This document shows positions 1 to 64,000 of a stretch of DNA of 64,000 nucleotides, in pieces. The translations under genes and the position numbers were made by a program. Origin of the DNA: Actinomadura sp. J1-007 (lineage in GTDB: Bacteria; Actinomycetota; Actinomycetes; Streptosporangiales; Streptosporangiaceae); contig NZ_WING01000001.1 of assembly GCF_009793335.1 (NCBI RefSeq), forward strand, positions 5,084,001-5,148,000, in the 5' to 3' direction. The notes below the pieces were generated by a model that was not told the origin of the DNA, made no database searches, and worked only from the letters and a program-made list of their open reading frames with translations. Within the stretch, counting starts at the first letter, position 1. Each line of letters opens with the position of its first letter.

Positions 1-25
1 CCGGGACCGGGAGGGCGGGACGACC

Positions 26-1116
26 ATGGCGCGGCTGACCAGGGCACGGGCGCAGGAGCTCAACCGCGCCAAGGTGCTGGCCGCGGCCCGCGAGGAGTTC
101 GCCGAGCTGGGCTTCCGCGACGCCAAGATCGACGGCATCGCCGAGCGCGCCGGGCTGACCCGCGGCGCCGTCTACTCCAACTTCCCGGGCAAGCGCGCGC
201 TCTACTTCGCCGTCCTGGCCGACCTCGCGGAGAGCGCCCCCGGCCGCCCGCGCCCGCCGGGCCGGGGGCGACGGCGGGCGAGGCGCTCGCCGCGTTCGCC
301 CGCGCCTGGATCGCGCGGCTCCCGCTCACCACCGAGCGGGACGGCGCGGAACGGCTCGCCATGGACCTGATGCCCGAGGTCCTCGCCGACGAACGGACCC
401 GGCAGGCGTTCGCCCAGCTCATGAAGCTGAACGCGCTCCTGCTCGGGCTGGCCCTGGAGGGCGCCGCGGGCTCGCGGCGAGGGGCGCGCCGGGTCCGGAC
501 CGCCGAGGCCGTCCTCACGACCCTGCACGGCGTGGACCAGATGGCCGCCGCCGCGCCCGGCTTCACCGACCCGTTCGACGTCGTCGCCGTCTGCGAACGG
601 CTCGCGGGCCTCGACCTCGGCGGCGGTTGGCCGCTGCCCCACCTCTCGCACGTCTCGCCCGCCCGCGCGGTGGACGGTCCGGACTGGACGCCGCCGCCCG
701 CGACCGACGCGGTGAGCGGCGAACCGCTGGAGCCCGCGCCCGAGGGCGTCGTGGCCGTCCTCGGGCTGCACCGGCTGGAGGCCGCCGAGGAGGCCGTCCG
801 CGCGGCGCCGCCCGGAGCCGCCGTCACCGCCGTCCTCGTCACCGGCGACCCCGCCGAGCTGGCGCCGCTCGCCCGGCTGGCCGTCGCCGGCCTGTGCGGC
901 TGCCTGCGCGAGGCGTTCGCCCCGGCGGCCCGGCCGCGGCTGCGGGTCGTCCACGACGAGACCGGGGCGGTCGCCGCGGCGGCCGGCGTCCCGGCGGTCG
1001 GCGACGCCACCGAGACCGCCGTACGGATCGAGGGCGGACGCGTCGTCGCCCGCGCGGACGGACGAGGCGCGGCCCACGCCGCCGCGTCCTTCGACCCCTC
1101 CCGCGCATCCGGCTGA
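26..1116 (+). CDS. TetR-family regulator with long C-terminal extension (frameshifted)
   Basis: DNA-binding transcriptional regulator. The N-terminal helix-turn-helix is typical of TetR (AAREEFAELGFRDAKIDGIA, then AGLTRGAVYSNFPGK, residues about 18-57). The reading frame breaks near base 235, in a run of C after GAGAGC. One missing base restores a continuous protein of about 363 residues. After the regulator core (to about residue 200) comes an Ala/Val-rich segment of about 160 residues that ordinary TetR proteins (about 200 residues) lack. It reads like an alpha/beta domain of redoxin type, which is inference only. The start is the ATG at 26, preceded by GGGAGGGCGGGACGACC. The next gene is on the opposite strand. 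The target is unknown. It could regulate the neighbouring luciferase-like gene or belong to the genome flank of the cluster. Confidence 0.75.
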
Positions 1117-1159
1117 TCACCCGGGAGACGCCGCCCCGCGCGGCCGGTCGGTCAGTCGG

Positions 1160-2056
1160 TCAGGTCGCGGCGTAGCCCGCTACGAGCTGCTCCAGCACTG
1201 CGGGCGCGTCGGCCGGGTCGGGGCAGAACGCGGAGAAGTTGACGTTCACGGTGGTCGCGCCCGCCGCGCGCAGGGCGGGCACCGCCGCGAGGCTGCCCGC
1301 GAGGTCGGGGCGGCCCGACGCGTCCCGGACGATCGGCAGCGAGCCCTGCACGCGCAGCGTCGCGGGGTCGCGCCCGGCGTCCGCGAGCGCGCCGCGCAGC
1401 AGTTCGGCGCCGCGCGCGACGCCCTCGACCGTCTCGCCCATGATCGGGATCCAGCCGTCGCCGAACCGGACGATCCGGTCCACGTTCCGCGCGTGCGTCG
1501 TTCCGCTGACGAGCAGCGGGACCCCCTCGGGCCGCACCGGCCGGGGCTCGCACCACACCTCCCCGAACGAGACCGTCTCGGACTCGTACGTCGCGGGCGA
1601 GGCCCGCCACAGCGTCCGGCACGCGCCCATGAGGTCGGTCAGCATGCGGCCCCTGGCCTCCCAGGGCAGGCCCGCCGCGTCGTACTCCGCGCGCTGCCAG
1701 CCCGTCCCGACGCCGAGCTCCAGCCGTCCGCCCGACATCTGGTCCAGCGTCGCCGCCGTCTTCGCGAACACCGCCGCGCCGCGCAGCGCGGGGATGACGA
1801 TGCCGGTGGCGAGCCGGATCCGGGACGTCGCGCCGGCGATCGCGCCGAGCACGGTCAGCGGCTCCAGCCAGGGCATCTCCGGCGTCCCGGGGAACGGCCC
1901 GGTGGGGTAGGCGGAGGTGTCGCGGCCCATCACGACGTGGTCCACGACGACGACCCGTTCGACGCCCGCGTCCTCGGCGGCCTTCGCCAGGTCCACCAGA
2001 CCGCGCCATCCGCCGGCCGGCGCGGCGGCGTAGTTCGGCAGCGTGATCGAGAGCAT
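1160..2056 (-). CDS. Luciferase-like (LLM, probably F420-dependent) oxidoreductase
   Basis: 298-residue TIM-barrel protein of the bacterial luciferase-like family. Visible hallmarks are the N-terminal beta strand MLSITLPNYAA, the DHVVMG segment (about residue 40), the run GATSRIRLATGIVIPALR and GGRLELGVGTGWQRAEY. These are characteristic of F420-dependent actinobacterial oxidoreductases, although FMN use cannot be excluded. Start ATG at 2056. It is convergent with the TetR gene and divergent from the DUF1707 gene. A second family member lies at 40731-41597 inside the polyketide cluster, so a tailoring role is possible, but this copy sits at the edge and may be housekeeping. Confidence 0.82.
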   Translation of the reverse strand: MLSITLPNYAAAPAGGWRGLVDLAKAAEDAGVERVVVVDHVVMGRDTSAYPTGPFPGTPEMPWLEPLTVLGAIAGATSRIRLATGIVIPALRGAAVFAKTAATLDQMSGGRLELGVGTGWQRAEYDAAGLPWEARGRMLTDLMGACRTLWRASPATYESETVSFGEVWCEPRPVRPEGVPLLVSGTTHARNVDRIVRFGDGWIPIMGETVEGVARGAELLRGALADAGRDPATLRVQGSLPIVRDASGRPDLAGSLAAVPALRAAGATTVNVNFSAFCPDPADAPAVLEQLVAGYAAT

Positions 2057-2141
2057 GCCGATCAACCTACCGTGCGCTTGGTCGAGTACTGGCGGCGGCG
2101 GCCATCTCGCGGATGGAGAGTCCGGGGGTAAAGTTCCGGCC

Positions 2142-2753
2142 ATGACGGGAAGCCTGGAGCCGGACGCCGGCAAGATGCGCGCCTCCCACGAGGACCGGGA
2201 CGAGGTCGTCGAGCGGCTCAGGGACGCGGCGGGCGACGGCCGGCTCGCCCCCGAGGAGCTCGACCAGCGGCTGGAGCTCGCGCTCACCGCCCGCACCCAG
2301 GGCGAGCTGGAGGTGCTGGTCCAGGACCTGCCCGCCGCCGTCCGGACGGACAGGCCCGCCGCCAAGGACCTCGTCCGGCTGCACGCCAACATGGGCAACG
2401 TCGAGCGCACCGGCGCCTGGGCCGTCCCGCGCCGGCTGGAGGCCGAGGTCCGGATGGGCAACGCGGTCATCGACCTCACCGAGGCCGTCGTCGCGCACCC
2501 GGTGCTCGACATGGAGGTCGAGGTCAGCCACGGCAACCTCCGGCTGATCGTCCCGCCCGAGGTCGCCGTCGAGGTCGACGAGGTCTCGGTGCACGCCGGC
2601 AACGTCAAGCGGAGGCGTTCGAAGGGCGGCGACGGCACCGTCCGGCTCCGCGTCAACGTCTCGGGCACCGTCCGGCACGGCAACGTCATCGTGCGGGGGC
2701 CCCGGCGGACGTTCCTGGAGTGGCTGCTCCGCCGTCCGGCCGGGTCTCGCTGA
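2142..2753 (+). CDS. DUF1707 (SHOCT-like) domain protein
   Basis: 203-residue protein. Residues about 12-65 match the DUF1707 pattern of actinobacteria (MRASHEDRDEVVERLRDAAG followed by GRLAPEELDQRLELALTA). The C-terminal half is a beta-rich domain with repeated hydrophobic strands (EVEVSHGNLRLIVPPEV, VHAGNVKRR, TVRHGNVIV) resembling the DUF4097/LiaF-type C-terminal beta-helix domain. No transmembrane segment is seen. Function is not known; such proteins are often linked to envelope stress. Its last 68 bases overlap the opposing MarR gene. Confidence 0.8.
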   Translation: MTGSLEPDAGKMRASHEDRDEVVERLRDAAGDGRLAPEELDQRLELALTARTQGELEVLVQDLPAAVRTDRPAAKDLVRLHANMGNVERTGAWAVPRRLEAEVRMGNAVIDLTEAVVAHPVLDMEVEVSHGNLRLIVPPEVAVEVDEVSVHAGNVKRRRSKGGDGTVRLRVNVSGTVRHGNVIVRGPRRTFLEWLLRRPAGSR

Positions 2754-3138
2754 GCAGGGCCGCGAGCGCGGCGTTCTCCGCGCGCAGCCAGTCGAGCAGC
2801 ACGCGCAGGCGCTCGTCGGGCAGGTCCGCCAGGCCGGTGCAGTCGGGGAACGGCGCGCCGCGCAGCGGCTCGACGAGGGTCCGCCGCCGGTCGCGCGCGT
2901 CGCGGACGCGGCGGGCGAGGCCCGCGGCCTCCAGGCGGTCGATCACCGCGGTGATCGCGCCGCCCGTCGTGAGGCCGAGGCGGCGCGCGAGGGCGCCGGG
3001 CGTCTGCGCGCCGTCCAGCGCCAGCGCGGTGGCGCACAGCGCCTCGTTCAGCGTCAGGCCGAGCCGCGCGGCGATCGCCCGGTAGAGCAGCAGGCTCCAC
3101 CGGGCGCGGTGCCGGGCCAGCTCCTCGGACGGGCGCAC
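2686..3138 (-). CDS. MarR-like winged-helix regulator
   Basis: 150-residue probable DNA-binding regulator. The central part GALARRLGLTTGGAITAVID (about residues 50-70), followed by RLEAAGLARRVRDARDRR, is the recognition helix and wing of the MarR/PadR type. The GTG start at 3138 shares one base with the stop of the upstream 92-residue gene, so the two are translationally coupled. The Gly/Ala/Pro-rich tail of about 20 residues runs into the opposing DUF1707 gene, a 68-base 3'-3' overlap, so the true end may be shorter in function. Target unknown. Confidence 0.7.
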   Translation of the reverse strand: MRPSEELARHRARWSLLLYRAIAARLGLTLNEALCATALALDGAQTPGALARRLGLTTGGAITAVIDRLEAAGLARRVRDARDRRRTLVEPLRGAPFPDCTGLADLPDERLRVLLDWLRAENAALAALLSETRPDGGAATPGTSAGAPAR

Positions 3139-3416
3139 TACTTCTCGTTCTCCCGCTTGAACTGCTCCTCCAGGTGCAGCAGCAGGTCCCGCTCGTCGGG
3201 GGCGAGGTCGGCGTAGGCGGTGATCACGTCGGGCGGCGGGAGCCTGCGGTGGTCGCGCCGCCGCGCCGCCGCCGCGGCCGACTCGGCGGACGCCGCGCGC
3301 AGGGCGGCGTAGACCTCGGCGGTCGGCCAGGCGTTCGCGCCGACGTACATCAGCCCGCGCTGGAGGCCGCGCAGCATCCGCCACAGAGCCCCGCTCCTCG
3401 GTTCGTTCTCTCGCAT
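3138..3416 (-). CDS. Small hypothetical protein coupled to MarR
   Basis: 92-residue protein starting at ATG 3416 (MRENEPRSGALWRMLRGLQR). It is basic at the N-terminus, with an Ala-rich helix in the middle and an acidic, charged C-terminus (LAPDERDLLLHLEEQFKREN) that could form a coiled coil. I recognise no family. It overlaps the downstream MarR-like gene by one base, which suggests an operon, and is divergent from the MarR gene at 3550. Both would use the shared region 3417-3549. Confidence 0.6.
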   Translation of the reverse strand: MRENEPRSGALWRMLRGLQRGLMYVGANAWPTAEVYAALRAASAESAAAAARRRDHRRLPPPDVITAYADLAPDERDLLLHLEEQFKRENEK

Positions 3417-3530
3417 CCGGGCCTCCGGTCGTGGATCCTGCGCCCGAGCCTCGCGGCGCCGGGTCTCCGGCCGGTCGAGAGTCGCTGGACCTCCGGTCGG
3501 CTGGCCCTGGACTATCTGCCTCCAGCTAAT

Positions 3531-3547
3531 AAACATGTACTCTGTTT
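3531..3547. promoter_or_regulatory. Candidate MarR operator (inverted repeat)
   Basis: The AT-rich sequence AAACATGTACTCTGTTT has AAACA/TGTTT arms around a 7-base spacer and ends three bases before the MarR start codon, in the divergent promoter region. Its position fits an autoregulatory operator. Binding is inferred. Confidence 0.4.
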
Positions 3548-3549
3548 TC

Positions 3550-4046
3550 ATGGCGAACCAGGCTGACGCCCCCCGCCGACCGGCTATCTCCTCTGGCACG
3601 TCTCGCTGCGCTGGCGCGTGGCGATGGACCGCGCTCTCGCCCCTCTCGGCCTCACCCACGCGCAGTACGCCGTGGTCGCCTCCCTCTACGCGATGGAGCG
3701 GGGCGGCGCGCGGCCGAGCCAGCGGCAGCTCGCCGACTACAGCGGGCTGGAGCCGATGTACGTGTCGAGGCTCGCGCGCGTCCTGGAGAAGGCGGGGCTG
3801 ATCGTGCGCACCGACAACCCGGCCGACCCGCGGGCCGTCCAGATGTCGCTCACCGAGGAGGGCGTGCGGGTCGTCGAGGCCGCCGTCGTCGAGGTGCGCG
3901 AGCTGGAGGAGCGCTACCTGGAGCCGCTCGGCGGCAGCGGCGGCGCGGCGAACGTCGAGCTGAGGCGGGCCTTGCAGACCCTGCTCCGGCACGCCGACGC
4001 GATGGGCGGCACGCCCGCGCCCACCGCGTTCAGCGGCATGGCGTGA
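3550..4046 (+). CDS. MarR-family transcriptional regulator (frameshifted)
   Basis: Corrected length is about 165 residues. The open frame begins MANQADAP, breaks near 3567-3575 in the run GCCCCCCGCCG, and continues (with one base restored) as TGYLLWHVSLRWRVAMDRAL, then LGLTHAQYAVVASLYA. This is the usual MarR N-terminal dimerisation helix and start of the winged helix. The recognition helix QRQLADYSGLEPMYVSRLAR and the wing VRTDNPADPRAVQMSLTEEG are intact (about residues 58-100). MarR proteins commonly sense phenolic compounds, so it may control export or cluster genes. Divergent from 3138-3416 and followed by the biotin carrier gene 120 bases downstream. Confidence 0.85.
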
Positions 4047-4166
4047 CCCCTCGTCCCGGGCCGGCGCGGGGACGCCGCGGGCCCGAGGTTCAGGGGTCCT
4101 CCAGCCGCCGTTGAGCCCGGCGGGCCAGTGTGCGGCGCACAGAGGCTCGGAGGACGCGAGGTGCCC

Positions 4167-4745
4167 ATGAACGACGACCAGACCACGGGTGCGGAGAGCA
4201 CCCTCGACGACCTGTGCCGGCGGGCGGCCGAGCTGATCGGCGCGACCGCGGGCCCGTTGAAGAGCGTGCGCCTCCGGTCGGGGGACATGAGCGTCGAGGT
4301 CGAGTGGCCCGACGCCGCGCCGAGCGCGCCCGCCGGCGTTCCGGTGGCGAACGGCGCGATGGCGGCCTTTCCCGGCGTGGCGCCGCCGGGCGTTCCCGGC
4401 GGCGGCGCGATCGCCGAGAGCGGCGCGATCGCGGCCGCGGCGGTCGCGACCGCGGGGGACGGGGCCGCGGCGGCGGTGGTCGCCGCGGACCCGGGGACGT
4501 TCGAGGTGACCGCGCCGCTCGTCGGCACCCTGTACCGCGCGCCGTCGCCCGGCGCGCGGCCCTTCGTCGAGGTCGGCGACGACGTCGAGGAGGGGCAGCA
4601 GGTGGCGATCGTGGAGGCGATGAAGCTCATGAACCCGGTGACGGCCGAACGGCCCGGCCGCGTCGTGGAGGTCCTCGTGGACGACGCGGGCACGGTCGAG
4701 TACGGGCAGCCGATCCTGCGGCTCGCGCCCCCGTCCGACGACTGA
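4167..4745 (+). CDS. accB: Biotin carboxyl carrier protein of acetyl-CoA carboxylase
   Basis: 192-residue biotin carrier subunit. The C-terminal biotinyl domain (about residues 115-190) carries the biotinylation motif EAMKLMN, with the modified lysine near residue 153. The N-terminal part is followed by a long Ala/Gly/Pro linker (about 60-110), as in other BCCPs. It would shuttle the carboxyl group between biotin carboxylase (46377-47747) and carboxyltransferase (47819-49498), both encoded about 42 kb away in the same window, to make malonyl-CoA for the polyketide synthase. ATG at 4167 is preceded by GGAGGACGCGAGG. An in-frame upstream ATG at 4128 is less likely. Confidence 0.92.
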   Translation: MNDDQTTGAESTLDDLCRRAAELIGATAGPLKSVRLRSGDMSVEVEWPDAAPSAPAGVPVANGAMAAFPGVAPPGVPGGGAIAESGAIAAAAVATAGDGAAAAVVAADPGTFEVTAPLVGTLYRAPSPGARPFVEVGDDVEEGQQVAIVEAMKLMNPVTAERPGRVVEVLVDDAGTVEYGQPILRLAPPSDD

Positions 4746-4771
4746 CCGCGGTGCGGGCACGCGCGCGGAGG

Positions 4772-4803
4772 GCGGGGCGCCGGCGGATCGCCGGCGCCCC
4801 GCT
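4772..4803 (+). terminator. Strong hairpin terminator after accB
   Basis: A near-perfect 12-13 bp GC stem (GCGGGGCGCCGGC pairing with GCCGGCGCCCCGC) with a very short loop, followed by TTTG, lies 27 bases after the accB stop codon. Confidence 0.75.
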
Positions 4804-5571
4804 TTGTGCGCGCCGGGGACCGGAGTTCCGATCACGCGAAGATCAAGAAAAACTCGCGGACGTTGAGAGTTGCACGGTCACAGGCCGGTTCCGGCCATCG
4901 GGTTTCCGGGGTGCCTGCGCGTATGATTCTAGAGTTCATCTGACAGTCGATTCGACAAAGCCGTGATCCGAATGATGACCGCACCGGGATGGGAAAGATC
5001 GGCCCTGCAAAAGTCGATCGCCACTCCGAACGATATTCGGTTGTCACTTATCGCGGCTCTGGCTTAGGCTGCGTTAAGCAATTATGTCCACCGTGTAATG
5101 CGGGGATGACGGGGGTATGACCATGGGGGAGCGTGCCGGACGATGTCACTAATCGTCATGCCGCGCACTCGGGGAGTTCGCGGGGCATTAATGAATAGCT
5201 GGCTCCAGCTATTCGGGGCCGGGTAACGGGGAGATGACCGCAGGTCCGGGCGCGAGCGGTCTTCGAGTGTGCTCCGAGCCGCCGGTGTGCATGGTGTGGC
5301 GGTGATCGAGCCGGTGGCCGCCAAGGTCGTGACCTCGGGGAAACAGGTCCGGCCGGAGGCGCCCCCGCTCGGCGCGCCGGAATGCCGGGGTCGCGATTAT
5401 ATAGATCACCGGACGCGGGCTCAAGGGGCCGTTGGTTTTATGCGTGGCCAGACCTCGACGGGGGGAGTTGTTGCCTCTTTGCAGGATCGGGTTAACAATC
5501 TGCGTGTTGATCGTTCCCGCGGGAGAACGTCGCTCACCAAGGTGAACAGGATCAGGGGAGACGGACGGAGC
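4804..5571. promoter_or_regulatory. Long, comparatively AT-rich regulatory region upstream of SARP
   Basis: No convincing gene is visible in these 768 bases, although a frame on the plus strand is open from 5269. Codon usage there is unlike the neighbours and the SARP family start is at 5572. The stretch is clearly richer in A and T than its surroundings, with patches such as GCGTTAAGCAATTATG near 5071 and GGGTTAACAATCTGCG near 5490. It contains a perfect 22-base inverted repeat (separate entry). A possible promoter (TTGTTG at 5468, TAACAA at 5493) is weak. This is the likely control region of the pathway activator. Confidence 0.55.
5193..5214. promoter_or_regulatory. Perfect 22-base inverted repeat, operator candidate
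   Basis: GAATAGCTGG, CT, CCAGCTATTC: two perfectly complementary 10-base arms around a 2-base centre, 358 bases before the SARP start. The arms are AT-containing and no T-run follows, so it looks like a protein-binding site, not a terminator. The nine-base half-site GAATAGCTG recurs at 13944-13952. Confidence 0.5.
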
Positions 5572-7623
5572 ATGCATTTTCGGATTCTCGGCCCGCTGTG
5601 GGTCGCCAACGGGGGTGTGGAGATAACTCCGACCGCCCCAAAGGTGCGGCAGGTGCTCGCGTTCCTGCTCGTGCGGTGCGGAAAGCTCGTTCAGGTCGGA
5701 GAACTCATCGACGAGCTCTGGGGGGAGAGCCCGCCCAACAGCGCGATGACCACACTGCAGACCTACATCTACAAACTACGTAAGGACGTGCTGGAGCACT
5801 GCGGCTCGGCCGAGCTCCACACGAGGGTCTCCGGATACCTGCTCGACGTCTCCGCCGACCTCGGCGACCTGCGCCGCTTCGACTCCCTGGCCCAGGAGGG
5901 CCGCGCCGCCCTGGACGACGGCGACGCGATGCTCGCCGCCGACCGGCTCTCCGAGGCCCTCGCCCTGTGGCGCGGGCCGGCGCTCGCCGACGTCGCGGTC
6001 GGCGACATCCTGTCCGCCCACGTGACCCGGCTGGAGGAGGAGCGGCTGCGCGTCCTCGAGCAGCGGATCACCGCCGACCTCGAACTCGGCCGCCACCAGC
6101 AGCTCGTGAGCGAGCTGAAGATGCTGGTGTCCGAGCACCCTCTGAACGAGCGCTTCTACGCCCACCTCATGGTCGCCCTCAACCGTTCCGGCCGCCGCTA
6201 CGAGGCCCTGGAGGTCTACCAGGGGCTGCGCCGGATGCTCGTGGACGAGCTCGGCATGGAGCCGTCCGCCTCGGTGCAGCGCCTGCACCTCACCCTCCTC
6301 AACTCCGACACCACGGCCGGGAACGGCGCCGGCGCGCCGCTCGTCCCCGTCTCCGCCCCCGTGTCCTCCGATCTCCTCCTGGTGCCGGCGCAGCTCCCCC
6401 CCGACATCCCAGACTTCGTCGGCAGGGAGGACGTGCTGGAACGGATCCACGGGGGGCTGCTCGACTCGGGCGGGGACGGGACGGCGGGCCGCGCGGTCTG
6501 CATCTCCGGGATGCCCGCCGTCGGCAAGACCACCCTGGCGCTGCGCGCCGGCCACGCCAACCGCGCCGAGTTCCCGGACGGCCAGCTCTACGCCGATCTG
6601 CGCGGGACGTCGGAGAACCCGGCCGACCCCCACCAGATCCTGGAAGGTTTCATCCGCGCGATCGGGGTGCCCGCGCACGAGGTCCCCGAGAGCCTCCAGG
6701 AGCGCAGCAAGCTGTTCCGCACGTGGAGCATGGGCGCTCGGCTGCTCGTCGTCCTGGACGACGCCCTCTCGGTGTCGCAGATCGCCCCGCTGCTCCCCGC
6801 GTCCCCCGGCAGCTCGGTGATCATCACGACCCGGTGGGGGCTCTACAGCCTGCCCGGGGTCCGCCACGTCGAACTGGAGGAGATGACGGACGACGAGGCC
6901 GTCGAACTGCTGGAGTCGGCGAGCGGGCGGCCCTACCACGGGTCCGAGCGGCGCGCCGCGGAACGGGCGGCCGAGCTGTGCGGGCGCCTGCCGATCGCGC
7001 TGCGCAGCCTCGGGTCCCGGATGGCCGCGATGCGCAACTGGCCGATCGGCAAGCTCGTCGCGCAGCTCGACGACCCGGCGGGCCGGCTCGACGTGCTCGC
7101 GTTCGCCGACCTGGACGTACGGGCCCGGTGCGCGGCCGGCTACCGGCGGCTGGACCCGCAGGACCGCAGCATGTTCCGGCTGATCAGCCTGCTGCCCCCG
7201 CCGGACTTCACCGCCGACACCGCCGCCCGCCTGGTGGGCGCTGGCACCGACCTGGTGGAGGCGCAGCTCATCCGGCTGGCGGGCTGCCACATGCTGGCGG
7301 TCGCCGACGCGAGCGGCGGCGAGATCCGCTACCGGATGCACGAGCTGGTGCGGCTGTTCGCGCGCGAGTGCCTCGACCAGGAGTTCCTGGAACCCATGCG
7401 GGCGCAGGCCCGCAGCGTGGCGATGCCCGACGAGCGGACGCTGCTCGACGTGCGCGCCGACGAGGCGCGCGCGCACGGGCCCGAGGTGGTCGAGCTGGAC
7501 GCGGGCGACCACGGCCACGAGCTCGAACCGGTGGACCGGCGGGTGTGCCGGGCCATCGATCCCGAGCACCGGCAGGCCCGTCCGCACCACTCGAACGGGC
7601 TCGTCAGGGCGCTGGAGGGCTGA
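5572..7623 (+). CDS. SARP-family pathway activator with NB-ARC domain
   Basis: 683-residue probable transcriptional activator of the cluster. The N-terminus (MHFRILGPLWVANGG, about residues 1-95) is the OmpR-like winged helix of SARPs. It is followed by the bacterial transcriptional activation domain (about 100-245, ending MLVDELGMEPSASVQRLHLTLL). An NB-ARC-type ATPase follows, with P-loop GMPAVGKTT near residue 312 and hydrophobic Walker B RLLVVLDDA. The C-terminal region is helical, but the long TPR array of AfsR-type regulators is not obvious, so this is an intermediate-length SARP. Start ATG 5572 follows GGGGAGACGGACGGAGC. The gene lies directly upstream of the ACP gene. Confidence 0.9.
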   Translation: MHFRILGPLWVANGGVEITPTAPKVRQVLAFLLVRCGKLVQVGELIDELWGESPPNSAMTTLQTYIYKLRKDVLEHCGSAELHTRVSGYLLDVSADLGDLRRFDSLAQEGRAALDDGDAMLAADRLSEALALWRGPALADVAVGDILSAHVTRLEEERLRVLEQRITADLELGRHQQLVSELKMLVSEHPLNERFYAHLMVALNRSGRRYEALEVYQGLRRMLVDELGMEPSASVQRLHLTLLNSDTTAGNGAGAPLVPVSAPVSSDLLLVPAQLPPDIPDFVGREDVLERIHGGLLDSGGDGTAGRAVCISGMPAVGKTTLALRAGHANRAEFPDGQLYADLRGTSENPADPHQILEGFIRAIGVPAHEVPESLQERSKLFRTWSMGARLLVVLDDALSVSQIAPLLPASPGSSVIITTRWGLYSLPGVRHVELEEMTDDEAVELLESASGRPYHGSERRAAERAAELCGRLPIALRSLGSRMAAMRNWPIGKLVAQLDDPAGRLDVLAFADLDVRARCAAGYRRLDPQDRSMFRLISLLPPPDFTADTAARLVGAGTDLVEAQLIRLAGCHMLAVADASGGEIRYRMHELVRLFARECLDQEFLEPMRAQARSVAMPDERTLLDVRADEARAHGPEVVELDAGDHGHELEPVDRRVCRAIDPEHRQARPHHSNGLVRALEG

Positions 7624-7744
7624 GCACGGCCCGGGCCGGGGGCGGCCCGGGCCCCAGCCGGGTCCCGTCCGGTTTCCATCCCGCGTCCAGCGGGGGTCGA
7701 GACCGGCCCGCGACAGTGGTGCCACCGGTAGCTAGGGAGAGAAG

Positions 7745-7970
7745 ATGTCGAGATTCACGGTGGACGACGTCAGACGGATTCTGCGGGACTGCGCGGGCGA
7801 GCCCGACACCATCAGGCTGGACGACGACATCAGCGCCGTCAGCTTCGAGGAGATGGGGTACGACTCGCTGGCCGTCCTGGAGCTGGCGGCCCGGATCCAG
7901 CAGGAGTTCCTGGTGGCGATCTCGGACGAGATGGCGGCCGAGCTCCCCACCCCCGATGCCGTCGTGGGCT

Positions 7971-7999
<29 letters not shown>
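7745..7999 (+). CDS. Acyl carrier protein of type II PKS
   Basis: 84 residues, the usual size for aromatic polyketide ACPs. The phosphopantetheine attachment site is Ser41 in GYDSLAVLELAARIQ. The preceding acidic loop (DDDISAVSFEEMG) and C-terminal helix (PTPDAVVGYVNSRI) are typical. It tethers the growing poly-beta-ketone for KS-alpha/KS-beta (31714-34223). It is encoded about 24 kb from the ketosynthases, whereas most type II clusters keep the three together. RBS AGGGAGAG lies just before the ATG. The next gene may start inside its last codons. Confidence 0.95.
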
Positions 8000-11367
<3,368 letters not shown>

Positions 11368-11369
11368 AG

Positions 11370-11804
11370 ATGGCGGACGAGAGCATCTTCCGGGTCATGC
11401 TCCGGATGAACATCCATCCGGGCATGGAGTCGGACTTCGAGGAGACCTGGTACAAGGTCGGGCACGCGATCACCGAGCACCGGGCGAACATCTGCCAGTG
11501 GCTCGCCCGCGACGCCGACGACGCCAGCGTCTACCACGTGATCAGCGACTGGGTGGACGAGCCCGGGTTCCGCGAGTTCGAGCGCAGCGACCAGCACCTC
11601 GCGCACCGCACCAAGCTGCACCCGTTCCGCAAGACGGGCACGATGGCGACGATGCACGTGGTGGTCGAGATGGACGGCCAGGCCCGCGCGGCCGGCGCGG
11701 CGGCCCGTCCCCCGAGCCCGCCGCGCGCCCGTAGTCGCACGGCGGGCGTCCAGCGGGGCGCGAGCGTTCCTCAAGTCCGGCTGATCACTGTTCCGGACAG
11801 GTGA
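11370..11804 (+). CDS. ABM-type small monooxygenase/cyclase
   Basis: 144 residues starting two bases after the SDR stop codon. The first 100 residues (FRVMLRMNIHPGMESDFEET, VYHVISDWVDEPGFREFERS, HRTKLHPFRKTGTM) are the ABM ferredoxin-like fold found in aromatic polyketide clusters as quinone-forming monooxygenases or cyclase helpers. The Pro/Arg/Ala-rich tail after residue 105 is unusual for this family and has no recognisable fold. The SDR-ABM order is repeated at 15544-16580. Confidence 0.82.
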   Translation: MADESIFRVMLRMNIHPGMESDFEETWYKVGHAITEHRANICQWLARDADDASVYHVISDWVDEPGFREFERSDQHLAHRTKLHPFRKTGTMATMHVVVEMDGQARAAGAAARPPSPPRARSRTAGVQRGASVPQVRLITVPDR

Positions 11805-11824
11805 GAACGCCGAGAGGAGACGCC

Positions 11825-12334
11825 ATGACAAGTGACATCGGCCGCCGGAACCTGATCGGCAAGGGCCTGCCCGCGGCCGGGGCGGTGGCCCTGCTGGGCA
11901 CCGCGCTGGCCCCGGGCCGGGCGAGCGCCGAGGAGGCCGGTACGGGGCTGCGGCTGCACCCCCTGGTCGGCACGTGGACGACGGTGACGACGATCGAGGG
12001 CTCGACGCGCCCGCCGGAGGAGGGGATGTTCGCCTACAACGCGGACGGGATCCTCAGCGGCACGGACGCGTCCAGGGTCACCGGCTTCGGCACCTGGAAG
12101 GCGACGGGACCCGCCTCGTTCGCCGTGGAGTACCGGCACTACGTGGTCCAGAACGACGCGATCGGCGGCACGGTCGTCGTGACCATGACCGGGACCGTCA
12201 CCTCGGCGACCTCGTTCACCGAGAGCGGCGAGGCCAAGCTGGTCGCCCCGGACGGGACCGTGATCCTCACCCACAAGGCCAAGTCGGTCGGGACCAGGTT
12301 CGGCTTCGCCCCGCCGAGGATCGGCCGGGCCTGA
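11825..12334 (+). CDS. Exported lipocalin-like protein (Tat signal)
   Basis: 169 residues. The N-terminus RRNLIGKGLPAAGAVALLG followed by ASAEEAG looks like a twin-arginine signal with cleavage after ASA (about residue 37). The mature part starts with LHPLVGTWTTVTTIEG and has strands of the lipocalin-like/allene-oxide-cyclase-like barrel (GMFAYNADGILSG, GTWKATGPASFAVEYRHYVV). Its function is unknown. Together with the exported multicopper oxidase upstream it suggests that some step, or product binding, occurs outside the membrane. RBS GAGAGGAGACGCC precedes ATG. Confidence 0.68.
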   Translation: MTSDIGRRNLIGKGLPAAGAVALLGTALAPGRASAEEAGTGLRLHPLVGTWTTVTTIEGSTRPPEEGMFAYNADGILSGTDASRVTGFGTWKATGPASFAVEYRHYVVQNDAIGGTVVVTMTGTVTSATSFTESGEAKLVAPDGTVILTHKAKSVGTRFGFAPPRIGRA

Positions 12335-12455
12335 CCCTCCGCACGCCGGTCCGCGGCGTGCCGCCCGCGCGGGTCGCCCCCCGCGCGACCGGGGCCGCCC
12401 CCGGGCGGCGGCGCGCCGCGGCCCGGTGCCGGACGCCGAGCTAAGGAGACAGAGC

Positions 12456-12911
12456 GTGATCGGGAACGCGTTGACGATCGTGGCGCTGGCCGGGAGCGGG
12501 CTCACCGCGGGCGTGCTGCTGGCGGTGGCCATCAGCGTCGTCCCGGCGATGGCGGCGGTGTCGCCGCCGCTGTACGTGCGCTTCCACCAGCTGCTCGGCC
12601 GCAACTGGGATCCGACGATGCCCGCGATCGTGCTGACGTCCGCGCTGACCAGCGCCGTGCTCGCGGCGGTCGGGGACGGCACGCCGGCGCGGGTGCTGTT
12701 CGGTCTCGGCGCCGGGCTGCTGGTCGCGGTGTCCGGCGTGTCCCACCTGTTGAACGTTCCGCTGAACCGCCAGGTCAAGGGCCTGGACCCGGACGCGCCG
12801 CTGCCCGCGGACTGGCGCGACCCGCGGGCGGAGTGGCGCCGCTGGCATCTGCTGCGCACCGCGCTCGCGATCTCCGCGCTGCTGGTGAACGCCCTGGCCG
12901 TCGTGGCCTGA
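12456..12911 (+). CDS. DUF1772 membrane protein, anthrone-oxygenase-like (1 of 3)
   Basis: 151-residue protein with four hydrophobic helices and the DUF1772 pattern: small residues in helix 1 (AGVLLAVAISVVPAM), the loop SPPLYVRFHQLLGRNWDPTMP, then LLNVPLNRQV and DWRDPRAEWRRWHLLRT. Family members include anthrone oxygenases, which oxidise anthrones to anthraquinones. Here it may oxidise a polyphenol ring. GTG start at 12456 with GGAGACAG upstream. Paralogues at 18197 and 34284. Confidence 0.82.
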   Translation: MIGNALTIVALAGSGLTAGVLLAVAISVVPAMAAVSPPLYVRFHQLLGRNWDPTMPAIVLTSALTSAVLAAVGDGTPARVLFGLGAGLLVAVSGVSHLLNVPLNRQVKGLDPDAPLPADWRDPRAEWRRWHLLRTALAISALLVNALAVVA

Positions 12912-12925
12912 AAGGTGGACGAACG

Positions 12926-13849
12926 ATGAGTGCGACGCAGGACACGAATGCGACGCGGGACACGAGTGCGGCGCGGGGACGCGAGCTCGGCTTCGTCGGG
13001 CTCGGGGTGATGGGCGCCGGGATGGCGGCGCGGCTGCTGGAGGCCGGCCACCGGGTGCGGGTCTACAACCGGACGGCGGAGAAGGCGGCGCCGCTGCTGG
13101 CCGCCGGGGCGCGCGCGGCGGCGACGGCGGCCGAGGCCGCCGAGGGCGCGGACGCGGTCGTGGTCAGCCTCGCCGACGAGGCGGCGGTCGAGGCGGTCGT
13201 GTTCGGCGACGCGGTGCGCGGCCTCGCCGCCGGGACGCCGGTGATCGACACCTCCACGGTGACGCCGGCGTTCGCGCGGGACGCGGCGCGCAGGCTCGCC
13301 GACCTCGGCGTGCGGCGCGTCGAGGCGTGCGTGCTCGGCAACCCGCTCCAGGCCCGTTCGGGCGAGCTGCGCGTGATGACCGCCGGGGACCCGGCGGACG
13401 CCGAGGCGGTGCGGGACGTGCTGGAGGCGCTCGGGCAGGAGGTGCGGCACTTCGGCCCGGCGGGCGCCGCGGCGACGATGAAGCTCGTGCTGAACGTGCT
13501 GATCGGCGCGGAGATCGCCGCGCTGGCCGAGGCGGTCGCGCTCGGCGAGAGCGGCGGCCTGGACCGCGACGCGGTGCTGGAGTGCGTCGGCGCGAGCGGC
13601 GTCAGCTCGATGGTGATGAGCTTCCGCGCGGCGATCATGCGGCAGCGCCGGTACGAGCCCGCGGCCTTCCGCAGCAGCCTGATGGCCAAGGACCTGCGGT
13701 ACGCGCTCGGGCTGGCGGAGGCGGCGGCCACCGGGCTGCCGCTCGCCGAGCGCGTCCTGGAGATCGTGGCGCGGGCGGTCGAGCGCGGCGACGGCGACAA
13801 GGACCTCGCGGTCCTCGCCGAGCACGCCGGCGGCGTGCCCGCCGCGTAG
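12926..13849 (+). CDS. 3-hydroxyisobutyrate-dehydrogenase-family NAD(P) oxidoreductase
   Basis: 307 residues. After a Thr/Asp-rich leader, the Rossmann motif GFVGLGVMGAGMAARLLEAG (about residues 18-37) and VYNRTAEKA define the 6-phosphogluconate/3-hydroxyisobutyrate dehydrogenase superfamily. The helical C-terminal domain has the conserved lysine region AATMKLVLNVL and the later MAKDLRYALGLAE. Members reduce or oxidise beta-hydroxy acids or imines. In this cluster the substrate is unknown; a carbonyl or imine of the aromatic product is possible. The gene lies 14 bases after DUF1772 and is followed by a terminator. Confidence 0.85.
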   Translation: MSATQDTNATRDTSAARGRELGFVGLGVMGAGMAARLLEAGHRVRVYNRTAEKAAPLLAAGARAAATAAEAAEGADAVVVSLADEAAVEAVVFGDAVRGLAAGTPVIDTSTVTPAFARDAARRLADLGVRRVEACVLGNPLQARSGELRVMTAGDPADAEAVRDVLEALGQEVRHFGPAGAAATMKLVLNVLIGAEIAALAEAVALGESGGLDRDAVLECVGASGVSSMVMSFRAAIMRQRRYEPAAFRSSLMAKDLRYALGLAEAAATGLPLAERVLEIVARAVERGDGDKDLAVLAEHAGGVPAA

Positions 13850-13865
13850 CCGGGCGGAGCCGCAG

Positions 13866-13903
13866 GGGCGGCGGTACGGCGACGCGCCGTACCGCCGCCC
13901 TTT
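13866..13903 (+). terminator. Rho-independent-type terminator
   Basis: Perfect 16-bp stem GGGCGGCGGTACGGCG / CGCCGTACCGCCGCCC around ACG, followed by TTT, 16 bases after the dehydrogenase stop. Confidence 0.8.
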
Positions 13904-13910
13904 CGCGCGC

Positions 13911-13983
13911 CGGAAAACGGCTCCGGCGCGCATGTGCGCGGGCGAATAGCTGATCACAGATAATGGCGCGGAAAACGGCTCCG
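13911..13983. promoter_or_regulatory. 15-base direct repeats and GAATAGCTG half-site upstream of SchA/CurD-SARP unit
   Basis: CGGAAAACGGCTCCG occurs at 13911-13925 and again at 13969-13983. Between them, GAATAGCTG at 13944-13952 matches one arm of the 22-base palindrome at 5193. The region is the likely promoter of the next unit. The binding protein is unknown. Confidence 0.45.
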
Positions 13984-14072
13984 AAGGCCGGTCGCTGCCC
14001 GGTAGTCCAGCGATACTCAAGCGGGCGAGTGTGCGATATCGGGACGAAGTCATCTCGAACTCTGGAGGGCCG

Positions 14073-14452
14073 ATGCCGTACGCAGCGATCACCTACCGGG
14101 TGAAGCCGGGGAGCGAGGACGCGCTCGCCGAGCTCTTCGCCGGTTTCCAGCGCGTGGACACGCCGGAGATGCGCGACGAGAACGGGGAGAGCGCCGGGCG
14201 GCTGCTCGGCACCGCGGTGTTCGTCAAGGACGAGTTCATGGTCCGCGTCATCCACTACGAAGGGGACTTCGTCGCGATCGCCCAGCACATGGCGCGCCAG
14301 CAGGGCGTGCACAACACCGAGGAGAAGCTGGCCCCTTCCTGACCCACCGGAAGCCGGCCGCGACCCCCGAGGAGTTCCGCGACAACTTCCGCGACGCGCT
14401 GATGCGCTGCGTATCGGAACTGACCGTCGAGACCCATCCGGCCGGGAGCTGA
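14073..14452 (+). CDS. SchA/CurD-like polyketide protein (frameshifted)
   Basis: The corrected protein has 126 residues, the usual size of the SchA/CurD-like family that accompanies spore-pigment and pentangular type II PKS. The visible frame ends early at 14342 (TEEKLAPS). Adding one C in CTGGCCCCTTCC gives EKLAPFLTHRKPAATPEEFR and RDALMRCVSELTV, the expected C-terminal domain. N-terminal MPYAAITYRVKPGSEDALAE and the AVFVKDEFMVRVIHYEG strand are typical. The role in chain folding or first-ring oxidation is known only in general terms. Preceded by CTGGAGGGCCG and followed at 36 bases by a second SARP. Confidence 0.85.
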
Positions 14453-14487
14453 GTCCGAGGGGCTCCCGCGAATTGGAGCCGTGAACG

Positions 14488-15442
14488 ATGGAAATCTCTG
14501 CTGCGACGACCGGCGGCCTGGCCGCGCCGCCGGAGCCGCGGCCCGCCGCCGGGGCGAGGTTCGTCCTGCTCGGGCCGCTGGAGATCCAGGACGGCCACCG
14601 CGTCCGCACGCCGCGCGCGCACAAGCCGCGCGTGCTGCTGGCGATCCTGCTGGTCCGGGCGGGGACGGTGGTGTCGACCGACACGCTGATCTCCGAGCTG
14701 TGGGGCGACCGCCCTCCGAGGACCGCGCTGAAGGCGCTCCGGGTGTACGTCTCGCAGCTGCGCCGCGTCCTCGCGGCGCTGCCCGGCGCTCCCGTCACCG
14801 CGACCGGCCCCGGCTCCTCCGCCGGGGCCGGGACCGGCCCCTCCACGGCGGCGGCCACGGCTCCCACCGCGCGGGCGGCGACGGGGCGGGCGCCGCGCTC
14901 CGTCCGGTCATCGTGACCCGCGATCCGGGCTACCGGCTGGACCTGCCGCCCGACTCCCTCGACCTGCGGCAGTTCGAGCGGCTGTGCTCGCTCGGCCGCG
15001 CCGCCCGCGACGCGGGCGACCTGGCCGGCGCGCTCGGCCGCTACCGCGAGGCCACCGCGCTCTGGAAGGGCCCGCGCTCGGCGACGTCCGCTCCTCGCTC
15101 CTGCTGGACGGCGTGGCGCTGCGGCTGGAGGAGTCGCGCGTCACGGCCCTGGAGCGGCGGCTGGAGCTGGAGATCCGGCTCGGCGGCCACTCCGAGGTCA
15201 TCTCCGAACTGCGCCAGCTCGCCGCCGAGTACCCGCTGCGCGAGCGCATCCACTACCAGCTCATGGTCGCGCTCAGCCTCGCCGGCCGGCGCGGCGACGC
15301 GCTCCAGACGTTCCGCGAGCTGCGCGGCACGTTCGTCTCCGAGCTCGGCGTCGAGCCCAGCCCGGACCTCCAGCGCCTGCACCAGTCGCTGCTGTCCGCC
15401 GACCGGTCCGCGGTCCCTTCCCCGGAGTTCTGGGAACGGTGA
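14488..15442 (+). CDS. SARP-family regulator, short type (two frameshifts)
   Basis: The corrected length is about 318 residues: an OmpR-like winged helix (FVLLGPLEIQDGHRVRTPRA, LISELWGDRPPRTALKALRV) and a BTAD (RQFERLCSLGRAARDAGDLA to VEPSPDLQRLHQSLL). Two single-base losses interrupt it, near 14885-14900 (ACGGGGCGGGC) and near 15070-15078 (GGGCCCGCGC). Between the winged helix and the RDPGYRLDLP strand is an unusual Ala/Thr/Gly insertion of about 40 residues, where most SARPs have only a short loop. It lacks an NB-ARC domain, unlike the SARP at 5572. A pathway activator, probably acting on the SDR-ABM genes just downstream. Confidence 0.85.
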
Positions 15443-15543
15443 CCTAATGATCGTTCCGCGATTTTCCGTTGACTAGTCGATCCTTTATCCGAATTGGCGA
15501 TGATTGGGCCCTGAGAATGGAGCCGAACAGAAAGGGCGGCACC

Positions 15544-16284
15544 ATGGATTTCGACCTCAAGGGAAAGCACGCCGTGGTCACGGGCGGTGCCCGCGGCATC
15601 GGCCGCGCCATCGTCCTGGCGCTGATCGAGCAGGGGGTCTCGGTGACGGCCTGCCACCGCACGCCGACCCCGGAGTCCGAGAGCCTCCAGGAGGAGCTCG
15701 ACGCGCGGCGGGCCGCCGCGCGCGTGCTGCGCGCCGACGTCGCCGACGAGGGCGACGCGCGGCGGCTGCTGGAGACCGCGCACGACGCGTTCGGGCCGGT
15801 GGACGTCCTGGTCAACAACGCCGGGGTGATCAGCCACATGCCGCTGCGCGAGATGCCCGCCGCCGAGTGGGACCGCGTCGTCGGCACCAACCTCACCGGG
15901 ATCTACCAGGTCACCCGCGCCTCCCTGGACCATCTCGCCCGGCCCGCCTCCATCGTCAACGTGACGTCCGCCGTCGCCAAGCACGGCATGCCGAACGCCG
16001 CGCACTACGTCTCGTCCAAGGCGGGCGTCATCGGCCTGACCCGGGCGCTGTGCAAGGAACTCGGCCGCGACGCGATCCGCGTCAACGCCATCACCTGCGG
16101 GATCGTCGGCGCCACCGGGCAGAAGAGCCCGCAGGGCGAGGCCGGCGAGCGGCGCTACGCGGAGATGACCTCGCTCGGCCGGCTCGGCGTCCCCGCCGAG
16201 ATCGCCGACGTGGTGCTGTTCCTGGCGAGCGACGCGGCCCGCTACGTGACCGGGGCCGTGCTCGACGTCGACGGCGGGATCTAG
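15544..16284 (+). CDS. SDR ketoreductase (FabG-like)
   Basis: 246-residue short-chain dehydrogenase. NADPH-binding motif VTGGARGIGRAI (about residues 14-25), VLVNNAGVI (about 87), catalytic Ser in NVTSAVAKHG and YxxxK in YVSSKAGVIG, and the C-terminal VLDVDGGI are all present. It probably reduces a carbonyl of the nascent or cyclised polyketide. It is closely similar in layout to the SDR parts at 10650-11367 and 41597-42334, and like the first it is followed by an ABM gene. ATG 15544, RBS AAAGGGCGGCACC. Confidence 0.9.
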   Translation: MDFDLKGKHAVVTGGARGIGRAIVLALIEQGVSVTACHRTPTPESESLQEELDARRAAARVLRADVADEGDARRLLETAHDAFGPVDVLVNNAGVISHMPLREMPAAEWDRVVGTNLTGIYQVTRASLDHLARPASIVNVTSAVAKHGMPNAAHYVSSKAGVIGLTRALCKELGRDAIRVNAITCGIVGATGQKSPQGEAGERRYAEMTSLGRLGVPAEIADVVLFLASDAARYVTGAVLDVDGGI

Positions 16285-16295
16285 GAGGTAAGGCC

Positions 16296-16580
16296 ATGTT
16301 CCGCGCAGTGCTCACGATGCGCGTTCGCGAGGGATGTGAGAACAGCTTCGAGGACGTCTGGCGCTCGGCCATGGAGGAGCCGCTCCCGGGCAGCCTCGGC
16401 CAGGCCATGATGTGCGACCCGAAGGAGCGGCGGCTGTACGTGATCACCGGCGACTGGGAGAGCCGCGACGCCCTGAAGGCGTTCGAGCAGAGCCCGGGGC
16501 GGCGCGCGATGTCCGCCGCGTTCGAGCCGCTCCGCGAGTCGGCCAGCAAGCAGGTGCTGGAGATCATCGCCCGCGCCTAG
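16296..16580 (+). CDS. ABM-type small monooxygenase
   Basis: 94 residues, one ABM domain (MFRAVLTMRVREGCENSFED, RLYVITGDWESRDALKAFEQ, RAMSAAFEPLRESASKQVLE). It follows the SDR stop by 11 bases with RBS TAGGAGGT. The family oxidises anthrone-type intermediates to quinones without a prosthetic group, or assists cyclisation. Paralogues lie at 7971, 11370 and 16638. Confidence 0.85.
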   Translation: MFRAVLTMRVREGCENSFEDVWRSAMEEPLPGSLGQAMMCDPKERRLYVITGDWESRDALKAFEQSPGRRAMSAAFEPLRESASKQVLEIIARA

Positions 16581-16598
16581 AGACCCGGACCCGAGCAG

Positions 16599-16622
16599 CC
16601 GGGCCCGCGCGGGCGGGCCCGG
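16599..16622 (+). other. GC hairpin between the two ABM genes
   Basis: CCGGGCCCG / CGGGCCCGG arms with a 6-base loop lie just upstream of the next ribosome site. It could attenuate expression or stabilise the upstream transcript; there is no T-run. Confidence 0.4.
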
Positions 16623-16637
16623 GAGACCGGAGGAGAC

Positions 16638-16937
16638 ATGACGGTACGCGTCCTTGTGCGGGCCACCCCGCGGAAGGAAGACCAGGAGAAGTTCGAGGCG
16701 GCCTACCGGCAGGTGACCGAGACCGTGCGCGGCACGCCCGGCCACCTGCGCGACGAGCTGCTGCGCGACGGCGACGACTACATCCTGCTCGCCGAGTGGG
16801 AGAGCGAGCGCGTGTTCCTCGCCTGGGAGGACGACCCGGCGCACCTGCGGATGGCGGCGCCGATGCTGCCGTACTGGGGCGAGAAGGGCGTCGAGCGGCG
16901 GATCTACGAGGTGCGCGCCAGGCTCGACAGCGTCTGA
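16638..16937 (+). CDS. ABM-type small monooxygenase
   Basis: 99 residues: MTVRVLVRATPRKEDQEKFE, TVRGTPGHLRDELLRDGDDY, ILLAEWESERVFLAWED. This is the ABM fold, most like the domain at 8136-8438 in the same window. RBS CGGAGGAGAC precedes ATG. It is probably involved in quinone formation during early ring oxidation; the exact step is unknown. Confidence 0.85.
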   Translation: MTVRVLVRATPRKEDQEKFEAAYRQVTETVRGTPGHLRDELLRDGDDYILLAEWESERVFLAWEDDPAHLRMAAPMLPYWGEKGVERRIYEVRARLDSV

Positions 16938-17015
16938 GGCGTCCGGCCGGATCCGGCGGAGCCGCGCGGCGGGACCGCGCGCTGGAGTGCACGCCCGACC
17001 AGAAGGGAGGCGGCC

Positions 17016-18197
17016 ATGCCCGCCGTGCGGAACGCGATCGTCGTCGGGGCCGGGATCGGCGGGCTGACCGCCGCCATCGGGCTGCGCCGGGCCGGCGTCG
17101 AGACGACCGTGCTCGAACGCCGCTCGACCCCCGACCGGCTGCTCACCGGAGGGGGGTTCATGCTCTGGCACAACGCCGTGCTGGCCCTGCGGGAGCTGAA
17201 GCTCGACCAGGCCGTCGCGGACGCCGGGGTCGAGATCGTCTACCACGAGTTCCGCTCCGACCGGGACCGGCGCCTCGCCCGCTGGGACGTCGCGCCCGAG
17301 GCCGAACGGCACGGCGCGCCGGCCCTCGGGCTGCGCCGGTCCGCGCTCAACGCCGTGCTGATGGAGGCGGCCGGGGACGTCCGCCTCGGGGCCCGCTGCG
17401 CCTCGTTCGACCAGGACGAGGACGGGGTCACGGTCACCCTGGACGGCGGTGAGACGCTGCGCGCCGACGTGCTGGTCGGGGCGGACGGCATCCGCTCCAC
17501 CGTCCGCGACGGGATGCGCAAGGGCCACGACCTCCCGCTGCGGTACGCCGGCTACACCGCCTGGCAGGCGATCACCCGCCTGCCGGGCGAGGAGACCGTG
17601 CCGACCGGGACGTTCTTCAACCTGTGGGGCCGGGGCGGGCTGCGCTTCCTCTACATGCGCCTCAACGAGGACGAGGTGTACTGGGACGCGATCACCGCCG
17701 ACGGCGCGGGCGCGTCGTTCGACATGCTGGCGAACGGCCGGCGCGACGTGCTGCTCGACGCGTACCGCGACTGGCCCGAGCCGGTGCCGCGCATCCTGGC
17801 GTCCACCGCCGAGGACGCCATCCTGCCGATCGGGATCTTCGACCGCCCGCCGGACCGGTGCGGCGGCTGGGGGCACGGCCGGGTCGTGCTGCTCGGCGAC
17901 GCGGCGCATCCGATGACCCTCAACCTCAGCCAGGGCGCCGGGCAGGCCATCGAGGACGCGGTCGCGCTGGTGCGGCTGCTGTCGGAGCACGAGCGGGTGC
18001 CCGCCGCGATCCGGGCGTACGAGGACCTGCGTCTGGAGCGGGTCGCGGGCATGGTCGGGACGGCCTGGACGATCGGCGCGATGGGGCGCTGGCGCGGGCG
18101 GCTCCGCTGCGCGGGGCGCGACCTGTTCATGCGCGCGTTCTTCGACCGGGTCGGCCGCAAACAGAGCTACCAGCAGATGATGGACGTGCGGTTCTGA
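17016..18197 (+). CDS. FAD-dependent aromatic monooxygenase
   Basis: 393 residues, group A flavoprotein hydroxylase. FAD motif GAGIGGLTAAIGLRRAG (residues about 11-27), the second motif VLVGADGIRSTVRDG (about 155) and the ribityl-binding GDAAHPMTLNLSQGAGQAIE (about 293) are all in place. Likely hydroxylation or Baeyer-Villiger-type oxidation of the polycyclic intermediate using NAD(P)H and oxygen. Length and motifs are those of a soluble single-component enzyme. Its stop overlaps the start of the DUF1772 gene by one base (TGATG), so the two oxidative genes are coupled. Confidence 0.92.
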   Translation: MPAVRNAIVVGAGIGGLTAAIGLRRAGVETTVLERRSTPDRLLTGGGFMLWHNAVLALRELKLDQAVADAGVEIVYHEFRSDRDRRLARWDVAPEAERHGAPALGLRRSALNAVLMEAAGDVRLGARCASFDQDEDGVTVTLDGGETLRADVLVGADGIRSTVRDGMRKGHDLPLRYAGYTAWQAITRLPGEETVPTGTFFNLWGRGGLRFLYMRLNEDEVYWDAITADGAGASFDMLANGRRDVLLDAYRDWPEPVPRILASTAEDAILPIGIFDRPPDRCGGWGHGRVVLLGDAAHPMTLNLSQGAGQAIEDAVALVRLLSEHERVPAAIRAYEDLRLERVAGMVGTAWTIGAMGRWRGRLRCAGRDLFMRAFFDRVGRKQSYQQMMDVRF

Positions 18198-18670
18198 TGG
18201 GGCCCGACCTGCTGCGCGACGTCCTGCTCGCGGTGTTCCTGCTGCTGTCGGGGGCGCTCGCGGGCGTGCTGTTCACCGTGGAGGTCGCGATCGTCCCGGT
18301 GGTCGCGGCGCTGCCGGGAGAGCGCTACGTCCAGGTGCACCGGCTGCTGGACCGGCGCTTCGACCCGCTGATGCCGCGCGTCAACAAGGTCGCGCTCGCG
18401 ATCTGCGTCCTGCTGGTGGTGCTCGCCGGCGGGGTGTGGCCGCGGGTCGCGATCGCGTGCGCCGGGGCGTGCGTCGTCGCGGTCGCCGTGGTCTCCGAGG
18501 GCTGGAACGTCCGGATCAACCGGGTCATCGACCGGTGGGAGCCGGACGCGCCACCGGACGGCTGGACCGGCGTCCGCACCCGGTGGGCGGCGGCGAACCG
18601 GGTGCGGACGCTCTTCGCCGTCGCCGGCTTCGCCGCCGCCATCGCCGGCACGGCCCTGATCTGGGACTGA
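18197..18670 (+). CDS. DUF1772 membrane protein, anthrone-oxygenase-like (2 of 3)
   Basis: 157 residues with four hydrophobic helices. The family pattern appears in ALPGERYVQVHRLLDRRFDP, VSEGWNVRINRVIDRW and WTGVRTRWAAANRVRTLFA. It is translationally coupled to the flavin monooxygenase (shared base at 18197). Known relatives include anthrone oxygenases of aromatic polyketide pathways, so it probably acts on a ring-oxidation step next to its partner. It is as divergent from the other two copies in the window as separate subfamilies would be. Confidence 0.82.
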   Translation: MGPDLLRDVLLAVFLLLSGALAGVLFTVEVAIVPVVAALPGERYVQVHRLLDRRFDPLMPRVNKVALAICVLLVVLAGGVWPRVAIACAGACVVAVAVVSEGWNVRINRVIDRWEPDAPPDGWTGVRTRWAAANRVRTLFAVAGFAAAIAGTALIWD

Positions 18671-18726
18671 GCGGCGCACGGGTCGCCGGAGCCCCCCCGG
18701 CGGGGTCCGCGGCCCTTGCGCCCCGG

Positions 18727-18752
18727 ATAGTAGCCATGGTGATAATAACTAT
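18727..18752. promoter_or_regulatory. AT-rich inverted repeat upstream of MMPL exporter
   Basis: ATAGT and ACTAT arms separated by 16 bases within an unusually AT-rich patch (CATGGTGATAATAACTATGT), 43 bases before the exporter start. A possible binding site for a drug-sensing repressor. Confidence 0.35.
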
Positions 18753-18794
18753 GTTGTCAATGATCGTGCGGTCTTCGTAGCCTGGGAGGCAGGG

Positions 18795-20890
18795 ATGTCC
18801 AGAGTGCTGGCGTTCCCGGCGGGACGGCGGGCCAAATGGCTCGTGCTGGTGGCCTGGCTGATCATCTTGGGGCGGCCGCGCCGTTCGCCGGCAAGCTGTT
18901 CGGCGCCGTGGAGAACGACCGGCTCGGCTACCTGCCGAAGAGCGCGGAGTCGACCGCCGTGCTGGAGCAGCAGGAGGCGTTCCCGCAGGGCCGGGTCAAC
19001 CCCGCCATCATCGTCTACCAGCGCGACGGCGGGCTGACCGCCGCGGACCGGGCGCGCGCGGCGGACGACCAGCGGTGGATGGCGGGCAAGTACATGCCGA
19101 AGACGCCGCCGCCTCCGCCGACCGTCTCCAAGGACGGCAAGGCGCTGATCTACCAGATCGCGCTCGTGGCGCCGCCGGACAAGCAGGAGGGCAACTACGT
19201 CCTCGACGCGGTGGACGCGATGCGCAAGCACATCGGCGATCCCGGCGGCGGTCTGGAGGTCAAGGTCTCGGGCCCGGCCGGGCGCGACTCCGACCAGTTC
19301 CTGATCTTCCGCGACATGCAGTACCAGCTCGTGCTGATCCCGGTCATCGTGGTCGCGATCCTGCTGCTGGTCATCTACCGCAGCGCCGTGCTGTTCCTGG
19401 TGCCGCTGTTCACCGTCGCGGTCGCCAACCAGCTCGGCAGCGCGTTCGTGTACGGGCTGATCAAGAACACCGACCTGGTCATCAACTCGATGTCGACCGG
19501 CGTGCTCAGCATCCTGATCTACGGCGCCGGGACCGACTACGCGCTGCTGCTGATATCCCGCTACCGGGAGGAACTGGCCAGACACGAGGACCGGCACGAG
19601 GCGATGGCCGAGGCGCTGCGCCGCTCCAGCGGGGCCGTCCTCGCGTCCGGCGGCACGGTCGCGCTCGGCCTGCTGTGCCTGTTCGCCGCCGACCTCAACG
19701 CCACCCGCGCGCTCGCGCCGATCGGCGTCCTCGCCGTCGGCTCCGCCATGCTGGCGATGCTCACGCTGCTGCCGGCGCTGCTGGTCGTCTTCGGCCGCTG
19801 GCTGTTCTGGCCGCGCGCGCCGCACGTCGGCGACTCCAAGCGCGCGCACGGCTTCTGGACCCGGATGGGCGAGACCGTCCAGGCCCGCCCGCGCCGCGTG
19901 TGGGCGCTGACCTCGCTCGGCCTCGCCGTCGGCGTCCTCGGCCTGCTGGCGTTCAACGTGCCGCAGCAGACGCAGTTCACCACCACGCCCGACTCCGAGC
20001 GCGGCCAGACGCTGATCTCCGCGCACTTCCCCGCCGGCAACGGCAACCCCGCGACGATCGTCGCGAACGCGGCGCAGGCCGACCAGGTCAAGACCGCGGC
20101 GACGGGGTCCGGGGTGGTCGGCGCGGTCGCCGAGGTGGGCCGGGCCGCGGGCAAGGTCCAGTACGCCGCGACGCTGAACGCCGAACCGGTCACCGCGGCC
20201 GAGCGCTCGGCCGTCCACAGGCTGCGCGAGGACGTGCACGCGGTGAACGGCGCGGAGGCGAAGGTCGGCGGGCCCGCGGCGATCCAGCTCGACCAGCGCG
20301 ACACCAACGTGCGGGACTCGTGGATCACCATCCCGCTCGTCCTGGTCGTCATCTTCATCGTGCTGTTGCTGCTGCTGCGCGCGGTCACCCTGTCGGTCCT
20401 GCTGATCGCGACGGTGGCGCTGTCGTTCGGCGCCGCGCTCGGCGTGTCCACGCTCGTCTTCGAGTACGGCTTCGGCTGGTCCGGGCAGGACTCGCAGCTC
20501 CCGCAGCTCGCGTTCGTGTTCCTCGTCGCGCTCGGGGTCGACTACAACATCTTCCTCATGAGCCGCGTCCGCGAGGAGAGCAGGCGGCACGGCACCCGCG
20601 AGGGCGTCATCAAGGGCCTGGTGACCACCGGCGGCGTGATCACCTCGGCGGGCGTCGTGCTCGCCGCCACGTTCGCGGTGCTGGTGGCCCTGCCCGTGGT
20701 CAGCTTCGCCGAGCAGGGCTTCGTGATCGGGCTCGGCGTGCTGATCGACACCTTCATCGTCCGCTCCCTGCTGGTCCCGGCGCTCGTGCACGACATCGGC
20801 GACCGGGTCTGGTGGCCGAGCGGCCTCGCGCGCGGAACGCGGCAGCGGGCGGAGCGCGGGCGCGAGCTCGCGCCGGACAAGAGCAGGTGA
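18795..20890 (+). CDS. MMPL/RND-type exporter (frameshifted)
   Basis: The corrected length is about 698 residues. The frame breaks near 18870 in CTTGGGGCGG; one added G joins the first helix (AKWLVLVAWLIILG) to the periplasmic loop. Two repeats, each with a large extracytoplasmic loop and five to six helices, are visible (YQLVLIPVIVVAILLLVIYR to LLPALLVVFGRW, then WITIPLVLVVIFIVLLLLLR to the C-terminus). They carry the MMPL signatures GAGTDYALLLISRYREEL and GVDYNIFLMSRVREES. Likely exports the product and confers self-resistance. The downstream methyltransferase starts six bases after its stop. Confidence 0.93.
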
Positions 20891-20896
20891 GCGACT

Positions 20897-21733
20897 GTGG
20901 CAACGCCAGGTTCGGACGGAACGGCCGGCGCCCCGCCGGCCGGTGAGACCGGGGACACCACCACGCTGATCGGCCGCCCGGCCGACCGGTACCTCGACGA
21001 GGCGGCGGACCACCTCGCCGCCGTGAAGGACGAGATCCTGCGCCGGCTGCGGGTCCGGCCCGGCCACCGGGTGCTCGACGTCGGCTGCGGCAACGGCACC
21101 GACGCGCTGGAGCTCGCCCGGCACGTCGGCGACGCCGGCGAGGTCGTCGGCGTGGACGTGAGCGAGGAGGCCGTCGCCGGCGCGATCGGCCGCGGCCTCG
21201 CCGCCGGGGCCGGCGTCTCGTTCCAGGTCGCGAGCGTCTACGCGCTGCCGTTCCCGGACGCCTCGTTCGACGCGTGCCGTTCCGAGCGGATGGTCCAGCA
21301 CCTGGAGGACCCGGTGGCGGGCGTCCGCGAGATGCTCCGCGTCACCAAGCCCGGCGGGCGGATCCTCGTCGCCGACCCCGACCACGGGATGTGGGCGCCC
21401 GACCTGGCCGACAGGGAGACGACGCGCGCCGTCCTCGCGTGGTGGTTCGACAACGTCCGCAACCCGTGGATCGGGCGGCGGCTGCCCGGCGTGCTGCGCG
21501 CCGCGGGCGCGCGGGACGTGCACGTGACCGTCATGCCGGTCGTGCTGCGCGGCGTCGCGGCGGCCGACGGGCTCACCGGCCTGATGGACGCGCTGCGCCA
21601 CGCGGGCGACGCCGGGGTGGTCCCCGCCGAGCGCGCGCGGGCCCTCCGGGAGGAGGCCGCGCGGCGGGACGCCGACGGCGGGTTCGTGATGTACGGGGCG
21701 ATCGCCCTCGCCGAGGGGAGGAGGCCCGAGTGA
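20897..21733 (+). CDS. SAM-dependent methyltransferase (class I)
   Basis: 278 residues. SAM-binding motif I is VLDVGCGNGTDALELA (about residues 55-70), followed by VVGVDVSEEAV and the post-motifs FPDASFDACRSERMVQHLED and LRVTKPGGRILVADPD. This is the UbiE/ArsM-like methyltransferase type used for C-, O- or N-methylation; the target atom cannot be told. GTG start at 20897. Its last four bases (GTGA) overlap the start of the questin oxidase-like gene. Confidence 0.88.
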   Translation: MATPGSDGTAGAPPAGETGDTTTLIGRPADRYLDEAADHLAAVKDEILRRLRVRPGHRVLDVGCGNGTDALELARHVGDAGEVVGVDVSEEAVAGAIGRGLAAGAGVSFQVASVYALPFPDASFDACRSERMVQHLEDPVAGVREMLRVTKPGGRILVADPDHGMWAPDLADRETTRAVLAWWFDNVRNPWIGRRLPGVLRAAGARDVHVTVMPVVLRGVAAADGLTGLMDALRHAGDAGVVPAERARALREEAARRDADGGFVMYGAIALAEGRRPE

Positions 21734-22683
21734 CGACCGACGTCCGGCGCTACACCGACTGCGTCGACGACGCTTTGGACCGCCTGTGGGAGACCGGGTT
21801 CGAGTTCGGCCCCGACTTCGCCGTGCACGCGCCGATGGTCGCCGAGACCCTCGCGACGCTGGGCTACACCGGCGACGTCCCGTCCTGGATCGAGGTCAAC
21901 CGGCGCAGGCGGCGCTACTACGCGCCGCCTGCGGCGGGCGACCCGCTCCCGGACGCCCCGGCGGAGGCGCGCGCGGTCGCGCTCGGCGACTACCGCCGCG
22001 TCTCCGACTGGGTCGGCTTCTTCGACCGGCGGCTGGACGAGCGGCCGTGGCGCGACGTGCTGGTCGAGTGGTGGCCGACGCTGCTGGAGGGCGCGTTCGC
22101 CGCGTTCACCCACGGGCTGATCCGCACCGCGCACGCCGTGCGGACGCTGCGCACCGTCCCCGAGCCGAGCGCCCTCCAGCTGAACGAGCTGTCGCGCGGC
22201 ATGGCGTACTGGGCGGCCCGCTACACGCCGGTGCCGTGGAAGCTGGCCAACGACGCGCCCGCCGTGTCGGGCCCGGACGAGGTCCCCGCCGCGCTGAGCG
22301 AGCTGACCGTCCGGCAGGCGGCGCGGTACGCCGAGCAGGCGCCCGACCCGGCCGTCCCGCAGGTGCACTCGGTCACCGCGCCGTCCGCGCTGCGGCTGGT
22401 GCTGCCGGTGCTGCCGGACGAGCTGAAGGTCCGGTCGTACGAGGCGGTCTCCCAGGTCGCGGCCGGGATCTGGAAGGCCGTCCCGACGCTGTCCGGCCGC
22501 GGCCCGGCGGCGGAGGAGGGCTACCGGCCGCCGAGCGGCGAGGAGCTCGCCGCCGAGGCGGTCGAGCTGGGCGAGGAGCACTGCATCAAGCTCGCGGAGG
22601 CATGCCTGCGCGAGAACGCCGAACGGCCCGACGAGCGCTACCTCGCCGCGGCGCACACGCTGATCACCAAGTGCAGGTACTGA
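21730..22683 (+). CDS. Questin oxidase-like protein
   Basis: 317 residues. The N-terminus (DDALDRLWETGFEFGPDFAV, HAPMVAETLATLGYTGDVPS, WIEVNRRRRRYYAPP) and the later AFTHGLIRTAHAVRTL with its conserved His match the questin oxidase family (DUF4243, AflY-like). The fungal member opens the anthraquinone ring of questin by Baeyer-Villiger-like oxidation. The His and Glu residues that could bind a metal are spread along the chain (HAPM, HGLIRTAH, HCIK). In this setting it could cleave a quinone ring on the way to a xanthone or seco product. It is coupled to the methyltransferase upstream and followed by the hemerythrin-like gene. Confidence 0.78.
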   Translation: MTTDVRRYTDCVDDALDRLWETGFEFGPDFAVHAPMVAETLATLGYTGDVPSWIEVNRRRRRYYAPPAAGDPLPDAPAEARAVALGDYRRVSDWVGFFDRRLDERPWRDVLVEWWPTLLEGAFAAFTHGLIRTAHAVRTLRTVPEPSALQLNELSRGMAYWAARYTPVPWKLANDAPAVSGPDEVPAALSELTVRQAARYAEQAPDPAVPQVHSVTAPSALRLVLPVLPDELKVRSYEAVSQVAAGIWKAVPTLSGRGPAAEEGYRPPSGEELAAEAVELGEEHCIKLAEACLRENAERPDERYLAAAHTLITKCRY

Positions 22684-22692
22684 GGGGGAGCC

Positions 22693-23328
22693 ATGCCCGC
22701 CGACTACGACATGACGATGATGGAGGTGACGCACAACGCGCTCCGGCGCGACCTGCGCCACCTCGCCGACGCCGCCGAGAAGCTCGACCCGGACGACGCG
22801 CGCGGGCGCGCCGCCGTCCGGGCCGGCTGGTCGACGCTGAAGACGATGCTGACCAGCCACCACGACGGCGAGGACCGCCACATGTGGCCCCGGATGCGCG
22901 CCGGGCTGCGGGACCGGCCGGACGACCTGCTCGTCCTGGACGCGATGGAGGAGGAGCACGACCGGATCGACCCGCTGGTGCGGGACGTGGACGCCGCGCT
23001 GGCCAAGCGGTCCGGCGGCGACGCCCTCGCGAGCGCCGCCGCCGCGTTCTCCGACGAGGTCGGCGGCCACCTCGCCCACGAGGAGCGCGACGCGCTGCCG
23101 CTGGTGCGGGCCGCGATGCCCGCCGCCGAGTGGGAGAAGACCCTCGCCGAGATGCGCGGCAACGGCCTGGCCGCGCTGCGCTCGGCGCCGGAGTTCTTCC
23201 CGTGGCTGCTCGGCGGGGCGGAGCCGCGCGAGCGCGCCGCGGTCCTCGGCCGCGTCCCGCCGCCGGTCCGCCTGCTCTACTCCAAGGTCTGGCTGCCCCG
23301 CTACGCCAAGCAGCCGCGCTGGATGTGA
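22693..23328 (+). CDS. Hemerythrin HHE-domain protein
   Basis: 211 residues. Iron-binding histidine and glutamate motifs appear in order: EVTHNALRRDLRHL (about 11-24), TSHHDGEDRHMWPRM (about 53-67), EEEHDRIDPLV (about 90-100) and GHLAHEERDALPL (about 128-140). The fold binds a diiron centre and oxygen. It is encoded nine bases after the questin-oxidase-like gene, so it may supply oxygen or redox help to that step, or protect against the product. The C-terminal 60 residues are less conserved. RBS GAGGGGGAGCC. Confidence 0.85.
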   Translation: MPADYDMTMMEVTHNALRRDLRHLADAAEKLDPDDARGRAAVRAGWSTLKTMLTSHHDGEDRHMWPRMRAGLRDRPDDLLVLDAMEEEHDRIDPLVRDVDAALAKRSGGDALASAAAAFSDEVGGHLAHEERDALPLVRAAMPAAEWEKTLAEMRGNGLAALRSAPEFFPWLLGGAEPRERAAVLGRVPPPVRLLYSKVWLPRYAKQPRWM

Positions 23329-23344
23329 GGCGGGCCGCGCACGC

Positions 23345-23380
23345 GGCGGCGGCCCCGCCCACCGGGCGGGGCCGCCGCTT
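23345..23380. terminator. Bidirectional terminator hairpin
   Basis: GCGGCGGCCCCGCCC / GGGCGGGGCCGCCGC stem with a 4-base loop between the convergent hemerythrin and SnoaL-like genes, followed by TT. Confidence 0.65.
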
Positions 23381-23386
23381 CGCGGG

Positions 23387-23863
23387 TCAGCCGTTGGGGG
23401 GCTTCGGCGGGCCGCCGGGCCCGCCGGGTCCGCCGGGCCCGGGGATGACGCCGAGCTGCTGCATCATCCCGAGGTCGTCCCGCACGGCCCAGTGCTCGGC
23501 GATCCGCTCGCCCTCGAACCGGACCATGTGGAGCTGCCGCACCGCGACGGTCTTGCCGGTGCCGGGGAGCCCGGAGCCGGGGAGCGGCCCCTTGTGCGTC
23601 CCCTTCATCACCATCCGGAACGCCACGATGTCGCCCTCGGCGATGACCTCCTCGATGTCGTAGTCGAGGTCGGGGAACGCCGTGCGGGCCTGCTCGCGGA
23701 CCGCGAGCACCCGGGCGGGGCCGCGCTGCGGAGCGCCGCTGTGGTCGTCGTAGTCGGGCGTGTAAATGTCGTTCGCGACTTCCGGATCGGCCTTCCCCCG
23801 CAGTACGTCGAGGGATTTGACAAGGATTTCCTTGTTCCTTTCCTGCTGGCTTTTCTCGGCCAT
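23387..23863 (-). CDS. SnoaL-like polyketide cyclase/isomerase family protein
   Basis: 158 residues from ATG 23863 (MAEKSQQERNKEILVKSLDV), preceded on its strand by GGAGGCAAGGGCGC. An NTF2-like cone fold is indicated by PEVANDIYTPDYDDHSGAPQ, AFPDLDYDIEEVIAEGDIVA and VRQLHMVRFEGERIAEHWAV, where the His/Asp positions of SnoaL-like aldol cyclases are seen. The Gly/Pro-rich tail (GPGGPGGPGG) is unusual. It could catalyse a late cyclisation or hydration. It is convergent with the hemerythrin gene and divergent from the SDR at 24045. Confidence 0.82.
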   Translation of the reverse strand: MAEKSQQERNKEILVKSLDVLRGKADPEVANDIYTPDYDDHSGAPQRGPARVLAVREQARTAFPDLDYDIEEVIAEGDIVAFRMVMKGTHKGPLPGSGLPGTGKTVAVRQLHMVRFEGERIAEHWAVRDDLGMMQQLGVIPGPGGPGGPGGPPKPPNG

Positions 23864-24044
23864 GCGCCCTTGCCTCCACACGCTGGAAGGAATTGTCTTT
23901 CAAGGTGAGGCTAATCCGGTCCAAATAGGGTGTCAAGACGGTATTCGAAGCGTCTTTCCAATGCTTAATCCCGGTTTTATCCCGGTCGGCCATGCTGGGC
24001 GCGTGGCCCGTCGGGCGCAGGGCGGGACCGGAGAGGACCTCACG

Positions 24045-24989
24045 ATGCCGAAGTGGACCCCCGACGACCTACCCGATCTGTCCGGCCGGACGGCCGTGGT
24101 GACCGGCGCGAACGCCGGCCTCGGCTTCCACACCGCGCTGGAGCTGGCCCGCCGCGGCGCCCGGGTGACCCTGGCCTGCCGCGACACCGGGCGCGGGGAG
24201 CGCGCGCTCGCCGCGATCCGGCGGCGGGCGCCGGACGCCTCCGCCGAGGTGCGGCGGCTGGACGTGGCGGACCTGGCGTCCGTGCGCGCGTTCGCCGACG
24301 GCTACGCGGCCGACCGCGGCGGGCTGGACGTGCTGATCAACAACGCCGGGGTGATGGCCATCCCGTTCACCCTCACCCCGGACGGTTTCGAAACGCAGTT
24401 CGCCACCAACTACCTCGGCCATTTCGCGCTGACCGGGCTGCTGATGCCCGCGCTCCTGGAACGCCCGGGATCGCGGGTCGTCAGCATCACCACGTTCGGC
24501 GTGAACTACTGGGGCAAGATCGAGTTCGACAACCTCCAGGGCGAGCGGAAGTACAACAAGTCCGCCGCGTACACGCAGGCGAAGATGGCCAACCTGGTGT
24601 TCGCGAAGGAACTGTCGCGGCGCTATTCCGGCCGGGGCGTGCACGGGGTCGCGGCGCACCCCGGCTACGCGGCGACCGACGTGCTCTACGTCGGGCCGCG
24701 CATGCAGAACAACCGCGCCCAGGAGCTCTGGTACCGGCTGACCACCCGCCTGGTCGCCAAGCCGACCGAGCAGGGCGCGTGGCCGTCGCTCTACGCCGCC
24801 TGCGCCGACGGCGTCGAGCCCGGCGAGAGCTACGCCCCGCAGGGCCGCGTCCAGATCCGCGGCCCCGTCGGGAAGGTGAAGACCCCCGCGAGCGCCGAGG
24901 ACCCCGAGCTCGGACGGCGCCTCTGGGAGGTCTCGGAGAAGCTCACCGGCGTCTCGTACGAGCAGGCCGCCGCGACGAAGGGAAGCTGA
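24045..24989 (+). CDS. SDR, retinol-dehydrogenase/WW-oxidoreductase-like
   Basis: 314 residues. VTGANAGLGFHTALELARRG (about residues 18-37), INNAGVMAIPFTLT (about 96) and the catalytic YTQAKMANLVFAKEL place it in the longer SDR subfamily (retinol dehydrogenase-like). The substrate is unknown and could be a ketone or alcohol on the aromatic product. The ATG at 24045 follows GGAGAGGACCTCACG. The next SDR starts two bases after its stop codon, so the two form an operon leading to the halogenase. Confidence 0.87.
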   Translation: MPKWTPDDLPDLSGRTAVVTGANAGLGFHTALELARRGARVTLACRDTGRGERALAAIRRRAPDASAEVRRLDVADLASVRAFADGYAADRGGLDVLINNAGVMAIPFTLTPDGFETQFATNYLGHFALTGLLMPALLERPGSRVVSITTFGVNYWGKIEFDNLQGERKYNKSAAYTQAKMANLVFAKELSRRYSGRGVHGVAAHPGYAATDVLYVGPRMQNNRAQELWYRLTTRLVAKPTEQGAWPSLYAACADGVEPGESYAPQGRVQIRGPVGKVKTPASAEDPELGRRLWEVSEKLTGVSYEQAAATKGS

Positions 24990-24991
24990 CG

Positions 24992-25786
24992 ATGGTGGAC
25001 ATGCTGCCGGTGCTCCCGCGCTACCAGGCGTTCCACGGCCGCGTCGCGCTCGTGACCGGCGCGAGCAGCGGCATCGGCGCCGCGACCGCGTGGACGCTCG
25101 CCTCGCGCGGCGCCGCGATCGCGGTCAACTACCACCGGGGCGAGGCCGCGGCCAAGGAGCTGGCCGAGTCGGTCCGCGCGGCCGGCGGCCGGGCCGTCGC
25201 GATCCAGGCCGACGTCACCGACGCCGACCAGGTCCGGACCATGGCCGAACGGACCGCGGCCGAACTCGGGCCGATCGACGTGCTCGTCGCGAACGCGACC
25301 GGGCTGTACGCCGAGGACGTCAAGTTCGCCCCGTTCACCACGACCCCGATCGAGACCGTCGAGCGGACCGTGCAGCGCCAGCTCCGCGGGCTGCTCCACC
25401 CGGTCGACGCCGTGCTGCCGCAGATGGTGGACCGGGGGCGCGGCTCGATCGTCGCGGTCGGCGCCGCGCTGTCGCGCACGCCCGCGCCCGGCTTCCTGGC
25501 CCTGTCGATGGCCAAGGCCGGCGTGGAGGCGGCGGTCAAGGCGCTGGCGCACGAGGTCGGCCAGTACGGCGTGCGCGTCAACGGCGTCGCACCCGGCCTG
25601 ATCCTCACCCGCGTCGCCGACGGCCTGCCCGAGCCCGCGCTCCAGGCCAACGCGCAGCGCGCCGCGATCCGCCGCAACGGCGTCCCCGAGGACGTCGCCG
25701 AGGTGATCGCGTTCCTGGCCGCCGACACCTCCGGCTACCTGACCGGCGCCTACCTGCTCGTGGACGGCGGCACCGCGTCGTCGTGA
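24992..25786 (+). CDS. SDR reductase (FabG/enoyl-reductase-like)
   Basis: 264 residues: VTGASSGIGAATAWTLASRG (about residues 17-36), DVLVANATGLYAEDVKFAPF and the C-terminal GAYLLVDGGTASS are standard SDR elements. The active-site position of the YxxxK motif reads FLALSMAKAGVEAAVK: tyrosine is replaced by Ser or Leu, as in some enoyl-ACP reductase-like or atypical SDRs. It may therefore use a different proton donor or act on enoyl substrates. Coupled to the preceding SDR and 131 bases upstream of the halogenase. Confidence 0.8.
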   Translation: MVDMLPVLPRYQAFHGRVALVTGASSGIGAATAWTLASRGAAIAVNYHRGEAAAKELAESVRAAGGRAVAIQADVTDADQVRTMAERTAAELGPIDVLVANATGLYAEDVKFAPFTTTPIETVERTVQRQLRGLLHPVDAVLPQMVDRGRGSIVAVGAALSRTPAPGFLALSMAKAGVEAAVKALAHEVGQYGVRVNGVAPGLILTRVADGLPEPALQANAQRAAIRRNGVPEDVAEVIAFLAADTSGYLTGAYLLVDGGTASS

Positions 25787-25799
25787 GAGGACGGCCCGC

Positions 25800-25880
25800 C
25801 GCCCCCGGGCCGTCCGCCCCGGGCAGCCCCCGCCGGGCCGCCCGCCCAGGGCCGCCCGAGGGCCGCCCGCCCAAGGCCGC
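25800..25880. repeat. GC-rich imperfect tandem repeats before halogenase
   Basis: Repeated GGCCGCCCGCCCA-type units (GGGCCGCCCGCCCAG, GGCCGCCCGAG, GGCCGCCCGCCCAA, GGCCGCC) preceded by a GGACGGCCC / GGGCCGTCC hairpin. No coding signal is seen. Confidence 0.55.
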
Positions 25881-25917
25881 CTGACCCGGCGGCCCATCCG
25901 TAGAGAAGCGAGGGCTG

Positions 25918-27573
25918 ATGGAGAGCAAGCAAACCAACTGCGATGTGCTGATCGTCGGGTCGGGGATGGCGGGCTCCATGCTCGGCGCCATCCTGGCCCG
26001 CAACGGCGCGAAGGTCGTCCTGGTGGACGGGGTGACGCACCCGAGGTTCGCCGTCGGGGAGTCCACGATCCCGCACTTCCTCGTCTGGCTCCAGATCCTC
26101 GCGGCGCGCTACCGCGTCCCGGAGATCACGACGCTGGAGAGCATCGAGCGGGTCGGGGAGCGGATCGGCACCACGTTCGGCGTGAAGCGGCACTTCGCGT
26201 TCGTCTCGCACCGCGAGGGCCAGGAGCCCGACCCGAACGAGACGATCCTCGCCGGCGTGCCGAAGGCGCTCTACAAGGCGACGCACATCTTCCGCCAGGA
26301 CAGCGACGCCTACCTGTTCCACGTGGCGATCAAGTACGGGGCCGAGCCGCGGCAGAACTGGCGCGTGGCCGACATCGACTTCGCCGAGGACGCCGTCACC
26401 GTCACCGGCCAGAACGGCGAGGTCATCCGCGCGCGCTACCTGGTGGACGGCAGCGGGTTCCGCTCGCCGGTCGCCGACAAGCTCGACCTGCGCGACGACC
26501 CGTGCCGCTTCAAGACCCACACCCGCTCGCTGTTCACGCACATGGTGGACGTCCCGCCGTTCGACCACATGGTGGACTGGCCGAAGGAGCAGCGCCCGCC
26601 GCTGCCCTGGTACAAGGGCACGGTGCACCACACCTTCGACGGGGGGTGGTTCTGGGTCATCCCGTTCAACAACCACAAGGCGTCCACGAACCCGCTGTGC
26701 AGCGTCGGCCTCGTGCTCGACTCCCGCCGGCACCCGAAGCCGGACGACATGACGCCCGAGGAGGAGTGGCAGCACTGGGTCGACAAGTTCCCGGCGGTCA
26801 AGCGGCAGTTCCGCGGCGCGCGGCGCGTCCGCGAGTGGGTGTCCACGGGACGGGTGCAGTACTCGTCCAAGAAGACGGTCGGGCACCGCTGGGTGCTGAT
26901 GTCGCACGCGGCCGGGTTCATCGACCCGCTGTTCTCGCGCGGCATGTCCAACACCGTCGAGGTCATCGACGCCGTCGCGTGGCGGCTGCTCCAGTCGCTC
27001 AAGGACGACGACTTCTCCGAGGAGCGCTACGAGTACGTCGAGCGGCTCCAGCAGGGCCTGCTCACCTACAACGACGAGCTGGTCAACTCCTCGATGATCG
27101 CGTTCCCGCACTTCCAGCTCTGGGACCCGGTGTTCCGGATCTGGGCGTTCTCCTCCAACTACGGGGCGATGCGGCTGACCCGCGCCCAGCTCCGCTACAA
27201 CCTCACCGGCGACGAGCGGCACTACAAGGAGCTGGAGAGCGGGCCGAACGTCGGGTTCTGGTGGCCGGACGAGCCCGAGATGAAGCAGATGTGGGACGCG
27301 ATGGTCGAGACCGTCGAGAAGTTCGAGGTCGGTGAGATCTCGGCGGACGACGCCGGCGCCAAGATCCTCAAGGACGTGCTCGACTCCGAGCTGCCGCCCG
27401 CCGCGTTCGGCTACAAGGACCCCGACAACCACAACCTGCACCCGACCACGCTGGACCTCGCCCGCTTCATGACGTGGGCGATCCGCTCCGGTCCGCCCCC
27501 GGCGAAGGCGCTCGCGTCCGGCACGCTGGAGGCCATGGGCCGCGCCGCCCTGCGCCGCAAGAAGATCTCCTAG
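25918..27573 (+). CDS. FADH2-dependent halogenase (tetracycline-type)
   Basis: 551 residues. FAD motif VGSGMAGSMLG (residues 13-23), FAVGESTIPHF (about 44-54) and the halogenase signature WFWVIP (residues 244-249, WxWxIP) identify a flavin-dependent halogenase. The length and the C-terminal region (HWVDKFPAVKRQFRGARRVR, HAAGFIDPLFSRGMSNT) resemble the enzymes of chlorotetracycline-like and other aromatic polyketide pathways that chlorinate phenols. Reduced flavin could come from the reductase at 30542-31084. A second, shorter halogenase lies at 60771. No frameshift. A terminator follows. Confidence 0.93.
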   Translation: MESKQTNCDVLIVGSGMAGSMLGAILARNGAKVVLVDGVTHPRFAVGESTIPHFLVWLQILAARYRVPEITTLESIERVGERIGTTFGVKRHFAFVSHREGQEPDPNETILAGVPKALYKATHIFRQDSDAYLFHVAIKYGAEPRQNWRVADIDFAEDAVTVTGQNGEVIRARYLVDGSGFRSPVADKLDLRDDPCRFKTHTRSLFTHMVDVPPFDHMVDWPKEQRPPLPWYKGTVHHTFDGGWFWVIPFNNHKASTNPLCSVGLVLDSRRHPKPDDMTPEEEWQHWVDKFPAVKRQFRGARRVREWVSTGRVQYSSKKTVGHRWVLMSHAAGFIDPLFSRGMSNTVEVIDAVAWRLLQSLKDDDFSEERYEYVERLQQGLLTYNDELVNSSMIAFPHFQLWDPVFRIWAFSSNYGAMRLTRAQLRYNLTGDERHYKELESGPNVGFWWPDEPEMKQMWDAMVETVEKFEVGEISADDAGAKILKDVLDSELPPAAFGYKDPDNHNLHPTTLDLARFMTWAIRSGPPPAKALASGTLEAMGRAALRRKKIS

Positions 27574-27607
27574 CCGTTCCCTCTCGGGCTCGGGCCTGGG
27601 CGTGAAA

Positions 27608-27648
27608 GAACCGGCCGTCCTTTTCGAGGACGGCCGGTTCTCCTTTTT
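27608..27648. terminator. Rho-independent terminator between convergent genes
   Basis: 13-bp stem GAACCGGCCGTCC / GGACGGCCGGTTC, 7-base loop, then TCCTTTTT. It serves the halogenase gene and, by symmetry (AAAGAA on the other side), possibly the opposing gene. Confidence 0.85.
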
Positions 27649-27673
27649 CAGCGAGCTTTCCGCTCGGCCGGGA

Positions 27674-28110
27674 TCAGTTGTTCTCGCACTGCTTGCGGAG
27701 CGCCTCGTTCAGCATGTAGAAATCGTGCTCGGTCTTGAGGAGCATTTTCGCCATGACCGGTACGAGCGCGCCGGAGAAGACCTCCGACTGGACGACGCGG
27801 GTGCCGTTCTCGGTCGGCGTCAGCGCGAACTCGTGGCGGCCCGCGGCGAGGCCGGGGATCGGGATCAGGCGGGCCGACCAGCGCAGCACGATGCCGGGCA
27901 CGGCGGCGAGCACCTTGGCCTTGTTGGTGGCGCTCCAGCCCGCCGACGAGCGGATCCGCAGCCGGACGCTCGTGCCGGGCACCGGCGCGCCGGTCGCGCG
28001 CACGATGAACGGGTTCCAGCCGGGGTAGCCGGCGAAGTCGGTGAGCACCTCCCACACCCGTTCCGGTGCGGCGTCGATGTCGATGGCCGCGGAGACTTCT
28101 CGGGTCGTCA
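27674..28110 (-). CDS. SRPBCC (polyketide cyclase/dehydrase-like) protein
   Basis: 145 residues from ATG 28110 (MTTREVSAAIDIDAAPERVW). Hallmarks of the START/Bet v1 fold: ERVWEVLTDFAGYPGWNPFI (about residues 17-36), ATNKAKVLAAVPGIVLRWSA and the C-terminal helix PVMAKMLLKTEHDFYMLNEAL. Such proteins act as cyclases or bind hydrophobic ligands. It belongs to the CoxG/YndB-like branch, not TcmN, so a true cyclase role is uncertain. RBS AAAGAGGGAACC on its strand. Divergent from the cupin gene. Confidence 0.82.
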
Positions 28111-28215
28111 TGGTTCCCTCTTTCCGGTCCGGATTTCCGCTCCGGCGGTGGGCGCTCTCATGGTCTCCCGGCGTCCTTGAGAACGGCTGGAAACAAACTG
28201 GAAGAAGCTGGGTCA

Positions 28216-28245
28216 TTGACACTTACCAGGGCACATCGGATTATT
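28216..28245 (+). promoter_or_regulatory. Probable sigma-70-type promoter for cupin gene
   Basis: TTGACA at 28216-28221, 18-base spacer, ATTATT at 28240-28245, 35 bases before the cupin ATG, in an AT-rich intergenic stretch between divergent genes. Confidence 0.5.
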
Positions 28246-28279
28246 TTCAATAAGTAATCTCCGAATGGAGGACGGGGTC

Positions 28280-28760
28280 ATGACGCACACCCCAGGAAAA
28301 GTCGTGGCGCTCGACGACGTGGACCCGGTGAAGTGGATGGGAGAGGAGGGCCGGTTCCTGCTGCGCAGCGAGGACACCGGCGGCCTCTACAGCTTCTTCG
28401 AGGTGACCACCTCGCCCGGCGGCGGCCCCCGCTGCACATCCACGAGGGCGAGGACGAGGCGTTCTACGTCGTGCAGGGCGAGTACGCCATCGTCCTCGGC
28501 GACGAGACCTACCAGGCCCCGCCGGACGGCTCGTGTACGGGCCGCGCGGCGTGCCGCACAAGTTCCGCAACGTCTCCGACGGGCCCAGCAAGCTGCTCGT
28601 CATCGCCACGCCGGGCGGCGTCGAGGGCTTCTTCGAGGGGCTGAGCGACATCATGGCCAAGGGCCTGCCGCCGGACCCGGCCGAGATGATCGAGCTGGCC
28701 ACGCGGCACGACGTGCACGGCCTGGAGCCGGTCGGCCCGCCGCCCGGCGTCCACCGGTGA
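28280..28760 (+). CDS. Cupin-domain protein, possible cyclase (two frameshifts)
   Basis: The corrected protein has about 160 residues. Single bases are missing near 28426 (GGCCCCCGCTG) and near 28532 (GGCTCGTGTACG). The restored cupin core is LHIHEGEDEAFYVVQGEYAI (metal-binding His-x-His...Glu) and VYGPRGVPHKFRNVSDGPSK (second His), the two classical cupin motifs. A C-terminal helix (FFEGLSDIMAKGLPPDPAEM) follows. Cupins in aromatic PKS clusters act as cyclases (TcmJ-like) or oxygenases. ATG 28280 follows GGAGGACGGGGTC. Its end overlaps the next GTG start. Confidence 0.82.
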
Positions 28761-29230
28761 GCGGCGGCGGGCCCGCGGGAGGCGCCGCGGGCGCGGCCGG
28801 CGCGGTCGGCGCGGGCCTCGGCGTGGTGCCGGGCCCGGAGGAGGCGGCCAAGGCGCTCGCCCGCAGGTGGCTGACGGACGGCTGGTGCCGCGGCGACCTC
28901 GACCTGGCGTACGACGTGTTCGCGCCCGACTTCACGCTGCGCGGGCAGCGGGTGGGGCCGGAGGGGCCGCGGCGCAGCGTGCGGCGGATCCGGTCGGCGT
29001 TCGCCGGGCTCACGATCGCGATCGACCTCCAGGTCGCCGAGGGCGACCTGGTCGCGACCCACTTCACCGCGTGCGGCGAGCACGTCGGCGAGTACCGCGG
29101 CATCGCCCCGACGGGCCGTTCGGTCACCGCGTCGGGCGTGCAGATCTGGACGGTGCGCGGCGGCCGGGCCGTCGCCGACCTCAACGTCTTCGACGAGTGG
29201 GGGATGGTCGAGCAGCTCCGCGCGCCCTGA
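28757..29230 (+). CDS. SnoaL-like NTF2-fold protein
   Basis: 157 residues from GTG 28757, overlapping the cupin stop by four bases. After a Gly/Ala-rich leader, the NTF2-like fold is seen in DGWCRGDLDLAYDVFAPDFT, FAGLTIAIDLQVAEGDLVAT, HFTACGEHVGEYRG and WTVRGGRAVADLNVFDEWGM, matching the SnoaL-like ester cyclase family. Probably an isomerase, cyclase or hydroxylase-type accessory in the aromatic pathway. Followed by a long hairpin. Confidence 0.8.
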   Translation: MSGGGPAGGAAGAAGAVGAGLGVVPGPEEAAKALARRWLTDGWCRGDLDLAYDVFAPDFTLRGQRVGPEGPRRSVRRIRSAFAGLTIAIDLQVAEGDLVATHFTACGEHVGEYRGIAPTGRSVTASGVQIWTVRGGRAVADLNVFDEWGMVEQLRAP

Positions 29231-29274
29231 CCGCGCCCGCCGGCGACCGCGCCCCCGGCCTGCGCCCGACATGC

Positions 29275-29312
29275 CCGATCCCGTTCCGCCCCCTGCGGCG
29301 GAACGGGATCGG
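29275..29312. terminator. Bidirectional terminator hairpin
   Basis: 16-bp perfect stem CCGATCCCGTTCCGCC / GGCGGAACGGGATCGG with a 6-base loop, then TGTGTTG, between the convergent SnoaL-like and O-methyltransferase genes. Confidence 0.75.
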
Positions 29313-29370
29313 TGTGTTGCGGGCCCTTCCGGGCCGCGTCCCGGGCCGGTCCGGCGGGACCGGCCGGCGG

Positions 29371-30499
29371 TCACCTCGGCTTGCGGCCCAGGACGACCGT
29401 GTGGCCGTCGTGGTCCTGGAGCGGGATCGCCTCGACGTCCTCGAAGCCCGCCTCGGCCAGCCAGCCCGTGCACTCCTCGGCGGTGTACCCGGAGCCGCCG
29501 ACGCTGAGCGTCATCGCGAGGCTCAGCATCAGCGGGTTCAGCCGCTCGCGGCCCGCGTCGATCATCAGGTCGTGCACCAGGAACGCGCCGCCGGGCAGCA
29601 CCGCGTCGTACGCCTTGGCGATGACGGTCCTGCGCTGATCGGTCGTCCAGTTGTGCAGCGCGTGCCCGCACAGCAGCACGTCGCCCTCGGGCAGCGGGTT
29701 CTCGAACCAGTCGCCGCCCTGGTAGCGGGCCCGGCCGGCGACGCCGAGCCGTTCCATGTGCTCGTGGAACAGCGGCTCGATCGGCGGCATGTCGAACACG
29801 GTGGCGGTGAGGTGCGGGTGCGCCTCCAGCAGGATGCCCGCGGTGTTGCCGCGCGCGCCGCCGAGGTCGACCAGCGTCCGCCACTGCGACCAGTCGACGC
29901 GGCGGCTGATCTCCCAGGCGATCTCGCTGCTCAGCGAGTCCTGCGCCTCCATGAACATGCGCTGGAGGTCCACGTTGGCGTAGGTGTGCTCGAAGAACTC
30001 CGAGCCCTCCTTCTGCACGGCCTCCGCGCCGTTCCGCGCGCCCTGCCCGGCGCTCTGCCCGGCGTCCGGCCCGGCGCCGTTCGGCGCGGGCGGGCCGGGC
30101 GGCGGGCCTGCGGCGCGGGCGGCTTGCCGGTGCGCAGCATCTCGGCGAGCCCGTCCCAGGTGGGGCGCATGAAGTTGTCGACGAAGGTGAGGTAGTGGCC
30201 CATGTAGTAGCGCTTGCCGGGGACGAGGTAGAAGTCGGACTCGGCGGTGTTGGCGTACCGGCCGCCGTCGCGCCGCTCCAGCAGCCCGAGGGCCACCAGG
30301 GCGTCCAGGAAGTCGTGCAGGGCCGGGGGCTTCAGGCCGAGGCCCTCGCCCAGCTCGGCGCGCGTCGCCGGGCCGTCCGCGAGCCGCGCGAACACCCCAG
30401 CTCGGACGCCGTCATGATCAGCTTGGTCTGCCAGAAGGCGGTGCTCAGCTCGTAGACCTTCGCGGGCGCGAAGGGCGGGGCCGTCGTGGGGGTCGTCAT
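29371..30499 (-). CDS. SAM-dependent O-methyltransferase (two frameshifts)
   Basis: The corrected product has about 376 residues. It starts at ATG 30499 (MTTPTTAPPFAPAKVYELST). One base is missing near 30393-30397 (ACACCCCAG) and one near 30120-30130. The N-terminal part is the dimerisation winged helix (ADGPATRAELGEGLGLKPPA). The C-terminal part is the acetylserotonin/TcmO-type catalytic domain (VDLGGARGNTAGILLEAHP, GGDWFENPLPEGDVLLCGHA, LHNWTTDQRRTVI). A Gly/Pro/Ala-rich insertion of about 35 residues separates the two, which is unusual. Likely methylates a phenolic hydroxyl. Paralogous to 50803-51834. Confidence 0.85.
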
Positions 30500-30541
30500 C
30501 GGGAGGACTCCTTGTCCGGTCGGAACGGGGCGGGGGGTCCG

Positions 30542-31084
30542 CTACTCGTGCCAGGCGGACCACCATTGGAGGTCGGTGTTGAGAGAGCGGTAGCCGCCGC
30601 CGAAGAACACCAGCGGCTCGGCGTGGTCGTCCGGCGCGGTCTCCAGCGCGACGACCCTGCCGAGCACGATGTCGTGGTCGCCGGCGGGGATCGGGCGCGG
30701 TTCGACGCATTCCAGGACGGCCAGCGCGCTCGGCAGCAGCGGCACGCCGGTCTCCCCGTACCGGGGCTCGATCGCGTCGAAGCGGTCGAAGCCGGGGCTG
30801 GCGAAGCGCCAGCTCAGCGAGAGCTGGCCCTCGCGCAGGATGTTGACCGCGAAGCCGTCCGCCCCGGTGAACACCGGGTGCAGGCGCGAGCGGCGGTCGA
30901 CGCAGAACAGCACGAGCGGCGGGTCGAGCGAGACGGAGGTGAGCGAGTTCACCGTCATCCCGATCGGCGTCCCGTCGGGCGCGGCGGCGGTCACGACGGC
31001 CACGCCGGTGGCGAAGCGGCCGAGCGCCGCGCGGAGGGCGCGCGGGTGGAGGGCGTCCAACGTCCGCGATTCAGGGGTTCGCAT
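30542..31084 (-). CDS. Flavin reductase (NADH:FMN/FAD type)
   Basis: 180 residues. [40 protein letters not shown] (flavin-binding barrel) and [20 protein letters not shown] are characteristic of HpaC/ActVB-like flavin reductases. It would supply reduced flavin to the two halogenases or to a two-component monooxygenase. ATG 31084, preceded on its strand by CGGGAGGCC. It is transcribed in the same direction as the O-methyltransferase 42 bases downstream. Confidence 0.9.
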
Positions 31085-31293
31085 GGGCCTCCCGTTTCCG
31101 GGCGGTTGGGGTCCGTCCCGGCCAGGGTTCCGCCGCGGGCTCGAAGAACGCTCGGAGAACGCCGGTAGGCGCGATCGGGCCCCGCCGGGACGGGACGGGG
31201 CTTCCAGCGCTTCTGCATCGCCGGTCAAGCGGGGGCGCGCAGCCTGGGGCGGTGATGCCCGCCACGGGGCTGTCTGGTGAAGGAGCCGTTTAC

Positions 31294-31712
31294 GTGTCCA
31301 CATCGCGTGCTCAGAAGGTGACGGCAGCGGATGTCACCCCCAACCGCCGCCGGGGCGGGGACATCCGCGTTCTGCTGAGCCCCAAGACCGTCAAGTCCAC
31401 CTCCGGGTTCATGGGCGAGCTGACGCTCGAACCCGGCGAGTTCGTCTCCGAGCACCGGCACCCGTACTCCGAGGAGTTCCTGTACGTGGTGCGCGGATCG
31501 GTGCTCATGCGGATCGAGGGGGAGAGCGTCCGGCTCGGCCCCGGCGACTCGCTCATGGTCCCATCAACGACCGGCACCGGCTGGAGAACGACGGCGCCGA
31601 GCAGGCGTTCGCCGTGTTCCACCTCAGCCCGCTCGCCCCGCGGCCCGACCTCGGGCACGTCGACACCGAGCCGCTGCCGCATCCCGGCGAAGTCGCCCCG
31701 AAGGTCGGCTGA
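31294..31712 (+). CDS. TcmJ-like cupin polyketide cyclase (frameshifted)
   Basis: The corrected length is 139 residues. One C is missing in ATGGTCCCATCAAC near 31560; restoring it replaces a run-on into the ketosynthase frame by [20 protein letters not shown] and the terminus PGEVAPKVG. The cupin motifs [20 protein letters not shown] and PINDRHRL are those of TcmJ/WhiE-II-type cyclases that sit directly upstream of KS-alpha in spore-pigment and pentangular clusters, as here. GTG start at 31294. The stop is one base before the KS-alpha ATG. Confidence 0.87.
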
Positions 31713-31713
31713 C

Positions 31714-33018
31714 ATGGGACGCGAACGCGGGAACGGCGGTGCGCGCGCGGACGGCGCGCGCCGCGTGGCGATCACCGGGCTCGGCGTCGTCGCGCCCGGC
31801 GGGATCGGCGCCAAGGCGTTCTGGGAGATGATGACGGCCGGACGGACGGCGACGCGCACGATCTCGCTGTTCGACGCGTCCGGCTTCCGGTCCCGGGTCG
31901 CCGCCGAATGCGACTTCGACCCGGCCGCGCACGGCCTGACGCCGCAGGAGGTCCGCCGGATGGACCGGGCCGCCCAGCTCGGCTCGGTCGCGGCGGACGA
32001 GGCGATCGCCGACAGCGGCCTCGACTGGGACGCGCTCGCGCCCGAGCGGATCGGCGTCAGCCTCGGCAGCGCGGTCGGCTGCACGATGGGGCTGGAGCAG
32101 GAGTACATCGTCCTCAGCGACGGCGGCCGGCAGTGGGAGGTCGACCACGCGTACGGCGTCCCGCAGCTCTACGGCTACATGGCCCCGAGCACGCTCGCGG
32201 TCGAGGTCGCCTGGCGGGCCGCCGCCGAGGGCCCGGTCTCGCTGATCTCGACGGGCTGCACGTCCGGGCTCGACGCCGTCGCGCACGGCGCGCAGCTCGT
32301 CCGCGAGGGCAGCGCCGACGTCGTCGTCGCGGGCGCCACCGACGCGCCGATCTCCCCGATCACCTCGGGCTGCTTCGACGCGATCAAGGCGACCACGCCG
32401 AACAACGCCGACCCCGGGCACGCCTCGCGGCCGTTCGACCGGGACCGGGACGGGTTCGTGCTCGGCGAGGGGTCGGCGGTGTTCGTCCTGGAGGACCTGG
32501 CGGCGGCCCGCGCCCGCGACGCGCACGTGTACGCCGAGGTCGCCGGGTTCGCCAGCCGCAGCAACGCCTTCCACATGACCGGCCTCAAGCCGGACGGCCG
32601 GGAGATGGCCGAGGCCATCACCGTCGCGATGCGGCAGGCGCGGCTGGACCCGTCCGACATCGACTACATCAACGCGCACGGCTCGGGCACCAAGCAGAAC
32701 GACCGGCACGAGACCGCCGCGTTCAAGCGCAGCCTCGGCGGGCGCGCCTACGAGGTCCCGGTCAGCTCGATCAAGTCGATGATCGGGCACTCGCTCGGCG
32801 CGATCGGCTCCATCGAGGTCGCCGCCAGCGCCCTCGCGATCGAGCACGACGTCGTCCCGCCGACCGCGAACCTGCACCACGCCGACCCCGAGTGCGACCT
32901 GGACTACGTGCCGCTCACCGCGCGCGACCACCGGACCGACGTCGTGCTCAGCGTCGGCAGCGGCTTCGGCGGGTTCCAGACCGCCATGCTGCTGGCCCGT
33001 CCGGGCGAGGCGGCGTGA
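31714..33018 (+). CDS. Type II PKS ketosynthase alpha (KS-alpha)
   Basis: 434 residues. Catalytic triad regions are present: active-site Cys182 in [12 protein letters not shown], His in [15 protein letters not shown] (about residue 319) and the second His in [13 protein letters not shown] (about 355). It condenses malonyl units on the ACP (7745) together with KS-beta. The upstream cupin cyclase order and the downstream coupling (GTGA overlap with KS-beta at 33015) are classical. The hydrophilic N-terminal leader ([14 protein letters not shown]) is slightly longer than in most family members. Confidence 0.97.
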
Positions 33019-34223
33019 GCGCGCCGGTCGTCACGGGCCTCGGCGCCGTCACCCCGCTCGGGCTCGGCGCGGACGAGCACTGGCAGGCGACGCTCCTCGG
33101 CCGGCGCGCGCTCGCGCCGATCACGCGGTTCGACCCGTCGTCCTACCCCGTCCGGCTGGCGGGCGAGGTGCGCGACTTCGTCGCCCGCGACCACGTGCCG
33201 TCCCGCGTCATCCCGCAGACCGACCACTGGACCCACATGGGTCTCGCGGCGGCGCGGATGGCGCTGGAGGACGCCTCGATCGAGCCCGGCGACGTGCCCG
33301 AGTACGAGATGGCGGTCGTCACCGCCAGCTCGTCCGGCGGCACCGAGTTCGGGCAGCGCGAGATGGTCAACCTGTGGGACCGCGGGCCCGGGTTCGTCGG
33401 CGCGTACCAGTCGATCGCGTGGTTCTACGCCGCGACCACGGGCCAGATCTCGATCCGGCACGGGATGCGCGGCCCCTGCGGCGTGATCGCGACCGAGCAG
33501 GCGGGCGGGCTCGACGCGCTCGCGCACGCGCGCCGGCTGCTGCGCGACGGGACCCGGATGGTGGTGAGCGGCGGCGCCGACGCCTCGCTGTGCCCGTACG
33601 GGCTGGTCGCGCAGCTCAGCTCGGGGCGGCTGAGCGCCCGCGCCGACCCGGACCGCGCGTACGTGCCGTTCGACCCGGAGGCGTGCGGCTACGTCCCGGG
33701 CGAGGGCGGCGCGCTGATGATCGTGGAGGACGCGGAGCGGGCCGCGGCGCGCGGCGCGCACGTGTACGGCGAGATCGCCGGGTACGGCGTCACGTTCGAC
33801 CCGCCGCCCGGCTCGGACCGCCCGCCTGGGCTGCGCCGCGCGGTCGAGAACGCCCTGGGGGACGCGGGCCTCGCGCCCGCCGACGTGGACGTGGTGTTCG
33901 CCGACGCGATGGGCGTGCCGGAGCTGGACCGGGTGGAGGCGGGCGTCCTGACCGCCGTGTTCGGGCCGCGGGGCGTGCCGGTCACCGCGCCGAAGACGAT
34001 GATCGGCCGGCTGTACGCGGGCGGCGCGGCGCTCGACGCGGTGACCGCGCTGCTGGCGATCCGGGACGGGGTGATCCCGCCGACCGTGGGCGTCCGCGCC
34101 GCGCCGGAGGGCCTCGACCTGGTCCTCGGCGAGGCCCGCGACGCGCCGGTCCGCACGGCTCTGGTCGTCGCGCGCGGCTACGGCGGCTTCAACTCGGCGC
34201 TGGTCGTCCGCGCGGCCGGCTGA
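33015..34223 (+). CDS. Type II PKS chain length factor (KS-beta)
   Basis: 402 residues. It is homologous to KS-alpha, but the active-site cysteine is replaced by Gln162 in [12 protein letters not shown], the defining change of chain length factors, which decarboxylate malonyl-ACP and set chain length. The C-terminal [20 protein letters not shown] retains the fold. The exact chain length cannot be read by eye; the surrounding cyclases suggest a long (C24-C26 pentangular) chain, which is inference. The GTG start overlaps KS-alpha by four bases. Confidence 0.97.
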
Positions 34224-34283
34224 CCCCCATCGGCTGGTCCGATCGGGTGAACGCGGAACCGGAACGAAGGAAGGAGCGCGGAG

Positions 34284-34742
34284 GTGTCCGAGATCCTGAT
34301 GCTGGTCGCCCTGCTGGGGAACGCCGTGGCGGTGGGGGTGTTCTGCGCGACCGTGCTGGGCGGCGTCCCGCTGCTGCTGGCGCTGCCCGGCGAGCAGTAC
34401 GTGCACGCGCACGGCTTCCTCGCCACCCGGTACGACCCGTTCATGCCGATCACGATCCTGGTGACGTCGCTGTCGGACCTCGCCCTCGTGGCGGCGGGCC
34501 CGGGGGCGGCGGTGCGGGTGCTCGGCGGCGCGGCCGGGCTGCTGATGGTCTCGGTGATCACGGTGTCGCTGACCAAGAACGTGCCGATCAACCACTGGGT
34601 CGCCGCGCAGGACCCGGGCGCGCTGCCGGACGACTGGACCGAGCGGCGCAGCCGGTGGCGGCGGTGGAACGCGATCCGCTCGGGCCTCGCCGGCTCGGCG
34701 CTCGCGGTGAACCTGGCGGCGGCGTTCGTCACGGTGCTGTGA
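34284..34742 (+). CDS. DUF1772 membrane protein, anthrone-oxygenase-like (3 of 3)
   Basis: 152 residues with four hydrophobic helices (ILMLVALLGNAVAVGVFCAT; ITILVTSLSDLALVAAGPGA; GLLMVSVITVSLTKNVPINH; LAGSALAVNLAAAFV). The family loop ALPGEQYVHAHGFLATRYDP is close in pattern to the copy at 18197. It lies in the minimal PKS operon 60 bases after KS-beta, which supports an early ring oxidation (anthrone to quinone). GTG start at 34284 after AAGGAGCGCGGAG. Confidence 0.83.
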   Translation: MSEILMLVALLGNAVAVGVFCATVLGGVPLLLALPGEQYVHAHGFLATRYDPFMPITILVTSLSDLALVAAGPGAAVRVLGGAAGLLMVSVITVSLTKNVPINHWVAAQDPGALPDDWTERRSRWRRWNAIRSGLAGSALAVNLAAAFVTVL

Positions 34743-34785
34743 CAACGGGTCACTAATTTCTGACCTAATCGAAAAACGCGAGGCA

Positions 34786-34819
34786 GCGCCACCGTCAAGG
34801 GCGGTGGCGCGGCCTTTTT
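34786..34819 (+). terminator. Rho-independent terminator
   Basis: GCGCCACC / GGTGGCGC stem, 9-base loop, followed by GGCCTTTTTC. It ends the cupin-KS-DUF1772 operon. Confidence 0.85.
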
Positions 34820-34837
34820 CCATAAGGAGATCATCTG

Positions 34838-35527
34838 GTGCATGAATCTCCCGAAACGTATACTCGCCGCAGAGTATCCGTTGGCGGGGAGTTCACCGTG
34901 AAACGACGAGTTTCCAATCCGCTCGCGCTCGCAGTGCTCGCCGCATTGTTCGAGCGGTCGATGCACCCGTACGAACTCGCCGCGATGCTCAAGGGGCGCG
35001 GCAAGGAGCAGAGCATCCGCATGAACTACGGCTCCCTCTACACCGTCGTCGACGCGCTCGTGCGGGCCGGCTTCATCGAGCCCGTCGAGACGTTCCGGGA
35101 GGGGCGGCGCCCCGAGCGCACCGTCTACGCGCTGACCGTCTCGGGCCGGGCCGAGCTGAGGGACTGGCTGAGCGAGATCCTGCGCTGCCCGGCCAAGGAG
35201 TACCCGGAGTTCGAGGCGGGCCTGTCGCTGATGCCGGTGCTCCAGCCCGAGGAGGTCCTGCGGCTGCTGCGCGAGCGGGCCGTCGCGCTGGACGAGCGGA
35301 TCGCCGAGGTGCGGTGCTCGATGGAGCAGATGCTCGCTTCGGGAATGCGGCGGCTGTTCATCATCGAGACCGAGTACCATGCGGCTCTGCTCTGCGCCGA
35401 ACGGAGCTGGGTGCACGGGATCATCGCGGAATTCGAGGCGGGGGCGCACGAGGATCTGGACGCGTGGCGCGATTACCACGCGTTGGCACGGGAGACCACC
35501 GGCTCCCGTTCGGGGGAGGGCGCGTGA
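34838..35527 (+). CDS. PadR-family transcriptional regulator
   Basis: 229 residues. The winged helix (NPLALAVLAALFERSMHPYE, MNYGSLYTVVDALVRAGFIE, RTVYALTVSGRAELRDWLSE) is of PadR/VirR type. The C-terminal helical domain (ERAVALDERIAEVRCSMEQM) dimerises. GTG 34838 follows AAGGAGATCATCT; an internal GTG at 34901 gives a shorter version beginning VKRRVSNPLALAV, which aligns better with the PadR at 58911. It precedes the ABC exporter genes and probably represses them until a phenolic ligand binds. Confidence 0.9.
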   Translation: MHESPETYTRRRVSVGGEFTVKRRVSNPLALAVLAALFERSMHPYELAAMLKGRGKEQSIRMNYGSLYTVVDALVRAGFIEPVETFREGRRPERTVYALTVSGRAELRDWLSEILRCPAKEYPEFEAGLSLMPVLQPEEVLRLLRERAVALDERIAEVRCSMEQMLASGMRRLFIIETEYHAALLCAERSWVHGIIAEFEAGAHEDLDAWRDYHALARETTGSRSGEGA

Positions 35528-35590
35528 GAGGCGTCGCGCCCGGCGGTTGGTCATGATCGAAGAGCCGATTGAATCCTCGGGAGTGGGCTG

Positions 35591-36562
35591 ATGAGCTTTG
35601 ACAGCCTGGCCATCGACGTCAAGGACCTGACCAAGATCTATCCCGGCGCCGTGCGCGCCGTGGACGGGGTCTCCTTCACGGTGCAGAGCGGCACCGTGTT
35701 CGGCCTGCTCGGGCCGAACGGCGCCGGCAAGTCGACCATCATCAAGATCCTCACCACGCTGTCGCGGCCGGGCGGCGGCAGCGTCCGGGTGGCGGGCGTG
35801 GACGTGGTCGCCGAGCCGGGCCCGGCCCGCCGGATGATCGGCTGCGTCGCCCAGCAGTCCGGCGTGGACCCGATCGCGACCGGCCGGGAGAACCTCACCC
35901 TCCAGGGCCGGCTGTACGGGCTCGGCGGGCGGCGGCTGCGCACCCAGGTGGACGACCTGCTGGAGCGGTTCGGCCTGAGCGAGTACGCCGACCGTCCCGC
36001 CCGCGCCTGCAACGGCGGGATGCGCCGCCGCCTCGACGTCGCGATGGGCCTGGTGCACGAGCCGCACGTGCTGTTCCTGGACGAGCCCACGACCGGCCTC
36101 GACCCCGAGACCCGCAAGGAGCTGTGGGCCGAGATCTTCGGGATGGCGGCCGTCGGGATCACCGTCGTGCTGTCCACCCACTACCTGGAGGAGGCCGAGG
36201 AGCTGGCCGACACGCTCGGCATCCTCGACCGCGGCAAGCTGGTCGCGATGGGCACGCCCGCGGAGCTGAAGCGCGAGATGCACGGCGACGCGCTGCGGGT
36301 GGAGCTGGTCGAGCCGCCGGGCGAGGCGCGGGTCCGTTCGGCCCTGTCGTGCCTGGAGGGCGTGTGCGACATCGTCGTCGCCGGCAGCGGCCTCAGCGCC
36401 CGCATCGACCCCGGCACCGCGACCGCGCCGGTCGTGCTCGCCGCGCTGGAGTCGGCGGGCGTGCGGGTCGTGTCGCTGACCCTGTCGCCGCCCACGATCG
36501 ACGACGTCTACAGCAGGCACGCCGGGCGGCTGCTGTGCGGGATGCCCGAGGCCCGCCGGTGA
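35591..36562 (+). CDS. ABC transporter ATP-binding protein (DrrA-like)
   Basis: 323 residues. Walker A GPNGAGKST (residues 41-49), signature region CNGGMRRRLDVA (S of LSGG replaced by N, about residue 140), Walker B VLFLDEPTTGLD and switch His in LSTHYLEEAEELAD. The C-terminal extension of about 90 residues is typical of DrrA-type drug-export ATPases. With the permease it would form an efflux pump for the product. Coupled to the permease by a GTGA overlap at 36559. Confidence 0.94.
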   Translation: MSFDSLAIDVKDLTKIYPGAVRAVDGVSFTVQSGTVFGLLGPNGAGKSTIIKILTTLSRPGGGSVRVAGVDVVAEPGPARRMIGCVAQQSGVDPIATGRENLTLQGRLYGLGGRRLRTQVDDLLERFGLSEYADRPARACNGGMRRRLDVAMGLVHEPHVLFLDEPTTGLDPETRKELWAEIFGMAAVGITVVLSTHYLEEAEELADTLGILDRGKLVAMGTPAELKREMHGDALRVELVEPPGEARVRSALSCLEGVCDIVVAGSGLSARIDPGTATAPVVLAALESAGVRVVSLTLSPPTIDDVYSRHAGRLLCGMPEARR

Positions 36563-37347
36563 CCGCCGGGCCGGTGGCGAGCGTCGTCGTCCAGTCGTAC
36601 CACCTGACGGTCCGCGACCTGCGCAACTCGCTGCGCCAGCCGTCGTACGTGCTCGCCGCGCTGATCCAGCCGATCGCCTGGCTGCTGCTGTTCGGCAAGC
36701 TGCTCGGCCCGCTGCTGGAGCACGGCTCCGCCGACGGCTCCTACCTGGCGTTCCTGACGCCGGGGATCGTCGCGATGACGGCGGTGTTCTCCAGCGGGTG
36801 GGCCGGGATGGGCATCGTCGCCGAGATGGAGCACGGCACGCTTAACCGGTTCCTGATCACCCCGGTGCCGCGCGGCGCCCTCGTCACCGGACGGCTCACC
36901 CAGCAGGCCGTCGTGGTGCTCGGGCAGACGCTCATCGTGCTGGCCTTCGGGCTCGCGCTCGGGGCGCGCTTCTCGGGCGGGGTGCTCATCCTCGTGGTGT
37001 TCTTCGCCTGCGTGCTGCTCGGGGCGCTGTCGGTCGCGGCGCTGTCCAACGCGCTCGGCCTGGTGACGCGCCGCCACCAGCGGGTCCTGTCGGTCGGCCA
37101 GTTCCTGCTGCTCCCGCTGGCGTTCCTGTCGGAGATCTTCGTGCCGCGCGACGTGATGCCGGGCTGGATGCGCGCCGTCGCCACCGTCAACCCGGTCAAC
37201 TGGGTCGTCGAGGTCGGCCGGGAGGCCACCCGCGGCGACGTCGGCTGGGCCGGGGTCCTCGACCGCACCTTCGCGCTCCTCGCGCTGACCGCGGCCTGCG
37301 CCTGGCTCTCCGCGATGGCCTTCCGCCACTACCAGCGCCAGGTCTGA
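36559..37347 (+). CDS. ABC-2 type permease (DrrB-like)
   Basis: 262 residues with six predicted membrane helices (SYVLAALIQPIAWLLLFGKL; LTPGIVAMTAVFSSGWAGMG; VVVLGQTLIVLAFGLALGAR; VLILVVFFACVLLGALSVAA; QFLLLPLAFLSEIFVP; TFALLALTAACAWLSAMAF). The ABC-2 signature region near LPLAFLSEIFVPRDVMPGWM is present. Partner of the preceding ATPase; together they probably export the polyketide. Confidence 0.92.
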   Translation: MTAGPVASVVVQSYHLTVRDLRNSLRQPSYVLAALIQPIAWLLLFGKLLGPLLEHGSADGSYLAFLTPGIVAMTAVFSSGWAGMGIVAEMEHGTLNRFLITPVPRGALVTGRLTQQAVVVLGQTLIVLAFGLALGARFSGGVLILVVFFACVLLGALSVAALSNALGLVTRRHQRVLSVGQFLLLPLAFLSEIFVPRDVMPGWMRAVATVNPVNWVVEVGREATRGDVGWAGVLDRTFALLALTAACAWLSAMAFRHYQRQV

Positions 37348-37355
37348 AGGCCGTT

Positions 37356-37401
37356 GGCCGCCCGGTGAGGGCCGCCTGAGGCGGCGCCCCACCGGGCGGC
37401 C
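37356..37401. terminator. Double-stem hairpin between convergent transporter genes
   Basis: Outer stem GGCCGCCCGGTG / CACCGGGCGGCC enclosing an inner GCCGCC / GGCGGC stem, starting nine bases after the ABC permease stop. No T-run, so efficiency is uncertain. Confidence 0.55.
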
Positions 37402-37426
37402 GACGCGCCGGCTCGGCGCCCCGGGG

Positions 37427-38749
37427 TCAGGCCGCCGCCAGCTCGCGCTCGTCGGAGCGCGGCTCGCGCTGCGACTCCTCGTACTTCTTCGGCAGGGCCA
37501 GCAGGTACAGCGGGAGGGCCGTGGCCGTCGTGATGACGGCGACCATCACCAGCATCGCGAAGACCTGGTGCGTGATCATCCCCTGCGCCAGGCCGATGTT
37601 GATGAAGATGAGGATCATCAGCCCGCGCGCGTTCATCAGCGAGCCCACCGCGTACGACTCGCGCCAGCCGAACCCGAGCCCGCGCATCGCGAACGCGCAG
37701 CCGAAGTACTTGCCCGCGAACCCGGCGGCGAGGATCGCGGCGAACGACAGCAGCATCGTGCCGCCGCCGAGGCCGCTCAGCTCGGTGTTCAGCCCGGAGA
37801 AGGTGAAGAAGACCGGCAGCAGGAGGGTGGACACCACGTCCATCATCCGGCCGTGCACCATCTGCCGGAACGCCGGGTCGCGCGGCATCGCCAGGCCCGC
37901 GATGAACCCGCCGAACACCGAGTAGATCCCGATCCAGTCGGTCAGCCAGCCCGCGGTGAGCGGGACGAGCACGATGACGTACATCGCGCCGTTGGAGACC
38001 TGCCCGGCCGCGAGGACCCGCCGCCCGAAGATCTTCAGGCCGCGCGCCACGACCGTCAGCATCACCAGCACGAACACGACCGACAGGCCGATCGTCTTGG
38101 CCGCGCTGCCGAGGCCGGAGCCGAGGTGCACCGCGCTGAGGACGGCGAGCAGGCACCAGGCCATCGCGTCGTCCACCCCGCCCGCCATCAGGGACAGCCG
38201 GCCGATCCGGGTGTTCTGGAGGTCGCGCTCGTAGAGGATCCGGGCCAGCATGGGGAACGCGGTGATGCACAGGGCGCCGCCGATGAACGCCGCGAACAGC
38301 CACCGGCCGACGTCGTCGCGCGACAGCGTCTCCCACAGCAGCAGGCCGGTGCCCGCGCCGAGCACCATGGCGGGCAGGATGCCGGAGAGCGCGAGGACGG
38401 CGGGCCGCAGCACGCCGAGTTTCTCCCCGCCCTCCCCACCGTGGTCCATGCCGGCCCCCACCAGGAACATGTAGAAGGTCAGCCCGATCGTGCTCAGCAC
38501 GTACAGGATCGGTTTCACCTCCGGGGAGAAGATCTTCGCCTGCGCGTCCGGCCACAGCCAGCCGAACAGCGTCGGGCCGAGCAGGATGCCCGCGACCATC
38601 TCGCCGAGGACGCGGGGCTGCCACAGGCGCTGGGCGATCCGCCCGCACAGCGCCGAGACGATCAGGATGACGACCATGGCCGGGAGGACCTTCAGGACGA
38701 GGTCCAGGTTCTTGTCGGTGCCGGCCGCCGCGATGACGTGAGCGTGCAT
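37427..38749 (-). CDS. Cation/proton antiporter (CPA2, Na+/H+ exchanger family)
   Basis: 440 residues with about 12 hydrophobic segments. PRVLGEMVAGILLGPTLFGW (helix 2), MFLVGAGMDHGG, the ITAFPMLARILYERDL segment and GGVDDAMAWCLLAVLSA (the paired Asp region of CPA2) identify the family. Homologues occur in several antibiotic clusters as putative exporters or pH/ion regulators; the substrate here is not known. Start ATG 38749 with GGAGGTTCG upstream on its strand. Divergent from the SDR at 38989. Confidence 0.88.
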   Translation of the reverse strand: MHAHVIAAAGTDKNLDLVLKVLPAMVVILIVSALCGRIAQRLWQPRVLGEMVAGILLGPTLFGWLWPDAQAKIFSPEVKPILYVLSTIGLTFYMFLVGAGMDHGGEGGEKLGVLRPAVLALSGILPAMVLGAGTGLLLWETLSRDDVGRWLFAAFIGGALCITAFPMLARILYERDLQNTRIGRLSLMAGGVDDAMAWCLLAVLSAVHLGSGLGSAAKTIGLSVVFVLVMLTVVARGLKIFGRRVLAAGQVSNGAMYVIVLVPLTAGWLTDWIGIYSVFGGFIAGLAMPRDPAFRQMVHGRMMDVVSTLLLPVFFTFSGLNTELSGLGGGTMLLSFAAILAAGFAGKYFGCAFAMRGLGFGWRESYAVGSLMNARGLMILIFINIGLAQGMITHQVFAMLVMVAVITTATALPLYLLALPKKYEESQREPRSDERELAAA

Positions 38750-38988
38750 CGAACCTCCGCTGAGGATCAAGGAACGGGTGCCGCGCCCCCGGATCGGGAC
38801 GCGGGCCGCGCTCGTGCTGATGAGCGTCTGAGCGGCAAGTCGCGGCGTGTTGGAGGGACGCTCGCGGCGGTGGTCGCGGCGCGTCCGCGAGCGCTCCTCC
38901 AGTACGGGTCGAGCCGCCGGGGCCACCCTTCGCAAGAGCGCACGCGCGGCGGGCGCGGCGCGGCGCCTGGCGACGGAGGGCTTTCCGC

Positions 38989-39689
38989 ATGGACCACCAC
39001 AACGGGCGGCCCGGCCGCTCACCGCTCTCATCACGGGCGCGAACCGCGGCATCGGCCGCGCGGTCGCGAGGGAGCTGCACGGCCGCGGCCTGCGCGTGGT
39101 CGTCACCGCGCGCGACGCCGCCGAAGCGAGCGCGACGGCCGCCGACCTCGGGCCGGGCGCGCGCGGGCTCGCGCTGGACGTGACCGACCCGGGCGGGCCC
39201 GCGCGCGCCGCCGCCGTGGCCGGCCGGGTGGACGTGCTGGTGTGCAACGCGGGCGTCCTGCTGGACGCCGGGGCCGACCCGCTGTCGGTGTCGCTGGACC
39301 TGGTCGAGCGGACCCTGAACGTCAACCTGCTCGGGACGTGGCGGGTCGCGCAGGCGTTCGTGCCGGCCATGGTGCGGCGCGGGTGGGGCCGGGTGGCCGT
39401 CGTGTCCAGCGGCACCACCGCCGAGTTCGGCGGGCGGCTGTTCGCGGGGACGCCCGGCTACTCGATCTCCAAGAGCGCGCTGAACGGGCTCGTCTCGCTG
39501 CTGGCCGCCCAGACCGAGGGCACGGGCGTGCTGGTGAACGCGGTGAACCCGGGGCGCGTCCGGACCCGGATGATGCCCGGCCAGGAACGGCTGCCCGAGG
39601 ACGCCGCCCCGTTCATCGCGGACGTCGCGACCCTGCCGGACGGCGGGCCGACCGGCGGGTTCCTCACCGAGCAGCGCGACCGGGCCTGA
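38989..39689 (+). CDS. SDR oxidoreductase (frameshifted)
   Basis: The corrected length is 233 residues. ATG 38989 follows GGAGGGCTTTCCGC. One base is missing soon after (GGGCGGCCCGGCCGC), after which LTALITGANRGIGRAVAREL, VDVLVCNAGVLLDAGADPLS and the catalytic YSISKSALNGLVSLLA are continuous. It is short, of the carbonyl-reductase-like SDR type, and ends without the usual GG motif. Probably a polyketide or quinone reductase. It is followed 121 bases later by another SDR. Confidence 0.83.
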
Positions 39690-39810
39690 GCCCGCCGCCG
39701 CGCCGCGTACGGCGCGCGAGGCGCATACGGCGCGGGCGGCGTGTACGGCAGAACGGCAACGAGCGAGCGGCAACCAGTGAGCGGCGACGAGCGCGAGCGA
39801 AGGAGACGGC

Positions 39811-40578
39811 ATGGAACTCGAACTGTCCGGCAAGAAGGCCGTGGTGACCGGCGCGGGGCAGGGCATCGGCCTCGCGGTCGTACGGGCCCTGGCGGAGGCG
39901 GGCGCGGACGTCTACGGCGGCGCCCGCACCGTCGGCCCCGAACTGCGCGAGGCCACCAAGTACACCATGGAGGTGGATCTCGCGACACCGGACGGGCCCG
40001 GCCGCCTGGTGGAGGCCGCGCGGGAGGAGCTCGGCGGCGTGGACGTCCTGGTCAACAACGTCGGCGGCGGCGTGAGCTGGGCCGCGAGCTTCCTCGACAT
40101 CGACGACGACGTGTGGCGGCGCTCGTTCGAGCTCAACCTGTTCAGCACCGTGCGGGCGAGCCGGGCCGCGCTGCCCGGCATGGTCGAGCGCGGCGGCGGG
40201 ACGATCGTCAACATCGGCTCGGCCAACGGCCGGCTCGCCGACCCGCAGCTCGCGCACTACGCGGCGGCGAAGGCGGCGCTGGCCAACCTCGGCAAGGCGC
40301 TGTCGGTCGAGTTCAGCCCGAAGGGCGTACGCGTCAACACGATCTCGCCCGGCCCCGTACGGACCCGGATCTGGACCAAGCCGCAGCTCGCGAAGCAGGC
40401 CGGGATGACGCCCGAGGAGTTCGTCCGGTCGGTGCCCGGCAAGGTCGGGCTGACGACCGGCGCGCTCGTCGAGCCGGAGGAGATCGCGGCGCTGGTCGTG
40501 CTGCTGGCGTCCGGCCGGATCCCCAGCGTGACGGGGGCCGACCTGTCGATCGACGCCGGGCTGCTCAAGATCGTCTGA
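39811..40578 (+). CDS. SDR oxidoreductase
   Basis: 255 residues: VVTGAGQGIGLAVVRALAEA (about residues 11-30), VDVLVNNVGGGVSWAASFLD (about 77), NIGSANGRLADPQLAHYAAAKAAL with Ser/Tyr/Lys of the catalytic triad spread over it, and a C-terminal SIDAGLLKIV. Classical SDR, NAD(P)H-dependent; the substrate is not known. RBS AAGGAGACGGC before ATG. The 120 bases upstream hold degenerate GTACGGC and GAGCG repeats. Two strong terminators follow. Confidence 0.88.
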   Translation: MELELSGKKAVVTGAGQGIGLAVVRALAEAGADVYGGARTVGPELREATKYTMEVDLATPDGPGRLVEAAREELGGVDVLVNNVGGGVSWAASFLDIDDDVWRRSFELNLFSTVRASRAALPGMVERGGGTIVNIGSANGRLADPQLAHYAAAKAALANLGKALSVEFSPKGVRVNTISPGPVRTRIWTKPQLAKQAGMTPEEFVRSVPGKVGLTTGALVEPEEIAALVVLLASGRIPSVTGADLSIDAGLLKIV

Positions 40579-40580
40579 CC

Positions 40581-40672
40581 GGTCCCGGGCGCCCCCCGCC
40601 TTCCCGGGGCGCCCGGGACCCCGCACGAGCGAGACCCCGGCCGCCCCTCCCTCCCGGGGCGGCCGGGGTCTC
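40581..40672. terminator. Two tandem terminator hairpins between convergent genes
   Basis: Stem 1 at 40581-40620 (GGTCCCGGGCGCCCC / GGGGCGCCCGGGACC); stem 2 at 40631-40672 (GAGACCCCGGCCGCCCC / GGGGCGGCCGGGGTCTC). Both are perfect 15-17 bp stems. Confidence 0.7.
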
Positions 40673-40730
40673 GCGCCGTACGCGCGCTCCGCCGGTCCGA
40701 AGCGCCCGCCGGCCGGGCCGGCGGGACCGG

Positions 40731-41597
40731 TCAGGCCGGTCCGGCGCCGACGGCGGAGGCGATCAGGTCGGCCTGCGCGGGCTCCTGCACGCAGGGGAAC
40801 AGGATCAGCTCGTCGCAGCCGATGTCGCGGTAGCCGTCCGCGAACTCGCGCAGCCGCCCCGCGTCGGTGATCACGCTGCGCACCGCCATCTCGGCCTTCC
40901 AGCCGATGAACGAGTAGTAATCCTCCAGGTACCGCCCGGCCCGCTCCTTCGCGCCCGGCCCGAGCGCCACGTACGCGATCGCGACGAGCCTCGGCTCGCC
41001 CGACCGGCCCGCCGACGACCACGCCTTGCGCGCCCGCCCGGCCAGCTCGGCGTAGCCCGCGGCGGAGCTGCCGCCGGCGATCCAGCCGTCGCCGTACGCG
41101 GCGGCCCGCTCCATCGCGGCGTCGGAGTGCCCGCCGACCAGCAGCGTCGGGCAGCCGCCGACCGGGCGCGGGCCCGGCACCGGCCCGGCCTGCGCCCCGT
41201 CGCAGTACCCGCGCAGCTCGCCGAGCAGGGCGTCGAGCCTTCGGCCGCGCCCGGCGTACGGCGTGCCGCACGCCTCGTAGTCGTCGGGACGGCCGCCCGC
41301 CGCGACCCCGATCGTGAGCCGCCCGCCCGACAGCCGGTCGAGGCTGCCGAGCTGCTTGACCAGCAGCGCCCGGTCGCCCCGGTACGCGGCGATCAGGATG
41401 GTGGTGGCGAGCCGGATGCGGGACGTGGCGCCCGCCGCGGCGGCGAGCGCGGTCAGCGGCTCGTACCCGTCGTACATCAGCCGGTCCAGCGCGCCGAGCG
41501 AGGAGAACCCGAGGTCCTCCGCGCGGCGGGCCCACTCGACCAGCTCGGCCCCGGCGATCCCGGGGATCATCGTCGGCAGCCCGATCCCGATGTCCAT
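40731..41597 (-). CDS. Luciferase-like (LLM, probably F420-dependent) oxidoreductase
   Basis: 288 residues. MDIGIGLPTMIPGIAGAELV, DLGFSSLGALDRLMYDGYEP, GATSRIRLATTILIAAYRGD and LSGGRLTIGVAAGGRPDDYE mark the luciferase-like TIM barrel. It is translationally coupled to the SDR upstream (TGATG at 41597), so it belongs to the cluster and may hydroxylate, reduce or Baeyer-Villiger-oxidise an intermediate with FMNH2 or F420H2. Homologue of 1160-2056. Confidence 0.85.
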   Translation of the reverse strand: MDIGIGLPTMIPGIAGAELVEWARRAEDLGFSSLGALDRLMYDGYEPLTALAAAAGATSRIRLATTILIAAYRGDRALLVKQLGSLDRLSGGRLTIGVAAGGRPDDYEACGTPYAGRGRRLDALLGELRGYCDGAQAGPVPGPRPVGGCPTLLVGGHSDAAMERAAAYGDGWIAGGSSAAGYAELAGRARKAWSSAGRSGEPRLVAIAYVALGPGAKERAGRYLEDYYSFIGWKAEMAVRSVITDAGRLREFADGYRDIGCDELILFPCVQEPAQADLIASAVGAGPA

Positions 41598-42334
41598 CAG
41601 ATCCCGCCGTCCACGTTGACCGTCGCGCCGGTGACGTACCGGGACACGTCGCTGGCGAGGAACAGCACGGCCGCCGCGACGTCCTCACCGCGGCCGAGGT
41701 CGCCGAGCGCGGTCATGCCGCGGATGATGTCGGCGACCGGGGGCGGCGGCCCGCCGCCCGGCTCGGTCACGATCACGCCGGGCGCGACGATGTTGACCCG
41801 GATCCCGCGCTTGCCGACCTCCTTGGCGAGCGAGCGCGTCAGCCCGGTCAGCGCCGTCTTGGACGCCCCGTAGTGGGCGCTCTCGGGCCGTCCCCGGTAG
41901 CCGGCGACCGCGCCGATGTTCACGATCGAGCCGCCGTCCGCCAGCAGCGGCAGCGCCGCCTGGATCACGGTGAACCCGCAGGTCAGATTGGTCTCCAGGA
42001 CCCGCCTGAACTCCGCGGCCGTCAGCTCGTGCAGGGGGGAGCGCGCGTCGATCCCCACGTTGTTGACCACCACGTCCAGCCCGCCGAGCGCCTCCCGGCA
42101 CGCCTGCGCCAGCGCCGCCACCTCGGCCGCGTCGGTGACGTCGGCGCGGACCACGCGGTGGCCGTCGCCGAGCGCCTTCAGTTCGCGGGCGAGGCCGTCG
42201 GCGTCCTCGCCGGGGCTGCGGTGGCAGGCGACGACCCGGGCCCCGGCCCTGGCGAACGCCAGCACCGTCTCCCGGCCGATCCCGCGCGTGCCACCGGTGA
42301 CCAGGACGCGTTTGCCCGCCAGTGCAAGATCCAC
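41597..42334 (-). CDS. SDR ketoreductase (FabG-like)
   Basis: 245 residues from GTG 42334, with RBS GAGGAGGTAACC on its strand. VTGGTRGIGRETVLAFARAG (about residues 11-30), VVVNNVGIDARSPLHELT, YGASKTALTGLTRSLAKEVG and the end YVTGATVNVDGGI. It is closely related in pattern to the SDR regions at 10650-11367 and 15544-16284, suggesting three ketoreductase paralogues in one pathway. Coupled to the luciferase-like gene. Confidence 0.9.
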   Translation of the reverse strand: MDLALAGKRVLVTGGTRGIGRETVLAFARAGARVVACHRSPGEDADGLARELKALGDGHRVVRADVTDAAEVAALAQACREALGGLDVVVNNVGIDARSPLHELTAAEFRRVLETNLTCGFTVIQAALPLLADGGSIVNIGAVAGYRGRPESAHYGASKTALTGLTRSLAKEVGKRGIRVNIVAPGVIVTEPGGGPPPPVADIIRGMTALGDLGRGEDVAAAVLFLASDVSRYVTGATVNVDGGI

Positions 42335-42500
42335 GGTTACCTCCTCAGACGTCGCCGCCGACGATGGCCCGGCCCGCTCGCACGGGGCTGGAGCCCGGCT
42401 CGGGGCCCGGCCGCGCCCCGGCCCGGCCCCGCGAGCCGGGTTCGACCGCGCCCGGAGGGGCGGCGGCCAGCATGGCCGCAACATACGAGAGGAGGCCGGG

Positions 42501-42827
42501 GTGCACCGGACATTGATCGTCGCTCGCATGGAGCCGTCCGAGGCGGAGCACGTCGCGCGGATCTTCGGGGACTCCGACGCGAGCGACCTGCCCCGGATGA
42601 TCGGGGTGTCGCGACGCACGCTGTTCCGCTTCCACGACCTGTACTTCCATCTGGTCGAGGCGGACGAGGACATCTCGCCGAACCTGTACAAGGCGCGCAG
42701 CCACCCGCTCTACGGAGAGATCAACGAGCGGCTGTCGCACCACATCCGGCCGTACGACCCGAACTGGAAGGAACCGAAGGACGCGATGGCCAGCCCCTTC
42801 TACGTCTGGGACGCCAACGGTGAGTGA
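42501..42827 (+). CDS. TcmI-type polyketide cyclase
   Basis: 108 residues, a single ferredoxin-like domain: HRTLIVARMEPSEAEHVARI, GVSRRTLFRFHDLYFHLVEA and HPLYGEINERLSHHIRPYDP. This family (tetracenomycin F2 cyclase TcmI, WhiE-VII) closes late rings of tetracyclic and pentangular polyphenols. GTG 42501 after GAGAGGAGGCCGGG. It overlaps the FAD monooxygenase start by eight bases. Its presence with a cupin TcmJ-like and a TcmN-like cyclase supports a pentangular-type product. Confidence 0.93.
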   Translation: MHRTLIVARMEPSEAEHVARIFGDSDASDLPRMIGVSRRTLFRFHDLYFHLVEADEDISPNLYKARSHPLYGEINERLSHHIRPYDPNWKEPKDAMASPFYVWDANGE

Positions 42828-44442
42828 CTACGACGACGAGGTCCCGGTCCTGATCGTCGGCGCCGGACCGGTGGGGCTGTCCTCCGCCGCGTTCCTCGGC
42901 CGGCACGGGGTGCGCGCGCTGCTGGTCGAGAAGCGCGCCGACACCTCCGTGCTGCCCCGGGCGCCCGGCCTCCAGGCCCGCACGATGGAGCTGTTCCGCG
43001 CCGCCGGGATGGGGCCGGAGGTGCGGGCGCTGGAGATCGGCGACTCGCACCCGTTCTTCGAGGGCGGCATCCTGCGGGTCAACACCTACGCGGAGATCGC
43101 CGACGCCGAGGTGGTGGAGGCGCCGTCGCTGGACGGCCCGGACATCAGCCCCGAGCGCGTGATGGGCTGCGGCCAGGACCGCTACGAGGTCGTCCTCGCC
43201 GAGAAGGCCCGCGAGTTCGGCGCCGAGGTCCGCTTCGGCGTGCGGCTGCGCTCGATCGAGCAGGACGAGGACGGCGTCACCGCGCGGGTCGAGGACACCG
43301 CGACCGGCGAGGTCCGCACCGTCCGCGCCTCGTACCTGATCGGCGCGGACGGCGCGAGCAGCACGGTCCGCCGGGAGCTCGGCGTGGAGCGCACCGGCCG
43401 CGGCACCGTGTTCAACGCGCTCAGCATCTACTTCCGGGCGCCGGAGCTGGAGGCCGTCCTCGCCGACCGGCCGTTCATCCTCTGCTACGCCACGGCGGGC
43501 GGGTCGATGACCGGGCTGTCGCGGCTGCACGGCTGCGACCCCTGGCTGGCCGCGCCGGTGTACTTCCCGGAGAAGGGCGAGACGCCGGACGACTTCACCG
43601 ACGAGCGCTGCGTCGAGATCGTCCGGGAGGCGTCGGGCCTGCCGGACATGCACGTGGAGATCATGGCGAAGGTGCCGTGGGAGGGCGCGCAGCTCGTCGC
43701 CGAGCGGTTCCGCACCGGCCGGGTGTTCCTGGCGGGCGACGCCGCGCACGTCCACCCGCCGGCCGGCGGGTTCGGCGCGAACACCGGCATCCACGACGCG
43801 CACAACCTGGCGTGGAAGCTCGCCGCCCGGCTGAAGGGCTGGGCGGGCGACGAACTGCTCGACACCTACCACGACGAACGGCACGCGGTCGGCAGCGCGA
43901 TGGCCGAGCAGGCGATGGTCCGCAACCGGATCCGGCACGGCTACGCCGACGACGACGTCAGGCGGCGGATGGTCGACGACATCGTCATCACGCTCGGCTA
44001 CCGCTACCGGTCCCAGGCGATCGTCGCGAAGGACGACCGCCCGGTGCTGACCGCGCCGCTCCGGCTCGACGGTGAGCCGGGCACCCGCGCGCCGCACGTC
44101 TGGCTGGAACGCGACGGCGTCCGCATCTCGACGATCGACCTGTTCTGGGACTCGTTCGTCCTGCTGACGGGGCCCGGCGGGAAGGCGTGGCACGAGGCGG
44201 CGGCGCGGCTGGCCGCCGGGAGCCCGGTGCCGCTGCGCACCGTGCGGATCGGCGAGGACTGCGTCGCGGAGGGCGACTGGGCGGCGGCGTACGGCATCCC
44301 GCCGGACGGCGCGGTGCTGGTCAGGCCGGACGCGTTCGTGGCGTGGCGCAGCTCAGGCGGCGTCCCCGACCCCGACGCGATCCTGTCGCTCGTCCTCGAC
44401 CAGGTCGCGGGCGCGGGCGCGGCGGCCACCGCCGCGCGCTGA
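42820..44442 (+). CDS. FAD-dependent aromatic hydroxylase (RdmE/PgaE type)
   Basis: 540 residues, the length of aromatic polyketide hydroxylases. FAD motif VGAGPVGLSSAAFLGRHG (about residues 14-31), IGADGASSTVRRELG (about 174), GDAAHVHPPAGGFGANTGIHDAHNLAWKL (about 306-334, GD motif) and a C-terminal thioredoxin-like domain are present. It oxidises phenolic rings with NAD(P)H and oxygen; related enzymes also carry out Baeyer-Villiger ring expansion. GTG start at 42820 inside the TcmI gene end; the stop overlaps the TenA-like start (TGATG). Confidence 0.93.
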   Translation: MSDYDDEVPVLIVGAGPVGLSSAAFLGRHGVRALLVEKRADTSVLPRAPGLQARTMELFRAAGMGPEVRALEIGDSHPFFEGGILRVNTYAEIADAEVVEAPSLDGPDISPERVMGCGQDRYEVVLAEKAREFGAEVRFGVRLRSIEQDEDGVTARVEDTATGEVRTVRASYLIGADGASSTVRRELGVERTGRGTVFNALSIYFRAPELEAVLADRPFILCYATAGGSMTGLSRLHGCDPWLAAPVYFPEKGETPDDFTDERCVEIVREASGLPDMHVEIMAKVPWEGAQLVAERFRTGRVFLAGDAAHVHPPAGGFGANTGIHDAHNLAWKLAARLKGWAGDELLDTYHDERHAVGSAMAEQAMVRNRIRHGYADDDVRRRMVDDIVITLGYRYRSQAIVAKDDRPVLTAPLRLDGEPGTRAPHVWLERDGVRISTIDLFWDSFVLLTGPGGKAWHEAAARLAAGSPVPLRTVRIGEDCVAEGDWAAAYGIPPDGAVLVRPDAFVAWRSSGGVPDPDAILSLVLDQVAGAGAAATAAR

Positions 44443-45113
44443 TGCGCGCCGAGCTGGCGGCGGCCGCCGGGCCGCTGGCCGCCCGGATCACCGGGCACCC
44501 GTTCTGGGACGGCCTGCGGCGCGGCACCCTGCCCCCGGCGGCGCTGTGGCACTTCGCCGAGCAGGACGCGCACCACGTCGTGCCCGCGTACGCGCGGGCG
44601 CTGGCGGGGTGCGCGGCCCTCGCCGGCAGCGACGCGCACGGCGCGCTGCTGGCCTCGGCGGGCAGCGCCACGTTCGGCTCGCTGCCCCGGCTGGACGAGG
44701 AGCTGCCCAAGCTGGCGGCGGCGCTCGGGACCGCCGCGCCCGGCGCCGCCCCGGCGCGCCCCGCCCCGGCGGTGCACGCCTACACCTCGTTCATGCGGGC
44801 CGCCCCGGCGCGCTCGTTCGCCGCCGGGGTCGGCGCGCTGCTGCCGATGACCTGGTTCCACCTGCTGGTCTGCGAGGACCTCGCCGAACGCCACGACCCG
44901 AACGGCCGGTACGCGTTCTGGATCGCGCGCTACCTGCCCGAGGGGGACTACCTGGAGCACTACGTCGAGTCGTTCCTCACGATGATCGAGGAGGTCGCCG
45001 CCGAGTCGCCGCCGCACGAACGCGACGACCTGCTCACCTGTTTCCACCGCGCCGCCGCCCACGAATGGAACTTCGCCGAATCCGCCTACAACCGCGAATC
45101 CTGGCCGGTCTGA
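44442..45113 (+). CDS. TenA/PqqC-fold protein lacking the thiaminase cysteine
   Basis: 223 residues of the heme-oxygenase-like TenA family: ITGHPFWDGLRRGTLPPAAL, WHFAEQDAHHVVPAYARALA, YAFWIARYLPEGDYLEHYVE and the C-terminal Glu in HEWNFAESAY. By eye, the nucleophile of thiaminase II (normally Cys in an LPCxW motif) is Met in LLPMTWFHL, and two nearby tyrosines appear to be histidines. Thiamine salvage is therefore unlikely; an oxygenase or other cluster-specific role is inferred. It is coupled to the aromatic hydroxylase by TGATG. A terminator follows. Confidence 0.8.
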   Translation: MRAELAAAAGPLAARITGHPFWDGLRRGTLPPAALWHFAEQDAHHVVPAYARALAGCAALAGSDAHGALLASAGSATFGSLPRLDEELPKLAAALGTAAPGAAPARPAPAVHAYTSFMRAAPARSFAAGVGALLPMTWFHLLVCEDLAERHDPNGRYAFWIARYLPEGDYLEHYVESFLTMIEEVAAESPPHERDDLLTCFHRAAAHEWNFAESAYNRESWPV

Positions 45114-45126
45114 CCCGGCCCGAAAA

Positions 45127-45180
45127 GGACGCGGCGCGCCACCGGAATACCCCGGCGACGCGCCGCGTCCGCCGTTTTCC
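45127..45180 (+). terminator. Terminator after TenA-like gene
   Basis: 12-bp stem GGACGCGGCGCG / CGCGCCGCGTCC, then GCCGTTTTCC. Confidence 0.7.
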
Positions 45181-45366
45181 TGGCCAGCGCGAAGGCACCC
45201 CATCGTTCCCCGGGACAAATTCAGGACGGCACGGTAAAACAGTCCTGGGACAGGACCGCGGCCCGGTGTGCAGCGATCATGTAGAGATCATTCTGTGTTG
45301 GGATTCTCAATCTCGCTGATGCAACGGATTCGCTATCCGACGGCGAGAAGGCGAGGAGGCAGCGGG

Positions 45367-45492
45367 ATGGGAAAGCATGGCAAGAAGGAGAAGTGCAGCG
45401 CGTGTGACGGGAAGGGAACGATCGTTACCTGGGTGGACAACAAGAAGGAAACCCGTTCGTGCTGGGGGTGCGGCGGGTCCGGGGAGGTGTGA
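45367..45492 (+). CDS. Small DnaJ-type zinc-finger peptide
   Basis: 41 residues from ATG 45367 (RBS GGAGGCAGCGGG). Two CxxCxGxG motifs (CSACDGKG and CWGCGGSG) separated by 15 residues make one DnaJ-like zinc-binding module; nothing else of DnaJ is present. The stop shares one base with the downstream methyltransferase start. In actinomycetes such small zinc-ribbon proteins often accompany regulatory or modification genes; the function is not known. The upstream stretch (45190-45366) and this gene are less GC-rich than the cluster. A longer in-frame reading from 45268 is unlikely. Confidence 0.75.
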   Translation: MGKHGKKEKCSACDGKGTIVTWVDNKKETRSCWGCGGSGEV

Positions 45493-46301
45493 TGGACGCC
45501 CGTGCCGCTGTGCGGGCGGTCCCTCGGGAGGCGTTCATTCCGGACGTGATCTGGGTGCATCGCGGGGATGGCTGGTCGGTTCCCGTCCGGCGCGGTGAGG
45601 ATCCGGAGCGGTGGGCCGAGCTGGCCGGCTCCGGTGACTCGATCGTGATCCAGATGGACGACGGGACGGCCGCCGAGAAGGGGGCGTGGCCCACCTCGTC
45701 CAGCACGGCGCCGGAGGGCATGGTCACCATGATCGACGCTTTGGGCGTTCAGCCGGGAATGCGCGTTCTGGAGATCGGCACGGGGAGCGGTTTCAACGCC
45801 GCCGTGCTCGCTCACCTTCTGGGCGCGGAGAATGTGACCACGATGGAGATCGACGCGGCGTTGGCCGAGCATGCCCGCACGGCGCTCGATCGAGCGGGAT
45901 ATCCGGTGCACGTGGTCACGGGCGACGGCGCCGAGGGATATGCGGCGGGCGCGCCTTATGACCGGGTGGTGGTGACCGCCTCGGTGCACACCGTGCCGTA
46001 TGCGTGGATCGAGCAGACGAAGCCCGGCGGAATCCTCGTGGTGCCGTGGGCGTTCACCTTTCACCCGGACGGACCGTTGGCCAAGCTGACCGTTCGGAAC
46101 GACGGCACCGCGGAGGGACGGTTCATCGGTCCCGGGTTCTATATGCCGGTACGGGACCAGCGGGTCCGGCAAGCCGTGCTGCATGAGACGCGGGAGCGGT
46201 GGAGCAAGGCCGGTGAACCGTCCTGCACCCGGTACGGGGTGACGGTGACGCGGGACGGGCAGCGGATCTGGTTGGACACGCCGGACAACCCGGTCGCTTG
46301 A
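45492..46301 (+). CDS. PCMT-like protein (L-isoaspartate) methyltransferase
   Basis: 269 residues. N-terminal PREAFIPDVIWVHRGDG, SAM motif I MRVLEIGTGSGFNAAVLAHL (about residues 90-109), the acidic post I VTTMEIDAALAEHA, YDRVVVTASVHTVPYAWIEQ and PGGILVVPWAF follow the protein-L-isoaspartate O-methyltransferase family. The usual substrate-loop motif QTISQP is replaced here by TSSSTAPEGM, so the substrate may differ (members occur in peptide-modification systems). It is coupled to the zinc-finger peptide. This pair interrupts the polyketide genes and may be an independent insert. Confidence 0.85.
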   Translation: MDARAAVRAVPREAFIPDVIWVHRGDGWSVPVRRGEDPERWAELAGSGDSIVIQMDDGTAAEKGAWPTSSSTAPEGMVTMIDALGVQPGMRVLEIGTGSGFNAAVLAHLLGAENVTTMEIDAALAEHARTALDRAGYPVHVVTGDGAEGYAAGAPYDRVVVTASVHTVPYAWIEQTKPGGILVVPWAFTFHPDGPLAKLTVRNDGTAEGRFIGPGFYMPVRDQRVRQAVLHETRERWSKAGEPSCTRYGVTVTRDGQRIWLDTPDNPVA

Positions 46302-46306
46302 GGCCG

Positions 46307-46362
46307 GCCGTCCCGGGGCCGGCGCGCGTACGCGCCGCCGGGACGGGCCCCGGCGGCGCGTC
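46307..46362. terminator. GC-rich hairpin region between convergent genes
   Basis: Overlapping inverted repeats (CGTCCCGG.../...CCGGGACG and CGCCGCCGGG/CCCCGGCGGCG) lie between the PCMT and biotin carboxylase stops. Competing stems make the exact structure uncertain. Confidence 0.5.
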
Positions 46363-46376
46363 GCTTCCGTTTCGCG

Positions 46377-47747
46377 TCAGGCGGTGCGGAGGGTGGGGCG
46401 GTGGACGGCCATGTCGTCCACCAGGGACGTGGTGTGCTTGGCGGCTCGGAAGGTGGCGTCGGCGAGGACCTCGCGGAGGTAGTCGCGGGTCGTGCGGACG
46501 CCCCGGCCGCTCACGCGGAACTCCTCCAGGGCCCGGTCGGCGCGCTCGATGGCCTGGCGGCGGTCGGGCGCCCAGACCGCGACCTTCGCCAGCAGCGGGT
46601 CGTAGTCGGCGGTGACGCGGAAGCCGGGGTAGCCGTGGGTGTCCACCCGGACGAACGGGCCGCTCGGCGGCTGGAACACCTCGATCGCGCCGGGCGTCGG
46701 CATGAAGCCGCGGTTCGGGTCCTCGGCGTTGACGCGGCACTCGATGGAGACGCCGCGCGGGGCGATGTCGTCCTGGGTGATCGACAGGCCGTCGCCCGCC
46801 GCGACGCGGAGCTGCTCGCGGACCAGGTCCACGCCGGTGACCAGCTCGGTCACCGGGTGCTCGACCTGGATGCGGCAGTTGACCTCCATGAACGTGAAGC
46901 CGCCGTCGTCGTCCACAAGGAACTCGTAGGTGCCGGCGCCCGCGTAGTCCACCTGGGACGCGGCGCGGACGGCCGCGGCGCAGATCCGGTCGGCCAGCTC
47001 GCGGGGCAGGCCGGGCGCCGGGGTCTCCTCGACCAGCTTCTGCCGGCGGCGCTGCACCGAGCAGTCGCGCTCGCCGAGGTGCAGGACGCCGCCGCGGCCG
47101 TCGCCGAGGACCTGCACCTCGACGTGCCGGGCGTTGTCGAGGTAGCGCTCGATGTAGAGCCGGGGGTCGCCGAAGACGGCCTGCGCGCTCGCGCGGGCCT
47201 GCGCCCAGGCGAGCGGCAGGTCGCGGGGGGCGCGCACGACGGTCATGCCGCGCCCGCCGCCCCCGGCGGTGGCCTTGAGGATCACCGGGTAGCCGATCTC
47301 GGACGCGACCGAGCGGGCCTGTTCGAGGGTCGTCAGGGACTCGGAGCTGCCGGGCAGGACGGGCAGCCCGGCGGCCTGCGCGATCTCGCGGGCGCGGGCC
47401 TTGTCGCCGAGGCGGGCGAGCAGCTCGGCGGGCGGGCCGATGAACGTCAGCCCCTCGGCCTCGCAGATCTCGGCGAAGTCGGGGTCCTCCGACAGGAACC
47501 CGTACCCCGGGTGCACGGCGTCCGCGCCGGTCTGGAGCGCGGCCGTCACGATCGCGGCGGCGTTCAGGTAGCTGTGCCTGGCGGGGGCGGGACCGATGCG
47601 GACGCACTCGTCGGCGAAGCGCGTCACGGCCGAGTCGCGATCGCTGTCCGAGCACACCGCGATCGTGCGGATGCCGAGCTCGCGGCAGGTGCGGGCGACG
47701 CGGAGCGCGATCTCACCCCGGTTGGCGATCAGGATGGACGAAAACAC
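46377..47747 (-). CDS. accC: Biotin carboxylase subunit of acetyl-CoA carboxylase
   Basis: 456 residues. ILIANRGEIALRVARTCREL at the N-terminus, the ATP-grasp glycine loop KATAGGGGRGMTVVR (about residue 160), EVQVLGDGRGGVLHLGERDC, the catalytic EVNCRIQVEHPVTELVTG (about 285) and the C-terminal biotin carboxylase domain. It carboxylates biotin on the AccB encoded at 4167. Pathway-dedicated copies occur in several aromatic polyketide clusters to supply malonyl-CoA. GTG start at 47747 after CGAGAGGAAGCCC; 71 bases downstream of accDA in the same direction. Confidence 0.95.
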   Translation of the reverse strand: MFSSILIANRGEIALRVARTCRELGIRTIAVCSDSDRDSAVTRFADECVRIGPAPARHSYLNAAAIVTAALQTGADAVHPGYGFLSEDPDFAEICEAEGLTFIGPPAELLARLGDKARAREIAQAAGLPVLPGSSESLTTLEQARSVASEIGYPVILKATAGGGGRGMTVVRAPRDLPLAWAQARASAQAVFGDPRLYIERYLDNARHVEVQVLGDGRGGVLHLGERDCSVQRRRQKLVEETPAPGLPRELADRICAAAVRAASQVDYAGAGTYEFLVDDDGGFTFMEVNCRIQVEHPVTELVTGVDLVREQLRVAAGDGLSITQDDIAPRGVSIECRVNAEDPNRGFMPTPGAIEVFQPPSGPFVRVDTHGYPGFRVTADYDPLLAKVAVWAPDRRQAIERADRALEEFRVSGRGVRTTRDYLREVLADATFRAAKHTTSLVDDMAVHRPTLRTA

Positions 47748-47818
47748 GGGCTTCCTCTCGTCGGGCACGCCGGGCGCGTGCCTCCGGTCGGTTCCTCGGT
47801 CACCGGCGGACTCTCCGG

Positions 47819-49498
47819 TCAGGGGCGCGGGGCGGGTACGGCGCCGTAGCCGCGGAAGCGGCGGCGGCGACGCGCGACCAGCTCGCCGGGCGGCAGCCCG
47901 GAGACCTCGGCGAGGGCCTCGGTCAGCGCGGCGCGCAGCAGCTCGGCGGCGGCGGACGGGTCGGCGGGCGTGCCGCCGTCCGGTTCGGGCACGACGGCGT
48001 CGACGATCCCGTTGCGCAGCAGGTCCCGGGCGCCGATGCGCAGCGCGGCGGCGGCGAGCGGCGCGGCGGCCTGGTCCTTCCACAGGATCGCCGCGCAGCC
48101 CTCGGGGCTGATCACCGAGTACATGGCGCCGGAGCAGGCGAGCACCCGGTCGGCGACGGCGAGGGCGAGCGCGCCGCCGCTGCCGCCCTCCCCGGTGATC
48201 GCGGTGACGATCGGGACGGGCAGGCCGGACATCAGCCGGATGCTCTCGGCGATGGCCCACGCCTGGCCGCGCTCCTCCGCGCCGATGCCCGGGTGCGCGC
48301 CCGGCGTGTCGACGAGCGTGACGACGGGCAGCCCGAGCTTGACGGCGAGCCGCATCAGCCGGGCCGCCTTGCGGTACCCCTCGGGCAGCGCCATCCCGAA
48401 GTTGCGCTGGACGCGCTCGGCGGTGTCGCGGCCCTTCTGGTGCCCGATGAGGACGACCTCGCGGCCGGACAGCCGGCCGACGCCGCCGACGATCGCCGGG
48501 CAGTCGCCGGTGCCGAGCCGGTCGCCGCGCAGCTCCTGGAAGTTGTCGAGCACCTGGTTGGCGTACTCCAGCGTGGTCGGCCGGTCCTGGTCGCGGGCCG
48601 CGGCGATCACCGCCTCCGGCTCGCGCTCGGGCAGCTCGGCCGGGTCGCGCACCAGCACGGCGCGCGCCCGCGGGGACGCCGGCGCGGGCCGGACGGGCGT
48701 GCGCGCCTCCAGCAGGTCGGCGATCGTCGGGCGCAGCGCGGGCCGCGGCACGACCGCGTCCACCAGGCCGCGCCCGAGGAGGAACTCGGCGGTCTGGAAC
48801 CCCTCCGGCAGCCCCGTCTTGATCGTCTGCTCGATCACCCGGGGCCCGGCGAACCCGATCCGCGCGCCCGGCTCGGCGATGATGACGTCGCCGAGCGTCG
48901 CGTACGACGCGGCGACCCCGCCGTAGGTCGGGTCGGTGACGAGGCAGACGGTGAGGATGCCCGCCTCGTCCAGCTCGGCGAGCGCCTGGCTGGTCTTCGC
49001 CATCTGCATCAGGGCGAACGCGCCCTCCTGCATCCGCGCCCCGCCGGACGCGGTGACGAGGATGAACGGGCTGCGCAGGTCCCGGGCGGTGTCGGCCGCG
49101 GCCGCGATGGCCTCGCCGACGCCGACCCCGAGGCTGCCGCCCATGAACCGGAAGTCCATGACGGCGGCGACCACCGGGTGGCCGAGCAGCGTGCCGGTCA
49201 CGCACACGATGGCCTCGTCCATCCCGGTCTGCTCCCGGGCCTGCGCCAGCCGTCGCGGGTACGGGCGGGAGTCGGCGAAGCCGAGCGGGTCGGCCGCCAC
49301 CTCCGGCGGGTCGAGGCGGCGCGCGGAGCCGGCGTCGAGGAGCAGGTCGATGCGCTGCGCCGCGGTGAGCCTGCTGTGCGCGCCGCACCCGGGGCAGACC
49401 CGCAGGTTGCGCTCGTAGCGTCTGCCGTAGGTCAGTTCTTGGCACTGGGGGCACCGGAACCAGTCGGTGGATCCGGCCGCACTCGTTAGGACACTCAC
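47819..49498 (-). CDS. accDA: Fused acetyl-CoA carboxylase carboxyltransferase (AccD-AccA)
   Basis: 559 residues. The N-terminal half is AccD: zinc ribbon C16-x2-C19...C35-x2-C38, then FMGGSLGVGVGEAI and TASGGARMQEGAFALMQMAK. The C-terminal half is AccA: LGTGDCPAIVGGVGRLSG, VTLVDTPGAHPGIGAEERGQ and TGEGGSGGALALAVADRVLA. A single chain with both halves is known from antibiotic clusters of actinomycetes. It transfers the carboxyl group to acetyl-CoA to form malonyl-CoA. GTG 49498. It is followed by accC and preceded by the glycosyltransferase gene. Confidence 0.94.
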   Translation of the reverse strand: MSVLTSAAGSTDWFRCPQCQELTYGRRYERNLRVCPGCGAHSRLTAAQRIDLLLDAGSARRLDPPEVAADPLGFADSRPYPRRLAQAREQTGMDEAIVCVTGTLLGHPVVAAVMDFRFMGGSLGVGVGEAIAAAADTARDLRSPFILVTASGGARMQEGAFALMQMAKTSQALAELDEAGILTVCLVTDPTYGGVAASYATLGDVIIAEPGARIGFAGPRVIEQTIKTGLPEGFQTAEFLLGRGLVDAVVPRPALRPTIADLLEARTPVRPAPASPRARAVLVRDPAELPEREPEAVIAAARDQDRPTTLEYANQVLDNFQELRGDRLGTGDCPAIVGGVGRLSGREVVLIGHQKGRDTAERVQRNFGMALPEGYRKAARLMRLAVKLGLPVVTLVDTPGAHPGIGAEERGQAWAIAESIRLMSGLPVPIVTAITGEGGSGGALALAVADRVLACSGAMYSVISPEGCAAILWKDQAAAPLAAAALRIGARDLLRNGIVDAVVPEPDGGTPADPSAAAELLRAALTEALAEVSGLPPGELVARRRRRFRGYGAVPAPRP

Positions 49499-49521
49499 CC
49501 GAGCAGGTTCGCCCGCGCGGC

Positions 49522-50703
49522 TCAACGGCGGATGGAGACCGGCTGGACCGGCCCGCTCGCGGATCGGGCGACGACGCGTTCGATCTCGGGCACGACGGCC
49601 GCGGGGGACGGCTGGGCGAGCATCTCGCCGCGCAGCCTCCCGGCCGCGTCGCGGTACGCCGGCTCGGCGAGCACCTCCGCGAGCCGGTCCCGGATCGCCG
49701 CCGGGTCCTCGACGGGCGCGGGCAGGACGGCCCCGGCGCCGGTCTCGGCGATCCGCGCGGCGTGCCGCACGTGGTCGGGCAGCCGGGGGACGAGCACCTG
49801 CGGCAGCCCGGCGGCGAGCGCGGTGAGCAGCGACCCGGCGCCGCCGTGCGCCACGACCGCGTCGCAGCGCGGCAGCAGCAGGTGCAGCGGCGCGGACTGG
49901 GCGATGTGCACGCCGGACGGCACGGCGCCGAGTGTCGCGCGCTGGCCCGGCGTGACCGCCGCCACCACGTCCACGTCGAGGTCCGCGACCGCGCGGACGG
50001 CGTCGCCCGCGAGGAACAGCTCGGGGTCCAGGCGGCTCATCGTCGTCCCCCAGGTGACGCACACGCGCGGGCGGCCGGGGGAGGCGGCGGGCGGCAGCGG
50101 GCGCGGGTGCCGTCCCGGCCCGTTGTACGGCACGTACCGCATCGGCAGCCGCGGGGAGCCGGTCGGGAGCTGGAGCCCCGCCGGGCACGGGTCGACGGTC
50201 GCGATGCCGAACGGGTCGACGCCGTCCAGCCCGAGCCGTTCGCACAGCGGGGCGAGGGCGTCGGGCAGGAACCGGCCCGCCGCGCCCAGCAGGTCCGTCC
50301 CGTACAGGTGCCGGATCGCGGGGACGCCCGCGACGGCGGCGGCGAGCGGCCCGGCGAAGCACGTCGGCTCGAACACGACGGCGTCGGCGCGCCAGCCCTT
50401 CGCGAGCCGGGCCAGGTCGTCGGTCATGGAGTCCGCGAGGGCGGTCAGCAGGCCGAGCACGCGCGGCCCGCCGCCGCCGCGCCCGCCGCCGTCCGGCGGG
50501 CGGACGATGTCGCGGAAGACGCCGACGGCGTCCACGTGGTGGCCGACGGGCGCGGCCGTGAGACCGGTCGCCTGGATCGCGCCGGTCAGCTCCGGCTGGC
50601 TCGCCACCAGCACCTCGTGCCCGGCGGAACGGCACGCCCACGCGAGCGGCACCATGGCGTACAGGTGCGAGGGCCAAGCCCAGGTCGTGAAGAGTATGCG
50701 CAT
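49522..50703 (-). CDS. Glycosyltransferase family 1 (antibiotic type)
   Basis: 393 residues, GT-B fold. N-terminal MRILFTTWAWPSHLYAMVPL and GHEVLVASQPELTGAIQATG, and the C-terminal donor-binding region LLPRCDAVVAHGGAGSLLTALAAGLPQVLVPR (about residues 276-307) with the HGGAG motif, are characteristic of macrolide/aromatic polyketide glycosyltransferases. No nucleotide-sugar biosynthesis genes are visible in the window, so the donor (for example NDP-rhamnose or glucose) must be made elsewhere. Lies directly upstream of accDA on the same strand. Confidence 0.92.
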   Translation of the reverse strand: MRILFTTWAWPSHLYAMVPLAWACRSAGHEVLVASQPELTGAIQATGLTAAPVGHHVDAVGVFRDIVRPPDGGGRGGGGPRVLGLLTALADSMTDDLARLAKGWRADAVVFEPTCFAGPLAAAVAGVPAIRHLYGTDLLGAAGRFLPDALAPLCERLGLDGVDPFGIATVDPCPAGLQLPTGSPRLPMRYVPYNGPGRHPRPLPPAASPGRPRVCVTWGTTMSRLDPELFLAGDAVRAVADLDVDVVAAVTPGQRATLGAVPSGVHIAQSAPLHLLLPRCDAVVAHGGAGSLLTALAAGLPQVLVPRLPDHVRHAARIAETGAGAVLPAPVEDPAAIRDRLAEVLAEPAYRDAAGRLRGEMLAQPSPAAVVPEIERVVARSASGPVQPVSIRR

Positions 50704-50802
50704 GCGCCCAGGTCAGCACCGTCCGCTCGGCTCGCCCTCCACGACCGGTCGAGCCCGCGTGCGCGAGGCCGGCGGACCGCGCGGGTCGCGCGGGCGCGCG
50801 GG

Positions 50803-51834
50803 TCAGCGGCGTCCGGGGGCCGGGGCCTTCTCGCACAGGACGAGGGTCTCGTTGTCCTCCAGCGGCCGGTGCGTCACCGACGCGAACCCGGCCGACTCGG
50901 CGAGCCCGCTGAGCTCCCCGACCGTGTACTCCTCGCCCTCCTCGGTGACCAGCGCCATGATCAGGCTGGCGACGAGGTTGTCCACCGCGGGGCGCGCGTC
51001 GGCGAGCATCCGGTCGTGCACCATCAGCACCCCGCCGGGCCGGACGGCCTGGAACGCCTTGCGGATCAGGATCTCGCGGCGCTCGGGCGACCAGTTGTGC
51101 AGGACGTGGCCGAGGATCAGCACGTCGGCGCGGGGCAGCGGGTCGCGGAAGAAGTCGCCCGCGTGGAAGCGGACCTTGCCCGCGAGGCCGAGCTCGGCCA
51201 TCCGCTCGTCGAACGGCCCGGCCATCTGCGGCAGGTCGAACACCCGCCCGGTCAGCCACGGGAACTCGGTGACGAGCCGTCCGGCGAGGTCGCCCGCGCA
51301 GCCGCCGACGTCCAGCACCGAGCGCCGGGCCGTCCAGTCGATCGCCGAGACCAGCCCGGGGACGAGCGGGGCCAGCGCCCCCTCCATCATCCGGATGTAG
51401 CGGCGCAGCTCCTCGGGGTCGCGCAGCATGGCCTCGAAGCCGTCCGACGTCGAGCGGGGCTTGCCGCTGCGCAGCGTCTCGGTCAGCCCGTTCCACAGCG
51501 GGTACAGGTTGGCCTTGGCGCCGAGCAGCGAGCCGCCGACGAAGCCGGGGCGCCCGGCGACCAGGTGCTCGTCGGCGGCGGGCGTGTTGCGGTACCGGCC
51601 GTCCTCCTCCAGCAGCAGGCCGAGGGCGGCGAGCAGCGCCAGCAGGTCGCGCAGGCCGCGGCCGGGCAGCCCGAGGCGTTCGCCCAGGTCCCGGTCCGTG
51701 GCCGGCGCGCCGTGCAGCGCGGTGAACAGGCCGAGCTCGACGGCCGTCAGCAGCGCCTGCGCCTCGCAGTAGGCGTTGCCGAGCCTCAGGATCCCGTGCG
51801 CTGTGCCGGTGTCAGGGGCCGCGGTCACCATCAT
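50803..51834 (-). CDS. SAM-dependent O-methyltransferase
   Basis: 343 residues (or 342 from the second ATG at 51831). N-terminal dimerisation/winged helix (ATDRDLGERLGLPGRGLRDL). The catalytic domain carries VLDVGGCAGDLAGRLVTEFP (SAM motif, about residue 180), AGDFFRDPLPRADVLILGHV and LHNWSPERREILIRKAFQAV. TcmO/DnrK-like family, methylating a phenol of the aromatic product. Homologous to 29371-30499 but without the long linker. It shares a 197-base divergent region with the ferredoxin gene. Confidence 0.92.
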   Translation of the reverse strand: MMVTAAPDTGTAHGILRLGNAYCEAQALLTAVELGLFTALHGAPATDRDLGERLGLPGRGLRDLLALLAALGLLLEEDGRYRNTPAADEHLVAGRPGFVGGSLLGAKANLYPLWNGLTETLRSGKPRSTSDGFEAMLRDPEELRRYIRMMEGALAPLVPGLVSAIDWTARRSVLDVGGCAGDLAGRLVTEFPWLTGRVFDLPQMAGPFDERMAELGLAGKVRFHAGDFFRDPLPRADVLILGHVLHNWSPERREILIRKAFQAVRPGGVLMVHDRMLADARPAVDNLVASLIMALVTEEGEEYTVGELSGLAESAGFASVTHRPLEDNETLVLCEKAPAPGRR

Positions 51835-52031
51835 TCGGACGTCCTTTCCGCCGTCGACCACACCACGGCGTGACCGTCCCGTACCTCCTTGGAGCCTCGG
51901 TCGAAGCGCGCGAGACGGGCGCGCGAGGCCGCCCCGGCGACCGTTCCCGGCGCTGTACCGATTTTCGAGCCCGGCGCGACAGCCTGCCCGCACAGTCCCT
52001 CTGTGCGACGAGTGTTCGATGACCGAGGACG

Positions 52032-52235
52032 GTGAGTGCGGTGCGCGTGAGCGCGACGAAGGAGACCTGCGCGGTGGCCAGCCTGTGCGTCTACAACGTG
52101 CCCGAGGTCTTCGACCAGGACGAGGACGGCCAGGTCGAGGTGCTCGACGCCGAACCGCCCGCCGACCTGCACCAGGCGGTGCGCACCGCCGCGCGGGCCT
52201 GCCCGACCCGGTCGATCCACATCGAGACCCCGTAG
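52032..52235 (+). CDS. [3Fe-4S]-type ferredoxin
   Basis: 67 residues. Three cluster cysteines (C13, C19, C57: C-x5-C ... CP) and the sequence VYNVPEVFDQDEDGQVEVLD are typical of actinobacterial [3Fe-4S] ferredoxins that feed cytochrome P450s. No P450 is visible in this window, so its partner is either elsewhere or another oxygenase. GTG 52032 is taken; GTG 52041 is an alternative. The amidotransferase gene begins 111 bases downstream. Confidence 0.85.
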   Translation: MSAVRVSATKETCAVASLCVYNVPEVFDQDEDGQVEVLDAEPPADLHQAVRTAARACPTRSIHIETP

Positions 52236-52346
52236 CCGGACGGGCGCATCCCGGACGAGCACGAGGAGCACCACGGCACGAGGAGCACGACGGGCACGAG
52301 GGCGCGGCGCGGCGGCGGCGCGGCCACCAACGAAAGGGAGACGCGG

Positions 52347-54206
52347 ATGTGCGGCATCGTCGGTTGGGTGGACTACGGCCGTGACCTGGCACGGGAACGG
52401 CCGACGCTGGAGGCCATGACCCGGACCCTCGCCGCGCGCGGCGTCGACGACCGGGGCCTGTGGATCGGCGGGCACGCCGCGTTCGGGCACACGCGCACGT
52501 CCATCATCGACCTGGAGGGCGGCGCGCAGCCGCTCACCGTCGAGGAGGACGGCCGGCCCCTCGCCGTCATCGTCTACAACGGCGAGGTCTACAACTTCAA
52601 GCAGTTGCGCGGCGAGCTGGAGGCGCGCGGGCACCGGTTCAGGACGCGCAGCGACACCGAGGTGGTGCTGCGCGCCTACCTGGAGTGGGGCGCGGACGCG
52701 GCGAAGCGGCTGGAGGGCATCTTCGCGTTCGCGATCTGGGACGTGCGGCGCGAGGAGCTGCTGCTCGTCCGCGACAGGCTCGGCGTGAAGCCGCTGTTCT
52801 ACGCGCTGCGGCCGGACGGGGTGCTGTTCGGGTCGGAGCCGAAGGCGCTGCTCGCCAGCCCGCACGTGCGGCCGGTCGTGGACCTGGCGGGGCTGCGGGA
52901 GATGTTCGCGACGGCGAAGCGTCCGGGCCAGTCGGTGTTCCGCGACATGGCCGAGCTGCTGCCCGGCCACACCCTCACGATCGGCCGGAACGGCCCGGTG
53001 GACCGGACGTACTGGACGCTGGAGGCCCGCCCGCACACCGACGACAAGGACGCCACGGTCCGGCACGTCCGCGGGCTGCTGGAGGAGATCGTCCTGCGGG
53101 AGCTGGTCGCGGACGTCCCGCTGTGCACGGCGCTGTCGGGCGGCGTGGACTCCAGCGCGATCACCGCGATCGCGGCCAAGTGGCGCTGGCAGCTCGACGG
53201 CGAACGGGTCCGGACGTTCGTGACGACGTTCGACGAGTACGCGCAGCGGTTCCGGCCCGACGACGTGCGGTTCTCCCCGGACGAGCCGTACGCCGCCGAG
53301 GTGTCGCGGCACCTCGGCACCGAGCACGTGCCGATCGTGCTGAGCACCGGCGACCTGATGGGCCGCGAGACGCGCGAGGCCGTGCTGCGCGCCCAGGACA
53401 TGCCGACCACGCTCGGCGACATGGACACCTCCAACTACCTGACCTCCCGCCGCATCAAGGAGCACTCGACGGTCGCGCTCGCCGGGGAGGTCGCCGACGA
53501 GATCTTCGGCGGCTACAACTGGATGCACGACGAGGACCTGCTGAACGCCGGCACGTTCCCCTGGACGGCGAACGAGCCGCGCCAGCCGGGCTCCCCGAAG
53601 GGCCAGGGCCGGGGCCTGTTCGACGGCGGCCTGATGGACAAGCTCGAACTCGGCACGTACTACGCCGACCACTTCCAGGAGGTCCGCGCGCGGGCGCCGC
53701 ACCAGGAGGGCGAGAGCCCGGCGGAGCGGCGGATGCGGGACGTCTCGTACGCCACCCTCACCTGGTGGCTGCCGATGCTGCTCGACCGCGGCGACCGGCT
53801 CTCGATGGCGCACGGGCTGGAGCTGCGCGTGCCGTACGCCGACCACCGGCTGGTCGAGTACCTCTACAACACGCCGTGGTCGCTGAAGACCTTCGACGGC
53901 CGGGAGAAGAGCATCCTGCGCGCGGCGGTCGCCGACCTCGTCCCGTCGTCGGTGCTGGAGCGCACGAAGAGCCCCTGGCCGGTCACGCAGGACCCGGCGT
54001 ACGCGGCGATGCTGCACGAGGAGCTGTCGGCGCTGCTGAACGACCCGTCCTCGCCGTCCCTGCCGTTCCTGGACCTGGACGCGGTGCGGCGGACGATCGA
54101 GGAGCCGTCGGGCATCGCGCACGAGTGGGTCAGCCGCATGAACATCGAGATGGCGCTGGAGTTCGACGCCTGGCTGCGGCTGTACGACGTCGAGCCGGCC
54201 ATCTGA
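52347..54206 (+). CDS. Asparagine-synthetase-like amidotransferase
   Basis: 619 residues. Cys2 (MCGIVGWVDYG) is the glutaminase nucleophile of class II amidotransferases; RTSIIDLEGGAQPLTVEEDG and VIVYNGEVYNFKQLRGELEA belong to the same domain. The ATP-pyrophosphatase loop ALSGGVDSSAITAIA (about residue 263) and LAGEVADEIFGGYNWMHDED form the synthetase half. In aromatic polyketide clusters such enzymes convert a carboxylate to an amide (tetracyclines) or supply the nitrogen of isoquinolone rings (xantholipin, lysolipin-like). That role is inferred here. RBS AAAGGGAGACGCGG. Confidence 0.94.
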   Translation: MCGIVGWVDYGRDLARERPTLEAMTRTLAARGVDDRGLWIGGHAAFGHTRTSIIDLEGGAQPLTVEEDGRPLAVIVYNGEVYNFKQLRGELEARGHRFRTRSDTEVVLRAYLEWGADAAKRLEGIFAFAIWDVRREELLLVRDRLGVKPLFYALRPDGVLFGSEPKALLASPHVRPVVDLAGLREMFATAKRPGQSVFRDMAELLPGHTLTIGRNGPVDRTYWTLEARPHTDDKDATVRHVRGLLEEIVLRELVADVPLCTALSGGVDSSAITAIAAKWRWQLDGERVRTFVTTFDEYAQRFRPDDVRFSPDEPYAAEVSRHLGTEHVPIVLSTGDLMGRETREAVLRAQDMPTTLGDMDTSNYLTSRRIKEHSTVALAGEVADEIFGGYNWMHDEDLLNAGTFPWTANEPRQPGSPKGQGRGLFDGGLMDKLELGTYYADHFQEVRARAPHQEGESPAERRMRDVSYATLTWWLPMLLDRGDRLSMAHGLELRVPYADHRLVEYLYNTPWSLKTFDGREKSILRAAVADLVPSSVLERTKSPWPVTQDPAYAAMLHEELSALLNDPSSPSLPFLDLDAVRRTIEEPSGIAHEWVSRMNIEMALEFDAWLRLYDVEPAI

Positions 54207-54271
54207 CGACCCGCGCACCCCCGCGCCCCCACACACCGATCTTCGATTCACCGATCCCGGAGGCGGACGGC

Positions 54272-54871
54272 ATGGAGTTCTCCGACATCCTGCGCAAGCG
54301 GCTGATGGTGCGCGGCTACACCGACGAGCCGGTCTCGGACGAGGCGCTGGACCGCGTCCTGGCGGCGCTGCGGCGCGCGCCGAGCGCCGGGTTCAGCCAG
54401 GGCCACCGGCTCGTCGTCGTCACCGACCCGAAGCTGCGGCAGGCCGCCGCCGACATCGCCGAGGCGCGGTACGTCGAGCTCGGCTTCCCCCGCTGGATCG
54501 CGTCCGCGCCGGTGCACATCTACGTGTGCACGCGCGAGGCGTCGTACCACGAGCGGTACAACGCGGCCGAGGACGTCCGCGAGGGGTACGACGAGATCCC
54601 CTGGCCGGTGCCGTTCTGGTGGTTCGACTGCGGAGCGCTGTTCATCATGCTCCAGTTGGCGGCGATCAACGAGGGGCTGGCGACCGGCATGGTCAGCTCC
54701 GTCTACACCGGCGAGCTGGACGCGCTCGCCGGCGTGGTCGGGCTGCCGGAGGACGTCGCGCTGGCGGGGATCGTCACGATCGGGCATGAGGACACGAGCC
54801 TCCGCATGCCCGTGCCGCCGAACGCGGCGAAGCGCAAGCCCAACGAAGAGCTCATCGAGTGGCGCCGGTAG
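54272..54871 (+). CDS. Nitroreductase-family flavoprotein
   Basis: 199 residues. EFSDILRKRLMVRGYTDEPV (N-terminal FMN-binding Arg), LAALRRAPSAGFSQGHRLVV, DCGALFIMLQLAAINEGLAT and GLPEDVALAGIVTIGHEDTS are typical of FMN-dependent nitroreductases. In biosynthesis such proteins reduce or dehydrogenate rings as well as nitro groups. The gene lies 65 bases after the amidotransferase, in the same direction, suggesting a joint nitrogen- or redox-tailoring unit. RBS GGAGGCGGACGGC. Confidence 0.88.
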   Translation: MEFSDILRKRLMVRGYTDEPVSDEALDRVLAALRRAPSAGFSQGHRLVVVTDPKLRQAAADIAEARYVELGFPRWIASAPVHIYVCTREASYHERYNAAEDVREGYDEIPWPVPFWWFDCGALFIMLQLAAINEGLATGMVSSVYTGELDALAGVVGLPEDVALAGIVTIGHEDTSLRMPVPPNAAKRKPNEELIEWRR

Positions 54872-54924
54872 GCCCCCGGCCGTACCGGCGCCGGTCCGCG
54901 TTCTCACCCCCTGGAGGCAGTGAC

Positions 54925-56526
54925 ATGCGTTTCATCCCGACCCGCCGCCGACCACGGAGCAGGCCGCTCCGGGCGGCCCGTTCCGTCGCGGTCGCCGCCT
55001 GCGCGGGCGTCGCCGCCGCGCTCGCCGTCGCGGCCGTGCCCGCGAGCGCCGACGCGTCCGGCCACGGCAGGCACCGGACCGGCACCGTCTACCACCTCGA
55101 CTGCCGGTCGGGGAACGACGCGTCGCCGGGAACGAGCCCCGGCACCGCCTGGCGCACCTTGGACCGTGTCAACCGGCAGGCGCTCCGCCCCGGGGACTCG
55201 GTGCTGCTGCGCCGGGGGACGCGCTGCGACGGCGTCCTCCAGCCGCAGGGCTCCGGCACCGCCGCGGCGCCGATCACGCTCGCCGCGTACGGCCGCGGGG
55301 CCCGCCCGGCGATCGCCGGCGGCGGCGCCCGCGCGGCGGTGTTCCTGCACAACGTGCAGGGCTACGAGATCCGCCACCTTGACATCTCCAACACCCCGGC
55401 CGCCCCGGACGGGAAGGCGCGCGGCGGCATCTACGTGCTGCTGGAGGACTACGGCACCGGCCGGCACTACGTGGTCCAGGACGTGAAGGTGCACGACGTG
55501 CCCGGCTGCGACTGCCTCCAGCCGGAGCTCGACAACGCGGGCGGCGTGCTGTTCAAGGCGGCCGGGTCGGAGAAGCCGACCGGGTTCGACGGCATCGACG
55601 TCTCGCGCACCACCGTGGCCACCGTCGACAACATCGGCATCGGCACCCTGTCGCAGTGGTCGCGGCGCGAGCCGCTCTACCCGGCGGGCACGAACTCGTT
55701 CGTCCCGATCACGCGGGTGCACGTCCACGGCAACCGGCTCAGCGACATCGGCGGCGACGGCATCCTCGTGCAGAACGGCCTGAACCCGCTCACCGAGCGC
55801 AACGTGGTCGACGGCTTCGGCGTGCGGGGCACGCAGGCGCACGCGGGCATCCTGTCGTTCAACTCGACCGGCGCGACGTTCCAGTTCAACGAGGTGAAGA
55901 ACGGCGCGCTGAACCCGCCCGCGTTCGCCTACAACTTCGACGCCGCCAACTCCGGCTCGACGTACCAGTACAACTACAGCCACGACAACGGCGCGTTCAT
56001 GGCGTTCTGCGCGGTGCCCGGGTCCACGTCGGACGGCGCGGTGATCCGCTACAACATCAGCCAGAACGACAAGGGCATGAAGTTCGGCACGTTCGACGTG
56101 CCGGTGGTCGCGACGGGCTGCGCGGCGCCGCAGAAGAACATCCGGTTCTACGACAACGTGGTCTACAGCGAGGTCGCCCCGGCGCTCGTCGGCGGGCTGA
56201 TGAACACGCCGATCTCCTACAGCAACAACACGTTCGTCGGACGGGCCGAAGGCTCGACGGTCGCCGACCCGAACAGCACGTTCGACCACAACCTCTACAG
56301 CAACGTCGGGGCCCTGCCGCCCGACGGGCACGCGGTGAACGCCGACCCGCGCTTCACCCGGCCCGGCGGCGGCGTGCTCGGCTACCGGCTCAAGTGCGGC
56401 TCGCCCGCCATCGGCGCCGGCGCGGTCATCCCGAACAACGGCGGCCGCGACTTCTTCGGGTTCCGCGTGCCCGCCGACACGCCCCCGAACATCGGCGCCT
56501 ACCAGGGGCCCTGCGCGAAGGGCTGA
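54925..56526 (+). CDS. Secreted right-handed beta-helix protein
   Basis: 533 residues. The basic N-terminus followed by SVAVAACAGVAAALAVAAVP and ASADASG is a secretion signal (cleavage near residue 40). The mature chain has repeated short strands with Asn ladders (NVQGYEIRHLDISN, YQYNYSHDNGAF, IRYNISQNDKGMKFG, IRFYDNVVYSE, ISYSNNTFVG), typical of the pectate-lyase-like parallel beta-helix. Cys pairs are present. No catalytic pattern is recognised. Why a secreted beta-helix protein sits among tailoring genes is unclear; it might bind or modify carbohydrates or the product. RBS CTGGAGGCAG. Confidence 0.82.
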   Translation: MRFIPTRRRPRSRPLRAARSVAVAACAGVAAALAVAAVPASADASGHGRHRTGTVYHLDCRSGNDASPGTSPGTAWRTLDRVNRQALRPGDSVLLRRGTRCDGVLQPQGSGTAAAPITLAAYGRGARPAIAGGGARAAVFLHNVQGYEIRHLDISNTPAAPDGKARGGIYVLLEDYGTGRHYVVQDVKVHDVPGCDCLQPELDNAGGVLFKAAGSEKPTGFDGIDVSRTTVATVDNIGIGTLSQWSRREPLYPAGTNSFVPITRVHVHGNRLSDIGGDGILVQNGLNPLTERNVVDGFGVRGTQAHAGILSFNSTGATFQFNEVKNGALNPPAFAYNFDAANSGSTYQYNYSHDNGAFMAFCAVPGSTSDGAVIRYNISQNDKGMKFGTFDVPVVATGCAAPQKNIRFYDNVVYSEVAPALVGGLMNTPISYSNNTFVGRAEGSTVADPNSTFDHNLYSNVGALPPDGHAVNADPRFTRPGGGVLGYRLKCGSPAIGAGAVIPNNGGRDFFGFRVPADTPPNIGAYQGPCAKG

Positions 56527-56613
56527 ACCGCGCGCGGTCCGTCCGACCGCAGGGGCACCCCGTCCGACACGCAGGGCGATCCGTTCGACCGCAGGGAAGG
56601 GAGCGGCAGCACC

Positions 56614-57642
56614 ATGGGTTCTCCGGCCAAGGCCGACACCACCGGTAAAACCGATAACACCGACCACGAGGACTTCAACACGCAGCACCGCGGAGGGGTG
56701 TTCTTCGAGCAGCTCGGCATCGACCTGTTCCCGCACGCGCACCTCGGGTTCGCGCTCGCGCCGGGCCACCGGTCCGAGACGCTCAACACCGACGAGGAGG
56801 GGTTCCGGCTCTCCGCCTCGCCGCACGGCCCGGTGGACAGCGTCTCCTGGGTCGCGGACGGCGGCGGCGGGCTGCTGCTCGGCAGCTCCGTCGCGTTCGG
56901 CCTCGGCGCGACGTCCGACTCCACCACCCTCGCGTCGCACCTCGCGGCGCTCACGGGGGAGCGGTGGCTGAACCTCGCGGTCCTCGCGGCCAACTCGACG
57001 CAGGAGCTCATCGCCGCGATCCCGTACCTGCACGCCGCGAAGACCGTGGTCGTGTTCAGCGGGCTCGGCAACTACATCGGGCTGCTGCGGGCCCGCACCT
57101 GGAACGCGTTCGGCCCGATCTTCTACGAGGGGACGTTCGCCAAGCTCACCCAGGTCCCGCTGTTCGACCTCGCCGCGCTCTCGACCGGCGACGCCGACCT
57201 CGCCGAGGTCGAGGCCAACCGGCGCGAGGCGCCGGTGCCGCCGGAGCCGGACGCCTCGCAGTTCCGGCACCGGGTCGAGGAGGCGGCGCGGATCCAGCTC
57301 CGCGACCTCGCGTTCGTCGCCCGGACGGCCCCGGAGGGCACGCGGGTCGTGTTCTGCCTCCAGCCGCTCGCGACGCCCCGCACGCGGGAGCTGACCCCCG
57401 AGGAGCAGGAGCGGTACGACTTCCAGGAGTCGCTGCTCGGGGTCCCGAACGAGGTCGTCGAGCAGCACTTCGAGACGTTCGGCGACATCATCGAGAAGGG
57501 CTGCCCGGGGCTCGGGGCCGAGTTCCTCCGGATCGGGGCGCACGAGTTCGTCGGGCCCTCGTTCGTGTCCAACGGCGTCCTCACCGACGAGGGCAACCGG
57601 CAGGCCGCGCAGAAGGTGCACGCCTTCCTCGAAAAGGGCTGA
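56614..57642 (+). CDS. SGNH/GDSL-hydrolase-like protein
   Basis: 342 residues. LLLGSSVAFGLGATSDSTTL (about residues 89-108) resembles block I of SGNH hydrolases with the Ser nucleophile in GSSxxFG. VVVFSGLGNYIGLLRARTWN could be the Gly/Asn blocks, and the C-terminal VLTDEGNRQAAQKVHAFLE contains a D...N position where the family has DxxH. The catalytic His is therefore doubtful. No signal peptide. It follows the beta-helix gene by 87 bases. Possible esterase or acyltransferase on the product; not certain. Confidence 0.6.
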   Translation: MGSPAKADTTGKTDNTDHEDFNTQHRGGVFFEQLGIDLFPHAHLGFALAPGHRSETLNTDEEGFRLSASPHGPVDSVSWVADGGGGLLLGSSVAFGLGATSDSTTLASHLAALTGERWLNLAVLAANSTQELIAAIPYLHAAKTVVVFSGLGNYIGLLRARTWNAFGPIFYEGTFAKLTQVPLFDLAALSTGDADLAEVEANRREAPVPPEPDASQFRHRVEEAARIQLRDLAFVARTAPEGTRVVFCLQPLATPRTRELTPEEQERYDFQESLLGVPNEVVEQHFETFGDIIEKGCPGLGAEFLRIGAHEFVGPSFVSNGVLTDEGNRQAAQKVHAFLEKG

Positions 57643-57665
57643 GCCTTCCTAGGGAAGCCCGCCGC

Positions 57666-57707
57666 CGACGCCCGCGTGCCGTGCCGCACGCGGGCGTCGG
57701 GCCGTTC
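57666..57707. terminator. Bidirectional terminator hairpin
   Basis: 14-bp stem CGACGCCCGCGTGC / GCACGCGGGCGTCG with a 6-base loop, then GGCCGTTCC, between convergent genes. Confidence 0.7.
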
Positions 57708-57709
57708 CG

Positions 57710-58914
57710 TCACGCCTTGACGGGCTCGTCCCAGTCGACGTGGTAGTCGTACACGCCCATGACGGCCTTGCTGTTGGACGTCAGCTTCAGGATGAGCGGC
57801 AGCACCGCGTCGCGGACCATCCGGCCGACCGGGCCCGGCGCCTTGTTGCTGTTGATCCGCGCCGCCGCCTTGATGATCGCCTCGACCCGCGGCCGGCGCA
57901 GCTCCTCGAACCGGGCGAACGCCCGCGCCGGGGTCGGCAGGTCGCGCAGGCACTTGGCGAGCACCACGGCGTCCTCGATGGACAGCGACGCGCCCTGCCC
58001 GGACGTCGGCGTCGGGGCGTGCGCCGCGTCCCCGATGACCACCATGCGGTCGGTGTGCCAGACCGGCAGGCGCGGGACGGAGTGGACGGGCGTCGCCTTC
58101 ATGTCGGCCGGGTCGCTCGCCCGCACGCACGCGACGCCGGGCCCGGCGTCCGGCGCGTACAGGTCGGCGAGTCGGCGCTGCCAGTCCTCGCCGGAGACCA
58201 TCTCGACCTCGCCGCGGACGGGCTCGTCCGGGCGCGGCAGGTTGGCGAACCACCACACCGTCCCGTCCGGCGGGACGACGTAGCCGAAGAACGCCCGCTT
58301 CCCGAAGATCATGGTGTAGCTGCCCGGCTCGCCGTCCACCTCGACGCCCGAGGCGTAGCCGCCGAGGTTGACCAGCCCGGAGTAGTGCGGGGCGGGCGCG
58401 GCCGGGTCGATGACCGTGCGGACGGTGGAGTGCACGCCGTCCGCGCCGACCAGGATGTCGCCGGTCGCCTCGGTGCCGTCCTCGAACGTCGCGACGACGC
58501 CGTCGACGGTCTCGCGGGCGCCGACCAGCCGCTTGCCGTGCTCGATGCGGACGCCGCGCGAGGCCGCCTCGTCGTGCAGCGCCCGGTACAGGTCGGACCG
58601 CCGGACGGTCTGGCTGGTCGTGCCGTCCGCCAGCTCCTTGCCGGTGCGGTTGCGCCCGAGGTCCTTGCCGGTGGTGCTGCGCAGCAGGATCGCGGGCGTC
58701 GGGAAGCCCTTCTCCAGCGCCGCCTTGTCGGCGCCGATCGTGCGCAGCGCGTCGATCCCGTTGGACGCGAGCGTGAGGAACACGCCGGTGCCGTCCGCGG
58801 TGCCGGGATACGCCTCGTAGACGACCGGCTCGATCCCGGCCCTCCGCAGGGCCATCGCGGCGACGGGGCCGGCGATCCCCCGCCGATGACCAAAGCCGTC
58901 CTGGTTGCCGTCAT
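57710..58914 (-). CDS. FAD-dependent monooxygenase (TetX/PHBH-like, frameshifted)
   Basis: The corrected length is 401 residues. ATG 58914 gives MTATRTALVIGGG. One base is missing in GGCGGGGGATCG on its strand (bases about 58875-58880), after which AGPVAAMALRRAGIEPVVYE completes the FAD motif. DILVGADGVHSTVRTVIDP (about 150) and GDAAHAPTPTSGQGASLSIE (about 290) are intact. It resembles tetracycline-hydroxylating and urate/phenol hydroxylases. Its ATG overlaps the stop of the PadR gene (ATGA), so expression is likely ligand-controlled. Self-resistance by inactivation or a tailoring hydroxylation are both possible. Confidence 0.88.
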
Positions 58915-59507
58915 GTCTGACTCCCCAAGATCTCTTGCCATGCTCGGATGTAGTCGGGCCGCTGGAGCGACTCGATGAGCCGGGTGACGAAGCGGCACTC
59001 CGCCTCCAGGACGGCGAGCTCGTACTCGTCCTCGACCAGGAAGACCCAGATGACGCCGTTGTCCGAGGCGGTCCGCACGGTCTCGCGGATCTCCTCGATC
59101 TGGGCGTTCAGCCGGTCGAGGCGCTGCCGCAGCAGGGCCGTGGCGTCGTGCGGGGCGAGCACGCTGAGCAGGGAGAGCGCCACGCCGAACTGCGGGTACT
59201 CGTTGCGCGGCTGCGCCACCAGCTCGCGCAGCCAGTCGTAGAGCTCGTCCCTGCCCGCGTCGGTGAGCGCGTAGACCGTGCGCTCCGGCCGCTGCGTGTC
59301 GCGCACGGTCTCCCGCTCGGCGATGAAGCCGGCCTTCTTGAGCTGCTCGACCACCATGTAGAGCGAACCGCGGTTGTACTTGAGCGTGCGGTCGTTGCCG
59401 TGCTCCTTCAGCCGCCGCCCGATCTCGTACGGGTGCATGGCCTCGACGAGCAGTTCGGCGAGGACCGCCAGGGCCAGCGGGTTGCCCACCTTGCGTTGCG
59501 CCACCAC
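58911..59507 (-). CDS. PadR-family transcriptional regulator
   Basis: 198 residues starting at a GTG pair (59507/59504). The winged helix VGNPLALAVLAELLVEAMHP, YNRGSLYMVVEQLKKAGFIA, RTVYALTDAGRDELYDWLRE and the C-terminal dimerisation helices are similar throughout to the PadR at 34838. It is co-transcribed with the flavin monooxygenase, which overlaps its stop. The direct repeats upstream (59534-59576) are the likely operator. Confidence 0.9.
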   Translation of the reverse strand: MVAQRKVGNPLALAVLAELLVEAMHPYEIGRRLKEHGNDRTLKYNRGSLYMVVEQLKKAGFIAERETVRDTQRPERTVYALTDAGRDELYDWLRELVAQPRNEYPQFGVALSLLSVLAPHDATALLRQRLDRLNAQIEEIRETVRTASDNGVIWVFLVEDEYELAVLEAECRFVTRLIESLQRPDYIRAWQEILGSQT

Positions 59508-59523
59508 GACGTCCTTGTCCTCA

Positions 59524-59576
59524 TCGGTTTAGCCGATACCAACTATCCAGTGCTTGTTAGTCGATGTCAACTATTC
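59524..59576 (-). promoter_or_regulatory. Direct repeats and small palindrome upstream of PadR
   Basis: CGATACCAACTATCC (59534-59548) and CGATGTCAACTATTC (59562-59576) are direct repeats with a 28-base period. ATCGG/CCGAT flank TTTAG at 59524-59537. The AT-rich character in an otherwise GC-rich region suggests the PadR-monooxygenase promoter/operator. Confidence 0.5.
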
Positions 59577-59607
59577 GCTCGCGATGAGGCGATCCCGGGG
59601 GCCGGGG

Positions 59608-60599
59608 TCAGGCGGCGGCCAGCTCCACCACCGACAGCGGGGGCGCGGGGTGCACCGCGGCGACGCGGAGCCCGGCGTCCGCCGCGAGCCCGGCCAGCTC
59701 GGCGACGCCGCGCTCCCGGCCGCCGCCGAGGTAGGCGAGCATCCGCAGGTCGGTCTCGGTGTGCAGCTCGCCGTCCGGGCCGATCCGCTCCGCCACGAAC
59801 ACCCGGCCGCCGCCCGCGGCCTCGGCGCACCGCCGCAGGATCGAGCGCGACGCCTCGTCGTCCCAGTCGTGCAGGACGGCCGACAGCAGGTAGCCGTCAG
59901 CGCCTTCGGGCAGCGGGTCGAAGAAGCTGCCCGCCACGACGTCGCACCGGTCCGCGAGCCCCTGCGCCGCGATCGTCTCCCGCGCCTCCGCGACCGTGTC
60001 GGGCAGGTCCAGGACCGTTCCCTTCAGCCCCTCGTGCGCCTTCAGCAGCGCCGCCAGGACCGTGCCGTTCCCGCCGCCGACGTCCACGAGCCGTCCGAGC
60101 GAGCCCCAGTCGAACGCCTGCGACACGGCGTGCGCGCGGCCCATCGCGTCGTACCCCATCTGCGTGTTGAACGACGCCCTGCGCTCGGGTCGGCCGCCAG
60201 GTCGTCCCAGAACGACACCCCGAACTGCGCGGTGAACGCGGCCTCGCCCGTCCGGACGCTGTGCAGCAGGTTCGCGAACGCGACGTCCCCGCGGCCCATC
60301 GCGCCGTCGATGTCGAGGAACGGCCGGATGCTCCCCGGGTGGTCGGAGCGCAGCGGCCCGCCCTTCTCCGACACCTCGTACCGCCCGGACGCGTCCCGGA
60401 CCAGCACGCCGACCGCGGCGAGGTGCCGCATGACCCGGTCGAGCGCCTCGGCGTGCGCGCCGGTCTCCTTGGCCAGCTCCGGCGCCGTGCGCGTCCCGGC
60501 CGCGATGCGGTCGGCGACGCCGAGCGTCGCCGCCACCCGGATCGCCATCGGCGTCATGACGTCCGCCATGCCCCACAACCCGGTGTCGTGCCCTGTCAT
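59608..60599 (-). CDS. SAM-dependent O-methyltransferase-family protein (frameshifted)
   Basis: The corrected length is 330 residues. Start ATG 60599 (MTGHDTGLWGMADVMTPMAI). One base is missing near 60185 (between AADP and ASFNTQMGYDAMG). The N-terminal winged helix (TAPELAKETGAHAEALDRVM) and catalytic domain (LVDVGGGNGTVLAALLKAHE, GSFFDPLPEGADGYLLSAVL, HDWDDEASRSILRR) belong to the TcmN C-terminal/DnrK family. It is most like O-methyltransferases, but this family also contains hydroxylating (RdmB-like) members. Divergent from the second halogenase. Confidence 0.87.
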
Positions 60600-60770
60600 C
60601 GGCTGCTCCTGTCCTCGTCCGAACGTCGAGAGCCCAGATGTAGTCGCCCGCGCTCGCAAGCCCGTCGAGGGGGCGCCCGCCGCTTCGGCCGTCGCTCCAG
60701 AAGGTGTCGAGCCACTCTCCGTAGCTTGCGGGGGACATCCGCGAAAGCGCCTCACAGTTGGGAACCGAGG

Positions 60771-62094
60771 ATGACCGACCAGACCCAAGCCGACGGCACC
60801 CACCCGAACGCGTCGACGTCCTGGTGATCGGCGCCGGCCCCGGCGGCAGCACCACCGCCGCCAAGCTGGCCCAGCTCGGCCACGACGTGCTCGTCCTCGA
60901 ACGGCGCTCGCTGCCCCGCTTCCACATCGGCGAGTCGATGCTGCCGCACATGAACGTCATCGCGAAGCGGCTCGGCGTGTGGGACCGGATCACCGAGCAG
61001 GGCCACGTGCCGAAGCACGGCGCCGAGTTCTGCCGCGTCGGGTCCGGCAAGTACGGGCGCGTGCCGTTCGCCGCCCAGGGCGAGGGCCGGGAGCACTCGA
61101 CCTTCCAGGTGGAGCGCGCCCACTTCGACAAGGTCCTCGCCGAGTTCGCCGTCGAGTCCGGGGCGCGGATGCTCCAGAACGCCAACGTCGAGCGGCTGAT
61201 CGTCGAGGACGGCGACCGCGTCGTCGGCGTCGTCTACCAGCACGAGGGCAGGACCCGCGAGGTCCGCGCCCGCTGGGTGGTGGACGCCGGCGGCCGGTCG
61301 AGCCTGATCACCAAGCGGTTCAAGCTGCGCCGCCACCTCGACCGGATGCGCATGGTCGCGGTCTTCCGGCACTTCACCGGGATCGACGAGCGCAAGAACC
61401 CGGGGAGGAGGGCGACATCATGATCGGCAGCCACGACGACGGGTGGCTGTGGGCGATCCCGATCTGGCCCGACACGATGAGCGTCGGCTCCGTCATGCGC
61501 CGCGAGGTCTTCCGCTCCGGAGAGCCCGAGGCGCTGCTGAACGAGCACATCGCCCGCCTCGACCGCATCTCCAGCCGCATCGCCGGCGCCGAGCCCAAGG
61601 GCGACGTGCACATCGAGGCCGACTACTGCTACTACTCCGACACCATCGCGGGCCGCGGCTGGTTCATGGTCGGCGACGCCGCCTGCTTCTTCGACCCGAT
61701 CTTCTCCGGCGGAACGTTCCTGGCGATGTCCACCGGCTACCGCGCCGCCGAGATCATCGACACCCTCCTCGCCGACCCGTCCCGCACCCAGGAGCTCCAG
61801 GAGCGCTACTCCGGCTTCTACAAGACCGGCTACGACCTGTACGCCCGCGTGATCTACGCCTACTACGAGGGCAAGTTCAACATCAAGCACTACCTCGTCT
61901 CCGTCGAGGACAAGCTCGGCGGCGGCTCCTGGTACGACAACCAGTGGGTCGTCCGCCAGTTCAGCGGCGACTTCTGGAGCGAGGAGAACCTCCTCAACCA
62001 GGCCCTCATCAGCGAGAAGCGCTTCGACACCTTCGCCCCGTTCACCCGAGTCTGGGACTGCCCCTGCTACCCCAAGGAACCCGCCGCCGCCTAA
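60771..62094 (+). CDS. FADH2-dependent halogenase, second type (two frameshifts)
   Basis: The corrected length is 441 residues. ATG 60771 starts MTDQTQADGTHP; one C is missing in CACCCACCCGAACG (about 60808), and one G in CCCGGGGAGGAGGG (about 61404). The restored protein has VIGAGPGGSTTAAKLAQLGH, FHIGESMLPHMNVIAKRLG (GES motif), the halogenase signature GWLWAIP after EEGDIMIGSHDD, and GDAACFFDPIFSGGTFLAMS. It is of the shorter phenolic/pyrrole halogenase type and differs from the 551-residue enzyme at 25918. This may be the right-hand end of the cluster. Confidence 0.9.
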
Positions 62095-62101
62095 CCCCCG
62101 A

Positions 62102-62130
62102 GCAGGAGGGCCGTCCCCCGGCCCTCCTGC
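62102..62130 (+). terminator. Terminator after halogenase
   Basis: GCAGGAGGGCC / GGCCCTCCTGC stem with a short C-rich loop, eight bases after the halogenase stop. The rest of 62131-62366 shows no gene. It likely holds the cluster boundary and the promoter of the small peptide. Confidence 0.7.
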
Positions 62131-62366
62131 CACCACAACCAACGAACGCGGGCATTCCCAGCGAATCCGGCCGCGACAAGCCCGCGAACTGCTCGTCGCC
62201 GACCGCCCCGCACCGCGGACACAGACAGCCGGGTCACCTTAGGGCCGCAGTACGTCGCCAGTCCATACTGGCTTACCATCGACGCCTGACCCAGCGGGAG
62301 GGTCCCCCTCCGGGACGGTCCTGACCAACCGGTCTCGACCGTTCCGCCGCGAAAGGACGCCAGCCA

Positions 62367-62486
62367 ATGCCGTCAGCCCTCCCGTCGCTCGTTCAGCTCC
62401 TCATTCTGATCGCAGCGGTCGCGATAATATTCTCGGCGGGCACGGCCTATTTCAAGCACACCGCCAAGCGACGCCACAACAAGTAA
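62367..62486 (+). CDS. 39-residue single-span membrane peptide
   Basis: ATG 62367 (GAAAGGACGCCAGCCA upstream) encodes a 39-residue peptide ending TAA. LLILIAAVAIIFSAGTAYF forms one membrane helix, followed by a basic tail (KHTAKRRHNK). It resembles the tiny membrane proteins common in actinomycetes; the function is not known. Its end overlaps the 3' end of the opposing gene by about 35 bases. Confidence 0.55.
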   Translation: MPSALPSLVQLLILIAAVAIIFSAGTAYFKHTAKRRHNK

Positions 62487-62943
62487 CACTCCGACCCGAC
62501 GCCGCCCCCACACCACCCGCGCCCACGGCTCCTTTCTCCTGGGCCGGACACCGGCGAACGGGCTCGTCATGAGGAAGGCCCCTTGAAAAGGGCTCGTCCT
62601 TCTCCGGAGGCAGGAAGCGTGCGCGTCGAGCGGTCTCCAGGAGACGCGACGCGTTACGTGCGAGGTCGCGCAGTGAGAGCCGTACACCAGCCGGAAGGAG
62701 AAAGAGCTCCACGCTCGGAGGCAGGAGCAACGCGAGTTGGTCCGTTGGAATGGGCTGCAAGTACGTACAGCCGGGTGGTGGCTCTGCGGAAGGCCGTTCT
62801 GGACCCGTGAACGCAATGAGGAAGTGCCGGCCATCGTCGAGCAACACCGGCGGCACGCCGGTCTGTTGGATCGGCACCCAGACGGTGGATGGATGGGCGG
62901 CGTCGGGTCCTGTGCGCTCGCCCGGACGATCGTTGTCGTTCAC
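62452..62943 (-). CDS. SseB/SAV_915-like small protein
   Basis: 163 residues from GTG 62943. TVWVPIQQTGVPPVLLDDGR, HFLIAFTGPERP, YLQPIPTDQLALLLPPSVEL and the Leu-rich continuation are typical of actinobacterial SseB-like (SAV_915) proteins. These often lie beside secreted-toxin or type VII secretion genes. The last about 50 residues (after DEPFSRGLPHDEP) look non-conserved and could result from a frameshift. GTGA overlap with the upstream gene stop makes a three-gene operon. Confidence 0.6.
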   Translation of the reverse strand: MNDNDRPGERTGPDAAHPSTVWVPIQQTGVPPVLLDDGRHFLIAFTGPERPSAEPPPGCTYLQPIPTDQLALLLPPSVELFLLPAGVRLSLRDLARNASRLLETARRARFLPPEKDEPFSRGLPHDEPVRRCPAQEKGAVGAGGVGAASGRSVTCCGVAWRCA

Positions 62944-63524
62944 GACTCAGAGGGATGAACGGCCTGGAGTAGCGACCAGGAGAAGACCACGTCATAGACG
63001 GTCGTCGAGCCGTCGCCGAGTTCGTGGGCCAGCGTGTAAGCACCGTACGGAGGCCATACGTCACTGGCCTGGAGCGGGCCGAATCGCGCCTCGACCTCGT
63101 CTCTGGTCACGCTCCAGACGGCCAGTTGCGACGGATCCTCGATGGAAGGCGGTAGCGCGCCCTCCGGGCGGACGAACTGTTCGTCCCAAATTCCCCCGTC
63201 GGGAGAACCGAACACTGCGAAGTGAAAATCATCCCAAAGACGCAATGGGAAGATGCGGACTGTACGCTCTTCCCCCGCGACGACACGCTGCTCCTCGTGC
63301 AGAACCGGTGCCAGGAGTTCGCAGACCTCCTCGAAAGCCGGTCGCATGAGGAAATCCTTGTCCTTGACGCGCTCGGTCGACCACTGCATCCTCGCCCGGT
63401 CCAGCCCGAGACGTTCGAGCACCTGCTCGACCGCCTCGTCCGGAGCCACGATCATCGCGTGGAGAATATAGAGTTCATAGTCGAGCGCGGTCAGTGGCTC
63501 GTCATCAGGCATTAATTGATCCAA
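62940..63524 (-). CDS. Hypothetical protein, possible immunity partner
   Basis: 194 residues from TTG 63524, abutting the upstream stop codon, or 190 from ATG 63512. Acidic, without signal peptide or membrane span. YELYILHAMIVAPDEAVEQV, RIFPLRLWDDFHFAVFGSPD and ASDVWPPYGAYTLAHELGDG show no family that I recognise. Base composition is lower in GC than the polyketide cluster. Its position directly behind the C-terminus of a large, probably secreted protein fits an immunity gene, which is inference. Confidence 0.6.
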   Translation of the reverse strand: MDQLMPDDEPLTALDYELYILHAMIVAPDEAVEQVLERLGLDRARMQWSTERVKDKDFLMRPAFEEVCELLAPVLHEEQRVVAGEERTVRIFPLRLWDDFHFAVFGSPDGGIWDEQFVRPEGALPPSIEDPSQLAVWSVTRDEVEARFGPLQASDVWPPYGAYTLAHELGDGSTTVYDVVFSWSLLQAVHPSES

Positions 63525-64000
63525 TCAATCGAGAAACTCGACTCTGGCTTTGGCGGAACCCTTTTCAAAGATGCGTCGTGATCGCCGCAGGGTGATCTCG
63601 CCGTCCTTGCCGACGACGAACGTGTCCGGAACGGTAGGGTGCCCCGGCACCACCGCGATCCGGCCGTCGGGCAGACGGATCTGACCGGCACTGCCCCACG
63701 CGCGCTGTGCGGCGGCCATCGCCACGTCGGCGGCGCCTTGCTGCGGCAACCCCAACTCTTCGACTCTGCGCATGATGTGCAACCGTTTGCCCGAACTCAG
63801 GCTCAAGGTCTCCTGACCGATGACCTTCCCCGCGAGCTCCGGGCCATGCTGTTCGTAAACACCTCGCAGGCCACCTGCGGCATCGGACAGTTCCTTCAGC
63901 TGTTGTGCGGTGTACTCCGGCACGCGGGGCTTGACGTCTCCGGAAGGAGTCGTGCCTCCGCCACCGGCTACCTTCTTGTCACCGGAAGGCTTTCCGCCGA
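63525..64000 (-). CDS. C-terminal part of a larger protein, possible secreted toxin (partial)
   Basis: The frame is open to the window edge, so only the last about 158 residues are seen. A Gly/Ser/Pro/Lys-rich linker (GGKPSGDKKVAGGGGTTPSG) leads into a compact domain: VPEYTAQQLKELSDAAGGL, GKVIGQETLSLSSGKRLHIM, RRVEELGLPQQGAADVAMAA, DTFVVGKDGEITLRRSRRIF. A linker followed by a small C-terminal domain, then a candidate immunity gene and an SseB-like gene, is the layout of polymorphic toxins. The catalytic type is not recognised. Confidence 0.55.
   Translation of the reverse strand, partial: GGKPSGDKKVAGGGGTTPSGDVKPRVPEYTAQQLKELSDAAGGLRGVYEQHGPELAGKVIGQETLSLSSGKRLHIMRRVEELGLPQQGAADVAMAAAQRAWGSAGQIRLPDGRIAVVPGHPTVPDTFVVGKDGEITLRRSRRIFEKGSAKARVEFLD

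Follow-up and report, generated by a model that had tools for sequence, protein, structure and literature searches.

The polycyclic xanthone clusters of xantholipin, lysolipin, arixanthomycin and albofungin combine a type II polyketide synthase with an amidotransferase, a halogenase, a FAD monooxygenase, a P450 and O-methyltransferases, and for the bacterial xanthone pathways covered in PMC9327801 ring opening is assigned to the flavin Baeyer-Villiger enzymes PnxO4, XanO4 and Arx30. The same gene kinds are found in and beside a 64,000-nt stretch of Actinomadura sp. J1-007 (GCF_009793335.1, NZ_WING01000001.1, 5,084,001-5,148,000, forward strand), here called the window. Compared with the polycyclic xanthone clusters by description rather than by sequence, it is set apart by a KS-beta clade of its own and by a ring-cleavage block, of which the excerpted descriptions make no mention. 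Our preferred reading, with a probability of roughly one half (about 0.52), is a single type II PKS cluster of ~73 kb, made up of a core and a polycyclic-xanthone-like arm, with ring cleavage by the questin-oxidase-like protein g28.

Table 1. Features of the locus, in window positions
Feature	Position	Strand	Basis or remark
AccB-like biotinyl carrier (malonyl-CoA supply)	4161-4745	+	PF00364; 74% in A. roseirufa
SARP/AfsR-like regulator	5269-7623	+	BTAD, NB-ARC; Pfam covered 5644-7623
ACP	7745-7999	+	PF00550; DSL motif
ABM protein	8136-8438	+	PF03992
Multicopper oxidase	8589-10028	+	PF07731/2; copper motifs; Tat-like N-terminus by eye
TcmN/WhiE-type cyclase + ketoreductase	10175-11367	+	two overlapping ORFs here
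TcmN-type cyclase part	10175-10549	+	Pfam
ABM protein	11370-11804	+	PF03992
Orphan protein	11825-12334	+	Tat-like N-terminus by eye; predicted beta-barrel, model pLDDT 73.7
Anthrone oxygenase family g16	12456-12911	+	PF08592
NAD-binding 6PGDH-type reductase g17	12926-13849	+	PF03446
SchA/CurD protein	14073-14449	+	PF04486; C-terminus in different frame here
Second SARP regulator	14488-15476	+	frame-split
SDR g21, block gene	15517-16284	+	FabG-like PDB matches
Two ABM proteins g22, g23 (at 16296, 16638)	16296-16937	+	PF03992
FAD monooxygenase g24	17016-18197	+	PF01494
Anthrone oxygenase family g25	18197-18670	+	PF08592
MMPL exporter g26	18795-20890	+	PF03176; N-terminus in different frame
SAM methyltransferase g27	20897-21733	+	
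Questin-oxidase-like protein g28, candidate ring-cleaving dioxygenase	21730-22683	+	homologues, fold
Hemerythrin-like protein g29	22693-23328	+	PF01814
SnoaL-like protein g30	23387-23863	-	PF07366
Two SDRs g31, g32	24045-25786	+	g32 with PDB matches
FADH2 halogenase g33, tetracycline-7-halogenase type	25918-27573	+	PF04820; WFWVIP
SRPBCC protein g34	27674-28111	-	PF10604; 72% in A. alba only
Cupin g35	28280-28751	+	two frame changes
SnoaL-like protein g36	28757-29230	+	PF07366
O-methyltransferase g37/38	29371-30499	-	PF00891, PF08100; two frame changes
Flavin reductase g39	30542-31084	-	PF01613
Cupin	31294-31709	+	one frame change
KS-alpha	31716-33018	+	PF00109/PF02801; GCTSG with active Cys
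KS-beta / chain-length factor	33015-34223	+	EQAGG, Gln replacing active Cys
Anthrone oxygenase family g42	34284-34742	+	PF08592
PadR regulator, DrrAB-type ABC exporter, cation/proton antiporter	34838-38749		
Two SDRs g47, g48	38847-40578	+	right arm; 70% and 65% in K. banguiense
Luciferase-like F420-type oxidoreductase + SDR (g49, g50)	40731-42334	-	
TcmI-type cyclase g51	42528-42827	+	PF04673
FAD monooxygenase g52, close to RubL/GrhO5/RdmE	42820-44442	+	FAD_binding_3
TenA-like protein g53	44442-45113	+	PF03070
AccC + AccA/D	46377-49498	-	
Glycosyltransferase g57, EryCIII-like	49522-50655	-	
O-methyltransferase g58	50803-51834	-	Methyltransf_2
4Fe-4S ferredoxin g59	52041-52235	+	69% in K. banguiense
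Asparagine-synthase-like amidotransferase g60	52347-54206	+	
Nitroreductase g61	54272-54871	+	
Beta-helix protein g62	54925-56526	+	export-type N-terminus by eye
FAD monooxygenase + PadR regulator (g64, g65)	57710-59507	-	
O-methyltransferase g66	59608-60803	-	frame-split
Second FADH2 halogenase g67/68	60758-62094	+	frame-split; WLWAIP

The minimal PKS and its KS-beta

The original prediction was of a pentangular-type type II PKS cluster equipped with halogenases and an amidotransferase. This is supported, the pentangular type by the cyclases. Pfam scans recovered the KS-alpha, KS-beta, ACP, TcmN-type and TcmI-type cyclases, two cupins and SchA/CurD that it named, along with two halogenases, three O-methyltransferases (Methyltransf_2), the amidotransferase, the glycosyltransferase, four ABM proteins, three FAD_binding_3 monooxygenases, the multicopper oxidase, the luciferase-like enzyme and three DUF1772 proteins, a family that corresponds to PF08592 (Anthrone_oxy). 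To these can be added two SnoaL proteins, the hemerythrin-like protein, the 6PGDH-type reductase, the ferredoxin, the nitroreductase, two PadR regulators, AccB, AccC and AccA/D, and the MMPL and ABC exporters.

With their hallmark motifs, the KS-alpha, KS-beta and ACP form, together with a first-ring cyclase of WhiE/TcmN type, the TcmI-type cyclase and the cupins, a set of the kind that builds pentangular chains. The best PDB matches of the first-ring cyclase are 3tl1, 3tvr and 2kf2 ("polyketide cyclase", 172-173 bits), which we take to be WhiE-type enzymes, with TcmN at 154-157 bits; in three relatives this cyclase and the ketoreductase are one fused 397-aa protein. An apparent fusion of cupin and KS-alpha was discarded as an artefact; the KS-alpha start codon is approximate, its Pfam match running from near 31760.

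Membership of an angucycline clade, with a metabolite profile to match, was to have counted against the original prediction. In the KS-beta tree, which is without named reference sequences and whose angucycline-like and xanthone-type labels were inferred from gene content, the 5-row Actinomadura clade (support 99) lies outside a 20-row angucycline-like clade (95), though it is joined, at a weak support of 80, to a 32-row clade that contains the latter. It also lies outside the 16-row clade (95), labelled xanthone-type, that includes the Kibdelosporangium sequences.

Frame splits interrupt as many as nine genes of the window, plus two beyond it, as would be expected of a decaying cluster in which these were pseudogenes and no complete product was made. 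We consider this very improbable: seven of the split genes have unbroken counterparts in at least one Actinomadura relative, those compared in A. roseirufa being single there, and the assembly completeness (90.9%, 3 contigs; lower than that of all but one, G062 at 88, of 64 other genomes of the genus) is what residual indel errors would be expected to produce. Because the cyclase and ketoreductase are separate genes in other clusters, this particular split may be natural.

The tailoring block and a proposed ring cleavage

The sequence places a tailoring block at g21-g39. As a questin-oxidase-like protein, g28 falls under the Pfam PF14027 cut-off (21.9 versus 27 bits), but the name is backed by its homologues and its fold: relatives at 51-57% identity carry PF14027, the annotation of some orthologues reads "questin oxidase family", and 301-302 of its 317 residues share the fold of the questin oxidase BTG13 (7y3w) and the hydroquinone dioxygenase PaD (8z4q/8z4r). 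The likeness is one of fold, not of activity, g28 being more than 100 residues shorter and 16-18% identical (16-17% to BTG13), and BTG13 was not retrieved when the PDB was searched by sequence. Four histidines and one lysine, candidate iron ligands, are invariant in 100 of 100 sequences; in BTG13 the iron ligands are four histidines and one carboxylated lysine. This fold favours the seco-quinone type of product put forward in the original prediction. Neither g21 nor g32, matched against the PDB, allowed an SDR to be singled out as quinone reductase. The g33 halogenase matches 7v0b/7xgb at 635 bits, and g39 is its likely flavin reductase partner.

The ring-cleavage block is present in six clusters, the multicopper oxidase in three of them, and five of the six co-located cases represent one cluster lineage; a search with the orphan protein recovered eight proteins. 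More distant g28 homologues occur in 61 other genomes, 31 of which also have a KS-beta; among the 28 of these with KS-beta positions listed, not one has it on the homologue's contig within 1 Mb, which indicates that the wider family does other work. We tentatively propose, at somewhat under even odds, that actinobacterial type II pathways use a fungal-type cleavage in which an SDR gives the hydroquinone and a non-heme-iron dioxygenase then acts, the module recurring alongside tetracycline-7-halogenase-like enzymes and KS-beta proteins of three lineages (Actinomadura, Streptomyces sp. NRRL F-5123 and the genus to which Actinoallomurus iriomotensis belongs). In the window an exported multicopper oxidase would then perform a geodin-like closure of a spiro or xanthone ring, and the presumed cleavage in allocyclinones would be explained as well. 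That a cluster for a chlorinated aromatic polyketide carries the fold by which fungi split anthraquinone rings suggests that bacteria have a route, so far unrecognised, to aromatic antibiotics with an opened ring.

The oxidative set had been called unusual and lacking a visible P450. The block is indeed unusual, and the window has no P450 match, but one lies past its right edge (L132:11237-12447; 11.2-12.4 kb beyond), which shares 78.5% identity with one from K. banguiense across 200 residues. Since ABM proteins are not necessarily oxidases either, according to the excerpts of PMC6689052, that part of the set is ordinary.

The right arm

The arm carries the amidotransferase, a GrhO5/RubL-like FAD monooxygenase, the ferredoxin (a likely partner of the outlying P450), the glycosyltransferase and O-methyltransferases. 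With the halogenase and P450 these fit the gene kinds of xan, llp, abf and arx in the excerpts of PMC9327801 and PMC9469721, including the amidotransferase typical of xan, llp and abf. The arm also holds its own candidate ring-opening enzyme, g52, whose nearest relatives among solved proteins are RubL and GrhO5. This could therefore be an ordinary polycyclic xanthone/isoquinolinone cluster of the xantholipin/lysolipin/albofungin type, g52 opening the ring by Baeyer-Villiger oxidation and g28 being accessory. That is unlikely, as the A. alba core, with its g28 gene, stands without the arm (its 80 kb region has no amidotransferase match and a FAD enzyme match of only 31%), and the Actinomadura KS-beta falls outside the Kibdelosporangium-bearing clade.

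The same distribution might point to two adjacent pathways drawing on one minimal PKS, the core leading to a chlorinated compound with a cleaved ring, perhaps similar to the allocyclinones, and the arm to a separate xanthone or glycoside. A. alba, A. viridilutea and A. xylanilytica have in their cluster regions no match to g53, g59, g60 or g61, and their matches to g47, g48, g52, g57 and g58 reach at most 43%; K. banguiense has similar arm genes beside another minimal PKS, and an Actinoallomurus-related genome (G282, below) has the block. Even so, this is improbable: the whole genome has a single KS-beta match at E <= 1e-60, and A. roseirufa (L031, L111-L114, L133) has the core and arm genes through AccA/D on one contig in nearly identical order, mostly at 60-94% identity. 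A second A. roseirufa contig has the amidotransferase, nitroreductase, SDR, TenA and P450, without most of the 54.9-73.5 kb stretch between nitroreductase and SDR; its PadR (69%), beta-helix (61%) and FAD (43%) genes are located elsewhere.

Proposed pathway and known systems

For the single cluster with ring cleavage by g28, we infer the following steps. Anthrone-oxygenase-type and ABM proteins would convert the cyclised chain to a quinone, which an SDR would reduce to the hydroquinone; g28, as a non-heme-iron dioxygenase, would then insert O2 and split the hydroquinone ring, giving a benzophenone-type or lactone intermediate. Re-closure of xanthone type might be guided by the SnoaL proteins and a FAD enzyme, with chlorination by the CtcP-like halogenase and flavin reductase, after which the arm would add the lactam nitrogen, methyl groups and sugar. 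The multicopper oxidase possibly couples phenols outside the cytoplasm.

If this is true, the conserved block would, through its dioxygenase of fungal type, provide a second way of opening the ring, independent of the first, and a g28-type gene adjoining KS-beta would be a genetic handle for finding further chlorinated, ring-opened antibiotics. The fungal geodin, benzophenone and xanthone pathways (GedH, GedF, GedK, GedL, GedJ; AgnL5-type SnoaL) have the same enzyme kinds as the window, namely anthrone oxygenase, SDR, ring-cleaving dioxygenase fold, halogenase, multicopper oxidase (this geodin-type set being complete here) and SnoaL. They are likened by enzyme kind only; the PKS is type II, not fungal, and the halogenase is nearest the bacterial tetracycline 7-halogenase. 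The allocyclinones of Actinoallomurus are hyper-halogenated, presumed ring-cleaved type II polyketides, undecaketide angucyclinones. G282, from the genus of A. iriomotensis, carries the block, without g26 and with matches to g31 and g37 of only 25% and 45%, as well as two CtcP-like halogenases; through this link, at the level of genus, g28 would become a candidate enzyme for the presumed allocyclinone ring cleavage.

Extent and integrity of the cluster

Gene calling with a codon-usage model and domain scans with Pfam and NCBIfam bore out the gene list of the original prediction, with small corrections; its observation thus stands, its interpretation only in part. One point given up is the supposed lack of a P450 as a distinguishing feature, an effect of the window's edge: a P450 lies just past it on the right. 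The J1-007 genome (10.33 Mb, three contigs) holds a single KS-beta match at E <= 1e-60. The cluster begins near an AccB gene and continues past the window into the 20 kb to its right (L132; 64001-84000 in window numbering). The SDR, TenA-like protein and P450 found there match, at 86%, 78% and 91%, a run of A. roseirufa genes directly after the nitroreductase, and genes of Kibdelosporangium banguiense at 70%, 63% and 78.5% (both P450 figures over 200 residues). Counting this P450 as a cluster gene places one less than 25 kb from the ferredoxin. The same stretch encodes a type I PKS and a DHB-AMP-ligase-like protein, possible members of the pathway, which as a pair might supply an activated aromatic acid. 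A second P450 lies to the left of the window, on the far side of TetR, luciferase-like and MarR genes that may themselves be part of the cluster.

Positions of features in and around the cluster (window numbering unless a contig or locus is named)
Feature	Position	Remarks
Second P450, two frames	G000:C1:5082764-5083245	~0.8-1.2 kb left of window
AccB gene	4161	near left cluster edge
Cyclase and ketoreductase	10175-11367	frame-split
Orphan protein	11825-12334	predicted beta-barrel
g28, questin-oxidase-like	21730-22683 (+)	candidate ring-cleaving dioxygenase
Hemerythrin-like protein	22693-23328	
g33, halogenase	25918-27573	
Cupin and KS-alpha	31252-33018	continuous frame
Ferredoxin	52041	
342-aa protein	56614-57642	no Pfam/NCBIfam match at E <= 0.001; none in compared clusters
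O-methyltransferase	59.6-60.8 kb	split by domain layout
Second halogenase		split by domain layout
DHB-AMP-ligase-like protein and type I PKS (KS-AT-DH-KR-ACP, 1772 aa)	L132:2532-9508 (66.5-73.5 kb)	between nitroreductase and SDR
SDR, TenA-like protein, P450 in two frames, FAD monooxygenase piece	L132	from gene calling and domain scans

Compared with the proteins of four Actinomadura relatives, seven window genes are frame-split (cyclase-ketoreductase, SchA/CurD, second SARP, MMPL, cupin, O-methyltransferase and second cupin), and two further splits appear from domain layout. An apparent fusion of cupin and KS-alpha was rejected, as a stop separates the two in all four relatives and one frame change joins them in the window. 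In three of the relatives (A. roseirufa, A. viridilutea, A. xylanilytica) cyclase and ketoreductase are fused into a single protein of 397 aa, and in A. alba the ketoreductase part is truncated; other clusters keep two genes, so that the two overlapping genes of the window may be natural. For the remaining splits sequence error is the likeliest cause; the completeness of the J1-007 assembly is 90.9%, and of 64 further genomes in the genus a single one is lower. The same splits could be taken as marks of a decaying cluster, its broken genes being pseudogenes and no complete product being made, which we consider very improbable.

Core, tailoring block and arm in other genomes

Searching the relatives with the window genes by tblastn divided the cluster into a core (minimal PKS, cyclases, multicopper oxidase and the tailoring block g21-g39) and a right-hand arm (amidotransferase, FAD monooxygenase g52, ferredoxin, glycosyltransferase, O-methyltransferases and the P450 beyond the window). 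The genomes G056, G080 and G082, identified as A. roseirufa, A. viridilutea and A. xylanilytica by identical KS-beta coordinates, count as members of the same genus as J1-007. Core and arm both occur in A. roseirufa, where they are split between contigs C22 and C57 but keep nearly the gene order of the window. In A. viridilutea and A. xylanilytica the core is present, the cluster region gave no amidotransferase, and different methyltransferase, glycosyltransferase and FAD genes stand between the reductase g17 and SchA/CurD (seen for A. viridilutea), while A. alba has a reduced core, without multicopper oxidase, SchA/CurD or arm. K. banguiense carries arm genes g47, g48, g52, g58, g59 and g60 at 61-70%; in the 60 kb compared, g26-g30, g35, g36, g38 and g39 were unmatched, and g33 matched at 26%. 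Four clusters of Sphaerisporangium, Streptosporangium and Nonomuraea (L073, L079, L105 and L109) have g49, g50 and g52 at 73-83% and g53 and g62 at 56-64% to the arm.

Outside Actinomadura the block recurs in G282, a genome of the genus that includes Actinoallomurus iriomotensis: 14 of its 17 genes are present at 47-66%, accompanied by both ketosynthase subunits (KS-alpha and KS-beta), a cyclase and one more halogenase resembling g33 (50%); neither the multicopper oxidase nor the amidotransferase was matched in the 60 kb compared. Only this one of eight genomes of that genus has both g28 and g33 at such a level; A. iriomotensis has a g28 match, but no g33 match at E <= 1e-80 and no KS-beta nearby. 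In Streptomyces sp. NRRL F-5123 (locus L095), relatives of g28 (44%, its His and Lys positions kept as read by eye), a SnoaL protein (36%) and the halogenase (44%) all lie no more than 10 kb from a KS-beta that falls in the angucycline-like clade.

Across 297 genomes of the order, a questin-oxidase-like match at E <= 1e-20 was found in 70 and KS-beta at E <= 1e-90 in 150. The close g28 subfamily (E <= 2.6e-128) is confined to nine genomes, in six of which KS-beta lies no more than 10.4 kb from g28 (J1-007, A. roseirufa, A. viridilutea, A. xylanilytica, G297 and G282); KS-beta is elsewhere in A. iriomotensis and G190, and absent from G106. Five of the six represent one cluster lineage, which leaves two independent cases, or three with the Streptomyces locus. 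KS-beta occurs in 31 of the remaining 61 genomes; among the 28 of these that were listed, only in G273 and G289 are it and the questin-oxidase-like gene on one contig, more than 1 Mb from each other. All six clusters encode a hemerythrin-like protein within ~3 kb of g28 or its counterpart.

The KS-beta tree (82 rows: 80 loci, the window and a KS-alpha outgroup) was made without sequences of known chain length. It unites the window with four Actinomadura sequences (support 99), outside both a 20-row angucycline-like clade (95) and a 16-row clade (95) containing Kibdelosporangium and Gandjariella. Deeper, less well supported nodes place this group first with two Microbispora/Nonomuraea rows (89) and next with a 32-row clade including angucycline-like rows (80), groupings that argue mildly against a close tie to xanthone-type sequences. 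The G282 KS-beta is not sister to the Actinomadura clade; it groups, on a long branch, with Nonomuraea (94), and the block thus accompanies more than one KS-beta lineage. The first-ring cyclase is nearest to 3tl1, 3tvr and 2kf2, which we take to be WhiE-type cyclases, and this argues for a pentangular fold.

Proposed ring cleavage and chlorination, and comparison with fungal pathways

The predicted fold of g28 suggests a link to the questin oxidase BTG13, whose iron is reportedly held by four His and one carboxylated Lys; phmmer and hmmsearch found no sequence link between the two. The sole match of one g28 search, a ribosomal protein at E 0.08, was set aside as chance. The nearest solved relative of g33 is tetracycline 7-halogenase (635 bits). 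RubL and GrhO5 are the closest relatives of the arm FAD enzyme g52, which might either open a ring as a further oxygenase or form the xanthone. PDB matches singled out no quinone reductase: g21 and g32, the two SDRs compared, look FabG-like.

The orphan protein belongs to a family of 8 proteins in a search of 5.8 billion, and its model, built from those 8 sequences, is of moderate quality (pLDDT 73.7). Its three PDB matches at E <= 0.001 are all designed barrels, with the spirocyclases OlmO and OssO ranking lower, and no function is claimed from them. Its gene lies a few genes from that of the multicopper oxidase, and both proteins have what we take, by eye, to be a Tat-like N-terminus.

As to products, Actinomadura RB29 is a known source of chlorinated spirocycles (excerpt of PMC10951976); these are smaller molecules, and maduralactomycin and actinospirol are not favoured, the formulas listed in the excerpted PMC11611000 having 17-18 carbons. 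The block of G282, a genome of the same genus as A. iriomotensis, is a candidate for the allocyclinones. Literature searches matched no paper for questin oxidase with a Streptomyces polyketide, nor for the combination of Actinomadura, halogenase, pentangular polyketide and multicopper oxidase.

One cluster joining core and arm, with ring cleavage by g28, is our best explanation, at slightly better than even odds (about 0.52), a confidence lowered slightly by the weak KS-beta grouping and the few independent cases. What makes the cluster interesting is the proposed ring-cleavage block: it is conserved, is met again outside Actinomadura and can be put to the test. In fungi, as described in part of PMC9890505, a dioxygenase acting with an NADPH-dependent reductase opens the quinone ring, and a Baeyer-Villiger enzyme does not; the excerpted literature also has a halogenase and a multicopper oxidase following ring opening in the geodin pathway, and lists SnoaL-domain proteins among xanthone cyclases. 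A counterpart of the geodin-type multicopper oxidase occurs in three of the six block clusters. Each enzyme kind of the fungal geodin and xanthone pathways (anthrone oxygenases, SDRs, dioxygenase fold, halogenase, SnoaL) is matched in the core, and it is for this reason that we propose, from the protein families, that g28 would cleave a quinone-derived ring and g33 would chlorinate.
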